Positions 1 to 52,081 of a DNA stretch of 52,081 nucleotides are shown here, one piece after another; within the stretch, counting starts at the first letter, position 1, and each line of letters starts with the position of its first letter. This DNA comes from Bacteroidales bacterium (GTDB lineage Bacteria; Bacteroidota; Bacteroidia; Bacteroidales; Dysgonomonadaceae). The position numbers and the translations under genes are program-made. The DNA lies in NCBI GenBank assembly GCA_012838585.1, contig DUPB01000234.1, positions 1 through 52,081 of the forward strand. The letters are read 5' to 3'. The notes beneath the pieces were generated by a model. It ran no database searches, was not told where the DNA came from, and saw only the letters and a program-made list of their open reading frames with translations.

Positions 1-102
1 CATTGGGACAATTGTAAACATACGATAGATGAAACAGTGTCTTAAGCACAACGGGAAACGATGAAAATAGGGAGCATACTATTCATAAGATAAAACAGTC
101 AT

Positions 103-891
103 ATGAAACGTTACAGAAGCATCGCGGTTACCCTTACGGGAGTCCTGCTGTTCTCGCTGGGAGCGATGGCAAACGAGGCAATAAACGAGAACGCGTTACA
201 AGGAAAGAAGGTACTCTACGTGTACGGGGGATGGGAGGGACATGAACCCGAACCGTGCCGGGATGTCTTCGTCCCCTGGCTCGAGTCGGAGGGTGCGGAG
301 GTTTTCTTGTGCGACGACCTGGCCTGTTACGACGATTCGGTATTGATGGCGGAGGTGGATTTGATTATCCAGCACGTTACGATGGCCCAGCTTTCCGGGT
401 CAAGGGAGAGGGCGTTGCTGAATGCCGTGAAACGTGGCGTGGGTTTGGCCGGATGGCACGGGGGAATAGGGGATTCATTTCGGGATAACCCCGAGTTTCA
501 ATACATGGTGGGTGGTCAATGGGTGGCTCACCCTGGCGGTATAATCCCTTACAGGGTGAATATCACCGATCGGGAGGACCCGGTGACCCGAGGGTTGGAG
601 GATTTCGATATCAGGTCGGAGCAGTATTACATGCACGTGGATCCGAATGTGAAGGTGTTGGCCACGATGACTTTCACGGGCGATCATGATTTCTGGATCG
701 ATGGAGCCGTGATGCCGGTCGTGTGGAAGAAGCAGTATGGAAATGGAAGGGTGTTCTACTCTTCACTGGGGCATGTCGCGAGCGACTTTGATGTGTTCGA
801 ACTGTTCGAGATCATGAAGCGGGGGATTAAATGGGCGGCGGAAAGCCTGGAAAAAGGCGCGGAAAAGTGGCTTTCTCCCGCCTATGATTGA
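103..891 (+). CDS. ThuA-domain secreted protein
   Basis: The protein has 262 residues. An N-terminal signal peptide is visible (hydrophobic run after MKRYRSIAV, probable cleavage near AMA-NE), so it acts outside the cytoplasm. The body fits the ThuA (trehalose utilization-like, glutamine-amidotransferase-like fold) family: a YVYGGWEGHEP start strand, GVGLAGWHGGIGDSF in the middle, and a C-terminal W-K-x-Q-Y-G-N-G-R-V-F-Y block ending in LGHVASDF. The length is normal for the family. ThuA proteins are common beside sugar-degrading enzymes, but their reaction is poorly defined. The next gene starts 8 bases after the stop, so the two may be cotranscribed. The family call is solid; the substrate is unknown. 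Confidence 0.85.
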   Translation: MKRYRSIAVTLTGVLLFSLGAMANEAINENALQGKKVLYVYGGWEGHEPEPCRDVFVPWLESEGAEVFLCDDLACYDDSVLMAEVDLIIQHVTMAQLSGSRERALLNAVKRGVGLAGWHGGIGDSFRDNPEFQYMVGGQWVAHPGGIIPYRVNITDREDPVTRGLEDFDIRSEQYYMHVDPNVKVLATMTFTGDHDFWIDGAVMPVVWKKQYGNGRVFYSSLGHVASDFDVFELFEIMKRGIKWAAESLEKGAEKWLSPAYD

Positions 892-899
892 AACGACAG

Positions 900-2192
900 A
901 TGTTCATCTATCTTTTTAATCCCGAGAACGATCTCGCCCTCGCCAACTTTTCGGCCAACTACATGCCTCCTGCATCCGCGGTGAGGATGGCGAGAGAGAT
1001 GGCTCTGCTGCCCATTTGGTATGCTGGCAGTGATAATAGGTTCACCGGAAACGCGGGGGATGACATTGAAAATCTGCAAGGCATCGTTGGGGAGTCGCTG
1101 TATATGGACGGAGGCTCACCGGGTGTCACAGTAAACTCACGTGAAAATGAAGAAGGGGTAATGGTGCTTGCCGAGGGGAAGGAGAACCTTGCATTCTTGG
1201 AGAGGATGAAAGAGTTTTTCGATCTCCGGGTCTCCCTTGTACCGATGTCATCTCTCGCCTCTTACCCGGATGCCGTTTTCGTGCCTTGGGGTTGGAACCC
1301 CACGCTGGTGCGAACATTACAGGCATCTGGTGCTTCTGAGTGTCATCTTCCCTCGATGGAGGAGTTGGAGCAGTTGCGGGAGTACACCCACCGGAAGCAC
1401 GCGGTGGAAATATTGGTTGCTCTTAGGTCGCTTGATGAACGCCTCACCGGTGAGCCTCGTTATGTGACGTCTGTAGAGGAGCTGTTGGCCTACCTGGAAT
1501 CGGTGCCGGGTGACAAGGTGTTGAAGATGCCCCTTTCCGGTAGTGGGAAGGGGCTGGTATGGATACTGGGAGGCATTACCGACAAGCAGGTCGATTGGTG
1601 CCGGCGGGTCATCCGGGGACAGGGAGGCGTCGTGGTCGAGCCGATCTGGGATAGGGTGAGGGATTTCGCGATGGAGTTTTGGCTGGATAATGGCACGGCA
1701 CGATTTGCAGGCTACTCGCTCTTTCGAACGACCGCTTCAGGCGCCTACATGGGCAATGAGTTGCTGACCGATGCACGCATTGAGGAGGTGCTGGGTTCCT
1801 ACTTGCCCATTTCCCTCTTCCATCAGCTTAGGGAGAGGCTATTGCAGCTGTTGCCAATCCGTTTTCCCCGTTACCGCGGGTACGTGGGTGTGGATATGAT
1901 GGTATGCGCCTCCCCGGAGGGCTACATGCTTCATCCTTGCGTGGAGATCAACATGCGCATGAACATGGGGGTTGTATCGCACACTTTTCATGAACGACAC
2001 GTTCAGTCGGGTGCGGAGGGGATGTTCATGGTGGACTACTTCAAGCGGCCGGGAGCCGCCTTGTCGTTTCACCGGAAGATGGAGCGGGAGCACCCACTAA
2101 CGGTGAAAGCCAACAAGATCATTTCCGGCTACCTGCCGCTCACGCCTGTCACGGCAGATACCTGTTACATGACGTACGCCGTGATTGGCTAA
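900..2192 (+). CDS. ATP-grasp-like conserved Bacteroidales protein
   Basis: The frame is open from a TTG at 888, but the first ATG, at 900, gives the cleaner start, with the protein beginning MFIYLFNPENDLALANF. There is no signal peptide, so it is cytosolic. Three stretches look like an ATP-grasp fold: LKMPLSGSGKGLVW resembles the lysine plus flexible glycine-rich loop, VVVEPIWDR the nucleotide-binding strand, and HPCVEINMRMNMG the E-x-N-x-R magnesium/phosphate motif. Such enzymes usually join a carboxylate to an amine or thiol through an acyl-phosphate. I recognise the FNPENDLAL opening as typical of an uncharacterised Bacteroidetes family and know no assigned substrate. It starts 8 bases after the ThuA-like gene. 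Confidence 0.6.
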   Translation: MFIYLFNPENDLALANFSANYMPPASAVRMAREMALLPIWYAGSDNRFTGNAGDDIENLQGIVGESLYMDGGSPGVTVNSRENEEGVMVLAEGKENLAFLERMKEFFDLRVSLVPMSSLASYPDAVFVPWGWNPTLVRTLQASGASECHLPSMEELEQLREYTHRKHAVEILVALRSLDERLTGEPRYVTSVEELLAYLESVPGDKVLKMPLSGSGKGLVWILGGITDKQVDWCRRVIRGQGGVVVEPIWDRVRDFAMEFWLDNGTARFAGYSLFRTTASGAYMGNELLTDARIEEVLGSYLPISLFHQLRERLLQLLPIRFPRYRGYVGVDMMVCASPEGYMLHPCVEINMRMNMGVVSHTFHERHVQSGAEGMFMVDYFKRPGAALSFHRKMEREHPLTVKANKIISGYLPLTPVTADTCYMTYAVIG

Positions 2193-2213
2193 TATTAAAC
2201 CACCCCCCGGCTA

Positions 2214-2237
2214 TTTTAACTCCCCGGGAGTGTAAAA
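2214..2237. terminator. Hairpin between convergent genes, likely two-way terminator
   Basis: TTTTA-ACTCCC is followed by GGGAGT, one unpaired base and TAAAA, giving an 11-bp stem with a very tight loop. It lies between the stop of the ATP-grasp-like gene and the stop of the M20 peptidase gene, where a bidirectional terminator is expected. The U-run is short, so termination efficiency is uncertain. Confidence 0.45.
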
Positions 2238-2245
2238 CCGGCCCC

Positions 2246-3619
2246 CTACTTACCCATTTCTTCAGGTAGGTACTTGTAAAATAGGGGAATGGTTCGGATA
2301 CCATTGAAGAACTGTTCCAGCGGGAAGTTCTCGTTGGGCGAGTGGATGGCGTCTGAGGCAAGGCCGAAGCCCATGAGCACCGATTTGATACCCAGTATCT
2401 CTTCGAAGGTGGCGATGATGGGGATACTCCCACCGGAACGCACCGGCACCGGATCTTTCCCGTACACCTCCTTGAACGCCCTTTCCGCGGCCTTGTAAGC
2501 CGGGAGGTCAATCGGGCAAACGTACGAGGGCCCCCCGTGGAGGTAGTCGACCTTCACCCTCACCGATTTGGGGGCGATGGAGTTGAAGTAGTCGATGAAT
2601 AGCTTGGCGATCTTCTGGTGGTCTTGCCCGGGTACCAGGCGGGTGCTGATCTTGGCATAGGCCTTGGAGGGGAGTACCGTTTTGGCCCCTTCGCCGGTAT
2701 ACCCGCCCCAGATGCCGCACACGTCGAACGTGGGACGAATTCCGGTGCGCTCGTTGGTGGTGTACCCCTTTTCGCCGAACACCGCCCTTATACCGAGCGA
2801 TTTTTTGTACTCACGTTGACAGAAGGGGGCTTTGGCCATCAGGGCACGCTCCTTCTTGGAGACCTCTATCACGTCGTCGTAAAAACCGGGGATAAGGATG
2901 CGCCCATCGTCATCCATCGTTTGGGCGATCATCTTGGAGAGCACGTTGATGGGGTTGGCCACCGCACCGCCAAAGATGCCGGAGTGAAGGTCGGCGTTGG
3001 GCCCCGTCACCTCCACCTGCCAGTAGGCTAATCCTCTCAAGCCGGTCGTGATGGAGGGTATATCGGGCGCGATCATGGAGGTATCAGACACCAGGATCAC
3101 GTCAGCTTGAAGCATCTTCTTATGCTTTTTACAGAACTTGGGAAGACTGGGGGAGCCCACCTCCTCTTCACCCTCTATCAGGAATTTCACGTTGCAGGTC
3201 AGCTTGCCCGACTGCACGAGGTACTCGAACGCTTTGGCGTGCATGAACGCTTGTCCCTTGTCGTCGTCCGCTCCCCGCGCCCAGATTTTTCCATCCTTGA
3301 TGACCGGTTCAAAGGGATCGCTGTTCCACAGTTCCAACGGGTCCACCGGCATCACGTCCATATGGCCATACACCAGGACGGTAGGTGCGTTCTTATCGAT
3401 GATCTTCTCGCCGTAGGTCACCGGGTTGCCGTCGGTCTCCATCACTTCCGCCTTGTCTACACCGGCGGCTAACAGAAGCTCCTTCCACTTTTCAGCGGCA
3501 CGGTACATGTCGTCCTTATGCTCCGGGAGCGACGAGATAGATGGGATGCGGATTAACTCGAAGAGTTCGTCCAGGAAACGCTGCTCATGCGTTTTCACGT
3601 ACTTGTTGATGTCATTCAT
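2246..3619 (-). CDS. M20 family dipeptidase
   Basis: This 457-residue cytosolic zinc peptidase belongs to the M20/M25/M40 family, which cleaves dipeptides or the C-terminal residue of short peptides. The ligand pattern is complete: H86-x-D88 in VYGHMDVMP, the bridging aspartate in ARGADDDKGQ (about 118-119), the catalytic and metal glutamates in EGEEEVGS (about 151-152), an aspartate in SDTS, and a late histidine in SDAIHSPNENF. The lid/dimerisation domain lies at about 200-350 (GPNADLHSGIFGGAVANP). There is no signal peptide. It lies 21 bases after the SMP-30-like gene and is probably cotranscribed with it, although the two functions have no obvious link. Confidence 0.92.
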   Translation of the reverse strand: MNDINKYVKTHEQRFLDELFELIRIPSISSLPEHKDDMYRAAEKWKELLLAAGVDKAEVMETDGNPVTYGEKIIDKNAPTVLVYGHMDVMPVDPLELWNSDPFEPVIKDGKIWARGADDDKGQAFMHAKAFEYLVQSGKLTCNVKFLIEGEEEVGSPSLPKFCKKHKKMLQADVILVSDTSMIAPDIPSITTGLRGLAYWQVEVTGPNADLHSGIFGGAVANPINVLSKMIAQTMDDDGRILIPGFYDDVIEVSKKERALMAKAPFCQREYKKSLGIRAVFGEKGYTTNERTGIRPTFDVCGIWGGYTGEGAKTVLPSKAYAKISTRLVPGQDHQKIAKLFIDYFNSIAPKSVRVKVDYLHGGPSYVCPIDLPAYKAAERAFKEVYGKDPVPVRSGGSIPIIATFEEILGIKSVLMGFGLASDAIHSPNENFPLEQFFNGIRTIPLFYKYLPEEMGK

Positions 3620-3640
3620 GTCGTGTCTATTTTAATTGAT

Positions 3641-4540
3641 TTACTTAACTCCTTTCATGTTCATCTTCAGCGTGTACACCGATGTTCGGGCGGTGATAAA
3701 CAGGATATCTCGATCTTTGCCCCCGAAGCAGACGTTCGATGGGCTCTCGGGAACGTCGATCGTTTCTATTAGCACCCCTTCGGGTGAGTAGACCCATACT
3801 TTGCCCATGGTGAGGTAGACGTTTCCTTGCTCATCGATGGTCATCCCGTCGGATCCTTCCGGCGCGAAAAAAGTTCGGCTCGAAAGGCTCCCATCCCCTT
3901 GTATGTCATATTTCCATATCTTCCGGTCGTTGATATCGGCCACGTAGAGCGTCTTGCCGTCGGGCGTGCCGATAATGCCGTTTGGTTGCACGTACTGGTC
4001 GCTCACCCGACTCACCTTACCATCCGTTGAAAGGTGGTAGACGCCCCGGGCATCCTGCACTTCTTGCTGTCCCTCTTCCCAGTAGTTGCGGTGGTAGTAG
4101 GGATCGGTAAAGTAACTATCGCCCGAGGGGGCAACCCACACGTCGTTGGGGCCGTTCAAGTGTTTCCCCTTGTAGTTCTCACAAAGGATGCGCATCTCTT
4201 TCTGATCGTTGAAAACGACCAGCCGGTTGTGAAGATCGGCGCACGCGACCAATTCACCGTCCTGGTTGAAATCCATCCCGTTTGATCGTCCCGTGCCTTC
4301 CAGCCAGAGGCTGATTCCCTCCCGCTCGTCCCACACGTGGATTCGATCGTTGGGCTGGTCGGTGAAGAAAACCCGCCCGTCGGGAGAGACCGCGGGACCT
4401 TCGGTGAAGGCGAAGCCCGTGCCCGCCTGCTCTATTGTCGCCTGGTGAGCGATGATGCCGGATCCTTGTCCCATGCTTAAAACGGGTGTCATGACCAAAA
4501 TGAATGCTATCACTAAAAATCGGGTGTATGTCGTCTGCAT
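3641..4540 (-). CDS. SMP-30/gluconolactonase family secreted protein
   Basis: The protein has 299 residues with a signal peptide (MQTTYTRFLVIAFILVMTP, probable cut near SMGQ). It is a six-bladed beta-propeller of the SMP-30/Gnl/LRE family, which hydrolyses sugar lactones in a metal-dependent way. Visible family marks are the metal glutamate in TEGPAVSPDG, LNGPNDVWV carrying the metal asparagine, QPNGIIGTPDG, and GSDGMTIDEQGN carrying the metal aspartate. Each blade repeats the P-D-G strand pattern. It is probably periplasmic. It is first in a leftward pair with the M20 peptidase; its upstream region holds a 20-bp tandem repeat. The lactone substrate cannot be told from sequence. Confidence 0.87.
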   Translation of the reverse strand: MQTTYTRFLVIAFILVMTPVLSMGQGSGIIAHQATIEQAGTGFAFTEGPAVSPDGRVFFTDQPNDRIHVWDEREGISLWLEGTGRSNGMDFNQDGELVACADLHNRLVVFNDQKEMRILCENYKGKHLNGPNDVWVAPSGDSYFTDPYYHRNYWEEGQQEVQDARGVYHLSTDGKVSRVSDQYVQPNGIIGTPDGKTLYVADINDRKIWKYDIQGDGSLSSRTFFAPEGSDGMTIDEQGNVYLTMGKVWVYSPEGVLIETIDVPESPSNVCFGGKDRDILFITARTSVYTLKMNMKGVK

Positions 4541-4560
4541 ATTCAGCTTTTCAATTTGTT

Positions 4561-4635
4561 GGAACTTACCACGTGTTGCTGGAACTTACCACGTGTTGCT
4601 GGAACTTGCCACGTGTTGCTGGAACTTGCCACGTG
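4561..4635. repeat. 20-bp tandem repeat with CACGTG core
   Basis: Three full units and a 15-base partial unit follow the pattern GGAACTTRCCACGTGTTGCT with no spacers. The first two units carry A at the variable position and the last two carry G. Each unit contains the palindrome CACGTG at an exact 20-bp period, about two helical turns. The array lies 21 bases upstream of the SMP-30-like start codon and about 240 bases upstream of the divergent metallopeptidase gene. It may be a repeated protein-binding site or a simple slippage product. Confidence 0.85.
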
Positions 4636-4783
4636 AAATCACGCGCCACGCTATCGAACGTGTCTATTACAAAGAAAATAAAATTATTTCTAATCTCGAA
4701 CAAGAACCGATGGAAAAGCCGCGGCTTTCATCCCTCGTAATCATGATTTACGGTTATTTATCACTCCATTCGTGGATTTTTTG

Positions 4784-4791
4784 TAAATTTG
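4784..4791 (+). promoter_or_regulatory. Candidate -7 element for the peptidase gene
   Basis: TAAATTTG matches the Bacteroidetes -7 consensus TAnnTTTG and lies 86 bases before the start codon at 4878. No good TTTG -33 element is seen 19-21 bases upstream, so this is a weak call. The remainder of the 4541-4877 gap holds the 20-bp tandem repeat and AT-rich sequence. Confidence 0.35.
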
Positions 4792-4877
4792 TGAATGCAT
4801 TGAAAATGTGTGGCGTGATACATCGTCGACATATCATAAAGTAACGTATCCCCTTGGGTACTTAAAAACAAATACCT

Positions 4878-6935
4878 ATGAGACAAATCATCAAGATGGC
4901 CTTAATCGCCCTTCTCCTTGGAGCGATGGCCTGCAATAACCCTATTAAAACAGAACAAGTGGAAACAGCAGATTTTATCCCCTCTACCCGCGTTGAGGCG
5001 GTGGTTCGTCAGCTGACCGATTCACTGGGAGAAGCGTGTGCGTTTCGTGTAGAGCGTGGTGTGCAACAGGTGGCTGGACTTTGGCGAGAAACGGATGGTA
5101 GCGAAGAGGATTTCGCCCGGTTTTGCCTTGAGTCGTTCGTGGCGGGAGAGAAGGAGCTGGAGCAGCTTTACACTACCCTGGAGCGCAATTTTGAGGTGAT
5201 ATATGGTAACTTCCACCAGATGAACGTGGCGTTGAAAGAGCCGTTGCAGCTCGAAGGACCGGCGATCACGCCGGTGGATATGATGTTCGGGAGCTACAGC
5301 CCGTCATCGCACCTCACGGACGACCTATACGCGAATAAAGTCGCGTTCCTCACGGCGCTGAACTTCCCCTTCTACTCGCTGGAAGAGAAGACGGAGCTTG
5401 GCGAAACGTGGTCGAGGAAAGAGTGGGCCTACGCGCGGATGGGCGATAGCTTTACCTCGCGCGTGCCGGCCGCTATCCAGCAGGAGGTGTCCAAAACGAC
5501 GACCGAGGCCGATGCCTATATCTCGGATTACAACATCTACATGGGTAAGCTTCGGAACGAGAACGGTGAACAGCTATTTCCCGATGGCATGAAGTTGATC
5601 TCTCACTGGGGACTACGCGATGAGCTGAAATCGAACTACGCCGATGCCGATAAGGGGCTGGAGAAGCAGCGAATGATCTACCAGGTGATGAAACGGATTA
5701 TTGATCAATCTATCCCCCTGGAGGTGATCAATAGCGACCGATACGCGTGGAACCCGTTCTCGAACGAGCTTTTTGATGGTGAGAAAACAGTTGAGGGCCG
5801 ACCCGAGGAGCCCCGTCGTTACGAGGTGTTTCTGAAGAATTACCTGGCGATGAGGCAGCTTGATGTTTATAACACGCACTATCCCACGCAGCTGGCGAGG
5901 GCGTTCGACCGAACCATGGAGGTGCCTCAAAAAGATGTGGAAGCGCTCTTTAAGGGGTTGCTGTCGTCGCCTCAGGTGAAGGAGGTGGCGGCGTTCATCG
6001 AGAGCCGATTAGGAAGGAAGCTGGAGCCGTTCGATATCTGGTACAACGGTTTCAAGGCGGGAGGAGGAATACCGGAGGATGAACTCACCACCATTACCCA
6101 GCGCAAGTACCCGACCGCGGAGGCGCTGGAAGCTGACTTGCCAAGGATGTTGGTGAAATTGGGTTGGAAAGCCGATAAGGCAAGGGAGATCACGTCGCTT
6201 GTCACGGTGGAAGCCTCCCGGGGTGCCGGCCACGCGTGGGGTGCAGCGATGCGCGGCGACTTGGCCCGTTTACGTACCCGTATCGTTGACGATGGACTCG
6301 ACTATAAAGGGTACAATATTGCCGTGCACGAGTTTGGGCACAACGTGGAGCAGACCATCACCATGAACGATGTGGATTACTATATGCTGAACGGGGTGCC
6401 GAACACCGCGTTTACCGAGGCGGTCGCCTTCCTTTTTCAGAAGCGGGACCTCGAGCTGCTGGGGCTTAAGAACCCCAACCCGCTGGATGAGCACTACCTG
6501 GCCCTGGACAACTTCTGGGCCTCTTACGAGATCATGGGTGTCTCACTGGTGGATATCCAGGCGTGGGAGTGGCTTTATGAGCATCCCGAGGCTACTCCCG
6601 AGGAGTTGAAAGAGGCAGTTATCCGCATCGCGAGAGAGGTGTGGAACAGCTACTACGCGGGCGTGCTGGGTGGTGAGGATGAACCCCTGCTGGGTGTATA
6701 CTCCCACATGATCGACTACCCGCTCTACTTGCCCAACTACCCGATGGGGCACCTGATCGCCTTCCAGGTTGAGCAGCAGGTACGCGGTAAGAACCTGGCC
6801 GACGAGATCGACCGGATGTACACCCAGGGGAGTATTATACCGCAGGCGTGGATGAAGCACGCCGTGGGGTCGCCCATCTCCATCGAGCCGCTGTTGAACG
6901 CGGTTGACGGGGCTCTTGAAGCATTAGCGAAATAG
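4878..6935 (+). CDS. Lipoprotein zinc metallopeptidase (gluzincin)
   Basis: This 685-residue protein has a lipoprotein signal peptide (ALIALLLGAMAC, modified Cys at about 19), so it is anchored in an envelope membrane. The zinc motif is H484-E485-F-G-H488 in VHEFGHNVEQT, with a probable third ligand E514 in TEAVAFLF, 26 residues after the second histidine. That HExxH...E layout defines a gluzincin peptidase of the broad M2/M3/M49-like group. The long helical flanks and the length fit oligopeptidases that cut short peptides. I cannot place it in one MEROPS family; it does not carry the HELLGH form of dipeptidyl peptidase III. It stands alone between its own upstream region and a terminator. 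Confidence 0.75.
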   Translation: MRQIIKMALIALLLGAMACNNPIKTEQVETADFIPSTRVEAVVRQLTDSLGEACAFRVERGVQQVAGLWRETDGSEEDFARFCLESFVAGEKELEQLYTTLERNFEVIYGNFHQMNVALKEPLQLEGPAITPVDMMFGSYSPSSHLTDDLYANKVAFLTALNFPFYSLEEKTELGETWSRKEWAYARMGDSFTSRVPAAIQQEVSKTTTEADAYISDYNIYMGKLRNENGEQLFPDGMKLISHWGLRDELKSNYADADKGLEKQRMIYQVMKRIIDQSIPLEVINSDRYAWNPFSNELFDGEKTVEGRPEEPRRYEVFLKNYLAMRQLDVYNTHYPTQLARAFDRTMEVPQKDVEALFKGLLSSPQVKEVAAFIESRLGRKLEPFDIWYNGFKAGGGIPEDELTTITQRKYPTAEALEADLPRMLVKLGWKADKAREITSLVTVEASRGAGHAWGAAMRGDLARLRTRIVDDGLDYKGYNIAVHEFGHNVEQTITMNDVDYYMLNGVPNTAFTEAVAFLFQKRDLELLGLKNPNPLDEHYLALDNFWASYEIMGVSLVDIQAWEWLYEHPEATPEELKEAVIRIAREVWNSYYAGVLGGEDEPLLGVYSHMIDYPLYLPNYPMGHLIAFQVEQQVRGKNLADEIDRMYTQGSIIPQAWMKHAVGSPISIEPLLNAVDGALEALAK

Positions 6936-7063
6936 TTCTGTGACATTGGTGTGAATGACACCGGTGCAACGAAGCAAGAGGCGCAAGCGGGACTATTGGA
7001 GCCGTTAGTAAAGTGGCCTTTCCCTGAAGCGTTAGCGTGATCATTTCCCAACTAAATCCTTAG

Positions 7064-7105
7064 AGAGAAAGCCCCCCGTTTACGCTTCGAGGGGCTTTTT
7101 TCTCG
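7064..7105 (+). terminator. Rho-independent terminator after the peptidase gene
   Basis: GAGAAAGCCCC (7065-7075) pairs with GGGGCTTTTTTCTC (7091-7104) around a 15-base loop, and the second arm carries a run of six T. It stands 130 bases downstream of the metallopeptidase stop and just before the tRNA promoter. The preceding stretch 6936-7063 holds no gene that I can see. Confidence 0.8.
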
Positions 7106-7117
7106 CCGATTTCGCCG

Positions 7118-7144
7118 TTGTTAACCGAAAATGGTGTACTTTTG
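7118..7144 (+). promoter_or_regulatory. Promoter of tRNA-Ser
   Basis: TACTTTTG at 7137-7144 is an exact TAnnTTTG match. It ends 11 bases before the tRNA 5' end, which suits a short leader. The upstream TTG at 7118-7120 is only 16 bases away, shorter than the usual 19-21, so the -33 part is less certain. Confidence 0.6.
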
Positions 7145-7155
7145 TAGGCAATTAC

Positions 7156-7242
7156 GGAAAGATGCCGGAGTGGTTGAACGGGGCGGTCTCGAAAACCGTT
7201 GTACCCTTACGGGTACCCAGGGTTCGAATCCCTGTCTTTCCG
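7156..7242 (+). tRNA. tRNA-Ser(CGA)
   Basis: The cloverleaf folds cleanly. The acceptor arm is GGAAAGA / TCTTTCC with discriminator G at 7242. The D-arm region is CCGGAGTGGTTGAACGG, and the anticodon loop CTCGAAA gives anticodon CGA. The long class II variable arm is GTACCCTTACGGGTAC, and the T-arm is CAGGGTTCGAATCCCTG. It closely resembles the textbook bacterial tRNA-Ser(CGA). CCA is not encoded; the 3' flank is CGATGG. Its 3' end is the boundary of a truncated foreign gene. Confidence 0.97.
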
Positions 7243-7480
7243 CGATGGCTTGTGCTATTGTGCTCAAAGAGGGTTTATGGATTCCATACTGATTCCTAAT
7301 CGGGTACAGATACAAACCTTGCGATAGACGTATCAGGAAATTTTCATTTTCAAGCCTTGACAGTGTTCGAGTAACCGATGCATCATTATTTAAATCGGCA
7401 AAATCACTTACAGCATAAAGCCGACCTTCACCATTTTTTATGATGCGATTTTTGACCTCCTTAGATAATATTCGCGCCAT
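7235..7480 (-). pseudogene. Truncated AbiEi-like (DUF6088) antitoxin gene
   Basis: Reading leftward from the ATG at 7480 (open from 7549) the frame encodes an N-terminal domain typical of DUF6088/AbiEi-like type IV antitoxins: GRLYAVSDFADL, VTRTLSRLENENFL, RLSQGLYLYP, and STIAQAIAER. In intact family members this is followed by a further domain beginning roughly D-K-x-R-I-x-P-T-G. Here the frame instead runs straight into the antisense of tRNA-Ser (QGFEPWVPVRVQRF), which is not protein-like. Family similarity stops inside the codons of the tRNA acceptor arm. No AbiEii nucleotidyltransferase toxin is present. I read it as an element gene cut by recombination at the tRNA; it might still be expressed as a short DNA-binding remnant. 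Confidence 0.72.
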
Positions 7481-7603
7481 TTCTTTTACATCTTTAATTT
7501 TGTCCGAAATTACTACCTTTTTCCGGACAAAATAACCCCAAATTAACAATAATTACAATACGAGTATCAAAGAAGTAATTATTTCATCGACCAAACTCTC
7601 TTC

Positions 7604-7771
7604 TTAAAAATAAAGTCTTTTCAACGCTAAAATCTCCTCCGGTAGGAAATATCGCCTGTTACCGATCTTGAACGAAGCTATTTTACCTTCTTTTCTCCAT
7701 GTAAGGGCGGTTTTGAAATGGATACGTAAAACCCTTGCACTCAAATTGTAGCTAAGGAAAATTATAATCGA
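7604..7771 (-). pseudogene. Headless excisionase/HTH gene remnant
   Basis: On the minus strand an open stretch of 55 codons ends at a TAA at 7604-7606. It reads ...SYNLSARVLRIHFK, TALTWRKEGKIASFKIG and NRRYFLPEEILALKRLYF. This is the C-terminal half of the MerR-like helix-turn-helix domain used by Bacteroides element proteins (excisionase type: conditional helix, then W-R-K-E-G-K-I-x-S-x-K-I-G-N-R-R-Y-F wing). There is no ATG, and a stop codon precedes the stretch in frame, so the first part of the gene is lost. With the truncated antitoxin next door it marks an old integrated element. Confidence 0.65.
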
Positions 7772-7787
7772 TTATTTTTTAGATTCC

Positions 7788-7818
7788 TTTGTGGGTGTTC
7801 AAAAATAGTGTACTTTTG
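7788..7818 (+). promoter_or_regulatory. Canonical Bacteroidetes promoter before lipoprotein gene
   Basis: TTTG at 7788-7791, 19 bases, then TACTTTTG at 7811-7818 is a full match to the TTTG-N19-TAnnTTTG consensus. Transcription would start near 7825, giving a leader of about 260 bases before the lipoprotein gene at 8087. The 17 bases AAAATAGTGTACTTTTG at 7802-7818 repeat the tRNA promoter block at 7128-7144 with one mismatch. The leader contains GTACACT (7924-7930) and AGTGTAC (7951-7957), an inverted pair, and a hairpin at 8004-8037; no gene is seen in it. Confidence 0.65.
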
Positions 7819-8003
7819 AACGTGAAAGCAATAGAGGTTGGTCTATTCTGCACGTGCTCTGGAGAAAGTTTGAGATGGCTACATTCTGGCTAGTTTCAAA
7901 TGGATATAAAACTATTTAACTTCGTACACTTTCAGAACCATCTACGGATTAGTGTACAAAATAACACGCCTAAATCTAATGATGTACGAAATATGGATAG
8001 TTT

Positions 8004-8037
8004 AGCACTTGTATTCGTTTAGAATAGGGGAAGTGCT
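8004..8037. promoter_or_regulatory. Hairpin in leader of lipoprotein gene
   Basis: AGCACTT (8004-8010) and AAGTGCT (8031-8037) form a perfect 7-bp stem, with a second inner pairing ATTC (8013-8016) with GAAT (8022-8025). There is no T-run after it, so it is not a terminator. It lies 49 bases before the start codon and could be an operator or leader RNA structure. Confidence 0.4.
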
Positions 8038-8086
8038 CATGGATGTAATGGCTAAATAAATGGTTAAACAACAATAAAACTCAATC

Positions 8087-9454
8087 ATGATGAAAAGCAG
8101 AATTATATTTGCAATACTTATTGCAACGATGGTAACAGGTTGTTCCAATGTGAACAATCAAGAAAAGCAAACATTGGGAGAAAAGCAATTAACCGCCACA
8201 TCTTACTTCTCGGGGTTTGATCTGGCACACGACACCTACAATGCTATTTCTGCAGCAAGCAATGGCAAAATTTATTATGTCCTCTCTTCACAACCTTATG
8301 ATGTCGCTGGTCAGGTTCACGTGTACGACCCGCAAGCGGATACGACCCGCTTTTTAGCCGATCTGACGGAGATTTGCGGAGAGAAAGATAAAAAAGTAAT
8401 TGCCCAGGGTAAGAGCCATGTTCGTTTTTACGAAAGCGACGGCAAGCTCTATTTCTCTACCCATGTAGGCTACTACGAGATGATAGACGGTATGGAACGT
8501 CTGCCGGTAACAGCGCCGGAAGGATATGGGCTTTACACCGGAGGCCATTTTTTAGCCTATGACCTCGCTACCGGTACATTCGAAGATTTGGGCCTTGCAC
8601 CTCATGGCGAAGGTGTACTTACCATGACAATGGATACCGAAAGAAAACAGATCTATGCCATTACATGGCCGAAAGGATATTTTGTACACTACGATGTAAA
8701 CAGTGGCGAAATGAAAGAGTTGGGGTTGGTTTCAGCCAACGGCGAAAATGGCACGATAGGTGAAGATTACAGGGTTTTGTGCCGATCCATATTCGTCGAT
8801 CCGCGTGACGGGTTGGTTTACTACTCTATTGCCGAAGGCGATATCATGTGTTACAATCCGGGAGAGGGGATCATTGAAAAGTTGGAAGATGTGGATCTGA
8901 GGTTGGATTATTTTGGGAGTTATGACCCCACCGATGCAGGGAGCATGGGCTACAACTGGCGTGCCGTCGTATGGTACCCGAAAGAAGAAGTAGCGTACGG
9001 GGTACACGGAAATTCAGGCTATTTATTCAAGTTTGATCCGAAAGAAAGGAAAATAGAAATTGTAGACAGGATAACGTCTGAACCCTCCCGGAAAAGTGGC
9101 ATGTATGATCAGTTCAGTTACGGCTACTTGGGATTCGACCTGGGAAATGATGGGGAAACCTTGTACTACCTGACTGGAGGGCCCATCTATGAAAACGGGA
9201 AAAGGGTGAAGGGGAAAGATAAGATTGCGATGGGTGCTGCACGGGGATTGGAGAACCTTCACTTGGTCACCTATCACATACCTACCAATACATATACCGA
9301 CCATGGCCCCGTCTTTTATGAGGATGGATCCCGTCCTACCTATGTGAACTCGATTGCTTTGGATAAAGATGGGAATGTGTATACATTGGCAAGGTTTGAA
9401 CATGAAGGAAAATTGGTGGAAGATCTGGTGAAAATACCGAATCCGTTTAAATAG
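8087..9454 (+). CDS. Beta-propeller-type lipoprotein
   Basis: The protein has 455 residues. A lipoprotein signal ends in VTGC (modified Cys at about 19); ATG 8087 and ATG 8090 are both possible starts. The body is a run of short beta-strand blocks such as ISAASNGKIYYVLSS, VLTMTMDTERKQIYAITWP, SIFVDPRDGLVYYSIAEGD and SIALDKDGNVYTLARFE. These are typical of seven- or eight-bladed propellers of the YncE/Kelch/SMP-30-like kind. I recognise no catalytic signature. It is the first of three rightward genes for exported proteins (gap 126 bases) and is probably a surface or periplasmic binding protein or lyase-like enzyme. The function is not identified. Confidence 0.65.
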   Translation: MMKSRIIFAILIATMVTGCSNVNNQEKQTLGEKQLTATSYFSGFDLAHDTYNAISAASNGKIYYVLSSQPYDVAGQVHVYDPQADTTRFLADLTEICGEKDKKVIAQGKSHVRFYESDGKLYFSTHVGYYEMIDGMERLPVTAPEGYGLYTGGHFLAYDLATGTFEDLGLAPHGEGVLTMTMDTERKQIYAITWPKGYFVHYDVNSGEMKELGLVSANGENGTIGEDYRVLCRSIFVDPRDGLVYYSIAEGDIMCYNPGEGIIEKLEDVDLRLDYFGSYDPTDAGSMGYNWRAVVWYPKEEVAYGVHGNSGYLFKFDPKERKIEIVDRITSEPSRKSGMYDQFSYGYLGFDLGNDGETLYYLTGGPIYENGKRVKGKDKIAMGAARGLENLHLVTYHIPTNTYTDHGPVFYEDGSRPTYVNSIALDKDGNVYTLARFEHEGKLVEDLVKIPNPFK

Positions 9455-9580
9455 CCAAATTTGAACTACTGCTTAAATTCTCACTATCGGGAGAACTCAG
9501 CTACTTGATTCCCGGATTCGTGGGGATGTTAGAGTTTTTGTCCCCGTAGGCAAAAGAAAATTGTAAAATATGAGAATACC

Positions 9581-10759
9581 ATGAGAAGAGTTCATTTTGT
9601 ATGGGTGTCGTTTCTGCTCTATCTCTTGTCGGTGAATATATCGGCTTTATCGGCGAAGGAACCCGAAAGGGTGATATTGTTCATGATTGACGGAATGCAT
9701 TGGCAGGCACCCGAAAAGTTGAATATGCCGGTACTCAACTCCCTGATAAAGGAGGGTACCTACGTGCGGAAATCGTACATGATCATCCCCCATCACCCCA
9801 CGGTGGGGGATTACAGCCTGTCGAACAGTTGCTCTTTCCCCAACCCGATGCTACATGAAGGTACCATCTTCCTGAGCCCAAAAAATAAAATGATCCAGGA
9901 GATGATCTCCCCGAAATGGCAGACGGCGTTCGTGGTAAACACGACCGCCTATCGTTCCGTGGGAAGAGGCTTCTCCACCTGCATCATGGATAACTCGCTG
10001 ACCGATGATCAGACAGTGGAGCAGGCCATCCGTTTGCTGGAAAGCCAGCAGATCCGTTTCATGCGCGTCCACCTTCAAAGCCCCGGCGCCATTGGCACGA
10101 CCATAGCCATGTTCAGTGAAGGGAAACCTTACGCGAGAGATATTTTCGGAGAAGGTTCCCCCTATGTCGATGCTATTGAGAATGCCGACAGGCTGCTGGG
10201 AGAGTTGATCGGTTACCTGAAAAAGAGGGGAGAATGGGAGGGTACCGTTTTAATCGTGACCTCCGACCACGGGCAGAGCAAGGTGGGTTGGCATCCCATG
10301 CTCGACGAGGATAGCTGGGTGACGCCGTTGGTATTTGTCGGCCCGGGGATCGCCCGTGGGCGTGAACTTCCTTACTTTGAGCATACCGACCTGGCACCAA
10401 CGATTGCCCGGCTATTGGGTGTGGAAGCGCCGAACACCGGCGGCGGGGCTGGAAAAGCCATGGAAGAGATCATGGAAAAGAGGGACGCGGCATCCTACAA
10501 CCCCACCCAATATATCAAAATCATCAACCAACAAATCCGGGAATACAATCTCTTGCATGCCCAATTGGTGCTGGTTGCCGAAAAGAACAACTACGTGGCC
10601 AACATCATCTCCTCCCTTTCCAATGAAAACCTTACTCCCGAGCCCTTTTATCATCAGGACAGGATAACGGAGTGGTACAGGGCGGGTTCAACGGAACACC
10701 TGATAGAGGCCAACGAGGCCGTTCTGCATAAAATGAAAAAAACATTGCTTATCCAATAA
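9581..10759 (+). CDS. Alkaline phosphatase-fold phosphodiesterase/sulfatase-like protein
   Basis: This 392-residue protein has a signal peptide (FVWVSFLLYLLSVNISALSA), so it is periplasmic or secreted. It belongs to the alkaline phosphatase superfamily, nearest to type I phosphodiesterase/nucleotide pyrophosphatase enzymes. The first metal aspartate is D37 in FMIDGMHW. The probable nucleophile is T74 in HHPTVGDYS (NPP enzymes use Thr at this place). Other ligands are D193, D229-H230 in TSDHGQSKVGWHP, and H238. The C-terminal HTDLAPTIARLLG block is typical of sulfatase-fold proteins. There is no C/S-x-P-x-R formylglycine motif, so a true sulfatase is unlikely. The next gene starts 5 bases after its stop, so the two are cotranscribed. 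Confidence 0.8.
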   Translation: MRRVHFVWVSFLLYLLSVNISALSAKEPERVILFMIDGMHWQAPEKLNMPVLNSLIKEGTYVRKSYMIIPHHPTVGDYSLSNSCSFPNPMLHEGTIFLSPKNKMIQEMISPKWQTAFVVNTTAYRSVGRGFSTCIMDNSLTDDQTVEQAIRLLESQQIRFMRVHLQSPGAIGTTIAMFSEGKPYARDIFGEGSPYVDAIENADRLLGELIGYLKKRGEWEGTVLIVTSDHGQSKVGWHPMLDEDSWVTPLVFVGPGIARGRELPYFEHTDLAPTIARLLGVEAPNTGGGAGKAMEEIMEKRDAASYNPTQYIKIINQQIREYNLLHAQLVLVAEKNNYVANIISSLSNENLTPEPFYHQDRITEWYRAGSTEHLIEANEAVLHKMKKTLLIQ

Positions 10760-10764
10760 AATTT

Positions 10765-13383
10765 ATGGAACAAATTTTATCGAACAGAAATCGGCAGCGC
10801 TTCGGCACGGTTTTTCTTTGGATGATTTCCATTTGCTGCCTTTGCACCACGACCGTACAGGCGCAGGATGCAGAGAAGATGGCGAAACAGAAGGCTTTCG
10901 AGCAAGTTTTTGGTGATGCCGTGAGGTTGGATCCCGCCATGGTGCTAAAAGTAAAGGATGACACGCCGGGAAAGCGCCACTACGTGGACAAGGATGGTGA
11001 CGGGAAGCCGGAGGAGGTGTGGTTTATCGATATCGAACCCCGACACACGGAAGCGAAAAAACCGATACTGGTCAAGGTGATTGACGAGAACGGTAACCTG
11101 GAGATGGGTAAGGAACCCGAGAAGTATGGGGATCTCTGGATCGCCGACTGGCATGCCGATGGATGGGTCGATGCCGTGATTGATTATACCGATTTTGATG
11201 GAGATAACGATGTGGATGAGATGGGCATGTTCTTTTATGACTCCAATACGGGAGTACGTGTTTGGTATTTCATTGACGACGGTGATGATAACTTGTTGGG
11301 ATATGATATTGATTACATATATTACCAGGTTCCGTGCCAGAATCACACCCATTTTGGTGGAGATGAGAGCCTTATTTCCATGTACTTTGATCCACAGAAG
11401 AAGTTATGGATTCCTTTTTGGGAAAATCCCTTTTTGTTTTACGATGCAGACGATGATGGTATCACTGAAGAGGTGATTCGCATTGAAGGAAAGAGGGAGT
11501 TGGTGAAGTCACTCCGGTGGAGCTTTAATGTGAACCCGATAGCCGGAAAGCCACGGGATTTTGATGTATCCGTTTCGGCATTTGCACAAGGGTGGACAGA
11601 AGAGAAAGGGAAGGAGAGTGATTTCACCATGTCTTTACCGGAAGAGCAAACGGAGCAATTTATGGTTCGGGGCATCCCTACCGGTCCGGTATTGAAGCGC
11701 TCTACTGCCCGCAATTACTTGCGAACCGTCACCTGGGAACGTGTGTTGATGACCTGGAGTGAGAATAACCTGAATATTGCCTTTAACAAACCGAAAGATA
11801 TCATCGAACGCTGGGAAGGTGTAATCAGTGCTGCATCTACCGATCCGGGATACCATATGCCCCAAATAGGCGGTCCGAGTTGCGGTCCTTATAACAAACG
11901 CTATGAACTGGTGCTTAAGCCTTCGGGGCCTAATGAATTTTATTTCAGTCCCGCCGACCACCGCGTCCATCTCAAAAATAGCGACAGGAGTTGGATCAAG
12001 GTGGATTACGACTTCGACACGAAAATAGACATGACCTATCTTTGGGTGGATACCGACCAAGATGGTATTATGGACAGGTTGGATATCGACACGGATGGCG
12101 ACGGCGTAACGGACGACTCTTACCCGATTAACGTGTCAAAAGTAAAACCGGTGGAGTGGACATTCAAGGAGTTAAACGAGACATTGGCGCCCATTTTTAA
12201 AACCGAACCGGAATATTCCTATAACCTGGTAATGGCGCTTACGGCAGCACTCCAATCCACGAAGGAAGGAATGGAAAAGGACGCGGTGTGGGAGCTGCTT
12301 GAAGACCGTATGCAAGGCGATAATATTCCGGACGAAATAGCCGGCCGCCTTATTAACAGTGACCAATCCATCTTGTACTACCTCACGCTGGTGCAGGATC
12401 GGTTGATTGACCGGCTGAAAAAATCGGGGTACGAAAACCGCTCTTTCTGGAAGAAGTTCAACGCGGCACGCGGCAAAGGCGACACCCGGCGTATGGCCAA
12501 AACCGTCGCGAAATATTTTAAAACGGGTAGACCTGAAGAGGACTTTACCTCCTGGACGATCCGACTGCGCAGTGACGAGGAGAAGCCGCGGGTGGCCTGG
12601 AACAACGAATGGTTCCCACCCAACTGGGGATGGGAGTCGGAAAAAGCGGCTTACCGCTTCTACTCGGGTCATTTCGACCTCTTCGGCAAACGCCAGTGGC
12701 TCGATACGCTGATCCTGCCCAAAATAGCTGAAGGCAAGAGCTACCACGTTGACCAGAACGGCTGGGGGATGGATATCCTGCACGTGGGGAAGACCTCCGG
12801 AAGCGGGGGAGTCATCCTCTACGTGAACGGTGTAGCCTACCCGGTGCGTAACGAAACGGGTGAGGGAAGCCCCGCTTTTTCCGGCAGGTTGGTGGAGGAG
12901 ACCCATAACAGGGTAACCCTTGAATTGGTGGCGGAAGGGGTAGGTCCCGAAAATGCCCCTTACACCGTGCGGTTTCGTCCTTCAATCGGTGCCGGGGATC
13001 TTCACTCATCGGTGGAAGTGATGGTGGATGGCGCCACTCCAGGTGACAAGGTCGAACTGGGTATCGGGCTGGTACGGTTACCGGACGAGACTTTCTTTTC
13101 CGACAAGGATGCCGGCATCATCGCTTCATGGGGCTTTCAGGAGCCGCGAATCGGGTGGATAGGCATGGGAATCACCTTCCCGCCGGAACGCTTCCTGCGT
13201 TTCGACGAGCAACCGGAGGAGCACCGGGTTTTACTGGATTGCAAACCGGGAGAGCCTATAACCTATTACATCCACGGCGACTGGTTGCGAGGACACCAGT
13301 TCCCGTGCTCCCCTTCGGCACGAGATTGGTTTGATGTATTAAAAAATAACAGGTATCCCAATTCAAGTTTTAGAAGTTTTTGA
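10765..13383 (+). CDS. Secreted Asp-rich protein with DUF4861-type C-terminal domain
   Basis: The protein has 872 residues, with a signal peptide after a basic start (LWMISICCLCTTTVQA, cut near QAQ). The N-terminal half carries several calcium-type aspartate loops: DKDGDG (75-80), DFDGDNDVDE (143-152), DADDDGITEE (near 226) and a double loop DTDQDGIMDRL / DIDTDGDGVTDD (about 429-452), like thrombospondin type 3 or FG-GAP repeats. From about residue 620 to 860 the sequence fits the DUF4861 family of Bacteroidetes polysaccharide loci: YRFYSGHFDLFGK, NGWGMDILHVGKTSGSGG, and a long beta-sandwich. Combining the two in one chain is unusual. It follows the phosphodiesterase by 5 bases and ends 21 bases from the convergent YjbQ gene. 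The enzymatic role, if any, is unknown. Confidence 0.65.
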   Translation: MEQILSNRNRQRFGTVFLWMISICCLCTTTVQAQDAEKMAKQKAFEQVFGDAVRLDPAMVLKVKDDTPGKRHYVDKDGDGKPEEVWFIDIEPRHTEAKKPILVKVIDENGNLEMGKEPEKYGDLWIADWHADGWVDAVIDYTDFDGDNDVDEMGMFFYDSNTGVRVWYFIDDGDDNLLGYDIDYIYYQVPCQNHTHFGGDESLISMYFDPQKKLWIPFWENPFLFYDADDDGITEEVIRIEGKRELVKSLRWSFNVNPIAGKPRDFDVSVSAFAQGWTEEKGKESDFTMSLPEEQTEQFMVRGIPTGPVLKRSTARNYLRTVTWERVLMTWSENNLNIAFNKPKDIIERWEGVISAASTDPGYHMPQIGGPSCGPYNKRYELVLKPSGPNEFYFSPADHRVHLKNSDRSWIKVDYDFDTKIDMTYLWVDTDQDGIMDRLDIDTDGDGVTDDSYPINVSKVKPVEWTFKELNETLAPIFKTEPEYSYNLVMALTAALQSTKEGMEKDAVWELLEDRMQGDNIPDEIAGRLINSDQSILYYLTLVQDRLIDRLKKSGYENRSFWKKFNAARGKGDTRRMAKTVAKYFKTGRPEEDFTSWTIRLRSDEEKPRVAWNNEWFPPNWGWESEKAAYRFYSGHFDLFGKRQWLDTLILPKIAEGKSYHVDQNGWGMDILHVGKTSGSGGVILYVNGVAYPVRNETGEGSPAFSGRLVEETHNRVTLELVAEGVGPENAPYTVRFRPSIGAGDLHSSVEVMVDGATPGDKVELGIGLVRLPDETFFSDKDAGIIASWGFQEPRIGWIGMGITFPPERFLRFDEQPEEHRVLLDCKPGEPITYYIHGDWLRGHQFPCSPSARDWFDVLKNNRYPNSSFRSF

Positions 13384-13404
13384 TGAACTTAGTCAGAATA
13401 GGGG

Positions 13405-13905
13405 TTATTCCCCGATGATGTGTACCTCACAAACCCTTTTCCTCTCGCGGATCTGGTCCCAATCCACGAAGTAGATGAATCCGAAAGCGCCCAACGAGAG
13501 TTTCCCGTCAACCAAGGGTATGGTTTCGGAACGCCCGAAAAACACCGAGCGCAAGTGAGCATCTGTGTTGAGGCTCCCTTTCGGCTCCTCATCCGGGATG
13601 GTAAGTGCGAATTGAATGTGTTTTGGCCCTGGGTGCAAATATTGACCTTCCATTCTGCAGGTTGGTACCAGTTCCTCCATGATGTTGTTCAAATCCTGTT
13701 GTAAATACTCCCTGCCGAAGAAGTTGAGGTCGTGCGAACACTCCTGCGTCATTACCGAGCAGGTGGTATGGTGCGAGTAAACGACGCAGATACCGTTTTG
13801 AATACCGGATTCTTCGACAATTCTTTTTACCTCGTCCGTCACGTTGTGAAAATCTGGCCTATGGTCTTTCGACTGGAGGTCGATTGTTCCCCTGTAAAGT
13901 TTCAT
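13405..13905 (-). CDS. YjbQ family protein (UPF0047)
   Basis: The protein has 166 cytosolic residues. It fits the YjbQ/UPF0047 family, some members of which show weak thiamine-phosphate synthase activity. Visible marks are VYSHHTTCSVMTQE with the paired histidines, the GPKHIQFAL core, and a C-terminal LSLGAFGFIYFVDWDQ strand pair ending CEVHIIGE. It is somewhat longer than the usual 135-140 residues because of insertions around 85-130. A hairpin lies between it and the isomerase-like gene upstream, so it may be outside the amino-sugar operon. Confidence 0.88.
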   Translation of the reverse strand: MKLYRGTIDLQSKDHRPDFHNVTDEVKRIVEESGIQNGICVVYSHHTTCSVMTQECSHDLNFFGREYLQQDLNNIMEELVPTCRMEGQYLHPGPKHIQFALTIPDEEPKGSLNTDAHLRSVFFGRSETIPLVDGKLSLGAFGFIYFVDWDQIRERKRVCEVHIIGE

Positions 13906-13953
13906 TTTTAAAATCTCCCTTTTAGATTGGTTTTAGATTATGAGTCGGCTCTG

Positions 13954-14009
13954 AAAACCCAATATTTGATTTCATTGATTTGCACCTTGCTGTAAATCAA
14001 TGGGTTTTT
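13954..14009 (-). terminator. Hairpin after the isomerase-like gene
   Basis: CATTGATTT (13973-13981) and AAATCAATG (13994-14002) form a perfect 9-bp stem with a 12-base loop. Outer runs AAAACCC (13954-13960) and GGGTTTT (14002-14008) can extend pairing. It lies just downstream of the last enzyme gene of the large leftward locus and just before YjbQ, so it may end or weaken the transcript. The U-run on the minus strand is poor. Confidence 0.4.
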
Positions 14010-14049
14010 ACTGATTTTCAGCATAAAGTACTTTTCGAAGTGGACTCGA

Positions 14050-14754
14050 TCATTGTCTGTTTAAATCATCCCATGCTTTCCTGACAGCGGCGACCATCTC
14101 GTGTAGTATCGCCTCCGGGTCCTCTGCTTTCATGATCCCGCTGGTGGTACCCGTCGCATCGGCCCCTGCCCTGATCGTCCTGTAAACGTCCCGGCCGTCC
14201 TTTATCCCAGCAGCTTGTAGTACCTGGATCTCCGGGTTAACCCTCTTGATAGCAGAGGTAGTCGCGATCACGTACTCCTCGTCGCTGGTTTGCCCTGTTC
14301 CGATTAACTCCGTGGGTTCTGCCACGATGATGTTCGGGGCAAGGTGAGCAATGGCCTCCGCCTCCCGGATGGAGTCGGCGCACACCATTGAAAGCAAGCC
14401 CACCTCGTCCGCCCGCTTGATCGCCCGGGCCAAGTCGGCAAGAGTCATCGGTCTCTCGGCATGGTTAAGGATGACGCCCACGGCACCGGCCTCTTTCAAC
14501 GCCTCGGGCAGGATGGAGCCGTTTCCCTTGCCTACCGGGATCGGGTCCATGTGTTGCGCGAAAATTAGCACCCGTTTCGTCTCTTTCGCCAACCGGTAGA
14601 TATCCGACGGCTGCACGGTCAAGATTATCCTCACGTCATGTTTTTTAGAAGCTTCGTCGGCCGCTTTTGCCAGTTTCAGCACCCTTTCCCCGTACATGTA
14701 AGCTTTTGGGCCAATTTCAAAAAACGGGGGCTTCACGGTCATTCCCTTGTACAT
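14050..14754 (-). CDS. Archaeal-type triose-phosphate-isomerase-like protein
   Basis: This 234-residue TIM-barrel protein closely follows archaeal-type TPI in layout: KPPFFEIG near the start, FAQHMDPI, ILPEALKEAGAVGVILNHAERP, VAEPTELIGTG, and the phosphate-gripping loops QAAGIKDGRDVY and GTTSGIMKAEDP. The catalytic Lys (K8), His (H98) and Glu (E146) equivalents are present. The usual Asn two residues before the Lys is Thr (T6). A housekeeping TPI is normally the longer bacterial form, and this copy sits at the end of a sugar catabolic locus. I therefore infer an isomerase for a related phosphosugar (tetrose or triose phosphates), not the glycolytic enzyme. The upstream kinase-isomerase gene ends 89 bases away. 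Confidence 0.8.
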   Translation of the reverse strand: MYKGMTVKPPFFEIGPKAYMYGERVLKLAKAADEASKKHDVRIILTVQPSDIYRLAKETKRVLIFAQHMDPIPVGKGNGSILPEALKEAGAVGVILNHAERPMTLADLARAIKRADEVGLLSMVCADSIREAEAIAHLAPNIIVAEPTELIGTGQTSDEEYVIATTSAIKRVNPEIQVLQAAGIKDGRDVYRTIRAGADATGTTSGIMKAEDPEAILHEMVAAVRKAWDDLNRQ

Positions 14755-14843
14755 GTTGCTGTTCTATTTTTTACTTTTTATCCTGTCGTTTTTTTCATTC
14801 ACGGCTCCGGGTAACCCGGGAAAACGGGTTATACACGGCCGTT

Positions 14844-16907
14844 TTACTCCCTGTTCAACCGGCTTCCAACAGCACCTCCAGGATGTATCAGCGCGAATTG
14901 TTCTAATGTATAATTGGTCACCTCCATGATTGCCGCCAACATCGCGTCAAAAATGGCAATGGTTGCAACAAAGCTGGATGTTGCCATCACGTTTAGCGGG
15001 TCACTTTCTCGCTCTATCTTCATGGGAATAACAATTTGAGAGCTCTTGGCTAGTGGAGAGTCAAGATTCTCAGTTATCCCTATAAGTATAACTCCCTTCT
15101 TGTTGCATACTTCAATTATCGGGAGCAGTTCTGCCGTTTTGCCACCTCGTGAGACCATTACCACCGCGTCTTCTTTTTTCATGCATCCCATTCCCCCGTG
15201 GATGGCCTCCGCGGGTGAGAGGAATTGCGCGTTTCGTTCGATGCAACATAGCGAGTGCGCGAACTTCTTGGCAGCAATGCCAGATGAGCCGCTGGCGCAA
15301 GTAATTATCTTGGGACAACTGCTTAATACTTTAACGGCTTTTAAAAAGCTCTCTTCGTCTAAGTAGTCTATGATGTCGGAAATTGCCTTGCTCTCGATCT
15401 CCAAGGATTGTTTGGCACGTTGAAGGATTACATCTTTTTCTGTTTTTTTCATACGAATTATTTTATTGCCTAATTTATATCGTTCTACATTTATTGGATT
15501 TGGTTTTATTAACCGAGCATATCTTGCCTGCCTTTCGAAAGGTTTTAGACCGTTGTTCTCTTGAATGTTCCCCATTGCCCCGATTAACGCGGCTCCTTGA
15601 CAGGCCAGCTCGCTGCATTCGGGTACCATGAACGCTTTGTTGAGGATATCAGCTTTTACCTGTACCCATAAAAGGCTTCGTGCGCCACCCCCGGAGGCGA
15701 TTAACGCTTTCGAAACGTTTTCCCTGTCCAAGCTGTCGACCAAATCTCGTAAGCTCAAGGCCGTTGATTCGAGGATCGCCCTGACGAAATGCCCGTGGGA
15801 ATGGCGGTTGACAATATTATAGAACCCCGAGAGTGATTCATATTTGTTGGCACAGGGTAAGGCCTTTAAGCCATCACTTCCCGGGGAAATACTCTCGGCC
15901 ATCTTTAGCAGCTCTTCAATGGATAATTCAGGGGCGAACTTTTTTTGATACCACTCCAGTACCGTGGCACCGTTTTCATTGAACGCCATTTGAAAATAGT
16001 CTCCTTCCTTTAAACTTGGGGCTACATTTATTCCCTCTTTAGGTTGAAATCCTTGTCGGTAATTTACACATGCCAGCACGGTACCTGTTGATTCGGAAAG
16101 GTTGGTTGAATTGGGTAAACCCGCTCCCACAGCGACAATGTGGTGATCCAAACCTCCTAAGAAAAACTTCGTGTTGGTTGATAATCCCAAGCTTTTCGCT
16201 CTTCTCCCGATCAAAGGACCAACGAAACTACCCGTCCTTTTTGGGGAAAAGAGAAGATTCTCGCTGATATTCAGCGTCTCTAGTGCTTCATTCCACCATC
16301 TTTCCCCGGATACATCTAGCAGTCCCGTCATGGATGATGTGCTGAAGTCACTTACTTTTTGCCCGGTTAGCGAGAGTGTTAGGTAGTCTGAGATGGATGC
16401 GATGCTGCTTACCTTCTTCCAGGCTCCCGGCTTGTTCTCCTGAAACCAGGCTATTTTGGCTACCATTGATTGGACACCGGGTGAGATTCCTAATCCCGTT
16501 CTCTTTAAAAAGTCATGGTTCTTCAGTAGCGTTTGCAAGGCTGAAGGTACTCTACCAACCCTTTCGTCTGGCCACAAAATCAGTGAAGTTAACGGGGTGT
16601 CCGTTTCATCCAACAGGACGAAACTGTTGGCTTGCGATGAGTAGGAAACAGTGAGCAGCTTGTTGGGGTTAATTTTTGCCTTCTCCATTGCTTGGTTTAT
16701 GCATTTGTGAAGTGTGCTCCAAAAATCGGCGATTGGCAATTCGCATCCAACGGCATCCTGCACTACAGGAGGTGCCTTTTTTCCCCTGAAAACGGGGAAC
16801 TTTTTTCCCAAGGCATGTCGTCCCAGTCCTAAAAGGAATCCGTTCTTATCGAATATTCCCGCCTTTAAGTAGCTTGTTCCTAAATCTATGCCAAGGTAGA
16901 ACCCCAT
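14844..16907 (-). CDS. FGGY sugar kinase fused to SIS sugar-phosphate isomerase
   Basis: This 687-residue cytosolic protein has two enzymes in one frame. Residues 1 to about 480 are a complete FGGY carbohydrate kinase: GIDLGTSYLKAGIFD phosphate-binding start, LWPDERV with the probable catalytic Asp, GGLDHHIVAVGAGL, and IASGGGARSLLWVQVKAD with the ATP-binding glycines. After a charged linker, about 510-687 form a SIS domain of the KdsD/GutQ/KpsF type: PAEAIHGGMG, VMVSRGGKTAEL, ITENLDSPLAKS and the closing HPGGAVGSRL. There is no CBS pair. Where KdsD has Lys in GKSGH this protein has Ser541, and where KdsD has Glu in SGET it has Lys590, so the isomerase site is altered; H675 is kept. It starts 1 base after the amidase stop (16909), a sign of tight coupling. 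The substrate is unknown. Confidence 0.88.
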   Translation of the reverse strand: MGFYLGIDLGTSYLKAGIFDKNGFLLGLGRHALGKKFPVFRGKKAPPVVQDAVGCELPIADFWSTLHKCINQAMEKAKINPNKLLTVSYSSQANSFVLLDETDTPLTSLILWPDERVGRVPSALQTLLKNHDFLKRTGLGISPGVQSMVAKIAWFQENKPGAWKKVSSIASISDYLTLSLTGQKVSDFSTSSMTGLLDVSGERWWNEALETLNISENLLFSPKRTGSFVGPLIGRRAKSLGLSTNTKFFLGGLDHHIVAVGAGLPNSTNLSESTGTVLACVNYRQGFQPKEGINVAPSLKEGDYFQMAFNENGATVLEWYQKKFAPELSIEELLKMAESISPGSDGLKALPCANKYESLSGFYNIVNRHSHGHFVRAILESTALSLRDLVDSLDRENVSKALIASGGGARSLLWVQVKADILNKAFMVPECSELACQGAALIGAMGNIQENNGLKPFERQARYARLIKPNPINVERYKLGNKIIRMKKTEKDVILQRAKQSLEIESKAISDIIDYLDEESFLKAVKVLSSCPKIITCASGSSGIAAKKFAHSLCCIERNAQFLSPAEAIHGGMGCMKKEDAVVMVSRGGKTAELLPIIEVCNKKGVILIGITENLDSPLAKSSQIVIPMKIERESDPLNVMATSSFVATIAIFDAMLAAIMEVTNYTLEQFALIHPGGAVGSRLNRE

Positions 16908-16908
16908 T

Positions 16909-18234
16909 TTACATCCATTTTAATACCTTGAGCGTTTCGGCCAGCATTATATGACCAGCCTGGTAACCAAAGAAGGCATTTCCGGCTTCGTAATACCCCC
17001 TTTCCTCAGCTTCCTTGGTGACGATATACCCTTGAAGCTCACCGTTAGCGTAAGTTATCAACGCGACCTTCTCGGCTTGACTTTTCAGTTCAATGCCGTA
17101 CTCCACGAACACTTCACCGGACCAGGCGACAAACTTCCAATCGCCCACCTTGATTATTTGAATTTCAGCGGGGAGAGAGCTTTGGTACGCCTTTTCCAAT
17201 GCCTTGTCCCGGGACAATTTCGACAAGTAGAGTAGTTCTTCCGAACCGAACCAGTTTACTTCAGCTGTACGGATCTCCCGCGAATTCTTCGAATACTGTT
17301 TAAGCTCCTCGAAGCGTTTTTTGGTTTCGTCGCGATGCCCCGTGGCCCATTCAACCGGGGGGAAAACCCGTTTGGGCAGATTGATGAATTTTTGAACAGC
17401 CAAAACATGTGTTCGGGAGAAGAAGGTTTCCGTATCTGTTAATTTAGCTGTGAGTGAGTCCGCGACAATTTGTCCTAACCGTTTGGCTTCCCCGAACGTG
17501 TTGGCATTTGTAACGTGCCTCGGGCTTTGATTCCCAGCAGCCCCGGTAAAGTAGATAACCGGGCGGTTTTTACCTAAAACCGCGTCTTGAAGTTTTTTTC
17601 GGGCGTAATGCGGGAAATCACCGCTATATAGGGTCGAATCTTCGTGTAGGACGGTTGGATGCATGTTGCAAACCACCATACAACCGATAAATTCATTACC
17701 GTTCTTGCTTTTGACAAATAGTGCTGGAACATCCGTATCCTTTATCCATTCGGGGTTGTGACGATTAGTTCCCACGCCCGTCGCATCTCCAACGACGATG
17801 GCGATTTCGGCCAACGTCGCGTTTTCAACGGCTTGGCAAGCAGCCTTCACGCTGTTCTCTTCCATGAATCTCAGGTAGTTTTTATCCACTTTCGGTATGA
17901 CCGGATCGTTCGCGCTAATTACCAGATCTACGGTAACCGGAGCTGAATGCGTATGCGTTGCCGCTATTAATATGTTGGAAGTTCGTATCCCCGTTCTATC
18001 GGAGATTCCCTTTCTAATTCGAGCCGTTGACGCTTTACTTATGTAAATAACATCGTTGGAAACAAACAGAACCCGGTTTTTCCCGTCGCTCAGATACAGG
18101 GCTGAACTTAAGAGGTCATCGTGCGTGCCGGAACTCCTCCTTTCAACGAACGGGTAACCGAACAAGAAGTGCGATTCTCGCGGGGTGATGGTTGTCGAGG
18201 CCGCACCAGCTTTTAACTCGATCGTGTTCAACAT
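16909..18234 (-). CDS. Neutral/alkaline ceramidase-family amidase, cytosolic
   Basis: The protein has 441 residues and fits the N-terminal catalytic domain of the neutral/alkaline non-lysosomal ceramidase family, zinc amidases. Family marks are AGAASTTITP at the start, GTHDDLLSSALYL (H38), AATHTHSAPV (H94, H96), CNMHPTVL, YSGDFPHYARKKL and FTGAAGNQSPRH. It lacks a signal peptide and the C-terminal immunoglobulin-like domain of secreted ceramidases, so it works in the cytosol. It stands between a NagB-family gene (69-base gap) and the kinase-isomerase fusion (1-base gap). An action on a sugar N-acyl group is more likely than on sphingolipid. That substrate is inference from context. Confidence 0.78.
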   Translation of the reverse strand: MLNTIELKAGAASTTITPRESHFLFGYPFVERRSSGTHDDLLSSALYLSDGKNRVLFVSNDVIYISKASTARIRKGISDRTGIRTSNILIAATHTHSAPVTVDLVISANDPVIPKVDKNYLRFMEENSVKAACQAVENATLAEIAIVVGDATGVGTNRHNPEWIKDTDVPALFVKSKNGNEFIGCMVVCNMHPTVLHEDSTLYSGDFPHYARKKLQDAVLGKNRPVIYFTGAAGNQSPRHVTNANTFGEAKRLGQIVADSLTAKLTDTETFFSRTHVLAVQKFINLPKRVFPPVEWATGHRDETKKRFEELKQYSKNSREIRTAEVNWFGSEELLYLSKLSRDKALEKAYQSSLPAEIQIIKVGDWKFVAWSGEVFVEYGIELKSQAEKVALITYANGELQGYIVTKEAEERGYYEAGNAFFGYQAGHIMLAETLKVLKWM

Positions 18235-18303
18235 GTTCTTTTAATATCTTTTATTTCCATGACAGGAAAAGGAAGTACAAGGCTTTACCTTAGGAGATTT
18301 ATT

Positions 18304-19284
18304 TTAATATCCTTTAATCCAGTCTGTTTCTATGTTTTGTGCTATTGACTCCGATATGTACACATCCGTCCTCAGGGTCTGGAGTATCGATTCGGGTACG
18401 AGCGGCGTGACCGGCCCGTGCAACACGAGGCGTGAAACAAATCGTTGCCATGCGGTGGTTGTGCCATGTATGGTAATGGCGTGCGTGTCGAAGCGATGTT
18501 TGGCACTTATCACGTCCACGGGGCCTATCGTCGCCGCTTTAGGGGGTACGGCCGCTAGGTTGCCACTTTTCCCGAAGATACCGTGTAACGAATTTTGGGC
18601 GATAGTAAAGGGGCTTAATGTGCAGATCCTAGCCCCCATCTGTCTCCACTCTTCCAGTGAACCTTGGAACTCGGGTGCGTCGGGTTCAATAAAGGCCAAA
18701 TGCCCCGTCCACCCGGGTCCGCTATAACAGATGTCGGCACCCCCGTGATCGGCAATCATTTGGCTGTAGTCGTTCACGTTTTTGTTGGTAAATCCTACGA
18801 ACTGCTTTTTGGGTGGCCTGAGCTTTTCATCCAGTTCGTAGTAGAAGTATTTCATCATCGCGTGGGTGAAACCAAATTCCCATCCCTCGGGTGCTATGTT
18901 CCCATTCTCATCGGCATACTCGTCCATGGCAAAGGCGTGGAGGTTTCGGCAATCTATGTTACAAGCGTTAATCAACCGGGCTAAATGTTTGTAAAGCGGG
19001 GTCGGGTTAGGGAGTATCATCACCAGTTTTTCTCCGGTATCCGAAGCATGCTTGATCCTTTTCAACATATCCGTTATCCAATAATGGTCTACTTCTGAAT
19101 CGGGCAAGACCTTGATTCTGAAATCGGGATTTTCGTGCTTCTCTATATCCTCTCTTTTGATGGTTAACACCCTGTTGATCTCTTTTTTATCTCTAAAGGG
19201 TACCCATTTGGAAGGGTTGAAGTTAAATGACTGATTCCCTGCATTACGATTAGGGGCATGCTCAATTTTCCGAGATTGTTTCAT
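18304..19284 (-). CDS. Glucosamine-6-phosphate isomerase (NagB)-family protein
   Basis: The protein has 326 residues, about 60 longer than E. coli NagB, with a unique N-terminal 55 residues. The NagB/RpiA-like fold is clear from LPNPTPLYKHL, HAFAMDEYADENG (D121, the catalytic proton shuttle), GPGWTGHLAFIEPD and KAATIGPVDVISAKH. Compared with E. coli NagB from memory, the ring-opening His (H195) and Glu (E200) are kept, but the Asp two residues before the His is Thr193. The phosphate-binding Lys near the end of the domain (GSQKA in E. coli) is replaced in the matching stretch GTTTAWQ. It is probably an aminosugar isomerase or deaminase with a non-standard substrate. It sits between the NagA-type and ceramidase-type genes. 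Confidence 0.78.
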   Translation of the reverse strand: MKQSRKIEHAPNRNAGNQSFNFNPSKWVPFRDKKEINRVLTIKREDIEKHENPDFRIKVLPDSEVDHYWITDMLKRIKHASDTGEKLVMILPNPTPLYKHLARLINACNIDCRNLHAFAMDEYADENGNIAPEGWEFGFTHAMMKYFYYELDEKLRPPKKQFVGFTNKNVNDYSQMIADHGGADICYSGPGWTGHLAFIEPDAPEFQGSLEEWRQMGARICTLSPFTIAQNSLHGIFGKSGNLAAVPPKAATIGPVDVISAKHRFDTHAITIHGTTTAWQRFVSRLVLHGPVTPLVPESILQTLRTDVYISESIAQNIETDWIKGY

Positions 19285-19386
19285 ACGATTATCATATTTT
19301 ATTGTTCAGTACCTGATTTTTTTGATGTTTTAAAATAATCACTCCCTTAGAAGCCTTATGACTGTTTCAACCATGTTCGCTTCAAG

Positions 19387-20553
19387 TCATTTTTCATAAA
19401 AACAGTTGCCTTTTATCCATGTTTGCAAAACATTTAGGTCGTTATTAAGCACGACGAAGTCGGCGTCGTAACCTTCTTCCAGCAATCCCTTCCTATGCCC
19501 GAGTCCGAGAACCTGGGCCGGGTGATGGCTTACTAGCTTTGAAGCTTGTACTAAATCCAAGTCCAACCATTTCACGGCGTTCCTTAATGCCTGATCCATC
19601 GTCAACCCACTCCCAGCCAGCGTGTTGTCTTTGACGGAGCGTGCCGGTGCGCCTTTGTATTCGAAGTAGATGTCCCCCGAGTCCCTGAACGAGAATTGCC
19701 CGGGTTCCAATCCGGCACCCACGTTAGCGTCTGTTATCAGGCACACTTTCCCTGGCCCTTTCCTTTTGCTAATCAAGGCCATTTTCACCGCTACGGGATC
19801 AACATGCACACCATCCAAGATGAAGTCAACGCTTACCCGCTCGTCCGCTAAGATGACCTCAACCGCCCCGCAAGGACGTACCCCTGGTTCGGAAACAGTG
19901 GGGCAGGGGAACACATCGTAAAAATGGGTGGCATGCCGTGTACCCAGAGCTATGGCCTGCCGCATTTGTTCAACGGTGGCAGCAGTGTGTGTCATAAATA
20001 CCGGGGTGCCGTTGGTGGCCATCAGCGGTATCATTTTTTCAATCCCGCTCACGTCTGGTGAGATGCTGAAGATGACCTTGTACGGTCTCGCCGCGTCAAT
20101 CAAGGAACTCACCCTTTCTTCATCTGCTCCTGAAACAGCTTCCGCGGCTAAAGCCCCTGTAATTTTGAGAAAAGGACCTTCCAAGTGGAATCCCAAAATC
20201 TCCGCTCCTTCGGTTTCCGTTGTCGACAATTCCGAAAGAAAAATAGCATCTTCTCCTTTGGGTCGGGGCACCAACGTGGGTAAAAAACCGGTGACCCCGT
20301 ATTGGGGAAGGGTTTTGCTTATTCCTTTCAAGTCTTCCGCGCCGTTATCCACCAGCATCCGGTGAATACCATGTATATGCAGGTCGATGAATCCGGGAGC
20401 GATGTACGATTCACCCAAATCGATCACGTTACATCCCGGAGGCGAATTTCCTACACCGGTAATGGTTCCTCCACCTGTCGTAAGATATCCATCTATCACT
20501 TCAGAACCAGAAATTATAACTCCTTTGAAAGCTACTTGATCATTTCTTTGCAT
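19387..20553 (-). CDS. nagA: N-acetylglucosamine-6-phosphate deacetylase (NagA)-type amidohydrolase
   Basis: This 388-residue cytosolic amidohydrolase of the NagA family removes the acetyl group from N-acetyl-hexosamine-6-phosphate. The metal and catalytic residues are all in place: H59-x-H61 in IDLHIHGIH, E125 in GFHLEGPFL, H189 in MTHTAATVEQM, H210 in HATHFYDVF, H250 in DGVHVDPVAV and the catalytic Asp D275 in LITDANVGAG. The family's C-terminal SGLTMDQALRNAV and YDADFVVLN segments are also present. Length is normal. It is 80 bases downstream of the MFS gene and 102 bases upstream of the NagB-family gene. The family call is firm; the substrate may be a modified amino sugar. Confidence 0.88.
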   Translation of the reverse strand: MQRNDQVAFKGVIISGSEVIDGYLTTGGGTITGVGNSPPGCNVIDLGESYIAPGFIDLHIHGIHRMLVDNGAEDLKGISKTLPQYGVTGFLPTLVPRPKGEDAIFLSELSTTETEGAEILGFHLEGPFLKITGALAAEAVSGADEERVSSLIDAARPYKVIFSISPDVSGIEKMIPLMATNGTPVFMTHTAATVEQMRQAIALGTRHATHFYDVFPCPTVSEPGVRPCGAVEVILADERVSVDFILDGVHVDPVAVKMALISKRKGPGKVCLITDANVGAGLEPGQFSFRDSGDIYFEYKGAPARSVKDNTLAGSGLTMDQALRNAVKWLDLDLVQASKLVSHHPAQVLGLGHRKGLLEEGYDADFVVLNNDLNVLQTWIKGNCFYEK

Positions 20554-20633
20554 AACTTCACTATAAGGCCTTTTATATCATATCCACCTGATGAAGCGTA
20601 AACGCATCAACGTGGTCTGTTAATGGCAATCGT

Positions 20634-21908
20634 TTAATACAGTTCCCTTTTTTTAGCGGTTTTTAAAACCAGGAACAGAATCCCTAAACAGGCAATCAAT
20701 GCAATTACCGAAGCTTGATAGACGAGTGAAAGTTCAATTTGAGCATCCCTCATTGCACCGGCGATATATACCCCTAATCCCCCTACAATTGTCGACAACA
20801 TATTTAGTATCCCGTATCCCGTTGCCCTGTACCTGTAATCAACGATTAAGCACAACATTGGCATCATGTTACTATCCGTGAACTTGCTTGTTAAAGCGTA
20901 AACCGCGAATGCTGCTACAGTTATGCCAAGTACGTTAGTTAAACTTCCCGATAAAATGGTCGGTGCGGCAAACATTAAGCCGATAATAGGAACAACAACC
21001 CTGGCAAGGGGATTTCTCTTGCTCCATCTGTCAGACAGGTACCCCCCGGCCAATAAGCCTACTATCGACGCAGGCCAGAAATACGCGGTGGCATACACCC
21101 CGGCCATACTTTGGGACAGGTTGAAGGTTTCTTTGTAATAGGTTGGCAGCCAAGCTATAATCATCCAGTTGACCAACCCTAAGAGACTCCAGAAAATAAG
21201 CAGGTAGATGTAAGCAGGTTGATTGAACAGATTTTTTATCGCATTGATAAACGATATTTTATATTCATTTTCCTCCACCCCGCTGTTGGGAACCGGTGAA
21301 ATGTCATCCTTAGGAGCATCTTTAAGGAATAGGGAAAGTACAACAGCATAAACTATCCCGATGATTCCCAAACTATTAAATGCCAGGTTCCAGGTGTGTT
21401 TTTCAGCTATCCATCCACCGATAAACCCCAAACTCGAGCCTAATATTACACCGGCAAGGTTTATCCCGGTTGCCAGTGACTGCGTGGGCCCTTTGTGGTA
21501 ATCGGTGATTAAAGCCAGTGCTGCCGGTATGTAAAAGGCTTCACTTATACCCATTAGCGCACGTGAGAGTAACAATTGATTGAACGTGGTCGCGTGCCCC
21601 GTCATCCAAGTAACGACTGACCAGACCAGCAAACTGAAAATAATGATATGACTGCGTTTAAACTTATCTGCCATGTAACCGGCAAGTGGGCTCATTAGTC
21701 CATACACCCATAAAAACACGGAAGTGAGCATACCGAATTGCGCGTCGCTCATCGGTATGGAATCTATGATGGAAAACCTCATGGTGGTCAACATGTTCCG
21801 ATCAATGTAGTTCAAGGCTCCCACAAAGAAAAGGAACATCACTACCAGCCAAGCACCGCGTGGTAGGCTGTTTCCCGGGGAAGTTGCGACCTCGTTATTA
21901 GATTTCAT
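20634..21908 (-). CDS. MFS sugar/organic-acid transporter
   Basis: The protein has 424 residues with twelve hydrophobic segments, so it is an inner-membrane major facilitator. The first helix carries FVGALNYIDRNML, the pattern of the anion:cation symporter (ACS) and related sugar-acid subfamilies. The loop between helices 2 and 3 has the signature G-Y-M-A-D-K-F-K-R (the family's GxxxD(R/K)xGRR-like box). A long charged loop separates the two halves (about 200-215). Its start overlaps the end of the aldolase gene by 11 bases. It is probably the importer for the sugar released by this locus; ACS-type carriers favour acidic sugars, which fits a sialic-acid-like substrate but does not prove it. 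Confidence 0.85.
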   Translation of the reverse strand: MKSNNEVATSPGNSLPRGAWLVVMFLFFVGALNYIDRNMLTTMRFSIIDSIPMSDAQFGMLTSVFLWVYGLMSPLAGYMADKFKRSHIIIFSLLVWSVVTWMTGHATTFNQLLLSRALMGISEAFYIPAALALITDYHKGPTQSLATGINLAGVILGSSLGFIGGWIAEKHTWNLAFNSLGIIGIVYAVVLSLFLKDAPKDDISPVPNSGVEENEYKISFINAIKNLFNQPAYIYLLIFWSLLGLVNWMIIAWLPTYYKETFNLSQSMAGVYATAYFWPASIVGLLAGGYLSDRWSKRNPLARVVVPIIGLMFAAPTILSGSLTNVLGITVAAFAVYALTSKFTDSNMMPMLCLIVDYRYRATGYGILNMLSTIVGGLGVYIAGAMRDAQIELSLVYQASVIALIACLGILFLVLKTAKKRELY

Positions 21909-22794
21909 GGATGTTTTTCATTAAATCGACGATCTCTTCCTTCAATTCCCCGGATATCGGCAACGCGTAATCGGCATGATAATTTCCGGGGCACTTCAAG
22001 AGTTCCATGGCATAGGAATAGGCTGCAAGAACATTTTCTTTCAGGAATAAATTGCGCAACTTAAGAATATTATTAAGGCTTTTAATGAGTTCTATCTCAC
22101 TGCTCTTTTCCGCGTACGTTTTTCGCGAATTGTATGGTGTACAAGTAAACATGCCGTCAAGATTTTTGCCTATTCCTGATTTTATAGCCACATCAAACAG
22201 ATCAAGGTTACTGTAATAAACTGAAAAATCTTTCCCGCTCATCAGCTTGTTCCGATACAACTCCATTATTAGGTTTAAATTGCCAGTTTTTAAACCAGCA
22301 AGATTTTTCTCATTGATAAGCGTCTCTAATTGTGAAACAGATATGGGGGATTGCGTTACGCCGGGCAAATCATACATGTAAACGGGGAACTTGGATTTTT
22401 TAGCCAGCTCGGAGAAGAAGGCGACGATTTCATTGGGTTTAAGTGGACTGTAAAAAGGTACCGTTGCCACTACCCCGTCGATCTTTAACTCTTTCAGCGA
22501 GTCAATCCGATCCAGAACCCTGGAGATTGAACAATCCATAACTCCCACCAGCAACGGGATTCTTTGGCGAACAACATCACAAGCATATTTTGCCACACCA
22601 GGGTACTCGCTATTCCTTATAGATGCCATATTCCCCATGGAACCCATGCAGAGCGCACCTTTTGCCCCCGAGGATATCATAAGTTCAATTTGTCTGCCAA
22701 AACTTTCTTTAACAAGCGTTCCATCAAGATGAATGGGTGTTCCCAACGCAGGGTAAAATTCTTTTTCTATACGGCTGTTTTCTTTTTCCTTCAT
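21898..22794 (-). CDS. DapA/NanA-superfamily aldolase, divergent
   Basis: This 298-residue TIM-barrel protein belongs to the dihydrodipicolinate synthase / N-acetylneuraminate lyase superfamily. The Schiff-base lysine is K169 in NLAGLKTGN, and the conserved tyrosine is in MYDLPGVT (Y141). The carboxylate-binding motif, normally G-T-T-G-E or G-S-T-G-E, is GSMGN (51-55) here, and the arginine of DHDPS is not present after YDLPG. It is thus not lysine-pathway DapA, and the pyruvate-binding loop differs from textbook NanA. Context (NagA, NagB, MFS, sialidase-like protein) supports an aldolase acting on a keto-acid sugar. It overlaps the MFS gene by 11 bases. Confidence 0.82.
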   Translation of the reverse strand: MKEKENSRIEKEFYPALGTPIHLDGTLVKESFGRQIELMISSGAKGALCMGSMGNMASIRNSEYPGVAKYACDVVRQRIPLLVGVMDCSISRVLDRIDSLKELKIDGVVATVPFYSPLKPNEIVAFFSELAKKSKFPVYMYDLPGVTQSPISVSQLETLINEKNLAGLKTGNLNLIMELYRNKLMSGKDFSVYYSNLDLFDVAIKSGIGKNLDGMFTCTPYNSRKTYAEKSSEIELIKSLNNILKLRNLFLKENVLAAYSYAMELLKCPGNYHADYALPISGELKEEIVDLMKNIHEI

Positions 22795-22861
22795 AGTGTG
22801 TAGAACTCGCTTTTAATCATTTACTTTGATGATAATGATTCTTATATTCGCCTATTGTTTG

Positions 22862-23290
22862 TTATTTATAGATTGTAAATGAACAGGATGCCTTATCGCT
22901 ATCTACTTCTGATTTGTATGTGAAACCGGCTTTTTCAACAATTGGCCTGTACAGGGCTTCACAATGATCGCAATAGGAATGATGCGGGATCATATATTGT
23001 AACTCCAACAACCTGCCTTTTGAGGGGCACCGGTGCATATCAATGCGAAATTCTCTTTTACTCGTATCTAAAGTCATCGTGAAATCAGCGGCTTCTTCAT
23101 TCAACGAATGAGACCAGTATTCAAAACAACCCTCCAAGCCTTTTTCCTTGATTAATTTCGACAATGAATCTTTTAAATAAAGATCGGACAATTCGCTCCA
23201 AAACTTCTCAACCTCTTCTTTGCCTCCAAGCTGTTCAAGAAACTTGAACCCCTCGCTATACGCGGGAATAAACTCCGTGCATGATATCAT
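22862..23290 (-). CDS. Small cytosolic protein of unknown function
   Basis: The best start is the ATG at 23290, preceded by GGAGGAGTAAC (a good ribosome site) and 1 base after the upstream stop; the frame is open further upstream, but only in overlap. The product has 142 residues with no signal peptide. It is rich in Glu and Lys, and has a cysteine-rich cluster HRCPSKGRLLELQYM followed by SYCDHCEALYRPIVEKAGF. The C-x-x-C pair and the late C-D-x-x-C resemble the L-2-amino-thiazoline-4-carboxylate hydrolase-like family, which I offer only as a weak guess. It is tightly coupled to the preceding small gene and precedes the aldolase by 67 bases. Confidence 0.55.
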   Translation of the reverse strand: MISCTEFIPAYSEGFKFLEQLGGKEEVEKFWSELSDLYLKDSLSKLIKEKGLEGCFEYWSHSLNEEAADFTMTLDTSKREFRIDMHRCPSKGRLLELQYMIPHHSYCDHCEALYRPIVEKAGFTYKSEVDSDKASCSFTIYK

Positions 23291-23291
23291 G

Positions 23292-23777
23292 TTACTCCTC
23301 CTTCCTTTTTGTAAATAACTGCTTGCAAGCACCCGTCTTCTCGTCAAAATATACAAGGCGGTATTCAAACGGGGTGTCGTCGCAAAGCGTAGTATAAACG
23401 GCTCGATAGGTTTCAACGTAAAGGGGAGTGGGAACCTTCCCTAAAGACTTGATGTGATGCATCCCCGGGCACTCGTTTTGCTCTATTTCCATGTAATCTT
23501 CCCCTTGACGTATGGTCAGAGGCCACTCTTCTTTTTCGTACAGGTCAGAAAAATAATCTGCCAACGCTTTAAGGTCACCCCCCCTGAGTGATTCATGAAG
23601 GGGTTTGTGATAAGCAACGGTAAATTGTTGCAAGTACCGGATTAGTTTTTCCTTCCCGAAATTCCTATGGATATAGTCCAGCAATAGATTCATCGTTTGA
23701 TGAAAATCTTTGTGTAGATACTTGTTGTCGGAACATTTCCGAGACATCGTCTTGATCGGGTTGTACTCGCGTATCAT
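23292..23777 (-). CDS. Small cytosolic protein of unknown function
   Basis: The product has 161 residues, no signal peptide, and a mostly helical N-terminal half (KDFHQTMNLLLDYIHRNFGK, LIRYLQQFTVAYHKPLHESL) followed by EIEQNECPGMHHIKSLG and a beta-rich end. Together with the next gene (1 base downstream) it forms a two-gene unit, possibly the two halves of one activity. The helical N-terminus plus Cys-Pro motif recalls L-2-amino-thiazoline-4-carboxylate hydrolase-like proteins, but I cannot confirm this. An in-frame ATG at 23747 is an alternative start. It lies between the sialidase-like lipoprotein and the aldolase, so a role on the released sugar is possible. Confidence 0.55.
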   Translation of the reverse strand: MIREYNPIKTMSRKCSDNKYLHKDFHQTMNLLLDYIHRNFGKEKLIRYLQQFTVAYHKPLHESLRGGDLKALADYFSDLYEKEEWPLTIRQGEDYMEIEQNECPGMHHIKSLGKVPTPLYVETYRAVYTTLCDDTPFEYRLVYFDEKTGACKQLFTKRKEE

Positions 23778-23861
23778 GACTCTACCTGTGTTTTTACTCT
23801 GATCGTTATCGTTTACATGGCGTCTCTAATACTTGGCATTACGCATGTTATAGTTGAAAGC

Positions 23862-25397
23862 CTAATTGAGTTTTATTCGGTACCATGAGGGATTATTCGC
23901 AGTTTTTGCTCCCTCTCTTCGGGTTAAAACCACGATGATTTCGGGGTTGGTTTCATGCTCTAAAATTTTAAAATTCGAGAGTTGAAGCTGTTCCCCATCG
24001 GATTGTTGTCGTGTATCAATCTCTATTACCGTCTCCCTGATTAATCCGAAATGAATTAAATCTATTTCTCCTATTACCAGTGGATAGCGAGGGAAACTTG
24101 CCTGTGGATTCGTAGGTCTCAAATTTCCGATCCAATACGTTTTACCGTTAACCTTTGATTTGAATAGCGTGGAATGAGCTGTCGTGACAAATAAGGACTC
24201 GCCGTCATTATAGGCGAGTGGAGTCGGATCGCTCCATGTTCGACAATAATCGTTTGAAAAGGAAACCCAAGCGTGGCATGGTAACTCCAGCCTGGCTAAA
24301 TTGGAACCTCTGCAGACCATGGCGAACTTTCCATTTTCATTTAATTCAACAATGGTTGGTTCTGATAATCCCCGAGTGGATTTATTATGGTCAATTCGCA
24401 GCCATCCGCCAAACTCCCATTCCATATCACTTCCATCAGGCAACCATTTCCCAATCAATACTCCCGCATCCTGAAACAAGTAGGCACCTGGAATCGGAAG
24501 ATATATCCGTCCCTTTTCATCATCCCATGGGTGTAATCCAATGGGTACCATGATTTCTCCATTACTGGCACGAACGATGGGCCTCGTGAAATCGACATTA
24601 TATCCATTTCGACCGATTTCAACCCCCACTATGGGAATCATACTTGTGTGACCTTTGATGATCACCTGCTTTAATGTAGAAAATGAGGCTCCGTTATCTT
24701 TGGATGTTCTGTACCAGGTTTTATATTGAGGCGATCCCGTTGCAGTATCACCTTGTCCAGGAGTGGAAATAGATAACTGTAATACCCAGGGCCTATTCCA
24801 TCCCGGTTCAATGTAGACATTGTCCGTAATATAACCACCCCCGCCACTGTAGAAATTTTCTTTTCCCCAAGGGAAGGGTACCGACTGAACTGTTGGGATT
24901 GCAGGAAGGTTTTTAAAATAGTAAAAATCAGGATCTGATGGGAGATTTTTATATTCCGAGTTGTTGAACGCGTTGTTCACAAACCATATTTGCTTGTCAA
25001 TCACTTCTATTTTCGCGATTGAATTCACCTTGTATAGAAATGAAAAGGCGTTGGATTTCAGACTGCCTACCTTTACAAAAACTTCAATCTCTTCTGTTTT
25101 ATCAAACTCGGGAACTATAACTGTAACTTCTTTATCGTGAAAATCCACCAATTCAACTTCTTCGCTGCCAAAACACACAGATATGTCGCCCTTTACATTG
25201 CCAAAATTTTTCCCGATTATTTTTATGGTATCCCCAGAACCTCCTTTTTGTGGATGCAAGAAAAAAACAGTTGGTGATGATTTTTCAGGCACAGCAGGTT
25301 CTTCCACTCTACCGCTGCCGCAGGAAAAGAAAATAATTCCCCCGACATACAGGTAAAGCAGGAGAAAGCAATCAAACATCTTTTTCACTTTCTGCAT
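23862..25397 (-). CDS. TIG-domain lipoprotein with sialidase-like BNR propeller
   Basis: The protein has 511 residues. A lipoprotein signal ends in FFSC (Cys26), and there is an alternative Met at residue 7. Residues about 42-122 form an IPT/TIG immunoglobulin-like domain (GDTIKIIGKNFGN). The rest fits a six-bladed sialidase-type propeller with two Asp-box repeats, SKDNGASF (232-239) and SNDYCRTW (381-388, with Cys where Gly is usual), a GLSEPTIVE segment like the catalytic Glu strand, and several candidate arginines (R272, R363, R427, R437). It is probably displayed at the cell surface and is the only glycan-cleaving candidate in this locus. Whether it is a true exo-sialidase is not shown by sequence alone. 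Confidence 0.7.
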   Translation of the reverse strand: MQKVKKMFDCFLLLYLYVGGIIFFSCGSGRVEEPAVPEKSSPTVFFLHPQKGGSGDTIKIIGKNFGNVKGDISVCFGSEEVELVDFHDKEVTVIVPEFDKTEEIEVFVKVGSLKSNAFSFLYKVNSIAKIEVIDKQIWFVNNAFNNSEYKNLPSDPDFYYFKNLPAIPTVQSVPFPWGKENFYSGGGGYITDNVYIEPGWNRPWVLQLSISTPGQGDTATGSPQYKTWYRTSKDNGASFSTLKQVIIKGHTSMIPIVGVEIGRNGYNVDFTRPIVRASNGEIMVPIGLHPWDDEKGRIYLPIPGAYLFQDAGVLIGKWLPDGSDMEWEFGGWLRIDHNKSTRGLSEPTIVELNENGKFAMVCRGSNLARLELPCHAWVSFSNDYCRTWSDPTPLAYNDGESLFVTTAHSTLFKSKVNGKTYWIGNLRPTNPQASFPRYPLVIGEIDLIHFGLIRETVIEIDTRQQSDGEQLQLSNFKILEHETNPEIIVVLTRREGAKTANNPSWYRIKLN

Positions 25398-25521
25398 ACT
25401 CTTATTGATAAAATGGGTGTCACCATCCCCGTGAACTCAAAAATAGACTTTTTTATCACTCAGAGTACCTTAGAGGATCGAGTAAGAAGTGATACATCAA
25501 AAATGATTTGCCGCGAATTCA

Positions 25522-26712
25522 CTAAAAATACCAACCGAAAAATTTCATTTCTGCAACAGCGATTGTTGCCCCAGACCAAGCTGATTCAACAACGACACGT
25601 ATGTATCGTACAGGTTGCTGTGTCGGATCAACGTAAAACTCATGCCCTTCAGCAGCAATAGCAATATCCTCAGGTGAATTCTCCCCGGCGGGTAAACCTG
25701 AAGGTTTAGTTATTTCAAAATCGCCAAGTTTACTCCATTTGCTAAAATCAGCTGAAACAGAAGGTGAATCTGAACCCCATAACTGGAATTTTTTCACGTT
25801 TTGACTATCATATAATAAATTCTGGCGTTGAAATAATTTTATCCGCTCAAGCTTAATATTCTTACCTAAATCAAATGTAAAACTGTAAGGGAGTTTCCCG
25901 GCAGCAACCAGGTAAAAGCTATTTACATTATTATCCCATAACCTCTCAATATGATAGCTCCCATAAACCTTGTACGGGATTCCTGTAGGATTCCACCTTT
26001 TGAACCCGCCAATTAATTCACCGTAAGTAGGTTCTTCTAATTGTACAAATTGATAATCGGTATAAAATGTATCTATCGCGGTGGGTGTAGGTAAATAGAG
26101 GGTACGATACTTTAAATCCTTGCCATAGTCAAAAAATTTCGTGACAACTTCATCCTGTGAAACAATTTTTGACACCTCAAGATTATCACTATTGCGATAA
26201 ACAATCTCATTGCCTATCTCATTATCATTTGGAGAATACCACTCTATTGCAATATCCTTGCTGGAAATGAGTTTTGCAGATTTGATTAAATGAAAATTTA
26301 TAGAGGATTGAAATCTCTCCCCATACGTGTTGCCAGTAATTTGGTAGGGGACAGATCTACAGGTGAGGTCTTCTTTCATCGTAACCAGTTCAAAATTATA
26401 GTTGCTCTCTGGCAGATTATTAATCAATAGATCAACAGAATCACGTGTTGGAATAGATACTAAAATGGAATCACTACGTAATTGCCAATATACCATCATC
26501 TTTTTTGCTTTTGGATCTGAAGACCAATATCTCATCAAAACTCTGTCTCTGCCCGAGAAAACTTTAACCGAGTCAGGGCGACCAACATAAATAGTTTCAC
26601 CTTTTCGTAGGTACTTGTCATGCAAATCATTCATATCTGAACAGGCAAATAGCGATACCAATGCATAGACTAATACCAGATAATACGATTTATCCATTAT
26701 TCTATGTTTCAT
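25522..26712 (-). CDS. DUF4998-DUF5000-type surface lipoprotein
   Basis: The start chosen is ATG 26712 (MKHRIMDKSYYLV); the frame is open to 26748, but that would only extend a signal peptide and overlap the upstream stop. The lipobox is SLFAC. The N-terminal part, with HDKYLRKGETIYVGRPDSV and a fibronectin-like fold, fits DUF4998. The C-terminal 160 residues (GGFKRWNPTGIPYKVYGSYH, FTFDLGKNIKLERIKLFQRQ, VRYIRVVVESAWSG) fit the discoidin-like DUF5000 domain. It is paralogous to the next lipoprotein upstream. Such proteins follow SusC/SusD and are thought to bind glycans at the cell surface. Confidence 0.8.
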   Translation of the reverse strand: MKHRIMDKSYYLVLVYALVSLFACSDMNDLHDKYLRKGETIYVGRPDSVKVFSGRDRVLMRYWSSDPKAKKMMVYWQLRSDSILVSIPTRDSVDLLINNLPESNYNFELVTMKEDLTCRSVPYQITGNTYGERFQSSINFHLIKSAKLISSKDIAIEWYSPNDNEIGNEIVYRNSDNLEVSKIVSQDEVVTKFFDYGKDLKYRTLYLPTPTAIDTFYTDYQFVQLEEPTYGELIGGFKRWNPTGIPYKVYGSYHIERLWDNNVNSFYLVAAGKLPYSFTFDLGKNIKLERIKLFQRQNLLYDSQNVKKFQLWGSDSPSVSADFSKWSKLGDFEITKPSGLPAGENSPEDIAIAAEGHEFYVDPTQQPVRYIRVVVESAWSGATIAVAEMKFFGWYF

Positions 26713-26737
26713 AATTTGATATTTTTCAAAATTAGAT

Positions 26738-27910
26738 TTATTTTTCAATACTCCCGAAAAACCTTAGTTCTGACATAGAAGCATTCGCGTCACCACTCCA
26801 GGTTGCAACGATCACGTAACGAATATAACGCACGGCCGGAGCATTCGGATCTATATTAAAATCATGTCCCTCTGCAGCTACGGCAATATCTTCCGGTGAA
26901 TTTTCACCGGGTGGTAAACCGGATGGTTTGATCATTTCAAAATCACCCAATTTAATCCATTTTTCAAAACTATCTGATACTTCACCGGGTGAATTGGTTC
27001 CCCATAACTGAAAATATTGTATGTTTTGCGAGGTATAAATCAGAGCTGCACCCTGTCGTTGAACTTGCTTTACACGTGAAAATTTAATCTTTTTCCCTAA
27101 ATCGAATGTAAAACTGAATGGAAACTCACCCTTTGTTTGCACGATGAAAAATGAATTTATATTTCCATCCCAAATATTTTCAATATGGTAGTGCGCATAT
27201 GCTGTATATGGAATTCCTGGCGGATTCCATCTTCGCATACCCTCTTTCAACTCTTCTTCAAACAGAGGGGTGAAAACCCTTGAAATGGTATCTGAATGGT
27301 TTCCCCAACGATCTCTGATGTATATGTTGAAAAGTCTCTCTTCTGAATCGAAGCCACGGACGTTACCCGTGCCCGTAAGAGAATTAATGTAAAAATTCTT
27401 GGTATTTACCATTTCTCCAGCCTCATTGGGTGAATCTACACAAATCACCATCTCTTTGCCTGTAGGATTGTCCCAAACAATTCTGATCCCACCGAAATCC
27501 TCTGCTAACATTAAGGATGCTAAAGTTGAGTGGATTGGACTATCCAAGGGAAAGACTTTGACGGTAACGGGTAAACTTTCATTCCTGCTCCTGTCAACAG
27601 CCACCAATTCGACGTCAAGTTCGTGAGTTCTGTTTATGCCTTCAATCTTAATGTTTCGGGAATAGGCCGATACTTTTTGCTCAGTTTCTACTCCATTGTC
27701 TCTTGTATAAGACGCCTTTACATACAAAAGGTCATCATCGTCGGGTATTTCATAATGAATAATGGATTCACCCTCTAAATTTTCAACACGTAAAAGTTTT
27801 ATTTCACCTGGAGGCACACTATCTATCGGGTATTGGCCTCTCTCGCTTTCATTACATCGGAAAACGAGCAATAGTAAAATAAATAGCCAAAAAAGATGTT
27901 TTATTTTCAT
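26738..27910 (-). CDS. DUF4959-DUF5126-DUF5000-type surface lipoprotein
   Basis: The protein has 390 residues with a lipoprotein signal ending in LLLVFRC (Arg before the Cys is unusual). Three beta-sandwich domains are seen: an N-terminal fibronectin-like part (PPGEIKLLRVENLEGESIIH, DUF4959), a middle part (LASLMLAEDFGGIRIVWDN, DUF5126), and a discoidin-like C-terminal part (RWNPPGIPYTAYAHYHIENI, FSFTFDLGKKIKFSRVKQVQ, DUF5000). The last part is a clear paralogue of the neighbouring protein's, sharing the KPSGLPxGENSPEDIA block. It lies 29 bases after SusD and is likely a surface glycan-binding accessory protein. Confidence 0.82.
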   Translation of the reverse strand: MKIKHLFWLFILLLLVFRCNESERGQYPIDSVPPGEIKLLRVENLEGESIIHYEIPDDDDLLYVKASYTRDNGVETEQKVSAYSRNIKIEGINRTHELDVELVAVDRSRNESLPVTVKVFPLDSPIHSTLASLMLAEDFGGIRIVWDNPTGKEMVICVDSPNEAGEMVNTKNFYINSLTGTGNVRGFDSEERLFNIYIRDRWGNHSDTISRVFTPLFEEELKEGMRRWNPPGIPYTAYAHYHIENIWDGNINSFFIVQTKGEFPFSFTFDLGKKIKFSRVKQVQRQGAALIYTSQNIQYFQLWGTNSPGEVSDSFEKWIKLGDFEMIKPSGLPPGENSPEDIAVAAEGHDFNIDPNAPAVRYIRYVIVATWSGDANASMSELRFFGSIEK

Positions 27911-27939
27911 AGTTCATTTTTTATATTGTATGACGATAT

Positions 27940-29832
27940 CTACCATCCAGGATTTTGAAACAGGTTGGTATTAACAGAAAGGTCGTACTGCCGAATAGGC
28001 CAGAAGACGTCTTTCAAATAGTAATCGACATTTTTAAGGGTGATTACCTGATAAAACTCTTCGGGAGTCCCTTTGGAAATATTCCAACCTTGAATGGGTT
28101 GACCAAAAGATTCTAGCGCCTTCTTCCAACGTCTTATATCCCAAAATCGATGCATTTCGAAAGCCAGTTCTATCGTTCTTTCCCGGTGAATAATCTCTCG
28201 CATGCCGCTTTGGGTCGTAAATTTGTTAGGAGATTTCGAATAATTGCTCCATGACTCCTTAACACCCCTCAAACCGGCACGTTCCCGAATGGGGTCTAAA
28301 TAGTCGAAAATCTCCTCTGGAGGTGTATTATTGGCTTCATTTAGTGCCTCGGCATATAACAAGTATAAATCAGCTAAACGAAAAATCGGCCAATTCCATT
28401 TTTTGTCCACATAATTGGTCGCGTTGTAGGTCGACTCGTAATTGTGTAGCTTTTTTATGTAAAACGATGTGGGTGAAAATCTTTCGACACCCATTTTCCC
28501 TGACGTCTCACCAACCTTAGCTTTGATTGGCCATTGCTCCTTGTCATTTAACCTTCCTAAACCAAACCACCACCCTCCGTCAACGCCAATACTTCCATAA
28601 AAACGAGGCTCTCGGTTCAAATGAAGTTTCGCGGTAATAAATTTGGGTTGCATAAAGTAAAAAGCTTGATCAGGAACCGTTGTTAAACCATATCGATCTC
28701 CATAATCAAATGCTAAGTCTTCATCAATAGGCACCCCATTTTCAGAATAAAACATCTCTACTATTTTCATTGTAGGTGCCCATGTTCCACCACCGGAAAA
28801 TACCCTATGATTGGGGTGCAATGGGGCAATCGTGAACTGTTCATTTTCGTAACTTCGGTACCATCTTGAATTGGAAGTCCATCCCCAAATATGTTCGTCA
28901 TTCCATTTATCCGTTATAATTTGACTCACTTGCAACACATACCTTGTTGAGTCGGAGATCGGTAACGGCGCCGTAAATTTATATAGTCGATGGCCTGCTT
29001 CATGACATGCATCTATTGCCACCTTACATGCATCTGCAGCTCTCTTCCATTTCCCAAGATCATAGGTTTGATTAAACATTTGCTTTCCTCTTTTGTCTAC
29101 CAACATAGCATAATCGGTGTTCCCATTAAATAGAGGACTAGCGGCTGTCACCAGGATTTTAGCTTTCACGGAAAGAGCAGTTGCTTTTGTTATCCGCCCT
29201 AATTCTGAAACTCTGTTATCAATTTCAAGCGGTAGATCGGGAATGGCTTCATCCAACAATTCGATTACATAATCAAATACTTCATCAACAGGTTCCCTAT
29301 AAACTGCGACCTCTTTAGGAGTAGACGAGATGAGCATATTTTCTTTCACAATGGGAATAGGGCCGTACAACTGCAATAGGTAAAAGTGATAAAAAGCTTT
29401 CAAGAACTTCACTTCAGCGATCCATCTGGCTTTTTCATACTCATCCATATCTACTACTTGTCCAATATTTTCTAAAAAGGTATTGCAATCTCTAATCCCC
29501 TGCCATAGGGGGCTACCACCGTTAGTACCATTCCAGAAGTTTAATATTGGATTAGAGGTGTTATTCCCATTATAATAAAGGATGTCAAAACCCCTGTTGG
29601 GGAAATTAACGCTTCGTTCAGGGTTAGACCAAATCTCATCTGTCACTAATCCCGGGTCATAGGCGGTACCGAAAGCGGGAAGGTAAGAATAGCAGGTATA
29701 GAGATAACGTTGCGCCCTTGGTCTGTCATGGAATGCATGCTCCAATGTTGGAATATCATCAGGAACAATGTCGAGATACTCGCAGGAGAAAAAGGAGATA
29801 AAGATAAAACAAATAATTACTTTATATTTCAT
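27940..29832 (-). CDS. SusD/RagB family glycan-binding lipoprotein
   Basis: The start is set at ATG 29832 (MKYKVIICFIFISFFSC); the frame runs on to 29868 but that would overlap SusC. The lipobox is SFFSC, with Cys at about 17. The helical SusD fold shows in YLYTCYSYLP, ARWIAEVKFLKAFYHFYLLQ, LSVKAKILVTAASPLFNG, RLADLYLLYAEALNEAN and the C-terminal RERTIELAFEMHRFWDIRRW, the most conserved SusD block. It caps the SusC transporter at the outer membrane and binds the incoming glycan. It starts 13 bases after the SusC stop, the standard PUL order. Confidence 0.93.
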   Translation of the reverse strand: MKYKVIICFIFISFFSCEYLDIVPDDIPTLEHAFHDRPRAQRYLYTCYSYLPAFGTAYDPGLVTDEIWSNPERSVNFPNRGFDILYYNGNNTSNPILNFWNGTNGGSPLWQGIRDCNTFLENIGQVVDMDEYEKARWIAEVKFLKAFYHFYLLQLYGPIPIVKENMLISSTPKEVAVYREPVDEVFDYVIELLDEAIPDLPLEIDNRVSELGRITKATALSVKAKILVTAASPLFNGNTDYAMLVDKRGKQMFNQTYDLGKWKRAADACKVAIDACHEAGHRLYKFTAPLPISDSTRYVLQVSQIITDKWNDEHIWGWTSNSRWYRSYENEQFTIAPLHPNHRVFSGGGTWAPTMKIVEMFYSENGVPIDEDLAFDYGDRYGLTTVPDQAFYFMQPKFITAKLHLNREPRFYGSIGVDGGWWFGLGRLNDKEQWPIKAKVGETSGKMGVERFSPTSFYIKKLHNYESTYNATNYVDKKWNWPIFRLADLYLLYAEALNEANNTPPEEIFDYLDPIRERAGLRGVKESWSNYSKSPNKFTTQSGMREIIHRERTIELAFEMHRFWDIRRWKKALESFGQPIQGWNISKGTPEEFYQVITLKNVDYYLKDVFWPIRQYDLSVNTNLFQNPGW

Positions 29833-29845
29833 AGCATCAAAGTTT

Positions 29846-32800
29846 TCAAAATGAGACTTGTAAACCAAAATTTATCACTTTTTGAATCGGATAACCTAAC
29901 CCATTTCCTGCCATTTCGGGATCCCATAATTTAAAACTGCTCAACGTGAGAAGATTAATGCCCGAAAAGTAAGCCCTCATATTGGACAACCCCATGTGCC
30001 CAATGTATTTCTTAGGTACTGAAATACCCAATTCAACAGATTTCAACCTTAAAAATGAACCGTCACGCATAAACCACGTACTCCTTAACCTATTGTTCGA
30101 GTTCAATTTATCTGATAAACGAGGCCAAATAGCATATAAGTCACGGTTGTCTTCAGACCAATGACTCTCTTCATATACCTTTAATAGTGCTGTTTGGTCT
30201 ACAAATGGCGCGGTTGCATCATAGTCGATCCAGAACGATTCTCTTGCTAAGCCTTGAAAGAAAAAAGAGAGATCAATAATTTTGTATCCAAATGATAGTC
30301 CGAAACCATAAATAATCTCCGGGGTTGTAGGATATCCTATCGCTACCATATCTAACTCATTGATCACACCATCACCATTGATATCTTTATACTTGATGTC
30401 ACCTGCCATGGCATCAGCCATTTGTGCCGGAGAATTTATGATCTCATTTTCATCAACAAACAGACGTTCTGCAATATATCCCCAACTTTGCCCGATTGAG
30501 TAACCAATCCTTGATTGCCAAGGTGTTGCACTGTAGTCGGGTTCTTCGTAAACCTCATATTTACTGGTGGCATAGGTGAAATTGAAGCGACCTGTTAACC
30601 AGGTATCTTTATTAAAACTCTTTTTAATGTCAATGGAGCCATCAAACCCTTTAGAAGAAGCTTCTCCCACGTTGGCTTTAGGGATAGCCGCGGGAGTTAA
30701 CCCCAATGTCGCGGGAATATGGGCACGAGTCATCAATATATTTGAGCGGTATTCTTGATATATTTCAGCATTTAAATCGACAGCATCTAAAAAATTGATT
30801 TCTATTCCCAGGTTTGATTTTTTCGCGATTTCCCAAGTGATATTTGGATTGGCATACCGTTGTACGGTGATACCAACTTTATATTCCTGGAAATCCTGTC
30901 CGAACAGGAAAGATTTAGAGGCATCGTTCATTTGTACTTGAGATAAGTAGAAGAAACGATCATTGGGACTTCCAATTTGATCATTACCTGCTATTCCCAC
31001 CGTTGACTTCAACCTGAATTTTGGAATGATCTCTTTGATGTTGTCTCCCCAGAACGATTCATTTGAAATATTCCATGCAAGCCCCATTGAGGGGAAAAAA
31101 CCGAAACGGTGTTTTTCATCAAAACGCTCTGAACCATTATACCCGAAATTAGCTTCGATAATATAACGATCTCTGTAACCGTACGTAAATCTCCCGGCAA
31201 GTCCCATGTTCCTAAAAGCCAGTGAGTTTTGAAGACTACCGGCATTCCCAATCCTCCTGTTGCGCATATGAAAAACTAATAACCCACTAATCGTATGTTT
31301 ATCATTGAACATGTTCTCGTAGGATAGTGCAGTCTCTAAATAGGAGTTCGAAGAAATTTCCTTTTGTCCTTCAGAATAATCTAAGAAATCTGTTCCTGTT
31401 TCCTCATTAATAGGGAATAGGGTATATTTTCCCGTGTTATCGTCATATCCCCCAATAGAATAATAAAAAGGACGATAAAATCTTCTTACATCATAGTATG
31501 AGTTGTTGGTGTTACTATACAATCCCCTCACGCTTAATCCTTTCAATATGAAATTTAAATTTTGTCTCAGTTCGAATTGAGACAAAACCATTGTTTTTGT
31601 ATACTCTTTGTAACCTCTCATCAAATTAGCATACGGGTTATTATATCCCCCGAGATCATAATTACCGAAAAAAATATGTTTTTTGTGCTTATTCGGTTCA
31701 TCGGGCGAATAATAGGGCTGAAATAGAACGGGATTTGCATGAATCACATCATTAAAGATCTTTGTCGCACCATCGAGAGGCCCTGTATAGTCATCAAACG
31801 TAGCATGTAACCTTGTAATGATTTCGGTAGTGGGAGTTACGTTGATATTTATATTTGAGCGTAAAAGATACTTTTTTAAATCAATATTACTGTTAAAATT
31901 ATTTCTTTTGTCAACCTTTAATATACCGTTATCCTGGTTAAATGTAGCTGCCACATAGTACCTGGCAATTTTCCCTCCACCACTGATATTGAGATTTAAC
32001 CGATCGTTAACAGCTTGATCTTTAAACAACATCTTGTGCCAATCTATCGCTGGATACAACAAAGGATTCGCACCTGCAGCCGTCTTTTCAATTTTCTCTA
32101 AGCTGTATATAACGTCTCTTTTTGAATCTCGGGTAGTGATTGACTCATTATGTAACTGCATGTAGGTTACGGGGTCAGCTAACTCCAAACTACGGGTGGG
32201 AGAAGAAATTGACTTTTCATACCTTACCGATACATTCACTCGACCTTCTTTCCCTTCTTTAGTTGATACCATGATTACACCATTTGCACCCCTTGCACCA
32301 TATAATGAGGTGGCGGAAGCATCTTTCAAAATAGAAAAACTGGCTATGTCATCGGGTTGCATTCTTGCCAAATCACTAGATGCCATTTCGACACCATCAA
32401 TTAATATTAATGGTGAGGCAGTGTAACCAAAGGTTGTCACACCCCGGATAAAAAAATCCAGGTCATCATCCCCCGGTTCTCCACTACGCTGGTAAGAGAT
32501 CATTCCTGGCACCCTTCCGGATAGAGCCGTTGTGAAATTACTACTGGGTATCTTCAAGTCAGATGGATTTACTGTCGTAATAGAAGAGACGATACTCTCT
32601 TTTTTCTGCTTTCCAAAAGCAACAATTGTCACCTCTTCTAACTCATCAGCTTTTTCCTTTAAGATTACATCTAAAGTGGTTTGGTTGCCAATTCCTATCG
32701 TCTGGGTTTCAAGTCCCACGAATGAAAATACCAGTTTATCCGTTGGTTTCACATCAATAGAATAGCTTCCATCGATGTCTGTAGAAACACCTCTTGTAGA

Positions 32801-33022
32801 ACCTTCCACTATGATGGTAACCCCCGGTAACGGATTACCTTCCTCATCAACAACAAATCCTCTTACGGTGTGACTTTGCTGTAAGATATTTGAATTTTCT
32901 TTAGCTATACCACTGGTATCTGCGGCAATTAGCGAAAAACTGTTGAATATAACCATGAAAAGAAAAATATTCATGATTAATAGCGTTTTTTCCCTTAAAA
33001 ACATCGTCTTTTTTTTCTTCAT
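29846..33022 (-). CDS. SusC/RagA TonB-dependent outer-membrane transporter
   Basis: The protein has 1058 residues and a signal peptide (MNIFLFMVIFNSFSLIA). A carboxypeptidase-regulatory-like domain lies at about 52-125 (VRGFVVDEEGNPLPGVTII), then the plug (LKDASATSLYGARGANGVIM) and a large beta-barrel ending NFGLQVSF. There is no STN signalling domain, so regulation does not go through an anti-sigma partner; the divergent XylR-type gene is the likely regulator. It imports oligosaccharides or glycosides using TonB energy. It is first in the leftward locus. Base composition here is more AT-rich than in the housekeeping flank. Confidence 0.95.
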   Translation of the reverse strand: MKKKKTMFLREKTLLIMNIFLFMVIFNSFSLIAADTSGIAKENSNILQQSHTVRGFVVDEEGNPLPGVTIIVEGSTRGVSTDIDGSYSIDVKPTDKLVFSFVGLETQTIGIGNQTTLDVILKEKADELEEVTIVAFGKQKKESIVSSITTVNPSDLKIPSSNFTTALSGRVPGMISYQRSGEPGDDDLDFFIRGVTTFGYTASPLILIDGVEMASSDLARMQPDDIASFSILKDASATSLYGARGANGVIMVSTKEGKEGRVNVSVRYEKSISSPTRSLELADPVTYMQLHNESITTRDSKRDVIYSLEKIEKTAAGANPLLYPAIDWHKMLFKDQAVNDRLNLNISGGGKIARYYVAATFNQDNGILKVDKRNNFNSNIDLKKYLLRSNININVTPTTEIITRLHATFDDYTGPLDGATKIFNDVIHANPVLFQPYYSPDEPNKHKKHIFFGNYDLGGYNNPYANLMRGYKEYTKTMVLSQFELRQNLNFILKGLSVRGLYSNTNNSYYDVRRFYRPFYYSIGGYDDNTGKYTLFPINEETGTDFLDYSEGQKEISSNSYLETALSYENMFNDKHTISGLLVFHMRNRRIGNAGSLQNSLAFRNMGLAGRFTYGYRDRYIIEANFGYNGSERFDEKHRFGFFPSMGLAWNISNESFWGDNIKEIIPKFRLKSTVGIAGNDQIGSPNDRFFYLSQVQMNDASKSFLFGQDFQEYKVGITVQRYANPNITWEIAKKSNLGIEINFLDAVDLNAEIYQEYRSNILMTRAHIPATLGLTPAAIPKANVGEASSKGFDGSIDIKKSFNKDTWLTGRFNFTYATSKYEVYEEPDYSATPWQSRIGYSIGQSWGYIAERLFVDENEIINSPAQMADAMAGDIKYKDINGDGVINELDMVAIGYPTTPEIIYGFGLSFGYKIIDLSFFFQGLARESFWIDYDATAPFVDQTALLKVYEESHWSEDNRDLYAIWPRLSDKLNSNNRLRSTWFMRDGSFLRLKSVELGISVPKKYIGHMGLSNMRAYFSGINLLTLSSFKLWDPEMAGNGLGYPIQKVINFGLQVSF

Positions 33023-33380
33023 GTTTTAGTGTTTTTTTAGAATTTACTTTGATGACGACAATTGTTAACAACTTGTTTCCCTAATCTTTGTATCTTATTC
33101 ACATTGATTCGGGTGGTAACTAATAACTAGCTACTCAATTACACTGTTTGTTTCAATCACCCAAACCTGAATGGTTAAAGTACTTTTGCTTATGTAAAGG
33201 TATATCTTTTTAATAGCTCAAAATGGATAATAAACGAATTTCTACTGACACATCACGTATATTTTTCATACTAAAATGTCAGATAGAGAACATTATGATT
33301 TTTTTATTGTTTTATAATTGGTGCCTTTTGAATGATCAGTGGCATTTACACTTTTTTTGAAAACTTGAAATCGAATACCA
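33023..33380. promoter_or_regulatory. Divergent control region between susC and its regulator
   Basis: The 358 bases between two divergent start codons are AT-rich and hold no gene. They should carry both promoters and the regulator's binding sites. On the plus strand TACTTTTG (33181-33188) fits a -7 element but lies 190 bases from the regulator start, and TTTACACTTTTTTTG near 33345-33360 is a looser match. No clean leftward TAnnTTTG with a -33 partner is seen before susC. No strong palindrome stands out. Confidence 0.5.
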
Positions 33381-34535
33381 ATGATAAAAATTTTAGTGCT
33401 AATAGATTCAGCTACCGAGTTTAGCCGCCGTTTTTTGACCGGTTTAATCCAATACGCCAATGAAAATGGCCCTTGGACATTTTATCGCCTGCCTTCTTAT
33501 TACAAGGCATTGTACGGTGAAGCTGGTATTTTAGAGCGAATTAATGAGTGGGAAATAGATGCCGTGATAGCTCAATGGGAGTACGAGAGGGTGGACTTCC
33601 TTGACCAGCTAGATATTCCGGTTTTTCTACAGAGTTACCGAAATATCAGCGGACGATTTTCAAGAATATCCGGTGATTACATTGGCGCAGGCGTGATGGC
33701 CGCTCAATTTTTCTCTAAAAGGTATTTTAAGAATTTTGCTTTTTATGGCAACAAAAATTTTTACTGGTCGAAAGCCAGGGCCGAAGGCTATCGTCGGGAG
33801 GTTGAAAGGATAAAAGGGAACTATTATTATTTTGAGTCTGAACTGTTAGACAGCATGGAGTGGAGCAAGGAGCATGTTGAGTTGGACGATTGGTTGCAGT
33901 GTTTGCCCAAGCCGGTGGCCCTGTTTGCATGTGATGACATTTTTGCTTTGCAGGTGTCGGAAATGTGTAAGGTGAATAACATCAATATTCCGGATGAATT
34001 GTCGTTGTTGGGGGTAGATAACGATGAGTTGATATGTAACTTGTCACATCCTTCTATCTCTTCCATTGTTACGGATGATGAAAACGGGGGATATCAAACG
34101 GGGAAAATGCTGCAGAACTTGATTGTAAGCAAAAATAACATCCCCTTCGGTATCAATATCGACCCGATACGTATTGAGTTGCGGCAATCCACGGAGAAGT
34201 ACAACATTTCTGATGTTTACGTGAAAAAGGTGATCGAGTATATCCATGAAAACATCCGGATGAATATATCTGTTGATGAATTGACCTCTATTGTTCCGCT
34301 TTCGCGTAGAAACCTTGAAAAGAAGTTCCGGGAAGCTGTCGGTGCATCGATCTATCAGTTTATATTGGATAAAAAGGTGGACTTGATCACGAATGAACTG
34401 CTGACAACCGATAAGGATTTGTTGGATATTGCCATTGAAACGGGGTTTAATGATGTGAGGAATGTTTATAGGATCTTTAAAAAGAACACGGGGCATACGC
34501 CGATTAGTTTCAGGAATAAATACCGACAAAAATGA
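33381..34535 (+). CDS. XylR-type transcription regulator (sugar-sensor + AraC HTH)
   Basis: This 384-residue cytosolic regulator has no N-terminal LacI helix-turn-helix. Residues 1-270 form a periplasmic-binding-protein-like sugar sensor: ILVLIDSATEFSRRFLTGLI, DAVIAQWEY, SGDYIGAGVMAAQFF, FACDDIFALQVSEMC, LSLLGVDNDELIC. Residues about 280-384 form an AraC-type double HTH: ISVDELTSIVPLSRRNLEKK and LDIAIETGFNDVRNVYRIFK, followed by the typical T-P-x-x-F-R. This is the domain plan of E. coli XylR, used in Bacteroidota for small loci induced by a cytosolic sugar. It is transcribed away from susC and most likely controls the large leftward operon. Confidence 0.9.
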   Translation: MIKILVLIDSATEFSRRFLTGLIQYANENGPWTFYRLPSYYKALYGEAGILERINEWEIDAVIAQWEYERVDFLDQLDIPVFLQSYRNISGRFSRISGDYIGAGVMAAQFFSKRYFKNFAFYGNKNFYWSKARAEGYRREVERIKGNYYYFESELLDSMEWSKEHVELDDWLQCLPKPVALFACDDIFALQVSEMCKVNNINIPDELSLLGVDNDELICNLSHPSISSIVTDDENGGYQTGKMLQNLIVSKNNIPFGINIDPIRIELRQSTEKYNISDVYVKKVIEYIHENIRMNISVDELTSIVPLSRRNLEKKFREAVGASIYQFILDKKVDLITNELLTTDKDLLDIAIETGFNDVRNVYRIFKKNTGHTPISFRNKYRQK

Positions 34536-34687
34536 CCAATTCCGAAAGCAGCTATTCTTTCATCATCATTTATTATCGTTAAAGCGGCGAACTTGAAGGG
34601 TGAATTACGTTTTGGATCACACTGTTAATACCATTTTGTAGCGTTGAGTCCCTGTAGATACGTGGTTTGCAGAAAGTGTTGAGAGAG

Positions 34688-35353
34688 TTATCGTGTAGCG
34701 CGTAGCATCTCCCGTTTCCCCGGGGGACCGGGGAGTCGCTCCACGTGGTACCCGATCTCTTGAAGCATCCTCCGGATCGTGCCTTTCGCGCAGTAGGTGG
34801 TGAGTATCACACTCGGGTCGCTCAACGCGTGGATGCGCTCGAATAGGTCGCTTGTCCACATCTCCGGTTGCTTTTCGGGGGCAAACGCGTCGAAGTAAAT
34901 TACATCGAAACGCGTGTCGGGTTGAAACTCCTCCAATCGAGTGACATCCTGACGAACCTTCTTTAACCGGAATTGGGGTGTCACCTCTACCCATTCACCC
35001 CACGGGGCCTCGTGAAGCTCCATGAACAGCTCTTTTCGGGTGGGGGCGATAAGGTCGCCGTAGTTCAGTTCCCGTACCCGTTCCATGCCGAGCGGGTATT
35101 TTTCGAGGGTGGTGTAATGCACGGTTTTCCCTGTCTCTTCTGAGTGAAGCAAAGTGAGGAACGCGTTGAGCCCCGTTCCAAAGCCGATCTCCAAAAGGTT
35201 TACTTCCCGTTTCGAGCATTGGTTGAAGCCGGCACGGATAAACACGTGGAGCGATTCTTGGATGGCTCCACGCGTGGAATGGTAATGTTCATCGAGCGAG
35301 GGGACGAACAGGGTATGCGACCCGTCCTCCGATAGTGTTAAAATTGTTTCCAT
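34688..35353 (-). CDS. mnmD: tRNA (5-methylaminomethyl-2-thiouridine) methyltransferase MnmD
   Basis: This 221-residue cytosolic protein matches the methyltransferase half of MnmC, found as stand-alone MnmD in bacteria that lack the fused oxidase. It makes the final methyl transfer to the wobble uridine of tRNAs. The SAM-binding motif LLEIGFGTGLNAFLTL and the FDVIYFDAFAPEKQPEMW box (DAF-x-P) are diagnostic, and LTTYCAKGTIRRML is the third family block. The opening DGSHTLFVPSLDEHYHSTRG is also typical (usually D-E-x-Y-H-S-x-x-G). It stands alone; a -7-like TACTTTTG on the minus strand at 35551-35558 could start its transcript. Confidence 0.93.
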   Translation of the reverse strand: METILTLSEDGSHTLFVPSLDEHYHSTRGAIQESLHVFIRAGFNQCSKREVNLLEIGFGTGLNAFLTLLHSEETGKTVHYTTLEKYPLGMERVRELNYGDLIAPTRKELFMELHEAPWGEWVEVTPQFRLKKVRQDVTRLEEFQPDTRFDVIYFDAFAPEKQPEMWTSDLFERIHALSDPSVILTTYCAKGTIRRMLQEIGYHVERLPGPPGKREMLRATR

Positions 35354-35626
35354 CTCATTGGCTTAACTTACGCTAAGGTCGTTGCCGTGCATACTGGGAG
35401 CGGCATGCAATGGCACGCGGGACTAAAGTAATACGCTTGCAACTACAACTGTAGGGTGAACGGTTGTGTATTCCGTTGGGAATGCATGCCTTCAGTTTCC
35501 TTGGAACTGTAACTACAAGGTGAACTGTAGTTCACGAAAAGCATGCGGGACAAAAGTAGTAAAAGTAGCGCTCATCAGCACCAAATTTCATCCTTTTTGG
35601 CTAAGTTCGCGTAAAAGATCCGACGG
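35354..35626. promoter_or_regulatory. Divergent region with inverted repeats between mnmD and znuA
   Basis: There is no gene in these 273 bases. Inverted repeats stand out: CTACA-AC-TGTAG at 35443-35454, AACTACA (35511-35517) with TGTAGTT (35526-35532), and TGAACT-GT-AGTTCA at 35521-35534. On the minus strand TACTTTTGTCCCGC (35545-35558) and TACTTTAGTCCCGC (35417-35430) are near copies, so the region looks like an imperfect duplication of a promoter plus palindrome block. As the rightward genes import zinc, one of the palindromes could be a zinc-repressor (Zur-like) site; this is a guess. Confidence 0.5.
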
Positions 35627-36547
35627 ATGCAAAAATATCAACCTCTTTTTCTGATTCTACTGCTCGTGGCTTGCGGGAATGGCTCTAAAAAGGGAGCCGG
35701 GGCAGGTGAGAGGGTGTTGACGGTAACCATCGAGCCCCAGCGTTTTTTCTTGGAGCAAATCGTAGGCGATCGGTTCACGGTGAACACGCTGGTACCCCCG
35801 GGTGGAAGCCCCGAGACGTATCAACCGCCCCCTTCGGTCATGATGGATCTGGGGAAGAGTGAACGCTACTTTCAAGTGGGTGGCTTAGGGTTTGAAGAGG
35901 CGTGGAGCCGGCGTTTGAAGGAGATAAATCCCGATGTTACCGTGGTGAACTGTTCTGAAAGAATCGACTTGATGGAAGGAGATGGGCATCACCACGATGA
36001 AATGGAAGGGCATGGGCATCACCATGGCGATAAGGAAGAACATTCCTCCCATCACGAGGGGTTGGATCCCCACGTTTGGACGTCACCACGCACCATGAAG
36101 CCCTTTACACGCCATATGGTGGAGGAGGTGATTGCTATCGACCCGAGAAATGAAGCGCAGTATCGCGCCAATTACGAGCAGCTCATGCAACTCATTGAGC
36201 GGGTCGACAGCACGGTGCAATCGCTTTTGAAGGATCTGCCGAGTCGCTCTTTCATCATCTACCACCCCGCGTTGGGCTATTTCGCCCGAGATTACGATCT
36301 CCATCAGTTTAGCATCGAGTTCGAGGGGAAGCACCCATCCCCTTCGCAGCTCAAGGAGTTGGTGGATATCGCCCGGCGGGAGAAGGTCAACACCGTTTTT
36401 GTACAGAAGGGATTTGACAGGAAGAACGCCGAAGTGATCGCTTCCGAAATCGGGGCGGAGCTGTTCGTGATTGACCCGTTGGCCTACCAGTGGGATGAGG
36501 AGATGATACGTATTGCCACGATTTTAGCCCGTGAAGCAGATGAATAG
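35627..36547 (+). CDS. znuA: Zinc ABC transporter substrate-binding lipoprotein
   Basis: The protein has 306 residues with a lipoprotein signal LLLVAC (Cys16), so it is anchored in the envelope. It belongs to the cluster A-1 metal-binding family (ZnuA/TroA). A histidine-rich loop at about 118-145 (DGHHHDEMEGHGHHHG, then EEHSSHHEGLDPHVW) marks zinc specificity. The other metal residues lie in YHPALGYFARDYDL and VIDPLAYQW, and the long backbone helix runs through the EEVIAIDPRNEAQYRANYEQ region. It overlaps the start of the ATPase gene by 8 bases and is translationally coupled to it. It delivers zinc to a ZnuB permease that is not next door. Confidence 0.93.
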   Translation: MQKYQPLFLILLLVACGNGSKKGAGAGERVLTVTIEPQRFFLEQIVGDRFTVNTLVPPGGSPETYQPPPSVMMDLGKSERYFQVGGLGFEEAWSRRLKEINPDVTVVNCSERIDLMEGDGHHHDEMEGHGHHHGDKEEHSSHHEGLDPHVWTSPRTMKPFTRHMVEEVIAIDPRNEAQYRANYEQLMQLIERVDSTVQSLLKDLPSRSFIIYHPALGYFARDYDLHQFSIEFEGKHPSPSQLKELVDIARREKVNTVFVQKGFDRKNAEVIASEIGAELFVIDPLAYQWDEEMIRIATILAREADE

Positions 36548-37358
36548 ATTGATCCATATCGAGGGGGTGACGTTGGGGTACGAGGGAAAACCAGATGTGC
36601 TGAGCGATGTCTCGTTGACCATTTACAATGATGACTTCCTGGGTATCATCGGGCCGAACGGCGGGGGCAAGACCACCCTTTTGAAAGCGATCTTGGGCTT
36701 ACATAAACCGCGTTCGGGAACGATCACCTACTACGATGAAGGCAAAGAGGTTGAGTCACTGAATATCGGCTACCTGCCACAGATAAACCAGGTAGACAAG
36801 AGATTCCCCATCTCCGTGGGACAGGTCATCTTGTCGGGCCTAACGCCCCGCCACTCCCTCTTTAATCGTTACGGCAAGAGAGAGCGTGAAAAGGTGAAAA
36901 AGGTTGCGGAGCGCCTTGGTATTGAAGCGCTGTTGTCGAGGGCTATCGGTGAGTTGTCTGGCGGTCAACTGCAGCGCGTGTTGTTAGGTAGGGCAATCGT
37001 GGATGACCCCAAACTCATCGTCTTAGATGAGCCGAGTACCTACGTGGATAAGCTTTTTGAAACCAATTTTTACAAGCTGCTGGGCGAGATCAATAACGAG
37101 ATCGCGATCGTGCTGGTTTCCCACGATGTGGGCACCATCCTCTCGATGGTAAAGAACATCGCGTGCGTGAACAAGGGGTTGCACTACCATGCCGGTACCG
37201 CTATATCGCAAGAGTGGCTGTTAGGAGCATACGACTCCTGTCCCATCGAGATATTGGGTCATGGCGCGTTGCCCCACAGGGTGCTATTGGAGCATGACCA
37301 TCACGTGCATGTACATCAGGTAAAAGAGGAGAATAGCCCTGTTCCCCCGGAAACGTAG
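36540..37358 (+). CDS. znuC: Zinc ABC transporter ATP-binding protein
   Basis: The start is placed at ATG 36540 (MNRLIHIEGVTLGYEG); a GTG at 36531 in frame would add three residues. It is an ABC ATPase with Walker A GPNGGGKTT, signature LSGGQLQRV, Walker B LIVLDEPST and switch VSHDVG. It overlaps the znuA stop by 8 bases, so it energises metal uptake with ZnuA. The C-terminus carries a histidine run (LEHDHHVHVHQ), possibly a metal sensor or buffer. The membrane permease znuB is not downstream; a DUF456 gene follows after 50 bases, so the permease must lie elsewhere. Confidence 0.9.
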   Translation: MNRLIHIEGVTLGYEGKPDVLSDVSLTIYNDDFLGIIGPNGGGKTTLLKAILGLHKPRSGTITYYDEGKEVESLNIGYLPQINQVDKRFPISVGQVILSGLTPRHSLFNRYGKREREKVKKVAERLGIEALLSRAIGELSGGQLQRVLLGRAIVDDPKLIVLDEPSTYVDKLFETNFYKLLGEINNEIAIVLVSHDVGTILSMVKNIACVNKGLHYHAGTAISQEWLLGAYDSCPIEILGHGALPHRVLLEHDHHVHVHQVKEENSPVPPET

Positions 37359-37408
37359 TATCCACACCTATATCAGGTGGAAGGCGATAATCATAAATAA
37401 GACTAACA

Positions 37409-37891
37409 ATGGATACGCTCTGGATTGTATTGGCCGCTTTGCTACTTTTGGTCGGTGCTATTGGCTCCGTGGTACCCGTGCTCCCGGGAGTACCGCTCAG
37501 TTGGGTCGGATTGCTGCTGCTTAAGTTCATTCCCTCTACCCGTGACGATATCTCGTGGAAGGCCATTGTGTGGTTGGGCGTATTGACCGCGATTATAACG
37601 ATTTTAGACAATGTGCTCCCGGTTTGGGGAACGAAAAAACTGGGTGGCAACAAGCAGGTTATCTGGGGTGCCACCATCGGGCTGCTGATAGGTTTCTTTT
37701 TTGGCCCGTGGGGAATTATCTTGGGACCCTTCGTAGGCGCTTTGGCAGGCGGTCTGCTATCGGGTACCCCTATGAAACCCGCCACTAAACAGGCTACAGG
37801 GGCTTTCCTCGGCTTTCTTTTCGGGCTCGTTCTTAAGCTGATTGCCGTGGGGGTGATCGCCTTCTTTTTTGTCCGTACCGTTGTTTTGTAG
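37409..37891 (+). CDS. DUF456 integral membrane protein
   Basis: This 160-residue inner-membrane protein has about four hydrophobic segments. The DUF456 pattern is clear: LVGAIGSVVPVLPGVPLSW at the start, ILDNVLPVWGTKKLGGNKQV in the middle, GLLIGFFFGPWGIILGPFVG with glycine-zipper-like spacing, and ATGAFLGFLFGLVLKL at the end. The function is unknown. It follows znuC by 50 bases on the same strand and may share its transcript, but it is not a ZnuB permease (too short, no family match). Confidence 0.88.
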   Translation: MDTLWIVLAALLLLVGAIGSVVPVLPGVPLSWVGLLLLKFIPSTRDDISWKAIVWLGVLTAIITILDNVLPVWGTKKLGGNKQVIWGATIGLLIGFFFGPWGIILGPFVGALAGGLLSGTPMKPATKQATGAFLGFLFGLVLKLIAVGVIAFFFVRTVVL

Positions 37892-38014
37892 ATTGTTAAT
37901 CCAGTACGTTGTAATCTCAACTCTTTACTCTGCCTGGCAAGCCGTTAGTGAATACAGGCAAGTTATTTTTTTTAATCATTCGGATTATTTTACGCAAAAG
38001 CCGTTAGCCATTTA

Positions 38015-39016
38015 CTAGCTGTTTTTAATCAAGTACTCCGCGATCTGAACCGCGTTGAGCGCGGCTCCCTTCCGAATCTGATCCGATACCGTCCAGAATG
38101 ATAGGCCGTATTCATTGGTTAGGTCTTTGCGGACGCGCCCCACGTATACGGGGTCTGTCCCGGCAAGATCGAGCGGCATGGGGTACGCTTTTTCCGCGGG
38201 GTTATCGATCAGCTCGACTCCCTCGGCATTTCGGAAAGCTTCCCGTGCCTCTGCCACCGAGAGGGGACGCTCCGTCTCTACCCAAATGGCCTCTGAATGA
38301 GCGCGCATCACCGGTACGCGCACGCAGGTGGCGCTGACCTGTATGTTGGAGTGCATGATCTTGCGGGTTTCGTTGTACATCTTCATCTCCTCCTTGGTGT
38401 ACCCGTTCTCGGTGAACAGGTCCACTTGGGGAATCAGGTTGTACGCGAGTTGATACGCGAATTTGGAGACGGTGGGCTCCTCCCCGTTGATCAGCTGCTT
38501 GTACTGATTCTCCAACTCCTGCATGGCGGCGGCTCCCGCTCCTGAAGCGGCTTGGTAGGTGGCCACGTGTACCCTTTTAATGGGGGTAACGTTCGCTATC
38601 GCCTGGAGAGCAACCACCATTTGGGTGGTGGTGCAGTTGGGGTTGGCGATGATGCCGCGGGGACGGTTCAGTGCATCCGCCGCGTTCACCTCGGGGACCA
38701 CCAAAGGGACATCATCGTCCATGCGAAAAGCGCTGGAGTTATCGATCATGATGGTGCCATGCTTCGTGATGGTCTCGGCGTACTCCAGTGAAGTTCCGCC
38801 TCCGGCGGAGACGAATGCGATGGAGATATTCTTGAAGTCGTCATTATGCTGCAACTCTTTAACCGTGATTGACTTGCCTCTAAAAGTATAAGAGGTCCCG
38901 GCGCTTCGTGAAGAGCCGAACAGCACCAATTCATCCATGGGGAAATGTCTCTCCTCCAACACGCGGAGCAGCTCTTGGCCAACGGCTCCACTGACACCTA
39001 CAATAGCTATTTTCAT
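38015..39016 (-). CDS. asd: Aspartate-semialdehyde dehydrogenase
   Basis: The product has 333 residues from ATG 39016 ([20 protein letters not shown]); the frame is open to 39064 but the extra residues are outside the family. It reduces aspartyl phosphate to aspartate semialdehyde for lysine, threonine and methionine synthesis, using NADPH (G-x-S-G-x-V-G motif). The catalytic Cys is in NPNCTTTQM, and substrate residues are in [17 protein letters not shown] and [13 protein letters not shown] (Arg and His). It is last in a leftward chain, 48 bases after the RNase Z gene. Confidence 0.95.
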
Positions 39017-39064
39017 TCGTTGAGTAGTAAAATAAAGCGCAAAGATATAAAAAAGTTGGAACAC

Positions 39065-39838
39065 TCACACCTCGAATACCTTTCCTTCGACCGCCAACTC
39101 GCTGTTTGGAAAAACTTCCACCGCCTCTTTCAGTAAAACCCCTATCTCGTTGTAGCGGGAGGAGTAGTGACCGATTACCAACTTCTTAACTCCCGCCATT
39201 TTCGCTATCTGCGCGGCTTCACGCGCGGTTGAATGGTACGTTTCCGCGGCCCTCTCTCTCTCGCTCTCCGCGAAGGTAGCCTCGTGGTAAAGCAGGTTCA
39301 CCCCCTTTATGTATGGGACGATCTCCGGGTGATAAGCCGTGTCTGAGCAGTAAGCGTACGCGCGGGACGATTTTTTCACTTCGAATCGAAAGCCGTTGGC
39401 AGCAATACGGTGCTTCAGGGGGAAGGTGCTAATCCGTATGGATTCATCCTCAAGCAACAGTTCGTGTTCCTCGGGGTTTAGGGGGATGAGGTTGATTTTG
39501 AACTGCATATGGTGCCCAAGGTACATCAGCAAGGGGCTTAACATCAGTCTAATCTCCTCGTGGGCGTAGATGTCCAGGTCGCTCGTTCGCCCTAACATGC
39601 TGAGCGTGGTGACCAATCCCGGTAACCCGAAGAAATGGTCGCCGTGAAGGTGCGAGATGAACAGCCCTTGTAACTTGCTCATGCGTGCTTTGAATTTGCG
39701 CATTTGGAGTTGCGTCCCCTCCCCACAGTCGATCATGAACAACTTGCCGTTCATGTTTACCAATTGTGAAGGGGGGTTGTGAAGCGTGGTGGGCATTGCC
39801 GACCCGCACCCTAATATGGTTACTTGAAACTGACTCAT
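39065..39838 (-). CDS. rnz: Ribonuclease Z
   Basis: The product has 257 residues from ATG 39838 (MSQFQVTILGCGSAMP), a metallo-beta-lactamase-fold endonuclease that trims tRNA 3' ends. The zinc site is complete: FISHLHGDHFFGLPGL (H-x-H-x-D-H), the histidine after FPLKH, YCSDTAYHPE with the bridging Asp, and LVIGHYSSRY with the last His. It is shorter than the usual 300-310 residues because the exosite insertion (GxP-rich flexible arm) is much reduced. As the window's tRNA-Ser lacks an encoded CCA, 3' maturation by this enzyme plus a CCA-adding enzyme is needed in this organism. Confidence 0.93.
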   Translation of the reverse strand: MSQFQVTILGCGSAMPTTLHNPPSQLVNMNGKLFMIDCGEGTQLQMRKFKARMSKLQGLFISHLHGDHFFGLPGLVTTLSMLGRTSDLDIYAHEEIRLMLSPLLMYLGHHMQFKINLIPLNPEEHELLLEDESIRISTFPLKHRIAANGFRFEVKKSSRAYAYCSDTAYHPEIVPYIKGVNLLYHEATFAESERERAAETYHSTAREAAQIAKMAGVKKLVIGHYSSRYNEIGVLLKEAVEVFPNSELAVEGKVFEV

Positions 39839-39884
39839 ATCAACGAACTCCAATAAGTTTGTATAGAAGCACCCGCAATTCCTG

Positions 39885-41009
39885 TCACGGGGCTAACTCG
39901 ATCCACGTCTTGAGCGGGTAATGGTCGGAGTGCTTTACCTTGTCCACCTTGGTTCGATAGGCCCGCATGTTCTCGCTATGTAGGATGTAGTCGATCCGAA
40001 AAAGGAACAGCTCCTCGTGGTAGGTAATCCCCGGGCCGAACGACGTGGATACGAACGCATCCTTCAACCCTTTCCGCATCTGGTGATACGTGTAAGAGAT
40101 GGGTGTGTCGTTGAAGTCACCACAGATGATCGTTCCCCGCGTTTCGCGCGTATCGAGGTGCTGTCTCACCTTCTCAACTTGCTTAGCCCGGGCCCTGTAG
40201 GCACCTCCCAACCGGTTGCGAATATTGCTGGTAACTTGCTCAAGGCGTACCGTGTCGCTGTTCTGAAGGAAATTGCTGTACAACTTTTTATCCTCCGGAT
40301 TGATCCTGTTGGTCTCCAAGTGCACGTTCGCGACGCTGTACCTCTCACCGTTGATGTTAATCGTGTAGACGGCGGCGCCGTTGTATGACGACTCGAAAAC
40401 AACCTCGTGGGTCCGCTCGATGGGGTACTTCGAGAAACATGCCAAGCCGAAGGTATGATATTTCCCCGAAGATCCCAAACCGGTGATGGAACGATAGGGG
40501 TACTTGTTCAGGATCCGGTTCACGTCGCGCTGCGAGATCAGGGAGTGGCCCGTTTTGCTCACCAAGTACTCTTGCAAGCAGACGATATCGGCATTGGTGG
40601 TTGCTATGTAATCAAGGATGGGTTGCTCCTTCGCGTGGATATTGCTCTCTTGAGGGAACCCCTGAACGTTATAGGTCAGCACCTTGATGGAATTGGGCGG
40701 GGGCTTTGGGGAGTGGAGGTGCAGCGGGAAATAGGTGGTTACCGGTTTGTAACAAAGGATAATGGCCAATAGAGAGATGAGGGCTAAGCCCCACTTCGAA
40801 AAAGTGATCCATAGAACGAGGTAGAACACGTTGACCAACAAGATGATGCCAAACCCCAACCCGATGTAGGAGAAGAGGTTGGTTTTGAGCGGGGAGACGT
40901 TCCACGATAGGAACGAGCAGAAAAGCAGGACGATCGCGATCAGGTTGGTCGCGAAGATGAGCCCGATGAGCAGCTTCCTAAACTTGGTTCTCTTATTTCC
41001 TGCTGGCAT
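39885..41009 (-). CDS. Membrane-anchored endonuclease/exonuclease/phosphatase family protein
   Basis: The start is taken at ATG 41009 (MPAGNKRTKFRKLLIGLIF); it overlaps the upstream rhomboid stop by 17 bases. Three hydrophobic segments in the first 110 residues anchor it in the inner membrane. The rest is an EEP domain: VLTYNVQGF (metal Asn), VCLQEYL (metal Glu), VANVHLETNRI, IICGDFNDTPIS (Asp and Asn) and the closing KHSDHYPL (Asp-His). Members cut phosphodiester or phosphate-ester bonds. The active domain probably faces the periplasm, but topology was not computed. The substrate is unknown. Confidence 0.9.
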   Translation of the reverse strand: MPAGNKRTKFRKLLIGLIFATNLIAIVLLFCSFLSWNVSPLKTNLFSYIGLGFGIILLVNVFYLVLWITFSKWGLALISLLAIILCYKPVTTYFPLHLHSPKPPPNSIKVLTYNVQGFPQESNIHAKEQPILDYIATTNADIVCLQEYLVSKTGHSLISQRDVNRILNKYPYRSITGLGSSGKYHTFGLACFSKYPIERTHEVVFESSYNGAAVYTININGERYSVANVHLETNRINPEDKKLYSNFLQNSDTVRLEQVTSNIRNRLGGAYRARAKQVEKVRQHLDTRETRGTIICGDFNDTPISYTYHQMRKGLKDAFVSTSFGPGITYHEELFLFRIDYILHSENMRAYRTKVDKVKHSDHYPLKTWIELAP

Positions 41010-41898
41010 CGAATAACTTCTTTTTCTCTTCTGATGATAAACCACTGTATCCCGACTGTTTTAGCTTGTCCAGTATGGCATCGATCTCTTCCTGCTCGGT
41101 TCGCCTACGTTGGTTGTACTCCCAATCGGTTTCTTGGCGAACGTCTGCCTTGTACTTCACTTTCATTTTCGCGCGTTTCGGGGCTTTTGCCCGTGGCTTG
41201 AAAAGCCCGACGAACCCATCGATGGCACGGCTCATCCATCGCGTGATATCCCGCCCTTTCAGGTAACGGGAAGCGTAGTAGTAACCCAGCAACGCACCCC
41301 CGATATGCGCCACGTGACCACCGGGATTGGTTGGGCTACCCAGCGAGAGGAAGTCGAGCACGAACGCGAAGATCGCGATGTAGATAATCTTGATTTGCCC
41401 CAGAAACAGGAGGTTGACCCTCGTTTCGGGTTGATAGAACGCGACTCCCATCACGATAGCCATCACCGCGGCCGATGCCCCGATCATCCAGCCCCTTCCC
41501 ATATCCTTGTAGTAGGGGATTGTATTAAAGGCGATCACGTAGAGCAGGGCACCTGCCAACCCCCCTAACACGTAGAGGCTTCCCAGCGACCTCCCGGAGA
41601 ACTGCTGCAGGAAGATCTTCCCGAACCAGTAGAGCCAGAGCATGTTAAAGAGCAGGTGAATGAACCCCTCATGCACGAACATGTAGCTAATGGGTGTCCA
41701 CAACCTATGTAGCAGTATGGGGATGTGCGAGGGAACACCCAAGTAGGTGATCAAGTCTAAAGCGTACACGTTGAACAACGTGAAGATCACATCAATCACC
41801 TTCAGTACCACGAATACGGAAACGTTGATGAAGATGAGGCGGGTGACCACGTTGCCCGTCCGGTAGGCCTGTTTTATTCGCTCAATAATACCTCCCAT
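40993..41898 (-). CDS. Rhomboid family intramembrane serine protease
   Basis: This 301-residue protein has six or so hydrophobic segments. The catalytic dyad is in place: serine in WMIGASAAVMAI (G-x-S-x) and histidine in HVAHIGGALLGYYYA. The N-terminal loop HEGFIHLLFNMLWLYWFGK carries the H-x-x-x-N oxyanion pattern. A basic cytosolic tail of about 90 residues follows the last helix (FKPRAKAPKRAKMKVKYK), with a C-terminal IDAILDKLKQSGYSGLS helix. It overlaps the previous rhomboid by 17 bases and the next gene by 17 bases. Confidence 0.92.
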   Translation of the reverse strand: MGGIIERIKQAYRTGNVVTRLIFINVSVFVVLKVIDVIFTLFNVYALDLITYLGVPSHIPILLHRLWTPISYMFVHEGFIHLLFNMLWLYWFGKIFLQQFSGRSLGSLYVLGGLAGALLYVIAFNTIPYYKDMGRGWMIGASAAVMAIVMGVAFYQPETRVNLLFLGQIKIIYIAIFAFVLDFLSLGSPTNPGGHVAHIGGALLGYYYASRYLKGRDITRWMSRAIDGFVGLFKPRAKAPKRAKMKVKYKADVRQETDWEYNQRRRTEQEEIDAILDKLKQSGYSGLSSEEKKKLFDASRK

Positions 41899-42559
41899 GG
41901 CGCCTATCCTTCCTCCTCCAGTATATAATCATGAACACCCCGAAAAGCATCCCCCCCAGGTGAGCGAAGTGAGCCACGTTATCGCCCGTGCGGTTCGCTA
42001 CCCCGAAGATCAACTCTAAAATCCCGTAACCGATGACGAACCATTTCGCTTTAATCGGGAATGGAAACGGGATAATAAAGAGTTGCGCGTTGGGGAACAG
42101 CATCCCGAAAGCAAGCAGGATACCGAAAACGGCCCCGGAGGCACCGACCGTAACGCTGTTGATCATCGAGAACATCTCGGGTGGAAGTGCCGCGCTCGCG
42201 CGCAAATAGATAACCAAGATCTGAATGAGACCCGCGCCTACCCCCGTGACCAGGTAGTAAGTGATAAAGCGCTTGGGACCCCATACATGCTCCAACGTGC
42301 GACCGAACATGAATACCGCGAACATGTTAAAAAACACGTGCGCCAAGGAGTGGGGGTCGTGGAGGAACATGTAGGTGACCAGTTGATACAACCGGAAATT
42401 ATCTGAAGCGGGAAAGTGAAGTCCGAATAGTTGCGTTAGGTCCAGTCCCCCTCGTCGTAGCAAGACGAATTGGGCAAGCCAAACGATCGCGTTAATGATG
42501 ATGATGTTTTTCGTCACCACGGGCAACGCCCCGGCGAAACTGTTCCTTGAATTTTGCAT
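41882..42559 (-). CDS. Rhomboid family intramembrane serine protease, second copy
   Basis: The protein has 225 residues and six hydrophobic segments without the long tail. The dyad is serine in VTVGASGAVFGILLAF and histidine in HFAHLGGMLFGVFMI; LAHVFFNMFAVFMFGRTLEH gives the H-x-x-x-N motif. It is first in the leftward chain. Its stop overlaps the next rhomboid start by 17 bases. The two copies are diverged paralogues; a shared or sequential substrate is possible. Confidence 0.92.
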   Translation of the reverse strand: MQNSRNSFAGALPVVTKNIIIINAIVWLAQFVLLRRGGLDLTQLFGLHFPASDNFRLYQLVTYMFLHDPHSLAHVFFNMFAVFMFGRTLEHVWGPKRFITYYLVTGVGAGLIQILVIYLRASAALPPEMFSMINSVTVGASGAVFGILLAFGMLFPNAQLFIIPFPFPIKAKWFVIGYGILELIFGVANRTGDNVAHFAHLGGMLFGVFMIIYWRRKDRRHGRYY

Positions 42560-42673
42560 ACAGTGTAAACTACGGGTAAGTCGCGAAATTACGTATTATT
42601 TCCAAGGTTATGGGGTTTTTCGCCCCCCAAAAAGGGGTTTTTTAAGAAAATCAAATTGTTTTTACCTTTTTTC

Positions 42674-42704
42674 TTGATTGTTTTCGATTAATCGCTTATA
42701 TTTG
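42674..42704 (+). promoter_or_regulatory. Promoter of the HU gene
   Basis: TTG at 42674-42676, 20 bases, then TATATTTG at 42697-42704 is a near-perfect Bacteroidetes promoter. Transcription should start near 42711, giving a leader of about 55 bases that ends in a T-rich run just before the ATG at 42767. Confidence 0.75.
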
Positions 42705-42766
42705 AAGCCAAAATAAGGCTGAGCCTTAACCAAATGGATGTTTAATTTTTTATTTACATTTTTTTT

Positions 42767-43033
42767 ATGAACAAATCGGAACTGATAACTGCTATAGCCG
42801 AGAAATCAGGCCTTAGCAAAGTGGATGCCAAAAAAGCGTTAGATGCCACCCTCCAGACGATTTCTGAAGAGGTGAAAAGCGGAGGTAAGGTTGTACTGGT
42901 TGGCTTTGGAACATTCTCTGTATCTGAAAGAAGTGCAAGGAAAGGGATCAACCCCCGCACGAAAGAGCCCATCAACATTCCGGCCAAGAAGACAGCTAAG
43001 TTCAAACCAGGTTCAGACTTGTCTAACCTATAA
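42767..43033 (+). CDS. HU family DNA-binding protein
   Basis: The protein has 88 residues, small and basic. It is a classic HU/IHF subunit: MNKSELITAIAEKSGLSKVD, then KSGGKVVLVGFGTFSVSERS, and the DNA-binding arm KGINPRTKEPINIPAKKTAK ending KFKPGSDL. It bends and compacts DNA as a dimer. It is a single-gene unit with its own canonical promoter and strong terminator. The 207-base stretch 42560-42766 before it holds only control sequence. Confidence 0.97.
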   Translation: MNKSELITAIAEKSGLSKVDAKKALDATLQTISEEVKSGGKVVLVGFGTFSVSERSARKGINPRTKEPINIPAKKTAKFKPGSDLSNL

Positions 43034-43052
43034 GGGCAAAGCGCAAAAGATT

Positions 43053-43092
43053 AAAAAAAAGGAACAAACTACCGAGGTCTGTTCCTTTTTTT
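43053..43092. terminator. Bidirectional rho-independent terminator
   Basis: AAAAAAAAGGAACA (43053-43066) pairs with TGTTCCTTTTTTT (43080-43092) around a 13-base loop. It ends the HU transcript, and its A-run and T-run mean it can also stop the leftward GH3 transcript, whose stop is at 43175. Confidence 0.9.
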
Positions 43093-43174
43093 AGCTCCCT
43101 GTTTTTTTGTGGTTCTATTATAGGTCTTCCAAGTTCTGTCGTTTACCTTGTTACCTTGAATTATCCCTACGCCG

Positions 43175-46030
43175 CTATTTCGGGATTTCCAGCAGAGATA
43201 TCTTCACGTTGCCCGAGATGACCCTAATCCTCAAGTCGGTACCGGCCGTTTCGCTGAAACTGTACTGGTTTTTTGTATTTACCTCTTCGGGTGAACCTTT
43301 GAAGACGGTGATGAACTGTCCGCCCCCGCTGGAGACTTGAATCTCGAATAGCGATGCCATATCGGTCTCCTCGTGCCAACGGATGAAGATGTTGTCCAGC
43401 GGCTTGCTCTCATCCAGCGGGAAGGTTATATGGTAACCCGGGTGTCCCTCCCAATAGGTCTGGGGGTCGTCGTTAAGCACGTGGAGCGCCGTGGAGGTTT
43501 GGGGGTTAGAGATTACGGGTGGTATATCCACGACTTGACTCTTATCAAAGCCCTCGCCCAACACGTAGAATGAATCGGTCAGTCGAATATCCACGGAGGA
43601 GGCCCCTACCATTACCCGGAATTCGCCGGGCTCAACCACCCACTCGTTGTTTTCATTCAATAGCATCAAGTCGCGCGGCAGGATGGTGAACTCCAACTCT
43701 TTCTCTTCTCCCGCTTTCAGGTGTACCCGTTCGAACCCTCTCAGGTTCTTCTCGTAAGTGGTTACAGTGCTTAACACATCGCGCGTGTAGAGCTGTACCA
43801 CCTCGTCGCCTTCTCTCGCACCGGTATTTTTCACCTTGAAACGGACGGTCACGCTTTCGCCTTCATTAATATCCTCCGGGAAGACCTCCAGGTCTGAATA
43901 CTCGAACGTGGTGTAGCTTAACCCGTGTCCGAACGAGTAGAGCGGCCCGTTTACCCGGCTCTGCCTTCCCTCCGGTCCGATACCACGTGCACCGTCTACT
44001 TGCGAGGCCGGTTTCGCGGGGAAGTTAAAGGGTATCTGTCCCACGGTCTTCGGGAAAGTCACCGTGAGCTTCCCGCCGGGGTTGTAGTCGCCGAACAGCA
44101 CATCGGCCACGGCCGTTCCCCCTTGCGAACCCGGGTACCAAGCCTCGACGATTGCCGGTACGTTCCTATCCGCCCAGTTGACGGAGAGTGGCCTACCGTT
44201 TATCAGGATCAGTACTACCGGCTTGCCGGTTGCCTGTACTGCTTTCAGCAGGTCCAATTGGCGACCTGGCAGATCGATGGAGGAGCGGGACTTGTTCTCA
44301 CCCGCGGTACGCGAATTCCCACCTAGCACCACCACGGCCACGTCGCTCTTCATCGCGTCGGCCACAGCCTTGTCGATTTCCGCCTGCTCTTGCTCTGTAA
44401 GCGGGTAGTCAATGATCTCCGAGTCGGGCCAATTGGCATCCACGATGTCGCACCCTTTCGAGTAGAGCACTTCCACCCCTTCTCCCACTTTGTTCTGTAT
44501 TCCCTCTAACACCGTGACGACCTCCACGGCGAGCGGGCCGTAGTGGGTAAGGGCATACGAAGCGTCATTGGCATTTGGACCGCTGACGGCAATGGTATGT
44601 ATTTGGTTGACATCCAATGGTAAGGTTTTATTCTCGTTCTTTAGCAGCACGATGCTTTCACGGGATGCTTGCAACGCGACCTCTTGGTTCTCGGGTGAAT
44701 TGACTACCCTGTCAGCCTCTTTGAGGTCTATTTGATACGGGTTGTCGAAGAGGCCCACCAGGAACTTCACCCGCAAGATGTCCCTTACCCTCTCGTCAAT
44801 TATCTCCATATCGATAGCACCCTCATTGACCAGGTCTCGCAACGGCAGCACGTATGAGTCGGGTGAGCGGAAGGTGCAGCGCACGTTCAAGCCCGCCATT
44901 ACCGATTGGTACACCGACTCTTTCATATCGGCAGCCGTGCCGTGCTTTGAGTAGAGGTACTCTACCGCGTCGCTGTCGGATACCACGTAGCCCCTGAATC
45001 CCATCTGGTTGCGGAGTCGCGTGGTTAGCCAGTAGTAGCTGCTCTGGATGGGGAAACCGTCGTAGTCATTGTAGGAGCTCATCACACCCAACATATCGGC
45101 TTCCCAGATTACCCGTTCCCACGGGTACATATGCACGTACTCCACCTCGCGGGGGGACATCTGCGGGTCTACCCTCGACATTCCTTCGCGCCCTCCCTTA
45201 TTGTTGCTGTAGGCCGCGTAATGTTTTCCCGTGGAGGCTACCTGGTAATTTTCTTGCATCCCTTGTACCATGGCGATTCCCAGTTCGGCCACCAGGTAGG
45301 GACACTCCCCGTAAACCTCCTCGTACCTGCCCCAGCGTTGGTCACGGCCCACGTCGAGGATGGGGGCGTAGACATTGGTGTACCCTAAAAGCCTCCCCTC
45401 GCGCCCGGTGATGTAGCCAACCTTTCTGACCAGATCCCTGTTCCAGGTGTGGCCGAGTCCCAGTTGGGTAGGGAAGTTGGTGGCCTTGTAGCTCTCTACT
45501 CCCCGGATTCCCTCGTTGGTGAAGTCGGTGGGTATACCCAGCCGGGTCTCCTCCACGAAGAAGCGTTGCACCTCGTTCAGTGCCCATGCGTGGCGCGAGG
45601 CGGGCCAGACGTACGGGTTGTCTGACGGGGGAAGCCCCCACTGGCGGAACCCGTTAAGGTGTTCGTCAATCGCGCCAATCCCATCTTTCCACAGCCTGTT
45701 CTTCCACTCGGGAGTGGGGAGCGCATCTTCAAGCACCCTGCCGTAACCGTATAGGGTAACCATCTGGTTACTCTTTTCCTCTAGGGTCATTTGGCTTAAC
45801 AGGTCGTTGATGCGATCCTCGATATCCGCTTCCGGGTTCTCGTAGAGATCCATCTTCCCGTTTTTGTTGAAGTCGATCCATCCCTCCTTGTAGATAGGGC
45901 CGGTGGGACGATAAACTTCCGGTATTTCCGGTACCTGCAACACGGCCTGTTCGGATTGTGCTATCGCGGTTGAAAACAGGCAAGTAATGCCGATAAGGCA
46001 AAGGGCTATTTGTCTCCTCATATCACTCAT
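43175..46030 (-). CDS. GH3 family beta-glycosidase
   Basis: The protein has 951 residues; an alternative start at 46021 (MRRQIALCL) gives a better signal peptide start, with the cut near AIA-QS. It is a retaining beta-glucosidase/xylosidase-type enzyme. The N-terminal barrel carries the nucleophile D352 in YVVSDSDAVEYL, and KHYAAYSNNKGG and TSTGKHY give the K-H sugar-binding motif. The second domain has SIVLLKNENKTLPLD and GGNSRTAGE, then a fibronectin type III-like domain (VKNTGAREGDEVVQLYTRD). The last ~110 residues resemble a discoidin-like domain (ALHVLNDDPQTYWEGHPG). The upstream oxidoreductase gene ends 122 bases away, and a -7 match lies between, so GH3 may have its own promoter. Confidence 0.93.
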   Translation of the reverse strand: MSDMRRQIALCLIGITCLFSTAIAQSEQAVLQVPEIPEVYRPTGPIYKEGWIDFNKNGKMDLYENPEADIEDRINDLLSQMTLEEKSNQMVTLYGYGRVLEDALPTPEWKNRLWKDGIGAIDEHLNGFRQWGLPPSDNPYVWPASRHAWALNEVQRFFVEETRLGIPTDFTNEGIRGVESYKATNFPTQLGLGHTWNRDLVRKVGYITGREGRLLGYTNVYAPILDVGRDQRWGRYEEVYGECPYLVAELGIAMVQGMQENYQVASTGKHYAAYSNNKGGREGMSRVDPQMSPREVEYVHMYPWERVIWEADMLGVMSSYNDYDGFPIQSSYYWLTTRLRNQMGFRGYVVSDSDAVEYLYSKHGTAADMKESVYQSVMAGLNVRCTFRSPDSYVLPLRDLVNEGAIDMEIIDERVRDILRVKFLVGLFDNPYQIDLKEADRVVNSPENQEVALQASRESIVLLKNENKTLPLDVNQIHTIAVSGPNANDASYALTHYGPLAVEVVTVLEGIQNKVGEGVEVLYSKGCDIVDANWPDSEIIDYPLTEQEQAEIDKAVADAMKSDVAVVVLGGNSRTAGENKSRSSIDLPGRQLDLLKAVQATGKPVVLILINGRPLSVNWADRNVPAIVEAWYPGSQGGTAVADVLFGDYNPGGKLTVTFPKTVGQIPFNFPAKPASQVDGARGIGPEGRQSRVNGPLYSFGHGLSYTTFEYSDLEVFPEDINEGESVTVRFKVKNTGAREGDEVVQLYTRDVLSTVTTYEKNLRGFERVHLKAGEEKELEFTILPRDLMLLNENNEWVVEPGEFRVMVGASSVDIRLTDSFYVLGEGFDKSQVVDIPPVISNPQTSTALHVLNDDPQTYWEGHPGYHITFPLDESKPLDNIFIRWHEETDMASLFEIQVSSGGGQFITVFKGSPEEVNTKNQYSFSETAGTDLRIRVISGNVKISLLEIPK

Positions 46031-46068
46031 TATTTTTTACGATTTATACTTTTCCATTTTTACCGCCA

Positions 46069-46076
46069 CAAACATA
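46069..46076 (-). promoter_or_regulatory. Candidate -7 element for the GH3 gene
   Basis: The minus strand reads TATGTTTG here, an exact TAnnTTTG match, 38 bases before the first GH3 start codon. The nearest TTTG upstream (46101-46104) is 24 bases away, longer than usual, so the full promoter is uncertain. Confidence 0.45.
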
Positions 46077-46152
46077 AACAAAAAAACGGAAATAGCGCCT
46101 CAAATCCTATTGATTTGAGTTAGAGGGTTCAATAAGATCGTTAGGTGTTTCC

Positions 46153-47880
46153 TCAATCGGCGGGCCATGCCGTCTCCACGCCCTGTTCATGCAGCATCCG
46201 TTGGAAATCGCGCAGCAGTTCGGGGTTAGCCCTCACCGCCTTAAAGGGAACGTTGGATGAGCGTGAGAAAGCGATCAGTTGTCCCGCGGCTTCGCCAATG
46301 CTCCACTCCACCGGGTGCAGTCGGTAGCACCCGTTGGTAATATGGGTGGTGCCGATGTTCTTGTTCGCGGGGAGCAGGTTGCTCATTCGTACGGGGAGTA
46401 GCGCACCCAGCGGGATTTGAAAGGGGAGGGATGGAAAGTCGACGTAGTTGTTTCCTCCCGTGCTGGGGTGAAGGTCGATGTGGTAATACCCGATGCCCAC
46501 GCTGTCATAGAAGTCGGCTGCTTTGGCACCCTCCTTTTCGCCGGCCACCATCTTTCGGTTTTCCGCGCCCACGTGCTCTTCCAGCACGGTAAATTCTGCC
46601 TTTATCCTTCTTGATTCCCGAATATAGGGATATTTGGCCATCCCGTCTTCCGTGCCCATGATATCTCCGCGCAGCCTCAAGCCCGGCCATCCTGCTCCCC
46701 CGTCGGGACGGGGCGCTTCGGTCTGCAACCAGTAGAAGAGGGAGTGGCTAAGTTGTTTTCCTCGTTCCACCGTTTGTTGAAACTCATCTTCCGACACATC
46801 GATCAGGTTCCCCAAGAAGTAGTCATTCTGTGGCCAGTTAACGATGGTGATATCTCCCTCGTAGGTGCCTTCCTTGAAGTTGTTTCGGTGGATGATTCGC
46901 CGGTAGTTCCAGAGGTTTAGCACCCCATCCAGGTTCTTTCCGCTAGGGTCGAATCCCAGCTTTTTTGGAGTTAGCGTACGGGGGTCGGAGTAGGATAGAT
47001 CCAGCAGCTTTCCCGACCATGGGGGAGTGAGGTCAGGCACGTAATTTTTCCAAAAGTCGTACCCTTCAGGTGGCTCTTTCACGTTATCCCTCCCAGGCTG
47101 GTAGTCCATGGCGAAGCAGACGGTAAACGCCTGGTTGTTCATCGGGTTGGCCTTGTCCGGGGCGTGGAGTTCCCCGGTATCCTGTTTCGACTCTGTGCCG
47201 GTGATATACTCTGTACCGGTCAGTGGTAACAGGTCGCCGCACTCCGTGGCATCCACGAAGGAGTCACCCGTCAACACCGTAAGGTCACCCGTGTAGTGGT
47301 GTTGCACCTCCACGGCCAACACCCGGTCACCGTTGACGTAGGCACTTTTCGCCTTGTAATCGGTCAGGATCTGTAGCTTCCCGTTGCTCAGGTAGGGTGA
47401 GAGCATATCGTATAAAACGGCTAGCGCTACCCTTGGCTCGTGGCATAGTCGGGAGACGGTACCGTTACCCGGGTTGAGGTTTACACGTGCGCGGGCATCA
47501 TCGGTCATCGGGTAGTTGAGGCGGTAGTAATCGCGTACCCTATTCCGGTAGTCGTGGTACGATTGGGGAGCACCGTGTGTCTCGATCCACCGGTGCTCAT
47601 CGGGGGGTACCCCTTGCTGGGAAAGTTGTCCCCCGATCCAGTCGGTCTCTTCGGTCATGATCACGTTCAGTCCGTTACGGCAGCACGCGAGCGCGGCGGC
47701 ACAGCCTCCCATGCCACCGCCAATGATAACCACGTCAGCCTTCAACTCACGCGCCTTGGAGCCACCCCTCTGCCTGTTGGGGAGAGGGTGCCCGTTCAAC
47801 AGGGGCTGCTTGATGTGTCCACATGCCACCGCGGTGCCGCCTATCAGGGCGACACAGGAGAAAAAACGTCGTCTATTCAT
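46153..47880 (-). CDS. Tat-exported FAD-dependent oxidoreductase
   Basis: The protein has 575 residues. It starts with a twin-arginine signal (MNRRRFFSCVALIGG) that ends in a possible lipobox (TAVAC). The FAD-binding Rossmann motif is VVIIGGGMGGCAAALAC, followed by TEETDWIGGQLSQQGVP, the pattern of the FAD_oxidored family with an xanthan-lyase-like name in databases. Other marks are FVDATECGDLLPLTG and NIGTTHITNGCYRLHPVEWS near the end. Folding with FAD in the cytosol explains the Tat signal. It sits between GHL10-type and GH3 genes of a glycan locus and may oxidise a sugar or glycoside. The substrate is unknown. Confidence 0.88.
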   Translation of the reverse strand: MNRRRFFSCVALIGGTAVACGHIKQPLLNGHPLPNRQRGGSKARELKADVVIIGGGMGGCAAALACCRNGLNVIMTEETDWIGGQLSQQGVPPDEHRWIETHGAPQSYHDYRNRVRDYYRLNYPMTDDARARVNLNPGNGTVSRLCHEPRVALAVLYDMLSPYLSNGKLQILTDYKAKSAYVNGDRVLAVEVQHHYTGDLTVLTGDSFVDATECGDLLPLTGTEYITGTESKQDTGELHAPDKANPMNNQAFTVCFAMDYQPGRDNVKEPPEGYDFWKNYVPDLTPPWSGKLLDLSYSDPRTLTPKKLGFDPSGKNLDGVLNLWNYRRIIHRNNFKEGTYEGDITIVNWPQNDYFLGNLIDVSEDEFQQTVERGKQLSHSLFYWLQTEAPRPDGGAGWPGLRLRGDIMGTEDGMAKYPYIRESRRIKAEFTVLEEHVGAENRKMVAGEKEGAKAADFYDSVGIGYYHIDLHPSTGGNNYVDFPSLPFQIPLGALLPVRMSNLLPANKNIGTTHITNGCYRLHPVEWSIGEAAGQLIAFSRSSNVPFKAVRANPELLRDFQRMLHEQGVETAWPAD

Positions 47881-47954
47881 CTTTTCAACACCAATGAAGT
47901 TATTGCTTAATTGAAACAGTAAACAACATGCGAAAGTAAAGTTACATAATATTA

Positions 47955-49373
47955 CTACTTGTTGCCACTGATTGCTAAATTTATTCCTTCCTTAACGTAT
48001 TGCCACTGGTTGGCCAACTTCAAGTGAATCATGTCGAACAGGAAGTAACCGTCGCACTCGTCCATACACGCTTTAACCGAGTTAACGATCGCCTGGTTCT
48101 CCTGTTGTCGCGTTGCCTTGTTATCAGGGTCCCAGTTGCCCACATCAGGGCCGCCGACCACCAAGGGACAGCTGTTTCTTATCTTCTCTTTCGCTAGCTT
48201 GCAGAAACCTTGCATGGTCCATTCGGTAGAGCCATACACCCTTAGAGGAGAGGCGTAGGCACCAATAAGGATCTGATCCATCAACTCAGCGTACCCGTAC
48301 TCCATGTATTTCGGGGTGGCCCACCTGTAGGAGTGACTTGTGTTGTACTTCGGACTGGCCCAGTTGACGCCCACCTCGTAATAGGTGGAGTACCACCCCC
48401 CGACGTAGACACCGAACTGGATATCCGCGTTCACGGATTTCACCGCGTCACGGGCCTTGCTCATAAAGTCATACATCACTTTTGCCCTGAACTCCAGCCA
48501 TTTCGTGAAGTAGGGTGGGTAGGTACCCATGTTCATCACCTGTTGCATGGTGGCACCGGGGGGGAGCACCTCTTCCGGGAAGTTTGTCAGCTTTACATTC
48601 CCGAGGTAGGCTTCGAACTTCTCCCTGGTCAGGTTGGAGAAATCGGACTGGATACCGTCAAATCGCCCCCGGTCAAGCACGATGCCATCTATGTTGTACT
48701 TGGCAAGGTCTTTGAGTAGGCCGCACAGGTAGGCCTGAACCTCATCGTTTACCGGGTTGAAAAACTTGGTTCCTCCACCTCTATCCATGGTGTTCACGAT
48801 ACCGGTCGATAGATTCTCGTAGGTAGCCCACTCCTTTTTCGACGGGTCTCTGTACAGTATTCCCGCGCTGCCGAGCCCGCTGGTATGCCCACCCACCATG
48901 GTGTTAAAACCGGCATGAACCTTTAACCCGAGCCTATGGCCCTCGTCGATAAAAGCTTGGAGATAATCCCACGTGGCGGTGCGTTCCACTTTCGAGTAGA
49001 CGCCATCCACCCAAGCTCCTAACCATTTAACCTGTTCGGCTCCCGCGACGGACGATGTGAACAGGATGTCGCCCGATGTTGGGCGTACGTCAACCACGAT
49101 GTCGGTGAAACCGACATCCTTGGCCAACGCGAGGTCGCGGGTAATATTATCCCGGCTATTGGCGAAATCCCGGAAGTTGGCCGCCGCGTCGATCCAGATG
49201 TATCGGGGTTTCTCCCTGTTCTCTTTCGGGGGATCGGGGAACTCATAGTCCGGCTCCTGGTGGTTCTTGCCACACGCGAGCAAAAGCGGCAAAGAGACCA
49301 CCAGGAGGAGTACCGGAAATAATACCCGGAAAAGTACCGGAAAAAACTGCTTGTTGGTTCTCTTAATTATCAT
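47955..49373 (-). CDS. GHL10-type (YngK-like) glycoside hydrolase lipoprotein
   Basis: The protein has 472 residues with a lipoprotein signal (VVSLPLLLAC). The body is a TIM barrel of the GHL10/YngK family (glycosyl hydrolase-like 10): RYIWIDAAANF, GFTDIVVDVRPTSGD, HAGFNTMVGGHTSG, KYNIDGIVLDRGRFDGIQSD and ADIQFGVYVGGWYSTYYEVG. The D-R-G-R-F-D segment at the end of a barrel strand holds likely catalytic or substrate-binding residues. It is probably at the cell surface and works with the neighbouring SusD and GH3. It lies 9 bases after the DUF5018-type gene. Confidence 0.83.
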   Translation of the reverse strand: MIIKRTNKQFFPVLFRVLFPVLLLVVSLPLLLACGKNHQEPDYEFPDPPKENREKPRYIWIDAAANFRDFANSRDNITRDLALAKDVGFTDIVVDVRPTSGDILFTSSVAGAEQVKWLGAWVDGVYSKVERTATWDYLQAFIDEGHRLGLKVHAGFNTMVGGHTSGLGSAGILYRDPSKKEWATYENLSTGIVNTMDRGGGTKFFNPVNDEVQAYLCGLLKDLAKYNIDGIVLDRGRFDGIQSDFSNLTREKFEAYLGNVKLTNFPEEVLPPGATMQQVMNMGTYPPYFTKWLEFRAKVMYDFMSKARDAVKSVNADIQFGVYVGGWYSTYYEVGVNWASPKYNTSHSYRWATPKYMEYGYAELMDQILIGAYASPLRVYGSTEWTMQGFCKLAKEKIRNSCPLVVGGPDVGNWDPDNKATRQQENQAIVNSVKACMDECDGYFLFDMIHLKLANQWQYVKEGINLAISGNK

Positions 49374-49382
49374 TGAAAAAGA

Positions 49383-51044
49383 TTACATATCAATGCAGTC
49401 GAACTGTACACAAACCACACACCCGTTGGTGTACATGAAATAGATATACATGTAGTATCCATCGTTTGACACCTTCAGAATCGCATCGCCCGTACCATTG
49501 GCATTAACTCCGCCATTATCCTTTCCACCGTATGTGCCGATGGGTGTTGTCCATATCGGCTCGGTGAAGGTAGTGACCGCGCTTGCATCGTACAGATATA
49601 TTTTATCGTCACTACCCCAGCTGAAAGAGTTAATCGAGATATTCACCGCGTAGGGGTTGTTGTTAAAGATGGTATAGTCGACAGCATTCTGAATCCAGTT
49701 GGAGCTAAGTTCCGGACCTCTCGCCTTAACGGTATTGGTCTGTCCGTCAACCCATGCAAATCGCCTGGGTGGCGCGTAGTAGGAGACGAAATAGTCAGCA
49801 TTTGGATTTGAGGGGTCAGTTCCAACTACATCGGCATTGTTATTCCAAGGACCGTCAATACCGCTAATGGCCACAATTTCCGGCTCCTGTGAGAGCAGTG
49901 TGCCGTTTTTCACCTGCCAGCGTGCAAAGCTTCTGGCAGCACCCATCAATGTCGCGGTAATGATAGCATCACCGTCGAGACTACCCTTGATAGAAAGTTT
50001 GCGACCTACAGCAGGACTGGATGTCCAGTCAATATAGAGTACAGGCGTTCCATTCACACCGTTAATCCTCCATATTTTGTAGGTGCCGGCATTGGGAGCC
50101 AAATTGCAAATCAAGATGTTATCACCGTCATCCGCGGTCGCGAAGAAATTGGTCAGACCGCCGATGATTGATCCCATATTGGGCATTGTCCCAACTTTCT
50201 CACCGGTTTTTCTATCCAGGTAGATACCGGCTTCATTACGGGTGTTGAGGACTACATAATCATTGATAACCGCTAAGCTGGTGGTCAGATGTAGTGCCGT
50301 GATACCTAGGTCGCTCTGTAATCTCTTAGACCAGAGCACCTTGCCACTTCCATTGCGTATGCCACGATCTACCTTGTTGGGCACATCCTTGCGAACGGTA
50401 TAGACGGTCTTGTTCACCCCGTTCTGAGCGGTTACGGTCAAAGTGATCGGCTGGTCATAATTCAGCGCGGTTGTTCTCGGATCAGGCGTAATTGTAGCAC
50501 CATGAGAAATGCTCAATTCAGCCATTACCTCTCCAATTGATTCGATTGAGATAAGAGAGATAGTTTTGTTCTTCTCGTCAATGATGCCGGAGATGCCAAG
50601 AGTATTCAGACTGAAACTGGTAATCATCGCTTCCGCGCTTTTACGAATCTCCGCGACAACCTTATAATCCTTTTTTGTTTTGGACTGATCGGTAACGGTG
50701 ATGATATTCTCCTTAGTCAGGTCCATATATAGTAAAGAAGGTGAGACTGTTACGTTGTCATCGAGATTTGCGACTACCCGAACATTTTTCAGATCATTCA
50801 TGGTTAGCACATTGTTGGATGTCCTGGGGTAGTTATACGGGAAAACGATTGTAATAATCCCTTTATCATAATCTATTTCGCTTGTAAAAAGATTGTCTGT
50901 GCTCTCATCCCCGTAAAAGAATGCATTCAGGCTATTAATCCCATGACGCGACACTGAGGGGGTTAAGTCCTCAACTTGTTGACATCCGATCAGAATGATT
51001 ATGAATGCGATCAGTGTCGCTAGGATTGAATAAATATTTTTCAT
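49383..51044 (-). CDS. DUF5018-type surface lipoprotein with propeller-like C-terminus
   Basis: The protein has 553 residues with lipoprotein signal IIILIGC. The N-terminal 220 residues contain two repeats of the DUF5018-like beta-sandwich: INSLNAFFYGDESTDNLFTS with an ITVTDQSKTKKDYKVV ending, then ITSFSLNTLGISGII with a LTVTAQNGVNKTVYTVRK ending. The rest alternates strands such as LTTSLAVINDYVVLNTRNE and KIWRINGVNGTPVLYID, like a beta-propeller (DUF4623-type). It occupies the SusE/F-like position, 18 bases after SusD, so it is probably a surface glycan-binding protein. Confidence 0.78.
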   Translation of the reverse strand: MKNIYSILATLIAFIIILIGCQQVEDLTPSVSRHGINSLNAFFYGDESTDNLFTSEIDYDKGIITIVFPYNYPRTSNNVLTMNDLKNVRVVANLDDNVTVSPSLLYMDLTKENIITVTDQSKTKKDYKVVAEIRKSAEAMITSFSLNTLGISGIIDEKNKTISLISIESIGEVMAELSISHGATITPDPRTTALNYDQPITLTVTAQNGVNKTVYTVRKDVPNKVDRGIRNGSGKVLWSKRLQSDLGITALHLTTSLAVINDYVVLNTRNEAGIYLDRKTGEKVGTMPNMGSIIGGLTNFFATADDGDNILICNLAPNAGTYKIWRINGVNGTPVLYIDWTSSPAVGRKLSIKGSLDGDAIITATLMGAARSFARWQVKNGTLLSQEPEIVAISGIDGPWNNNADVVGTDPSNPNADYFVSYYAPPRRFAWVDGQTNTVKARGPELSSNWIQNAVDYTIFNNNPYAVNISINSFSWGSDDKIYLYDASAVTTFTEPIWTTPIGTYGGKDNGGVNANGTGDAILKVSNDGYYMYIYFMYTNGCVVCVQFDCIDM

Positions 51045-51062
51045 ACGATTATTTTCTTTTTA

Positions 51063-52081
51063 TTATTTCCAACTGTCGTATTGCTCGATTAGTGAGTTGT
51101 TTGCCAACTCGGAATCAGGGATAGGCAGAATATAATTCTTTGCCGAGAATTTTCTGTCCTGATAATCCACATCAATATATTCGTAGTTTTCGCCTATGAT
51201 CTTAAATCCGTGGCAACGGTAATTGTTATATTCAATGTGTGCCAGCTTCCATCTTCTCATGTCCCAGAAAAGATGACCTTCATAAGCCAATTCTACTTTT
51301 CTCTCATTCCTGTAGTCGTTGAACCATTCATCGCCGGACGAGTTTTTGGGAGGAAGATTAACTCTGGCACGCACTTCGTTCATCGCGTCTCTAGCATCGC
51401 TTATTCTGTTAAGTCGGTATGCAGCTTCCGCTTTATTGAGCAGCACCTCGGCATATCTGATCTCGACCCAGGTCTGGGTGCTTGGTTTCCCTTTCACGTC
51501 GATAAGCGATTCATCCATCAACTTCCTTAAGAAGTATCCGGTTGTGGTAAGACCATAGCTGTAAGGTTGTTCCCTATAGGCCATGAAGGTGCCATATGTT
51601 CCATTCACGGAGTTTTGCATCACATTACCTTTCCATACACAACCCGGGTAGATAACAGTAGCTTTAAATCGAGGTTCCAGATCTTCATACGGAGGGCGTG
51701 TGGCATTGGTGATATGATATGGCTTCCAATCCATTTTGGTGCCGTCGGCCTTTTCATAGCTTTCCACCATCTCCTGCGTTGGGGTTCCCATTCCTCCAAA
51801 TTCATATCCATCGCTTAAAGGCACGTAATACTTGTCGAAATAATGAAACGGCCCCAACTCATCATATTTGAATTCAAGAATAGATTCTTCATTGCCTCCT
51901 TTCCATGACTCCGCGTAGTCATCCACCAGATCAAATTTTCGCGATTTCACCACAGCGTCGGCAGCATCGTAAGCTGACTGCCAGCGCCCTGCAAAAAGCA
52001 TGGCTCTCGATTTGAATGCCAGCGCCGCGTACTTGGTTAGTCTTCCCTTGTCTTGGTCGCTCCATGATTCCGGCAGATTAG
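51063..52081 (-). CDS. SusD/RagB family lipoprotein, 5' part beyond window
   Basis: The frame is open to the right edge (about 339 codons seen), so the N-terminus and signal peptide are outside. Conserved SusD blocks are seen: LTKYAALAFKSRAMLFAGRW near the edge, TWVEIRYAEVLLNKAEAAYR, ARDAMNEVRARVNLPP and the C-terminal RNERKVELAYEGHLFWDMRRW. It heads the visible part of a second leftward glycan locus with DUF5018, GHL10, FAD oxidoreductase and GH3 genes. A SusC gene is expected upstream, outside the window. Confidence 0.93.
   Translation of the reverse strand, partial: NLPESWSDQDKGRLTKYAALAFKSRAMLFAGRWQSAYDAADAVVKSRKFDLVDDYAESWKGGNEESILEFKYDELGPFHYFDKYYVPLSDGYEFGGMGTPTQEMVESYEKADGTKMDWKPYHITNATRPPYEDLEPRFKATVIYPGCVWKGNVMQNSVNGTYGTFMAYREQPYSYGLTTTGYFLRKLMDESLIDVKGKPSTQTWVEIRYAEVLLNKAEAAYRLNRISDARDAMNEVRARVNLPPKNSSGDEWFNDYRNERKVELAYEGHLFWDMRRWKLAHIEYNNYRCHGFKIIGENYEYIDVDYQDRKFSAKNYILPIPDSELANNSLIEQYDSWK

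Follow-up and report, generated by a model that had tools for sequence, protein, structure and literature searches.

What is degraded by a locus that joins a SusC/SusD pair and a DapA/NanA-type aldolase to NagA-, NagB- and ceramidase-like proteins, a sugar kinase and a TPI-like protein, and in which order do these enzymes act? Such a locus lies in the window, by which we mean the whole stretch of 52,081 nucleotides analysed here, from a Bacteroidales bacterium of the Dysgonomonadaceae. A sequence-only reading had described it as a possible undescribed catabolic locus for an amino sugar or nonulosonate. The amino-sugar SusC/D character and the aldolase hold, but the order of deacylase, NagB-like protein and kinase points rather to a free sugar that is deacylated and deaminated before it is phosphorylated.

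Gene content and modular layout

Profile searches recovered every gene named in the sequence-only reading in its place, and added three that had been missed, those for UPF0047 (13405-13905) and for orfB and orfA (22862-23777). The features are as follows.

13405-13905, minus strand: UPF0047 (YjbQ family) protein, final gene of the locus (UPF0047 102.5 bits)
14050-14754, minus strand: TPI-like protein of archaeal type, catalytic Asn changed to Gly by alignment (PRK04302 subfamily 202.6 bits, cut-off 132; TIM 79.1 bits)
14844-16907, minus strand: FGGY kinase (residues ~1-485) fused to a KdsD/GutQ-like SIS isomerase (486-687)
16909-18234, minus strand: neutral-ceramidase-family hydrolase (Ceramidase_alk, PF04734, 55.3 bits, cut-off 32.1), no obvious signal peptide by eye
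18304-19284, minus strand: NagB-like protein without phosphate-site residues (profile score and alignment)
19387-20553, minus strand: NagA-like deacetylase, Arg227 equivalent lost (profile score and alignment)
20634-21908, minus strand: MFS carrier, galactonate-transporter-like (MFS_1 206.8 bits)
21898-22794, minus strand: DapA/NanA-family aldolase (DHDPS family, PF00701, 90.8 bits)
22862-23290, minus strand: orfB, small protein (sub-threshold ATC_hydrolase match, 20.1 bits, cut-off 28.1)
23292-23777, minus strand: orfA, small protein of TRAPP/V4R-like predicted fold
23862-25397, minus strand: lipoprotein with TIG domain and BNR_2-like propeller (lipobox by eye)
25522-26748, minus strand: DUF4998/DUF5000 lipoprotein (lipobox by eye)
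26738-27910, minus strand: DUF4959/DUF5126/DUF5000 lipoprotein (lipobox by eye)
27940-29868, minus strand: SusD (SusD_RagB, PF07980, 189.9 bits)
29846-33022, minus strand: SusC TonB-dependent transporter (Plug and CarboxypepD_reg domains)
33381-34535, plus strand: XylR-type regulator with a sugar-binding domain (Peripla_BP_3) and an AraC HTH

The 15 minus-strand genes are spaced by -23 to 144 bases. A single transcript for them is only plausible, because promoter and terminator sites were no commoner in our scan than in shuffles (39 versus 42.4 and 17 versus 19.7, respectively). The susC and susD homologues are adjacent, as in SusC/D-type polysaccharide utilisation loci, and assignment of the locus to this type, and to amino sugars, is supported. 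Given that the same gene order recurs in other genomes, it is not due to chance. The locus is modular and has three parts, namely a surface and Sus half, a front end and a core.

The surface lipoprotein previously called sialidase-like, the only candidate for a glycan-active enzyme in the locus, does score 31.2 bits for BNR_2, just under the cut-off of 31.4, but it matches no solved sialidase up to E 10. In the front end, orfB is conserved in three related loci (L011, L007 and L005), and its predicted model is too poor for use (pLDDT 55.5). The model of orfA is better (pLDDT 81.2) and gives weak fold matches (TM ~0.5), and a profile comparison of the two proteins found no significant similarity. 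Together with UPF0047, orfA and orfB recur in related loci.

One core behind different front ends

The NagA-, NagB- and ceramidase-like genes stand in a single order in all 12 core loci read. The FGGY kinase comes next in each of the 11 that are not cut at this point, and a tail of SIS, TPI and UPF0047 genes is present in nine of the 10 that continue past the kinase. This tail is not strictly required, since one genome with the core (G321, 99% complete) has no TPI of the window type at E 1e-30, with neither SIS nor UPF0047 found in the stretch read.

The front end could be read in 10 of the 12 core loci (L049 and L050 being the other two). Three have the DapA/NanA-type aldolase (the window, contig C130 of the same genome and Massilibacteroides vaginae), five have an HpcH aldolase, and two (L044 and L047) have GH109-like genes with a different MFS carrier and no aldolase; in L049, the MFS gene of the GH109-type loci sits just before the contig end. 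The stretch from NagA to UPF0047 is thus found with varied upstream halves, seven of the 10 readable ones without the window-type aldolase. This does not support the earlier claim that the whole set forms one nonulosonate pathway, and the differing front ends weaken any single dedicated pathway of that kind. Separate conservation of the two halves, which the sequence-only reading had named as an observation that would count against it, is nearly what we find, except that relatives of the window SusC and SusD (43-63% identity) accompany the tail or the whole core on contig C222 of the same genome, in G336 and in G383.

Orthologues of the XylR-type regulator at ≥70% identity, that is, at least 70%, occur in 12 of 101 genomes of the family. 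In three genomes (G344, G345 and G341) the closest one stands apart from the core, at distances of 77 kb and 31 kb or on another contig, and in four of eight contexts read the orthologues cluster with GH109-like genes. Because they do so and also occur in aldolase loci, the regulator most likely senses free N-acetylhexosamine. Such clustering, together with the differing front ends on one core, argues that the input of the core is probably free N-acetylhexosamine, and that the aldolase only supplies it in window-type loci.

Active sites of the core enzymes and the aldolase

Changes at active-site positions, as the sequence-only reading had noticed, were confirmed by alignment, with residue roles following the E. 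coli literature. The NagA-like protein scores 230.5 bits for TIGR00221 (cut-off 225.65), passing the equivalog score by 5 bits. Its E131, H195, H216, H251 and D273 equivalents, including metal-site residues, are kept in all six rows, and R227, which we take to be a phosphate ligand in the E. coli enzyme, is Ser or Thr in all six. The NagB family name is borne out by a TIGR00502 match of 49.5 bits, but this is far under the cut-off of 236.9 and no Pfam family matches at E 0.001. For E. coli NagB we take D72, D141, H143 and E148 to be catalytic, and the 41-44 loop, R172 and K208 to bind phosphate. In the NagB-like alignment D72, H143 and E148 are kept in 7/7 rows, D141 is Thr in 7/7, and the loop and R172 are lost in 7/7, and Thr takes the place of K208 in all three core rows tabulated. 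Gap placement around this position is uncertain in the seven-row alignment. In G349 a NagB-like protein of 255 aa has K208 but no longer R172, and a distant row on contig C51 of the window's genome retains Arg at position 172. Because of this Arg and the uncertain gaps, we claim loss of the phosphate site for core rows only. As the catalytic Asp141 is Thr throughout, the chemistry may differ from that of NagB.

In the ceramidase-like protein H94, H96, E374 and Y403, presumably zinc ligands as matched by motif, are invariant in 15 of 15 rows. Since the NagA- and NagB-like proteins keep most catalytic residues without the phosphate ligands, deacylation and deamination probably take place on the free sugar, before the kinase.

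The aldolase keeps the equivalents of the Schiff-base Lys165 and of Tyr137 in 6/6 rows, in agreement with its earlier assignment to the DapA/NanA type. In the same six rows, the GSTGE motif of NanA (S47-T48-G-E) is replaced by GSMG[NK] and Glu192, which we take to contact the side chain of the substrate, is aligned to a gap, so normal sialic acid is not assured as the substrate. The best NCBIfam match of the MFS carrier is a D-galactonate transporter, at 142.3 bits (cut-off 395).

Both the loss of Glu192 and the presence of two deacylases would be accounted for if the substrate were a di-N-acyl nonulosonate of legionaminic or pseudaminic type. The aldolase would then release a 2,4-diacetamido-2,4,6-trideoxyhexose, two deacylations would follow, and a 6-deoxy ketose would be phosphorylated at O1. 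In line with this, an aldolase relative in L005 stands with orfA and orfB beside a PIG-L deacetylase and a PseC/LegC-like aminotransferase (TIGR03588 235 bits, under the cut-off of 423.5). However, no aminotransferase is present among the locus genes in the window, the same core is fed by GH109-like front ends without an aldolase, and the titles and abstract openings of the papers listed on legionaminic and pseudaminic acid catabolism describe no such pathway. We consider this alternative unlikely.

Comparison with known amino-sugar routes

The locus resembles nanATEK-nagBA of E. coli, represented here by the K-12 genes, in its NanA-superfamily aldolase, its MFS carrier and its NagA- and NagB-family proteins. 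In contrast to the E. coli genes, it has no NanE match and has lost GSTGE, Glu192 and the NagA and NagB phosphate ligands, and its kinase is of the FGGY and not the ROK family, no ROK kinase being found among the locus genes. NanE, already reported missing, has no family match at E 0.001 in any of 10 Bacteroidota genomes (nine with the core, including that of the window, plus the L005 genome). The reported absence of RnBP is true of the locus but not of the genome, which has one match to the AGE family (PF07221), on contig C81. A standard sialic-acid locus was therefore rejected, given the absence of NanE and the differing signature residues of NanA, NagA and NagB.

Ordinary use of Neu5Ac might still proceed if the aldolase were a divergent NanA, if ManNAc passed to the housekeeping epimerase on C81 and to GlcNAc enzymes, and if the core, like the nag route, worked with 6-phosphates. 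The AGE-family gene, the NagA-like score just above the equivalog cut-off and the M. vaginae locus (L007) would fit; just upstream of orfA, L007 encodes a GDSL hydrolase, a kelch protein of NanM-like type and a GH33-like BNR protein with matches to solved sialidases (E 1e-14). Yet the phosphate ligands are gone from the NagA- and NagB-like proteins, the BNR protein of the window is without a sialidase match, no AGE match was found in M. vaginae (G495), and the FGGY kinase and the tail would be left unexplained, all of which makes this route improbable. The NanLET-type locus of B. fragilis is similar in combining an aldolase with a transporter, with sialidase-like genes in L007, but the window locus is without an epimerase, that family being found elsewhere in the genome.

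As described, the GalNAc locus BT4240-50 of B. thetaiotaomicron has SusC/D, a GH109 alpha-GalNAcase, an MFS carrier and a GalNAc-specific kinase that acts on the N-acetyl sugar (PMC11992087). SusC/D, GH109 and MFS are shared with the GH109-type core relatives L044 and L047. In the window, the core puts NagA-, NagB- and ceramidase-like genes before an FGGY kinase, an aldolase is present, and GalNAc kinase and GH109 are absent among the genes searched. The proposed order, deacylation and deamination before the kinase, is thus probably unlike both the nag/nan routes and the published GalNAc-kinase route.

The kinase-SIS fusion and the tail

One ORF of 687 aa holds FGGY_N, FGGY_C and SIS. Only the window shows this fusion, the two genes being separate ORFs in all eight other loci that have both (the junction was compared at the DNA level in three of them). 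The SIS domain is closest to the KdsD/GutQ arabinose-5-phosphate isomerases and is changed at the positions of KdsD Lys59 and Glu111. The TPI-like proteins were aligned with a solved archaeal TPI as reference, the E. coli TpiA alignment being unreliable at the N-terminus. Lys, His and Glu of the catalytic set are kept in 14/14 rows, and Asn is replaced by Gly in nine and kept in five. Each of the nine Gly rows belongs to a locus where an SIS gene is a neighbour, and each of the five Asn rows to one that has a class II aldolase-like gene, but the rows are related and not independent. Family tests covered the aldolases of L073 and L076 and the SIS of L070, the others being assigned by eye or alignment. 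An ORF at 11238 of L076 is SIS-like by eye, and G336 carries both an SIS and an aldolase-like gene.

The UPF0047 family, whose name refers only to a secondary activity as thiamine-phosphate synthase, adjoins a TPI of the window type in eight of eight Bacillota loci. In the Bacillota stretches where this pair is accompanied by 6-phospho-3-hexuloisomerase, no hexulose-phosphate synthase stands beside the latter by eye. An ending by a fuculose/rhamnulose-type aldolase finds no Aldolase_II match within the locus; elsewhere in the genome, a 434-aa frame on contig C126 contains two such matches, and C239 has a weak one. Erythritol and threitol pathways are similar in joining a sugar kinase to two phosphosugar isomerases, one of them a TPI-like tetrulose-phosphate isomerase, but the window has an archaeal-type TPI with SIS, and amino-sugar enzymes upstream.

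The nearness of SIS to arabinose-5-phosphate isomerases could also point to ulosonates of plant type, such as the Kdo or Dha present in rhamnogalacturonan II. The aldolase would then release D-arabinose or a C4 product along with pyruvate, and the kinase and the KdsD-like SIS would convert D-arabinose to ribulose 5-phosphate. Relatives of the Sus pair and of the tail are indeed accompanied by an L-arabinose-isomerase-like gene in C222 and G336, and C222 adds GH2, arabinofuranosidase-like and GH127-like genes. Nevertheless, the NagA-, NagB- and ceramidase-like genes would have no job although they are present in 12/12 core loci, GH109-like genes occur in two of the 12, and Lys59 and Glu111 are changed, so we hold this explanation to be the least probable of those considered.

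Proposed pathway

Our preferred scheme, ulosonate uptake and aldol cleavage followed by a hexosamine core in which phosphorylation comes late, is tentative, with a probability of roughly 0.4 based on gene content and alignments. The surface and Sus half would import a glycan or oligosaccharide. The front end of orfA, orfB, aldolase and MFS carrier would then take up a 2-keto-3-deoxy sugar acid (ulosonate), with a sialic-acid-like compound as our best guess, and the aldolase, with its Schiff-base lysine placed by alignment, would cleave it in a class I retro-aldol reaction that yields pyruvate plus a free N-acyl-hexosamine. In the core, the NagA-like and ceramidase-like hydrolases would strip acyl groups from the free sugar, the NagB-like protein would turn the free hexosamine into a ketose by isomerisation and deamination, and only then would the FGGY kinase phosphorylate this ketose. 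SIS, the TPI-like protein and UPF0047 would route the ketose phosphate to central metabolism. The sialidase-matching BNR and NanM-like genes of L007 count in favour of the scheme. Against it, two deacylases are one too many for a single N-acyl group, and fructose as the product would need no three-part tail. The lack of a sialidase match for the BNR protein of the window, the missing NanA signatures, the Thr at Asp141 of the NagB-like protein, the NagA equivalog score, the G321 core without the tail and the XylR orthologues away from the core also speak against it. Among the open-licence papers listed, there was no precedent for the pathway.

Tagatose would make an attractive common node, as GalNAc, by way of GalN, and galactose, through the AraA-like enzyme, might both lead to it. 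More speculatively, and in our estimate improbably, the core might be an undescribed route for free N-acetylhexosamines in which phosphorylation comes last and whose tail performs a "carbonyl walk". The kinase would yield a ketose 1-phosphate, and the TPI-like protein, UPF0047 and SIS would shift the ketone carbon by carbon to give an ordinary ketose 6-phosphate, or a 5-phosphate in the case of pentuloses. Such a walk would fit the Bacillota pairing of TPI-UPF0047 with 6-phospho-3-hexuloisomerase where no hexulose-phosphate synthase adjoins. If true, UPF0047 (YjbQ) would be a sugar-phosphate isomerase, and amino sugars and the neutral sugars of the C222 and G336 loci would share one exit.

If the preferred scheme of late phosphorylation is true, some Bacteroidota would reverse the textbook order of amino-sugar degradation, the NagA- and NagB-family enzymes of these loci would tend to be annotated as 6-phosphate enzymes, and UPF0047 would be tied to sugar-phosphate catabolism. 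The small set of proteins named here is one on which both claims, late phosphorylation and the role of UPF0047, can be tested.

Results

The window spans the whole of contig C157, part of a draft genome of 3.2 Mb, and its locus comprises 15 minus-strand genes running from 33022 down to 13405 with a spacing of -23 to 144 bases. Family searches bore out the genes that the sequence-only reading had named here, and added three that it had omitted, listed with the regulator:

13405-13905, minus strand, UPF0047 protein
22862-23290, minus strand, orfB, a small protein upstream of the DapA/NanA-type (DHDPS) aldolase
23292-23777, minus strand, orfA, likewise
33381-34535, opposite orientation to the 15-gene run, XylR-type regulator

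Taken as a SusC/D locus, it is unremarkable. The BNR protein that had been called sialidase-like is not recognisable as a sialidase, since it reaches 31.2 bits to BNR_2 against a cut-off of 31.4 and none of the solved sialidases matches it up to E 10. The NagB-like protein is distant from the NagB equivalog, to which it scores only 49.5 bits (cut-off 236.9). The fusion of kinase and SIS (14844-16907) may be an assembly or sequencing error. The corresponding two genes overlap or nearly overlap at stop and start in two other genomes (G344, G359). The locus is met at its UPF0047 end by a convergent plus-strand DUF4861 gene (10765-13383), and a tRNA-Ser (cga) gene (7156-7243) and a GH3 glycosidase gene (43175-46030) lie outside it.

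A second copy is found on contig C130 of the same genome (L011), in the order orfA-orfB-aldolase-MFS-NagA-NagB-ceramidase-like-FGGY-SIS-TPI-UPF0047, where the kinase and the SIS are two genes; near this copy, a DegT-family protein (L012:7693-9063) carries, by eye, a twin-arginine-type N-terminus. Massilibacteroides vaginae (L007) has the same order, plus an AKR and an SDR gene inserted between MFS and NagA, its SIS having been located by tblastn. Upstream of its orfA are a GDSL hydrolase, a kelch protein (76.8 bits to the NANM family, cut-off 45, one of several kelch families matched) and a BNR protein that, among solved structures, best matches entries of the BNR/Asp-box and sialidase kinds (E 1.5e-16 to 2.4e-14, approximately residues 146-358). 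A search of genome contigs with the aldolase yielded four loci: L004 and L005 from Bacteroidota MAGs, L006 from Paenibacillus nasutitermitis, and L007. Among 101 genomes of the organism's own family, the NagB-like protein has a match of at least 75% identity in 11, the TPI-like protein has matches in 8 (E 1e-30), and the aldolase has one in the own genome only (E 1e-40); in the phylum samples, the FGGY kinase was found in 1 of 296 genomes (E 1e-60) and the TPI-like protein in 1 of 395 (E 1e-30), each time the own genome. The core, that is NagA, NagB, the ceramidase-like gene and the FGGY kinase, is therefore rare, and the window's aldolase front end rarer.

The window, L011, L007 and L005 all have orfA and orfB together with the aldolase; in L005 a ceramidase-like domain is fused to orfA, and the aldolase lies three genes further on. 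Neither was seen in L006, and the upstream sequence of L004 is too short to show either. OrfB gives a sub-threshold ATC_hydrolase match in the first three loci and none in L005, and the fold matches of the predicted orfA model (pLDDT 81.2) are to TRAPP/Bet3 and, less closely, to MopR/PoxR sensor domains (TM ~0.5). Our guess is that the two small proteins may assist the aldolase step, by binding a ligand or as catalytic partners.

The core was compared in 12 loci whose DNA was read (window, L011, L007, L036, L039, L042, L044, L045, L046, L047, L049, L050), leaving out a core fragment from G364; L036 and L039 are scarcely independent, their genomes having identical scores. The NagA-NagB-ceramidase-like order is kept in all 12, with an IS110-type transposase ORF between NagA and NagB in L047, and with the NagB-like gene of L049 (genome G341; L049:7697-8664) broken in frame, either a decaying copy or a draft error. 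The FGGY kinase comes next in 11 of 11 loci (L044 stops before its position), followed by SIS, TPI and UPF0047 in 9 of 10 (L050, which ends inside the kinase, being excluded); the exception is L047, with a transposase-like ORF, by eye, in their place. The front ends vary: orfA-orfB-DHDPS aldolase in 3/12 (window, L011, L007); an HpcH/HpaI aldolase with AKR, GFO and SDR genes in 5/12 (L036, L039, L042, L045, L046), joined by an aminotransferase and an amidohydrolase only in L036 and L039; and GH109-like genes with an MFS of a different kind in 2/12 (L044, L047). L049 has the latter kind of MFS directly before its contig end, and the front end of L050 is unreadable (1/12). The core therefore takes a compound that can be supplied by more than one type of front end.

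A family of approximately 325-380 aa also recurs (L044:7050-8129, L047:14765-15742, L005:13334-14404, L095:8072-9214); its L005 and L044 members gave no Pfam match, and by eye it is a possible GH20-type barrel and candidate hexosaminidase. Another recurring set (L060 on own contig C51, L057, L059, L061) combines a PIG-L deacetylase, a distant NagB-like protein and an IolG-like GFO, with a DegT aminotransferase in two of the four loci and related genes in L005; it may be a parallel free-amino-sugar route.

Active-site columns were compared with E. coli K-12 proteins, after which the residues are numbered and their roles assigned. The NagA-like proteins conserve E131, H195, H216, H251 and D273 in all six aligned rows, with R227 replaced by Ser/Thr and A220 by Val in all six and N219 by Asp in five (Asn in one). 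All seven NagB-like rows keep D72, H143 and E148, have D141 replaced by Thr and R172 by Leu, and lack the 41-44 loop; at K208 the three tabulated core rows have Thr. The absence of phosphate ligands from both proteins is the main reason for placing the kinase after them, and the loss of D141 warns that the NagB-like chemistry may differ. The aldolase keeps Lys165 and Tyr137 in 6/6 rows, with GSTGE changed to GSMG[NK] and Glu192 opposite a gap. The SIS is nearest to KdsD/GutQ and conserves His88 and His193 in six of six Bacteroidota rows, Glu111 being Lys in all and Lys59 being Ser in five and deleted in L045. In the TPI-like proteins Lys, His and Glu are conserved in 14/14 rows, and the Asn of the catalytic set is Gly in nine, each from a locus that has an SIS as neighbour, and kept in five, from aldolase loci. 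The ceramidase-like proteins share 15 invariant positions across 15 rows, including H94, H96, E374 and Y403.

The SIS-TPI-UPF0047 tail also occurs on own contig C222 (83, 76 and 90% identical to the window's), beside a different FGGY kinase and an enzyme resembling L-arabinose isomerase (82.9 bits, cut-off 622). C222 also carries GH2 and arabinofuranosidase-like genes, sub-threshold GH141-like and GH127-like genes, and a SusC with 56% identity to that of the window. Genome G336 repeats the tail of C222 together with its kinase, isomerase and transporter, and has in addition a DhnA-type aldolase-like gene (157 bits to PRK07226, cut-off 241). The surroundings are plant-glycan-type Sus loci (L013, L054, L055 for C222; L091, L094 for G336). 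In Bacillota, the phylum of L006's genome, a TPI of the window type was found in 8 of 299 genomes, and in all eight loci (L070-L077) this PRK04302-type TPI adjoins UPF0047. An SIS and an Rpe-like gene (family-tested in L070) are added in L070-L072, with a fructose-type PTS in the stretches of L070 and L072, that of L071 spanning only 4.4 kb. The L070 proteins score 207.7 bits to 6-phospho-3-hexuloisomerase (cut-off 160; a subfamily different from the window SIS), 230.8 to Rpe (cut-off 212.6) and 367.4 to PTS fructose EIIC (cut-off 157.55). The remaining Bacillota loci carry class II ketose-bisphosphate-aldolase-like and PTS genes, several assigned by eye. Given C222, G336 and the Bacillota loci, the TPI-UPF0047 pair recurs in sugar catabolism. 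No paper containing both "UPF0047" and "triosephosphate isomerase" was found among open-licence papers.

Discussion

What can be read from the sequence is SusC/D, a class I aldolase scaffold, two deacylase families, a NagB-like protein without the phosphate site, a sugar kinase and a phosphosugar isomerase; from these we infer step order, substrate and product. A ulosonate would be cleaved to pyruvate and an N-acylhexosamine, which would then be deacylated; deamination would convert the deacylated sugar to a ketose, to be phosphorylated and then isomerised. Rival substrates are di-N-acyl nonulosonates, favoured by the two deacylases in the locus and a PseC/LegC-like aminotransferase in L005, and plant ulosonates such as Kdo, favoured by the KdsD-like SIS and the pectin-type relatives; plain Neu5Ac use with housekeeping enzymes is a third rival. 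As to the proposed route through a free N-acylhexosamine, neither the free-sugar NagA/NagB/FGGY order nor the TPI-UPF0047-SIS tail had a matching pathway among the literature matches listed, subscription journals, PULDB and CAZy lying outside the scope of the search.

The regulator bears on the core substrate. Twelve of the 101 family genomes have a XylR orthologue of at least 70% identity; seven of these also carry the core and five do not. Regulator and core share one locus in the window, G359, G383 and G321, are 77 kb apart in G344 and 31 kb apart in G345, and lie on different contigs in G341. Among eight contexts read, four have GH109-like genes in the XylR cluster (G341, G344, G321, G349); Sus genes adjoin XylR in G359, G383, G350 (an incomplete stretch) and the window, with no GH109-like gene in the stretch read. 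In G349, which is without the core, the genes around XylR encode SusC and SusD, a NagB-like protein of 255 aa, a GH109-like protein and an MFS carrier. The GH109 family comprises GalNAcases; of the GH109-like proteins, only that of L044 was tested against the family (130 bits to the C-terminal domain of GH109), and the others are its BLAST relatives. In B. theta, a characterised GH109 PUL includes a GalNAc kinase (PMC11992087). This genomic context points to a free N-acetylhexosamine both as inducer and as substrate of the core, the simplest case being GalNAc.
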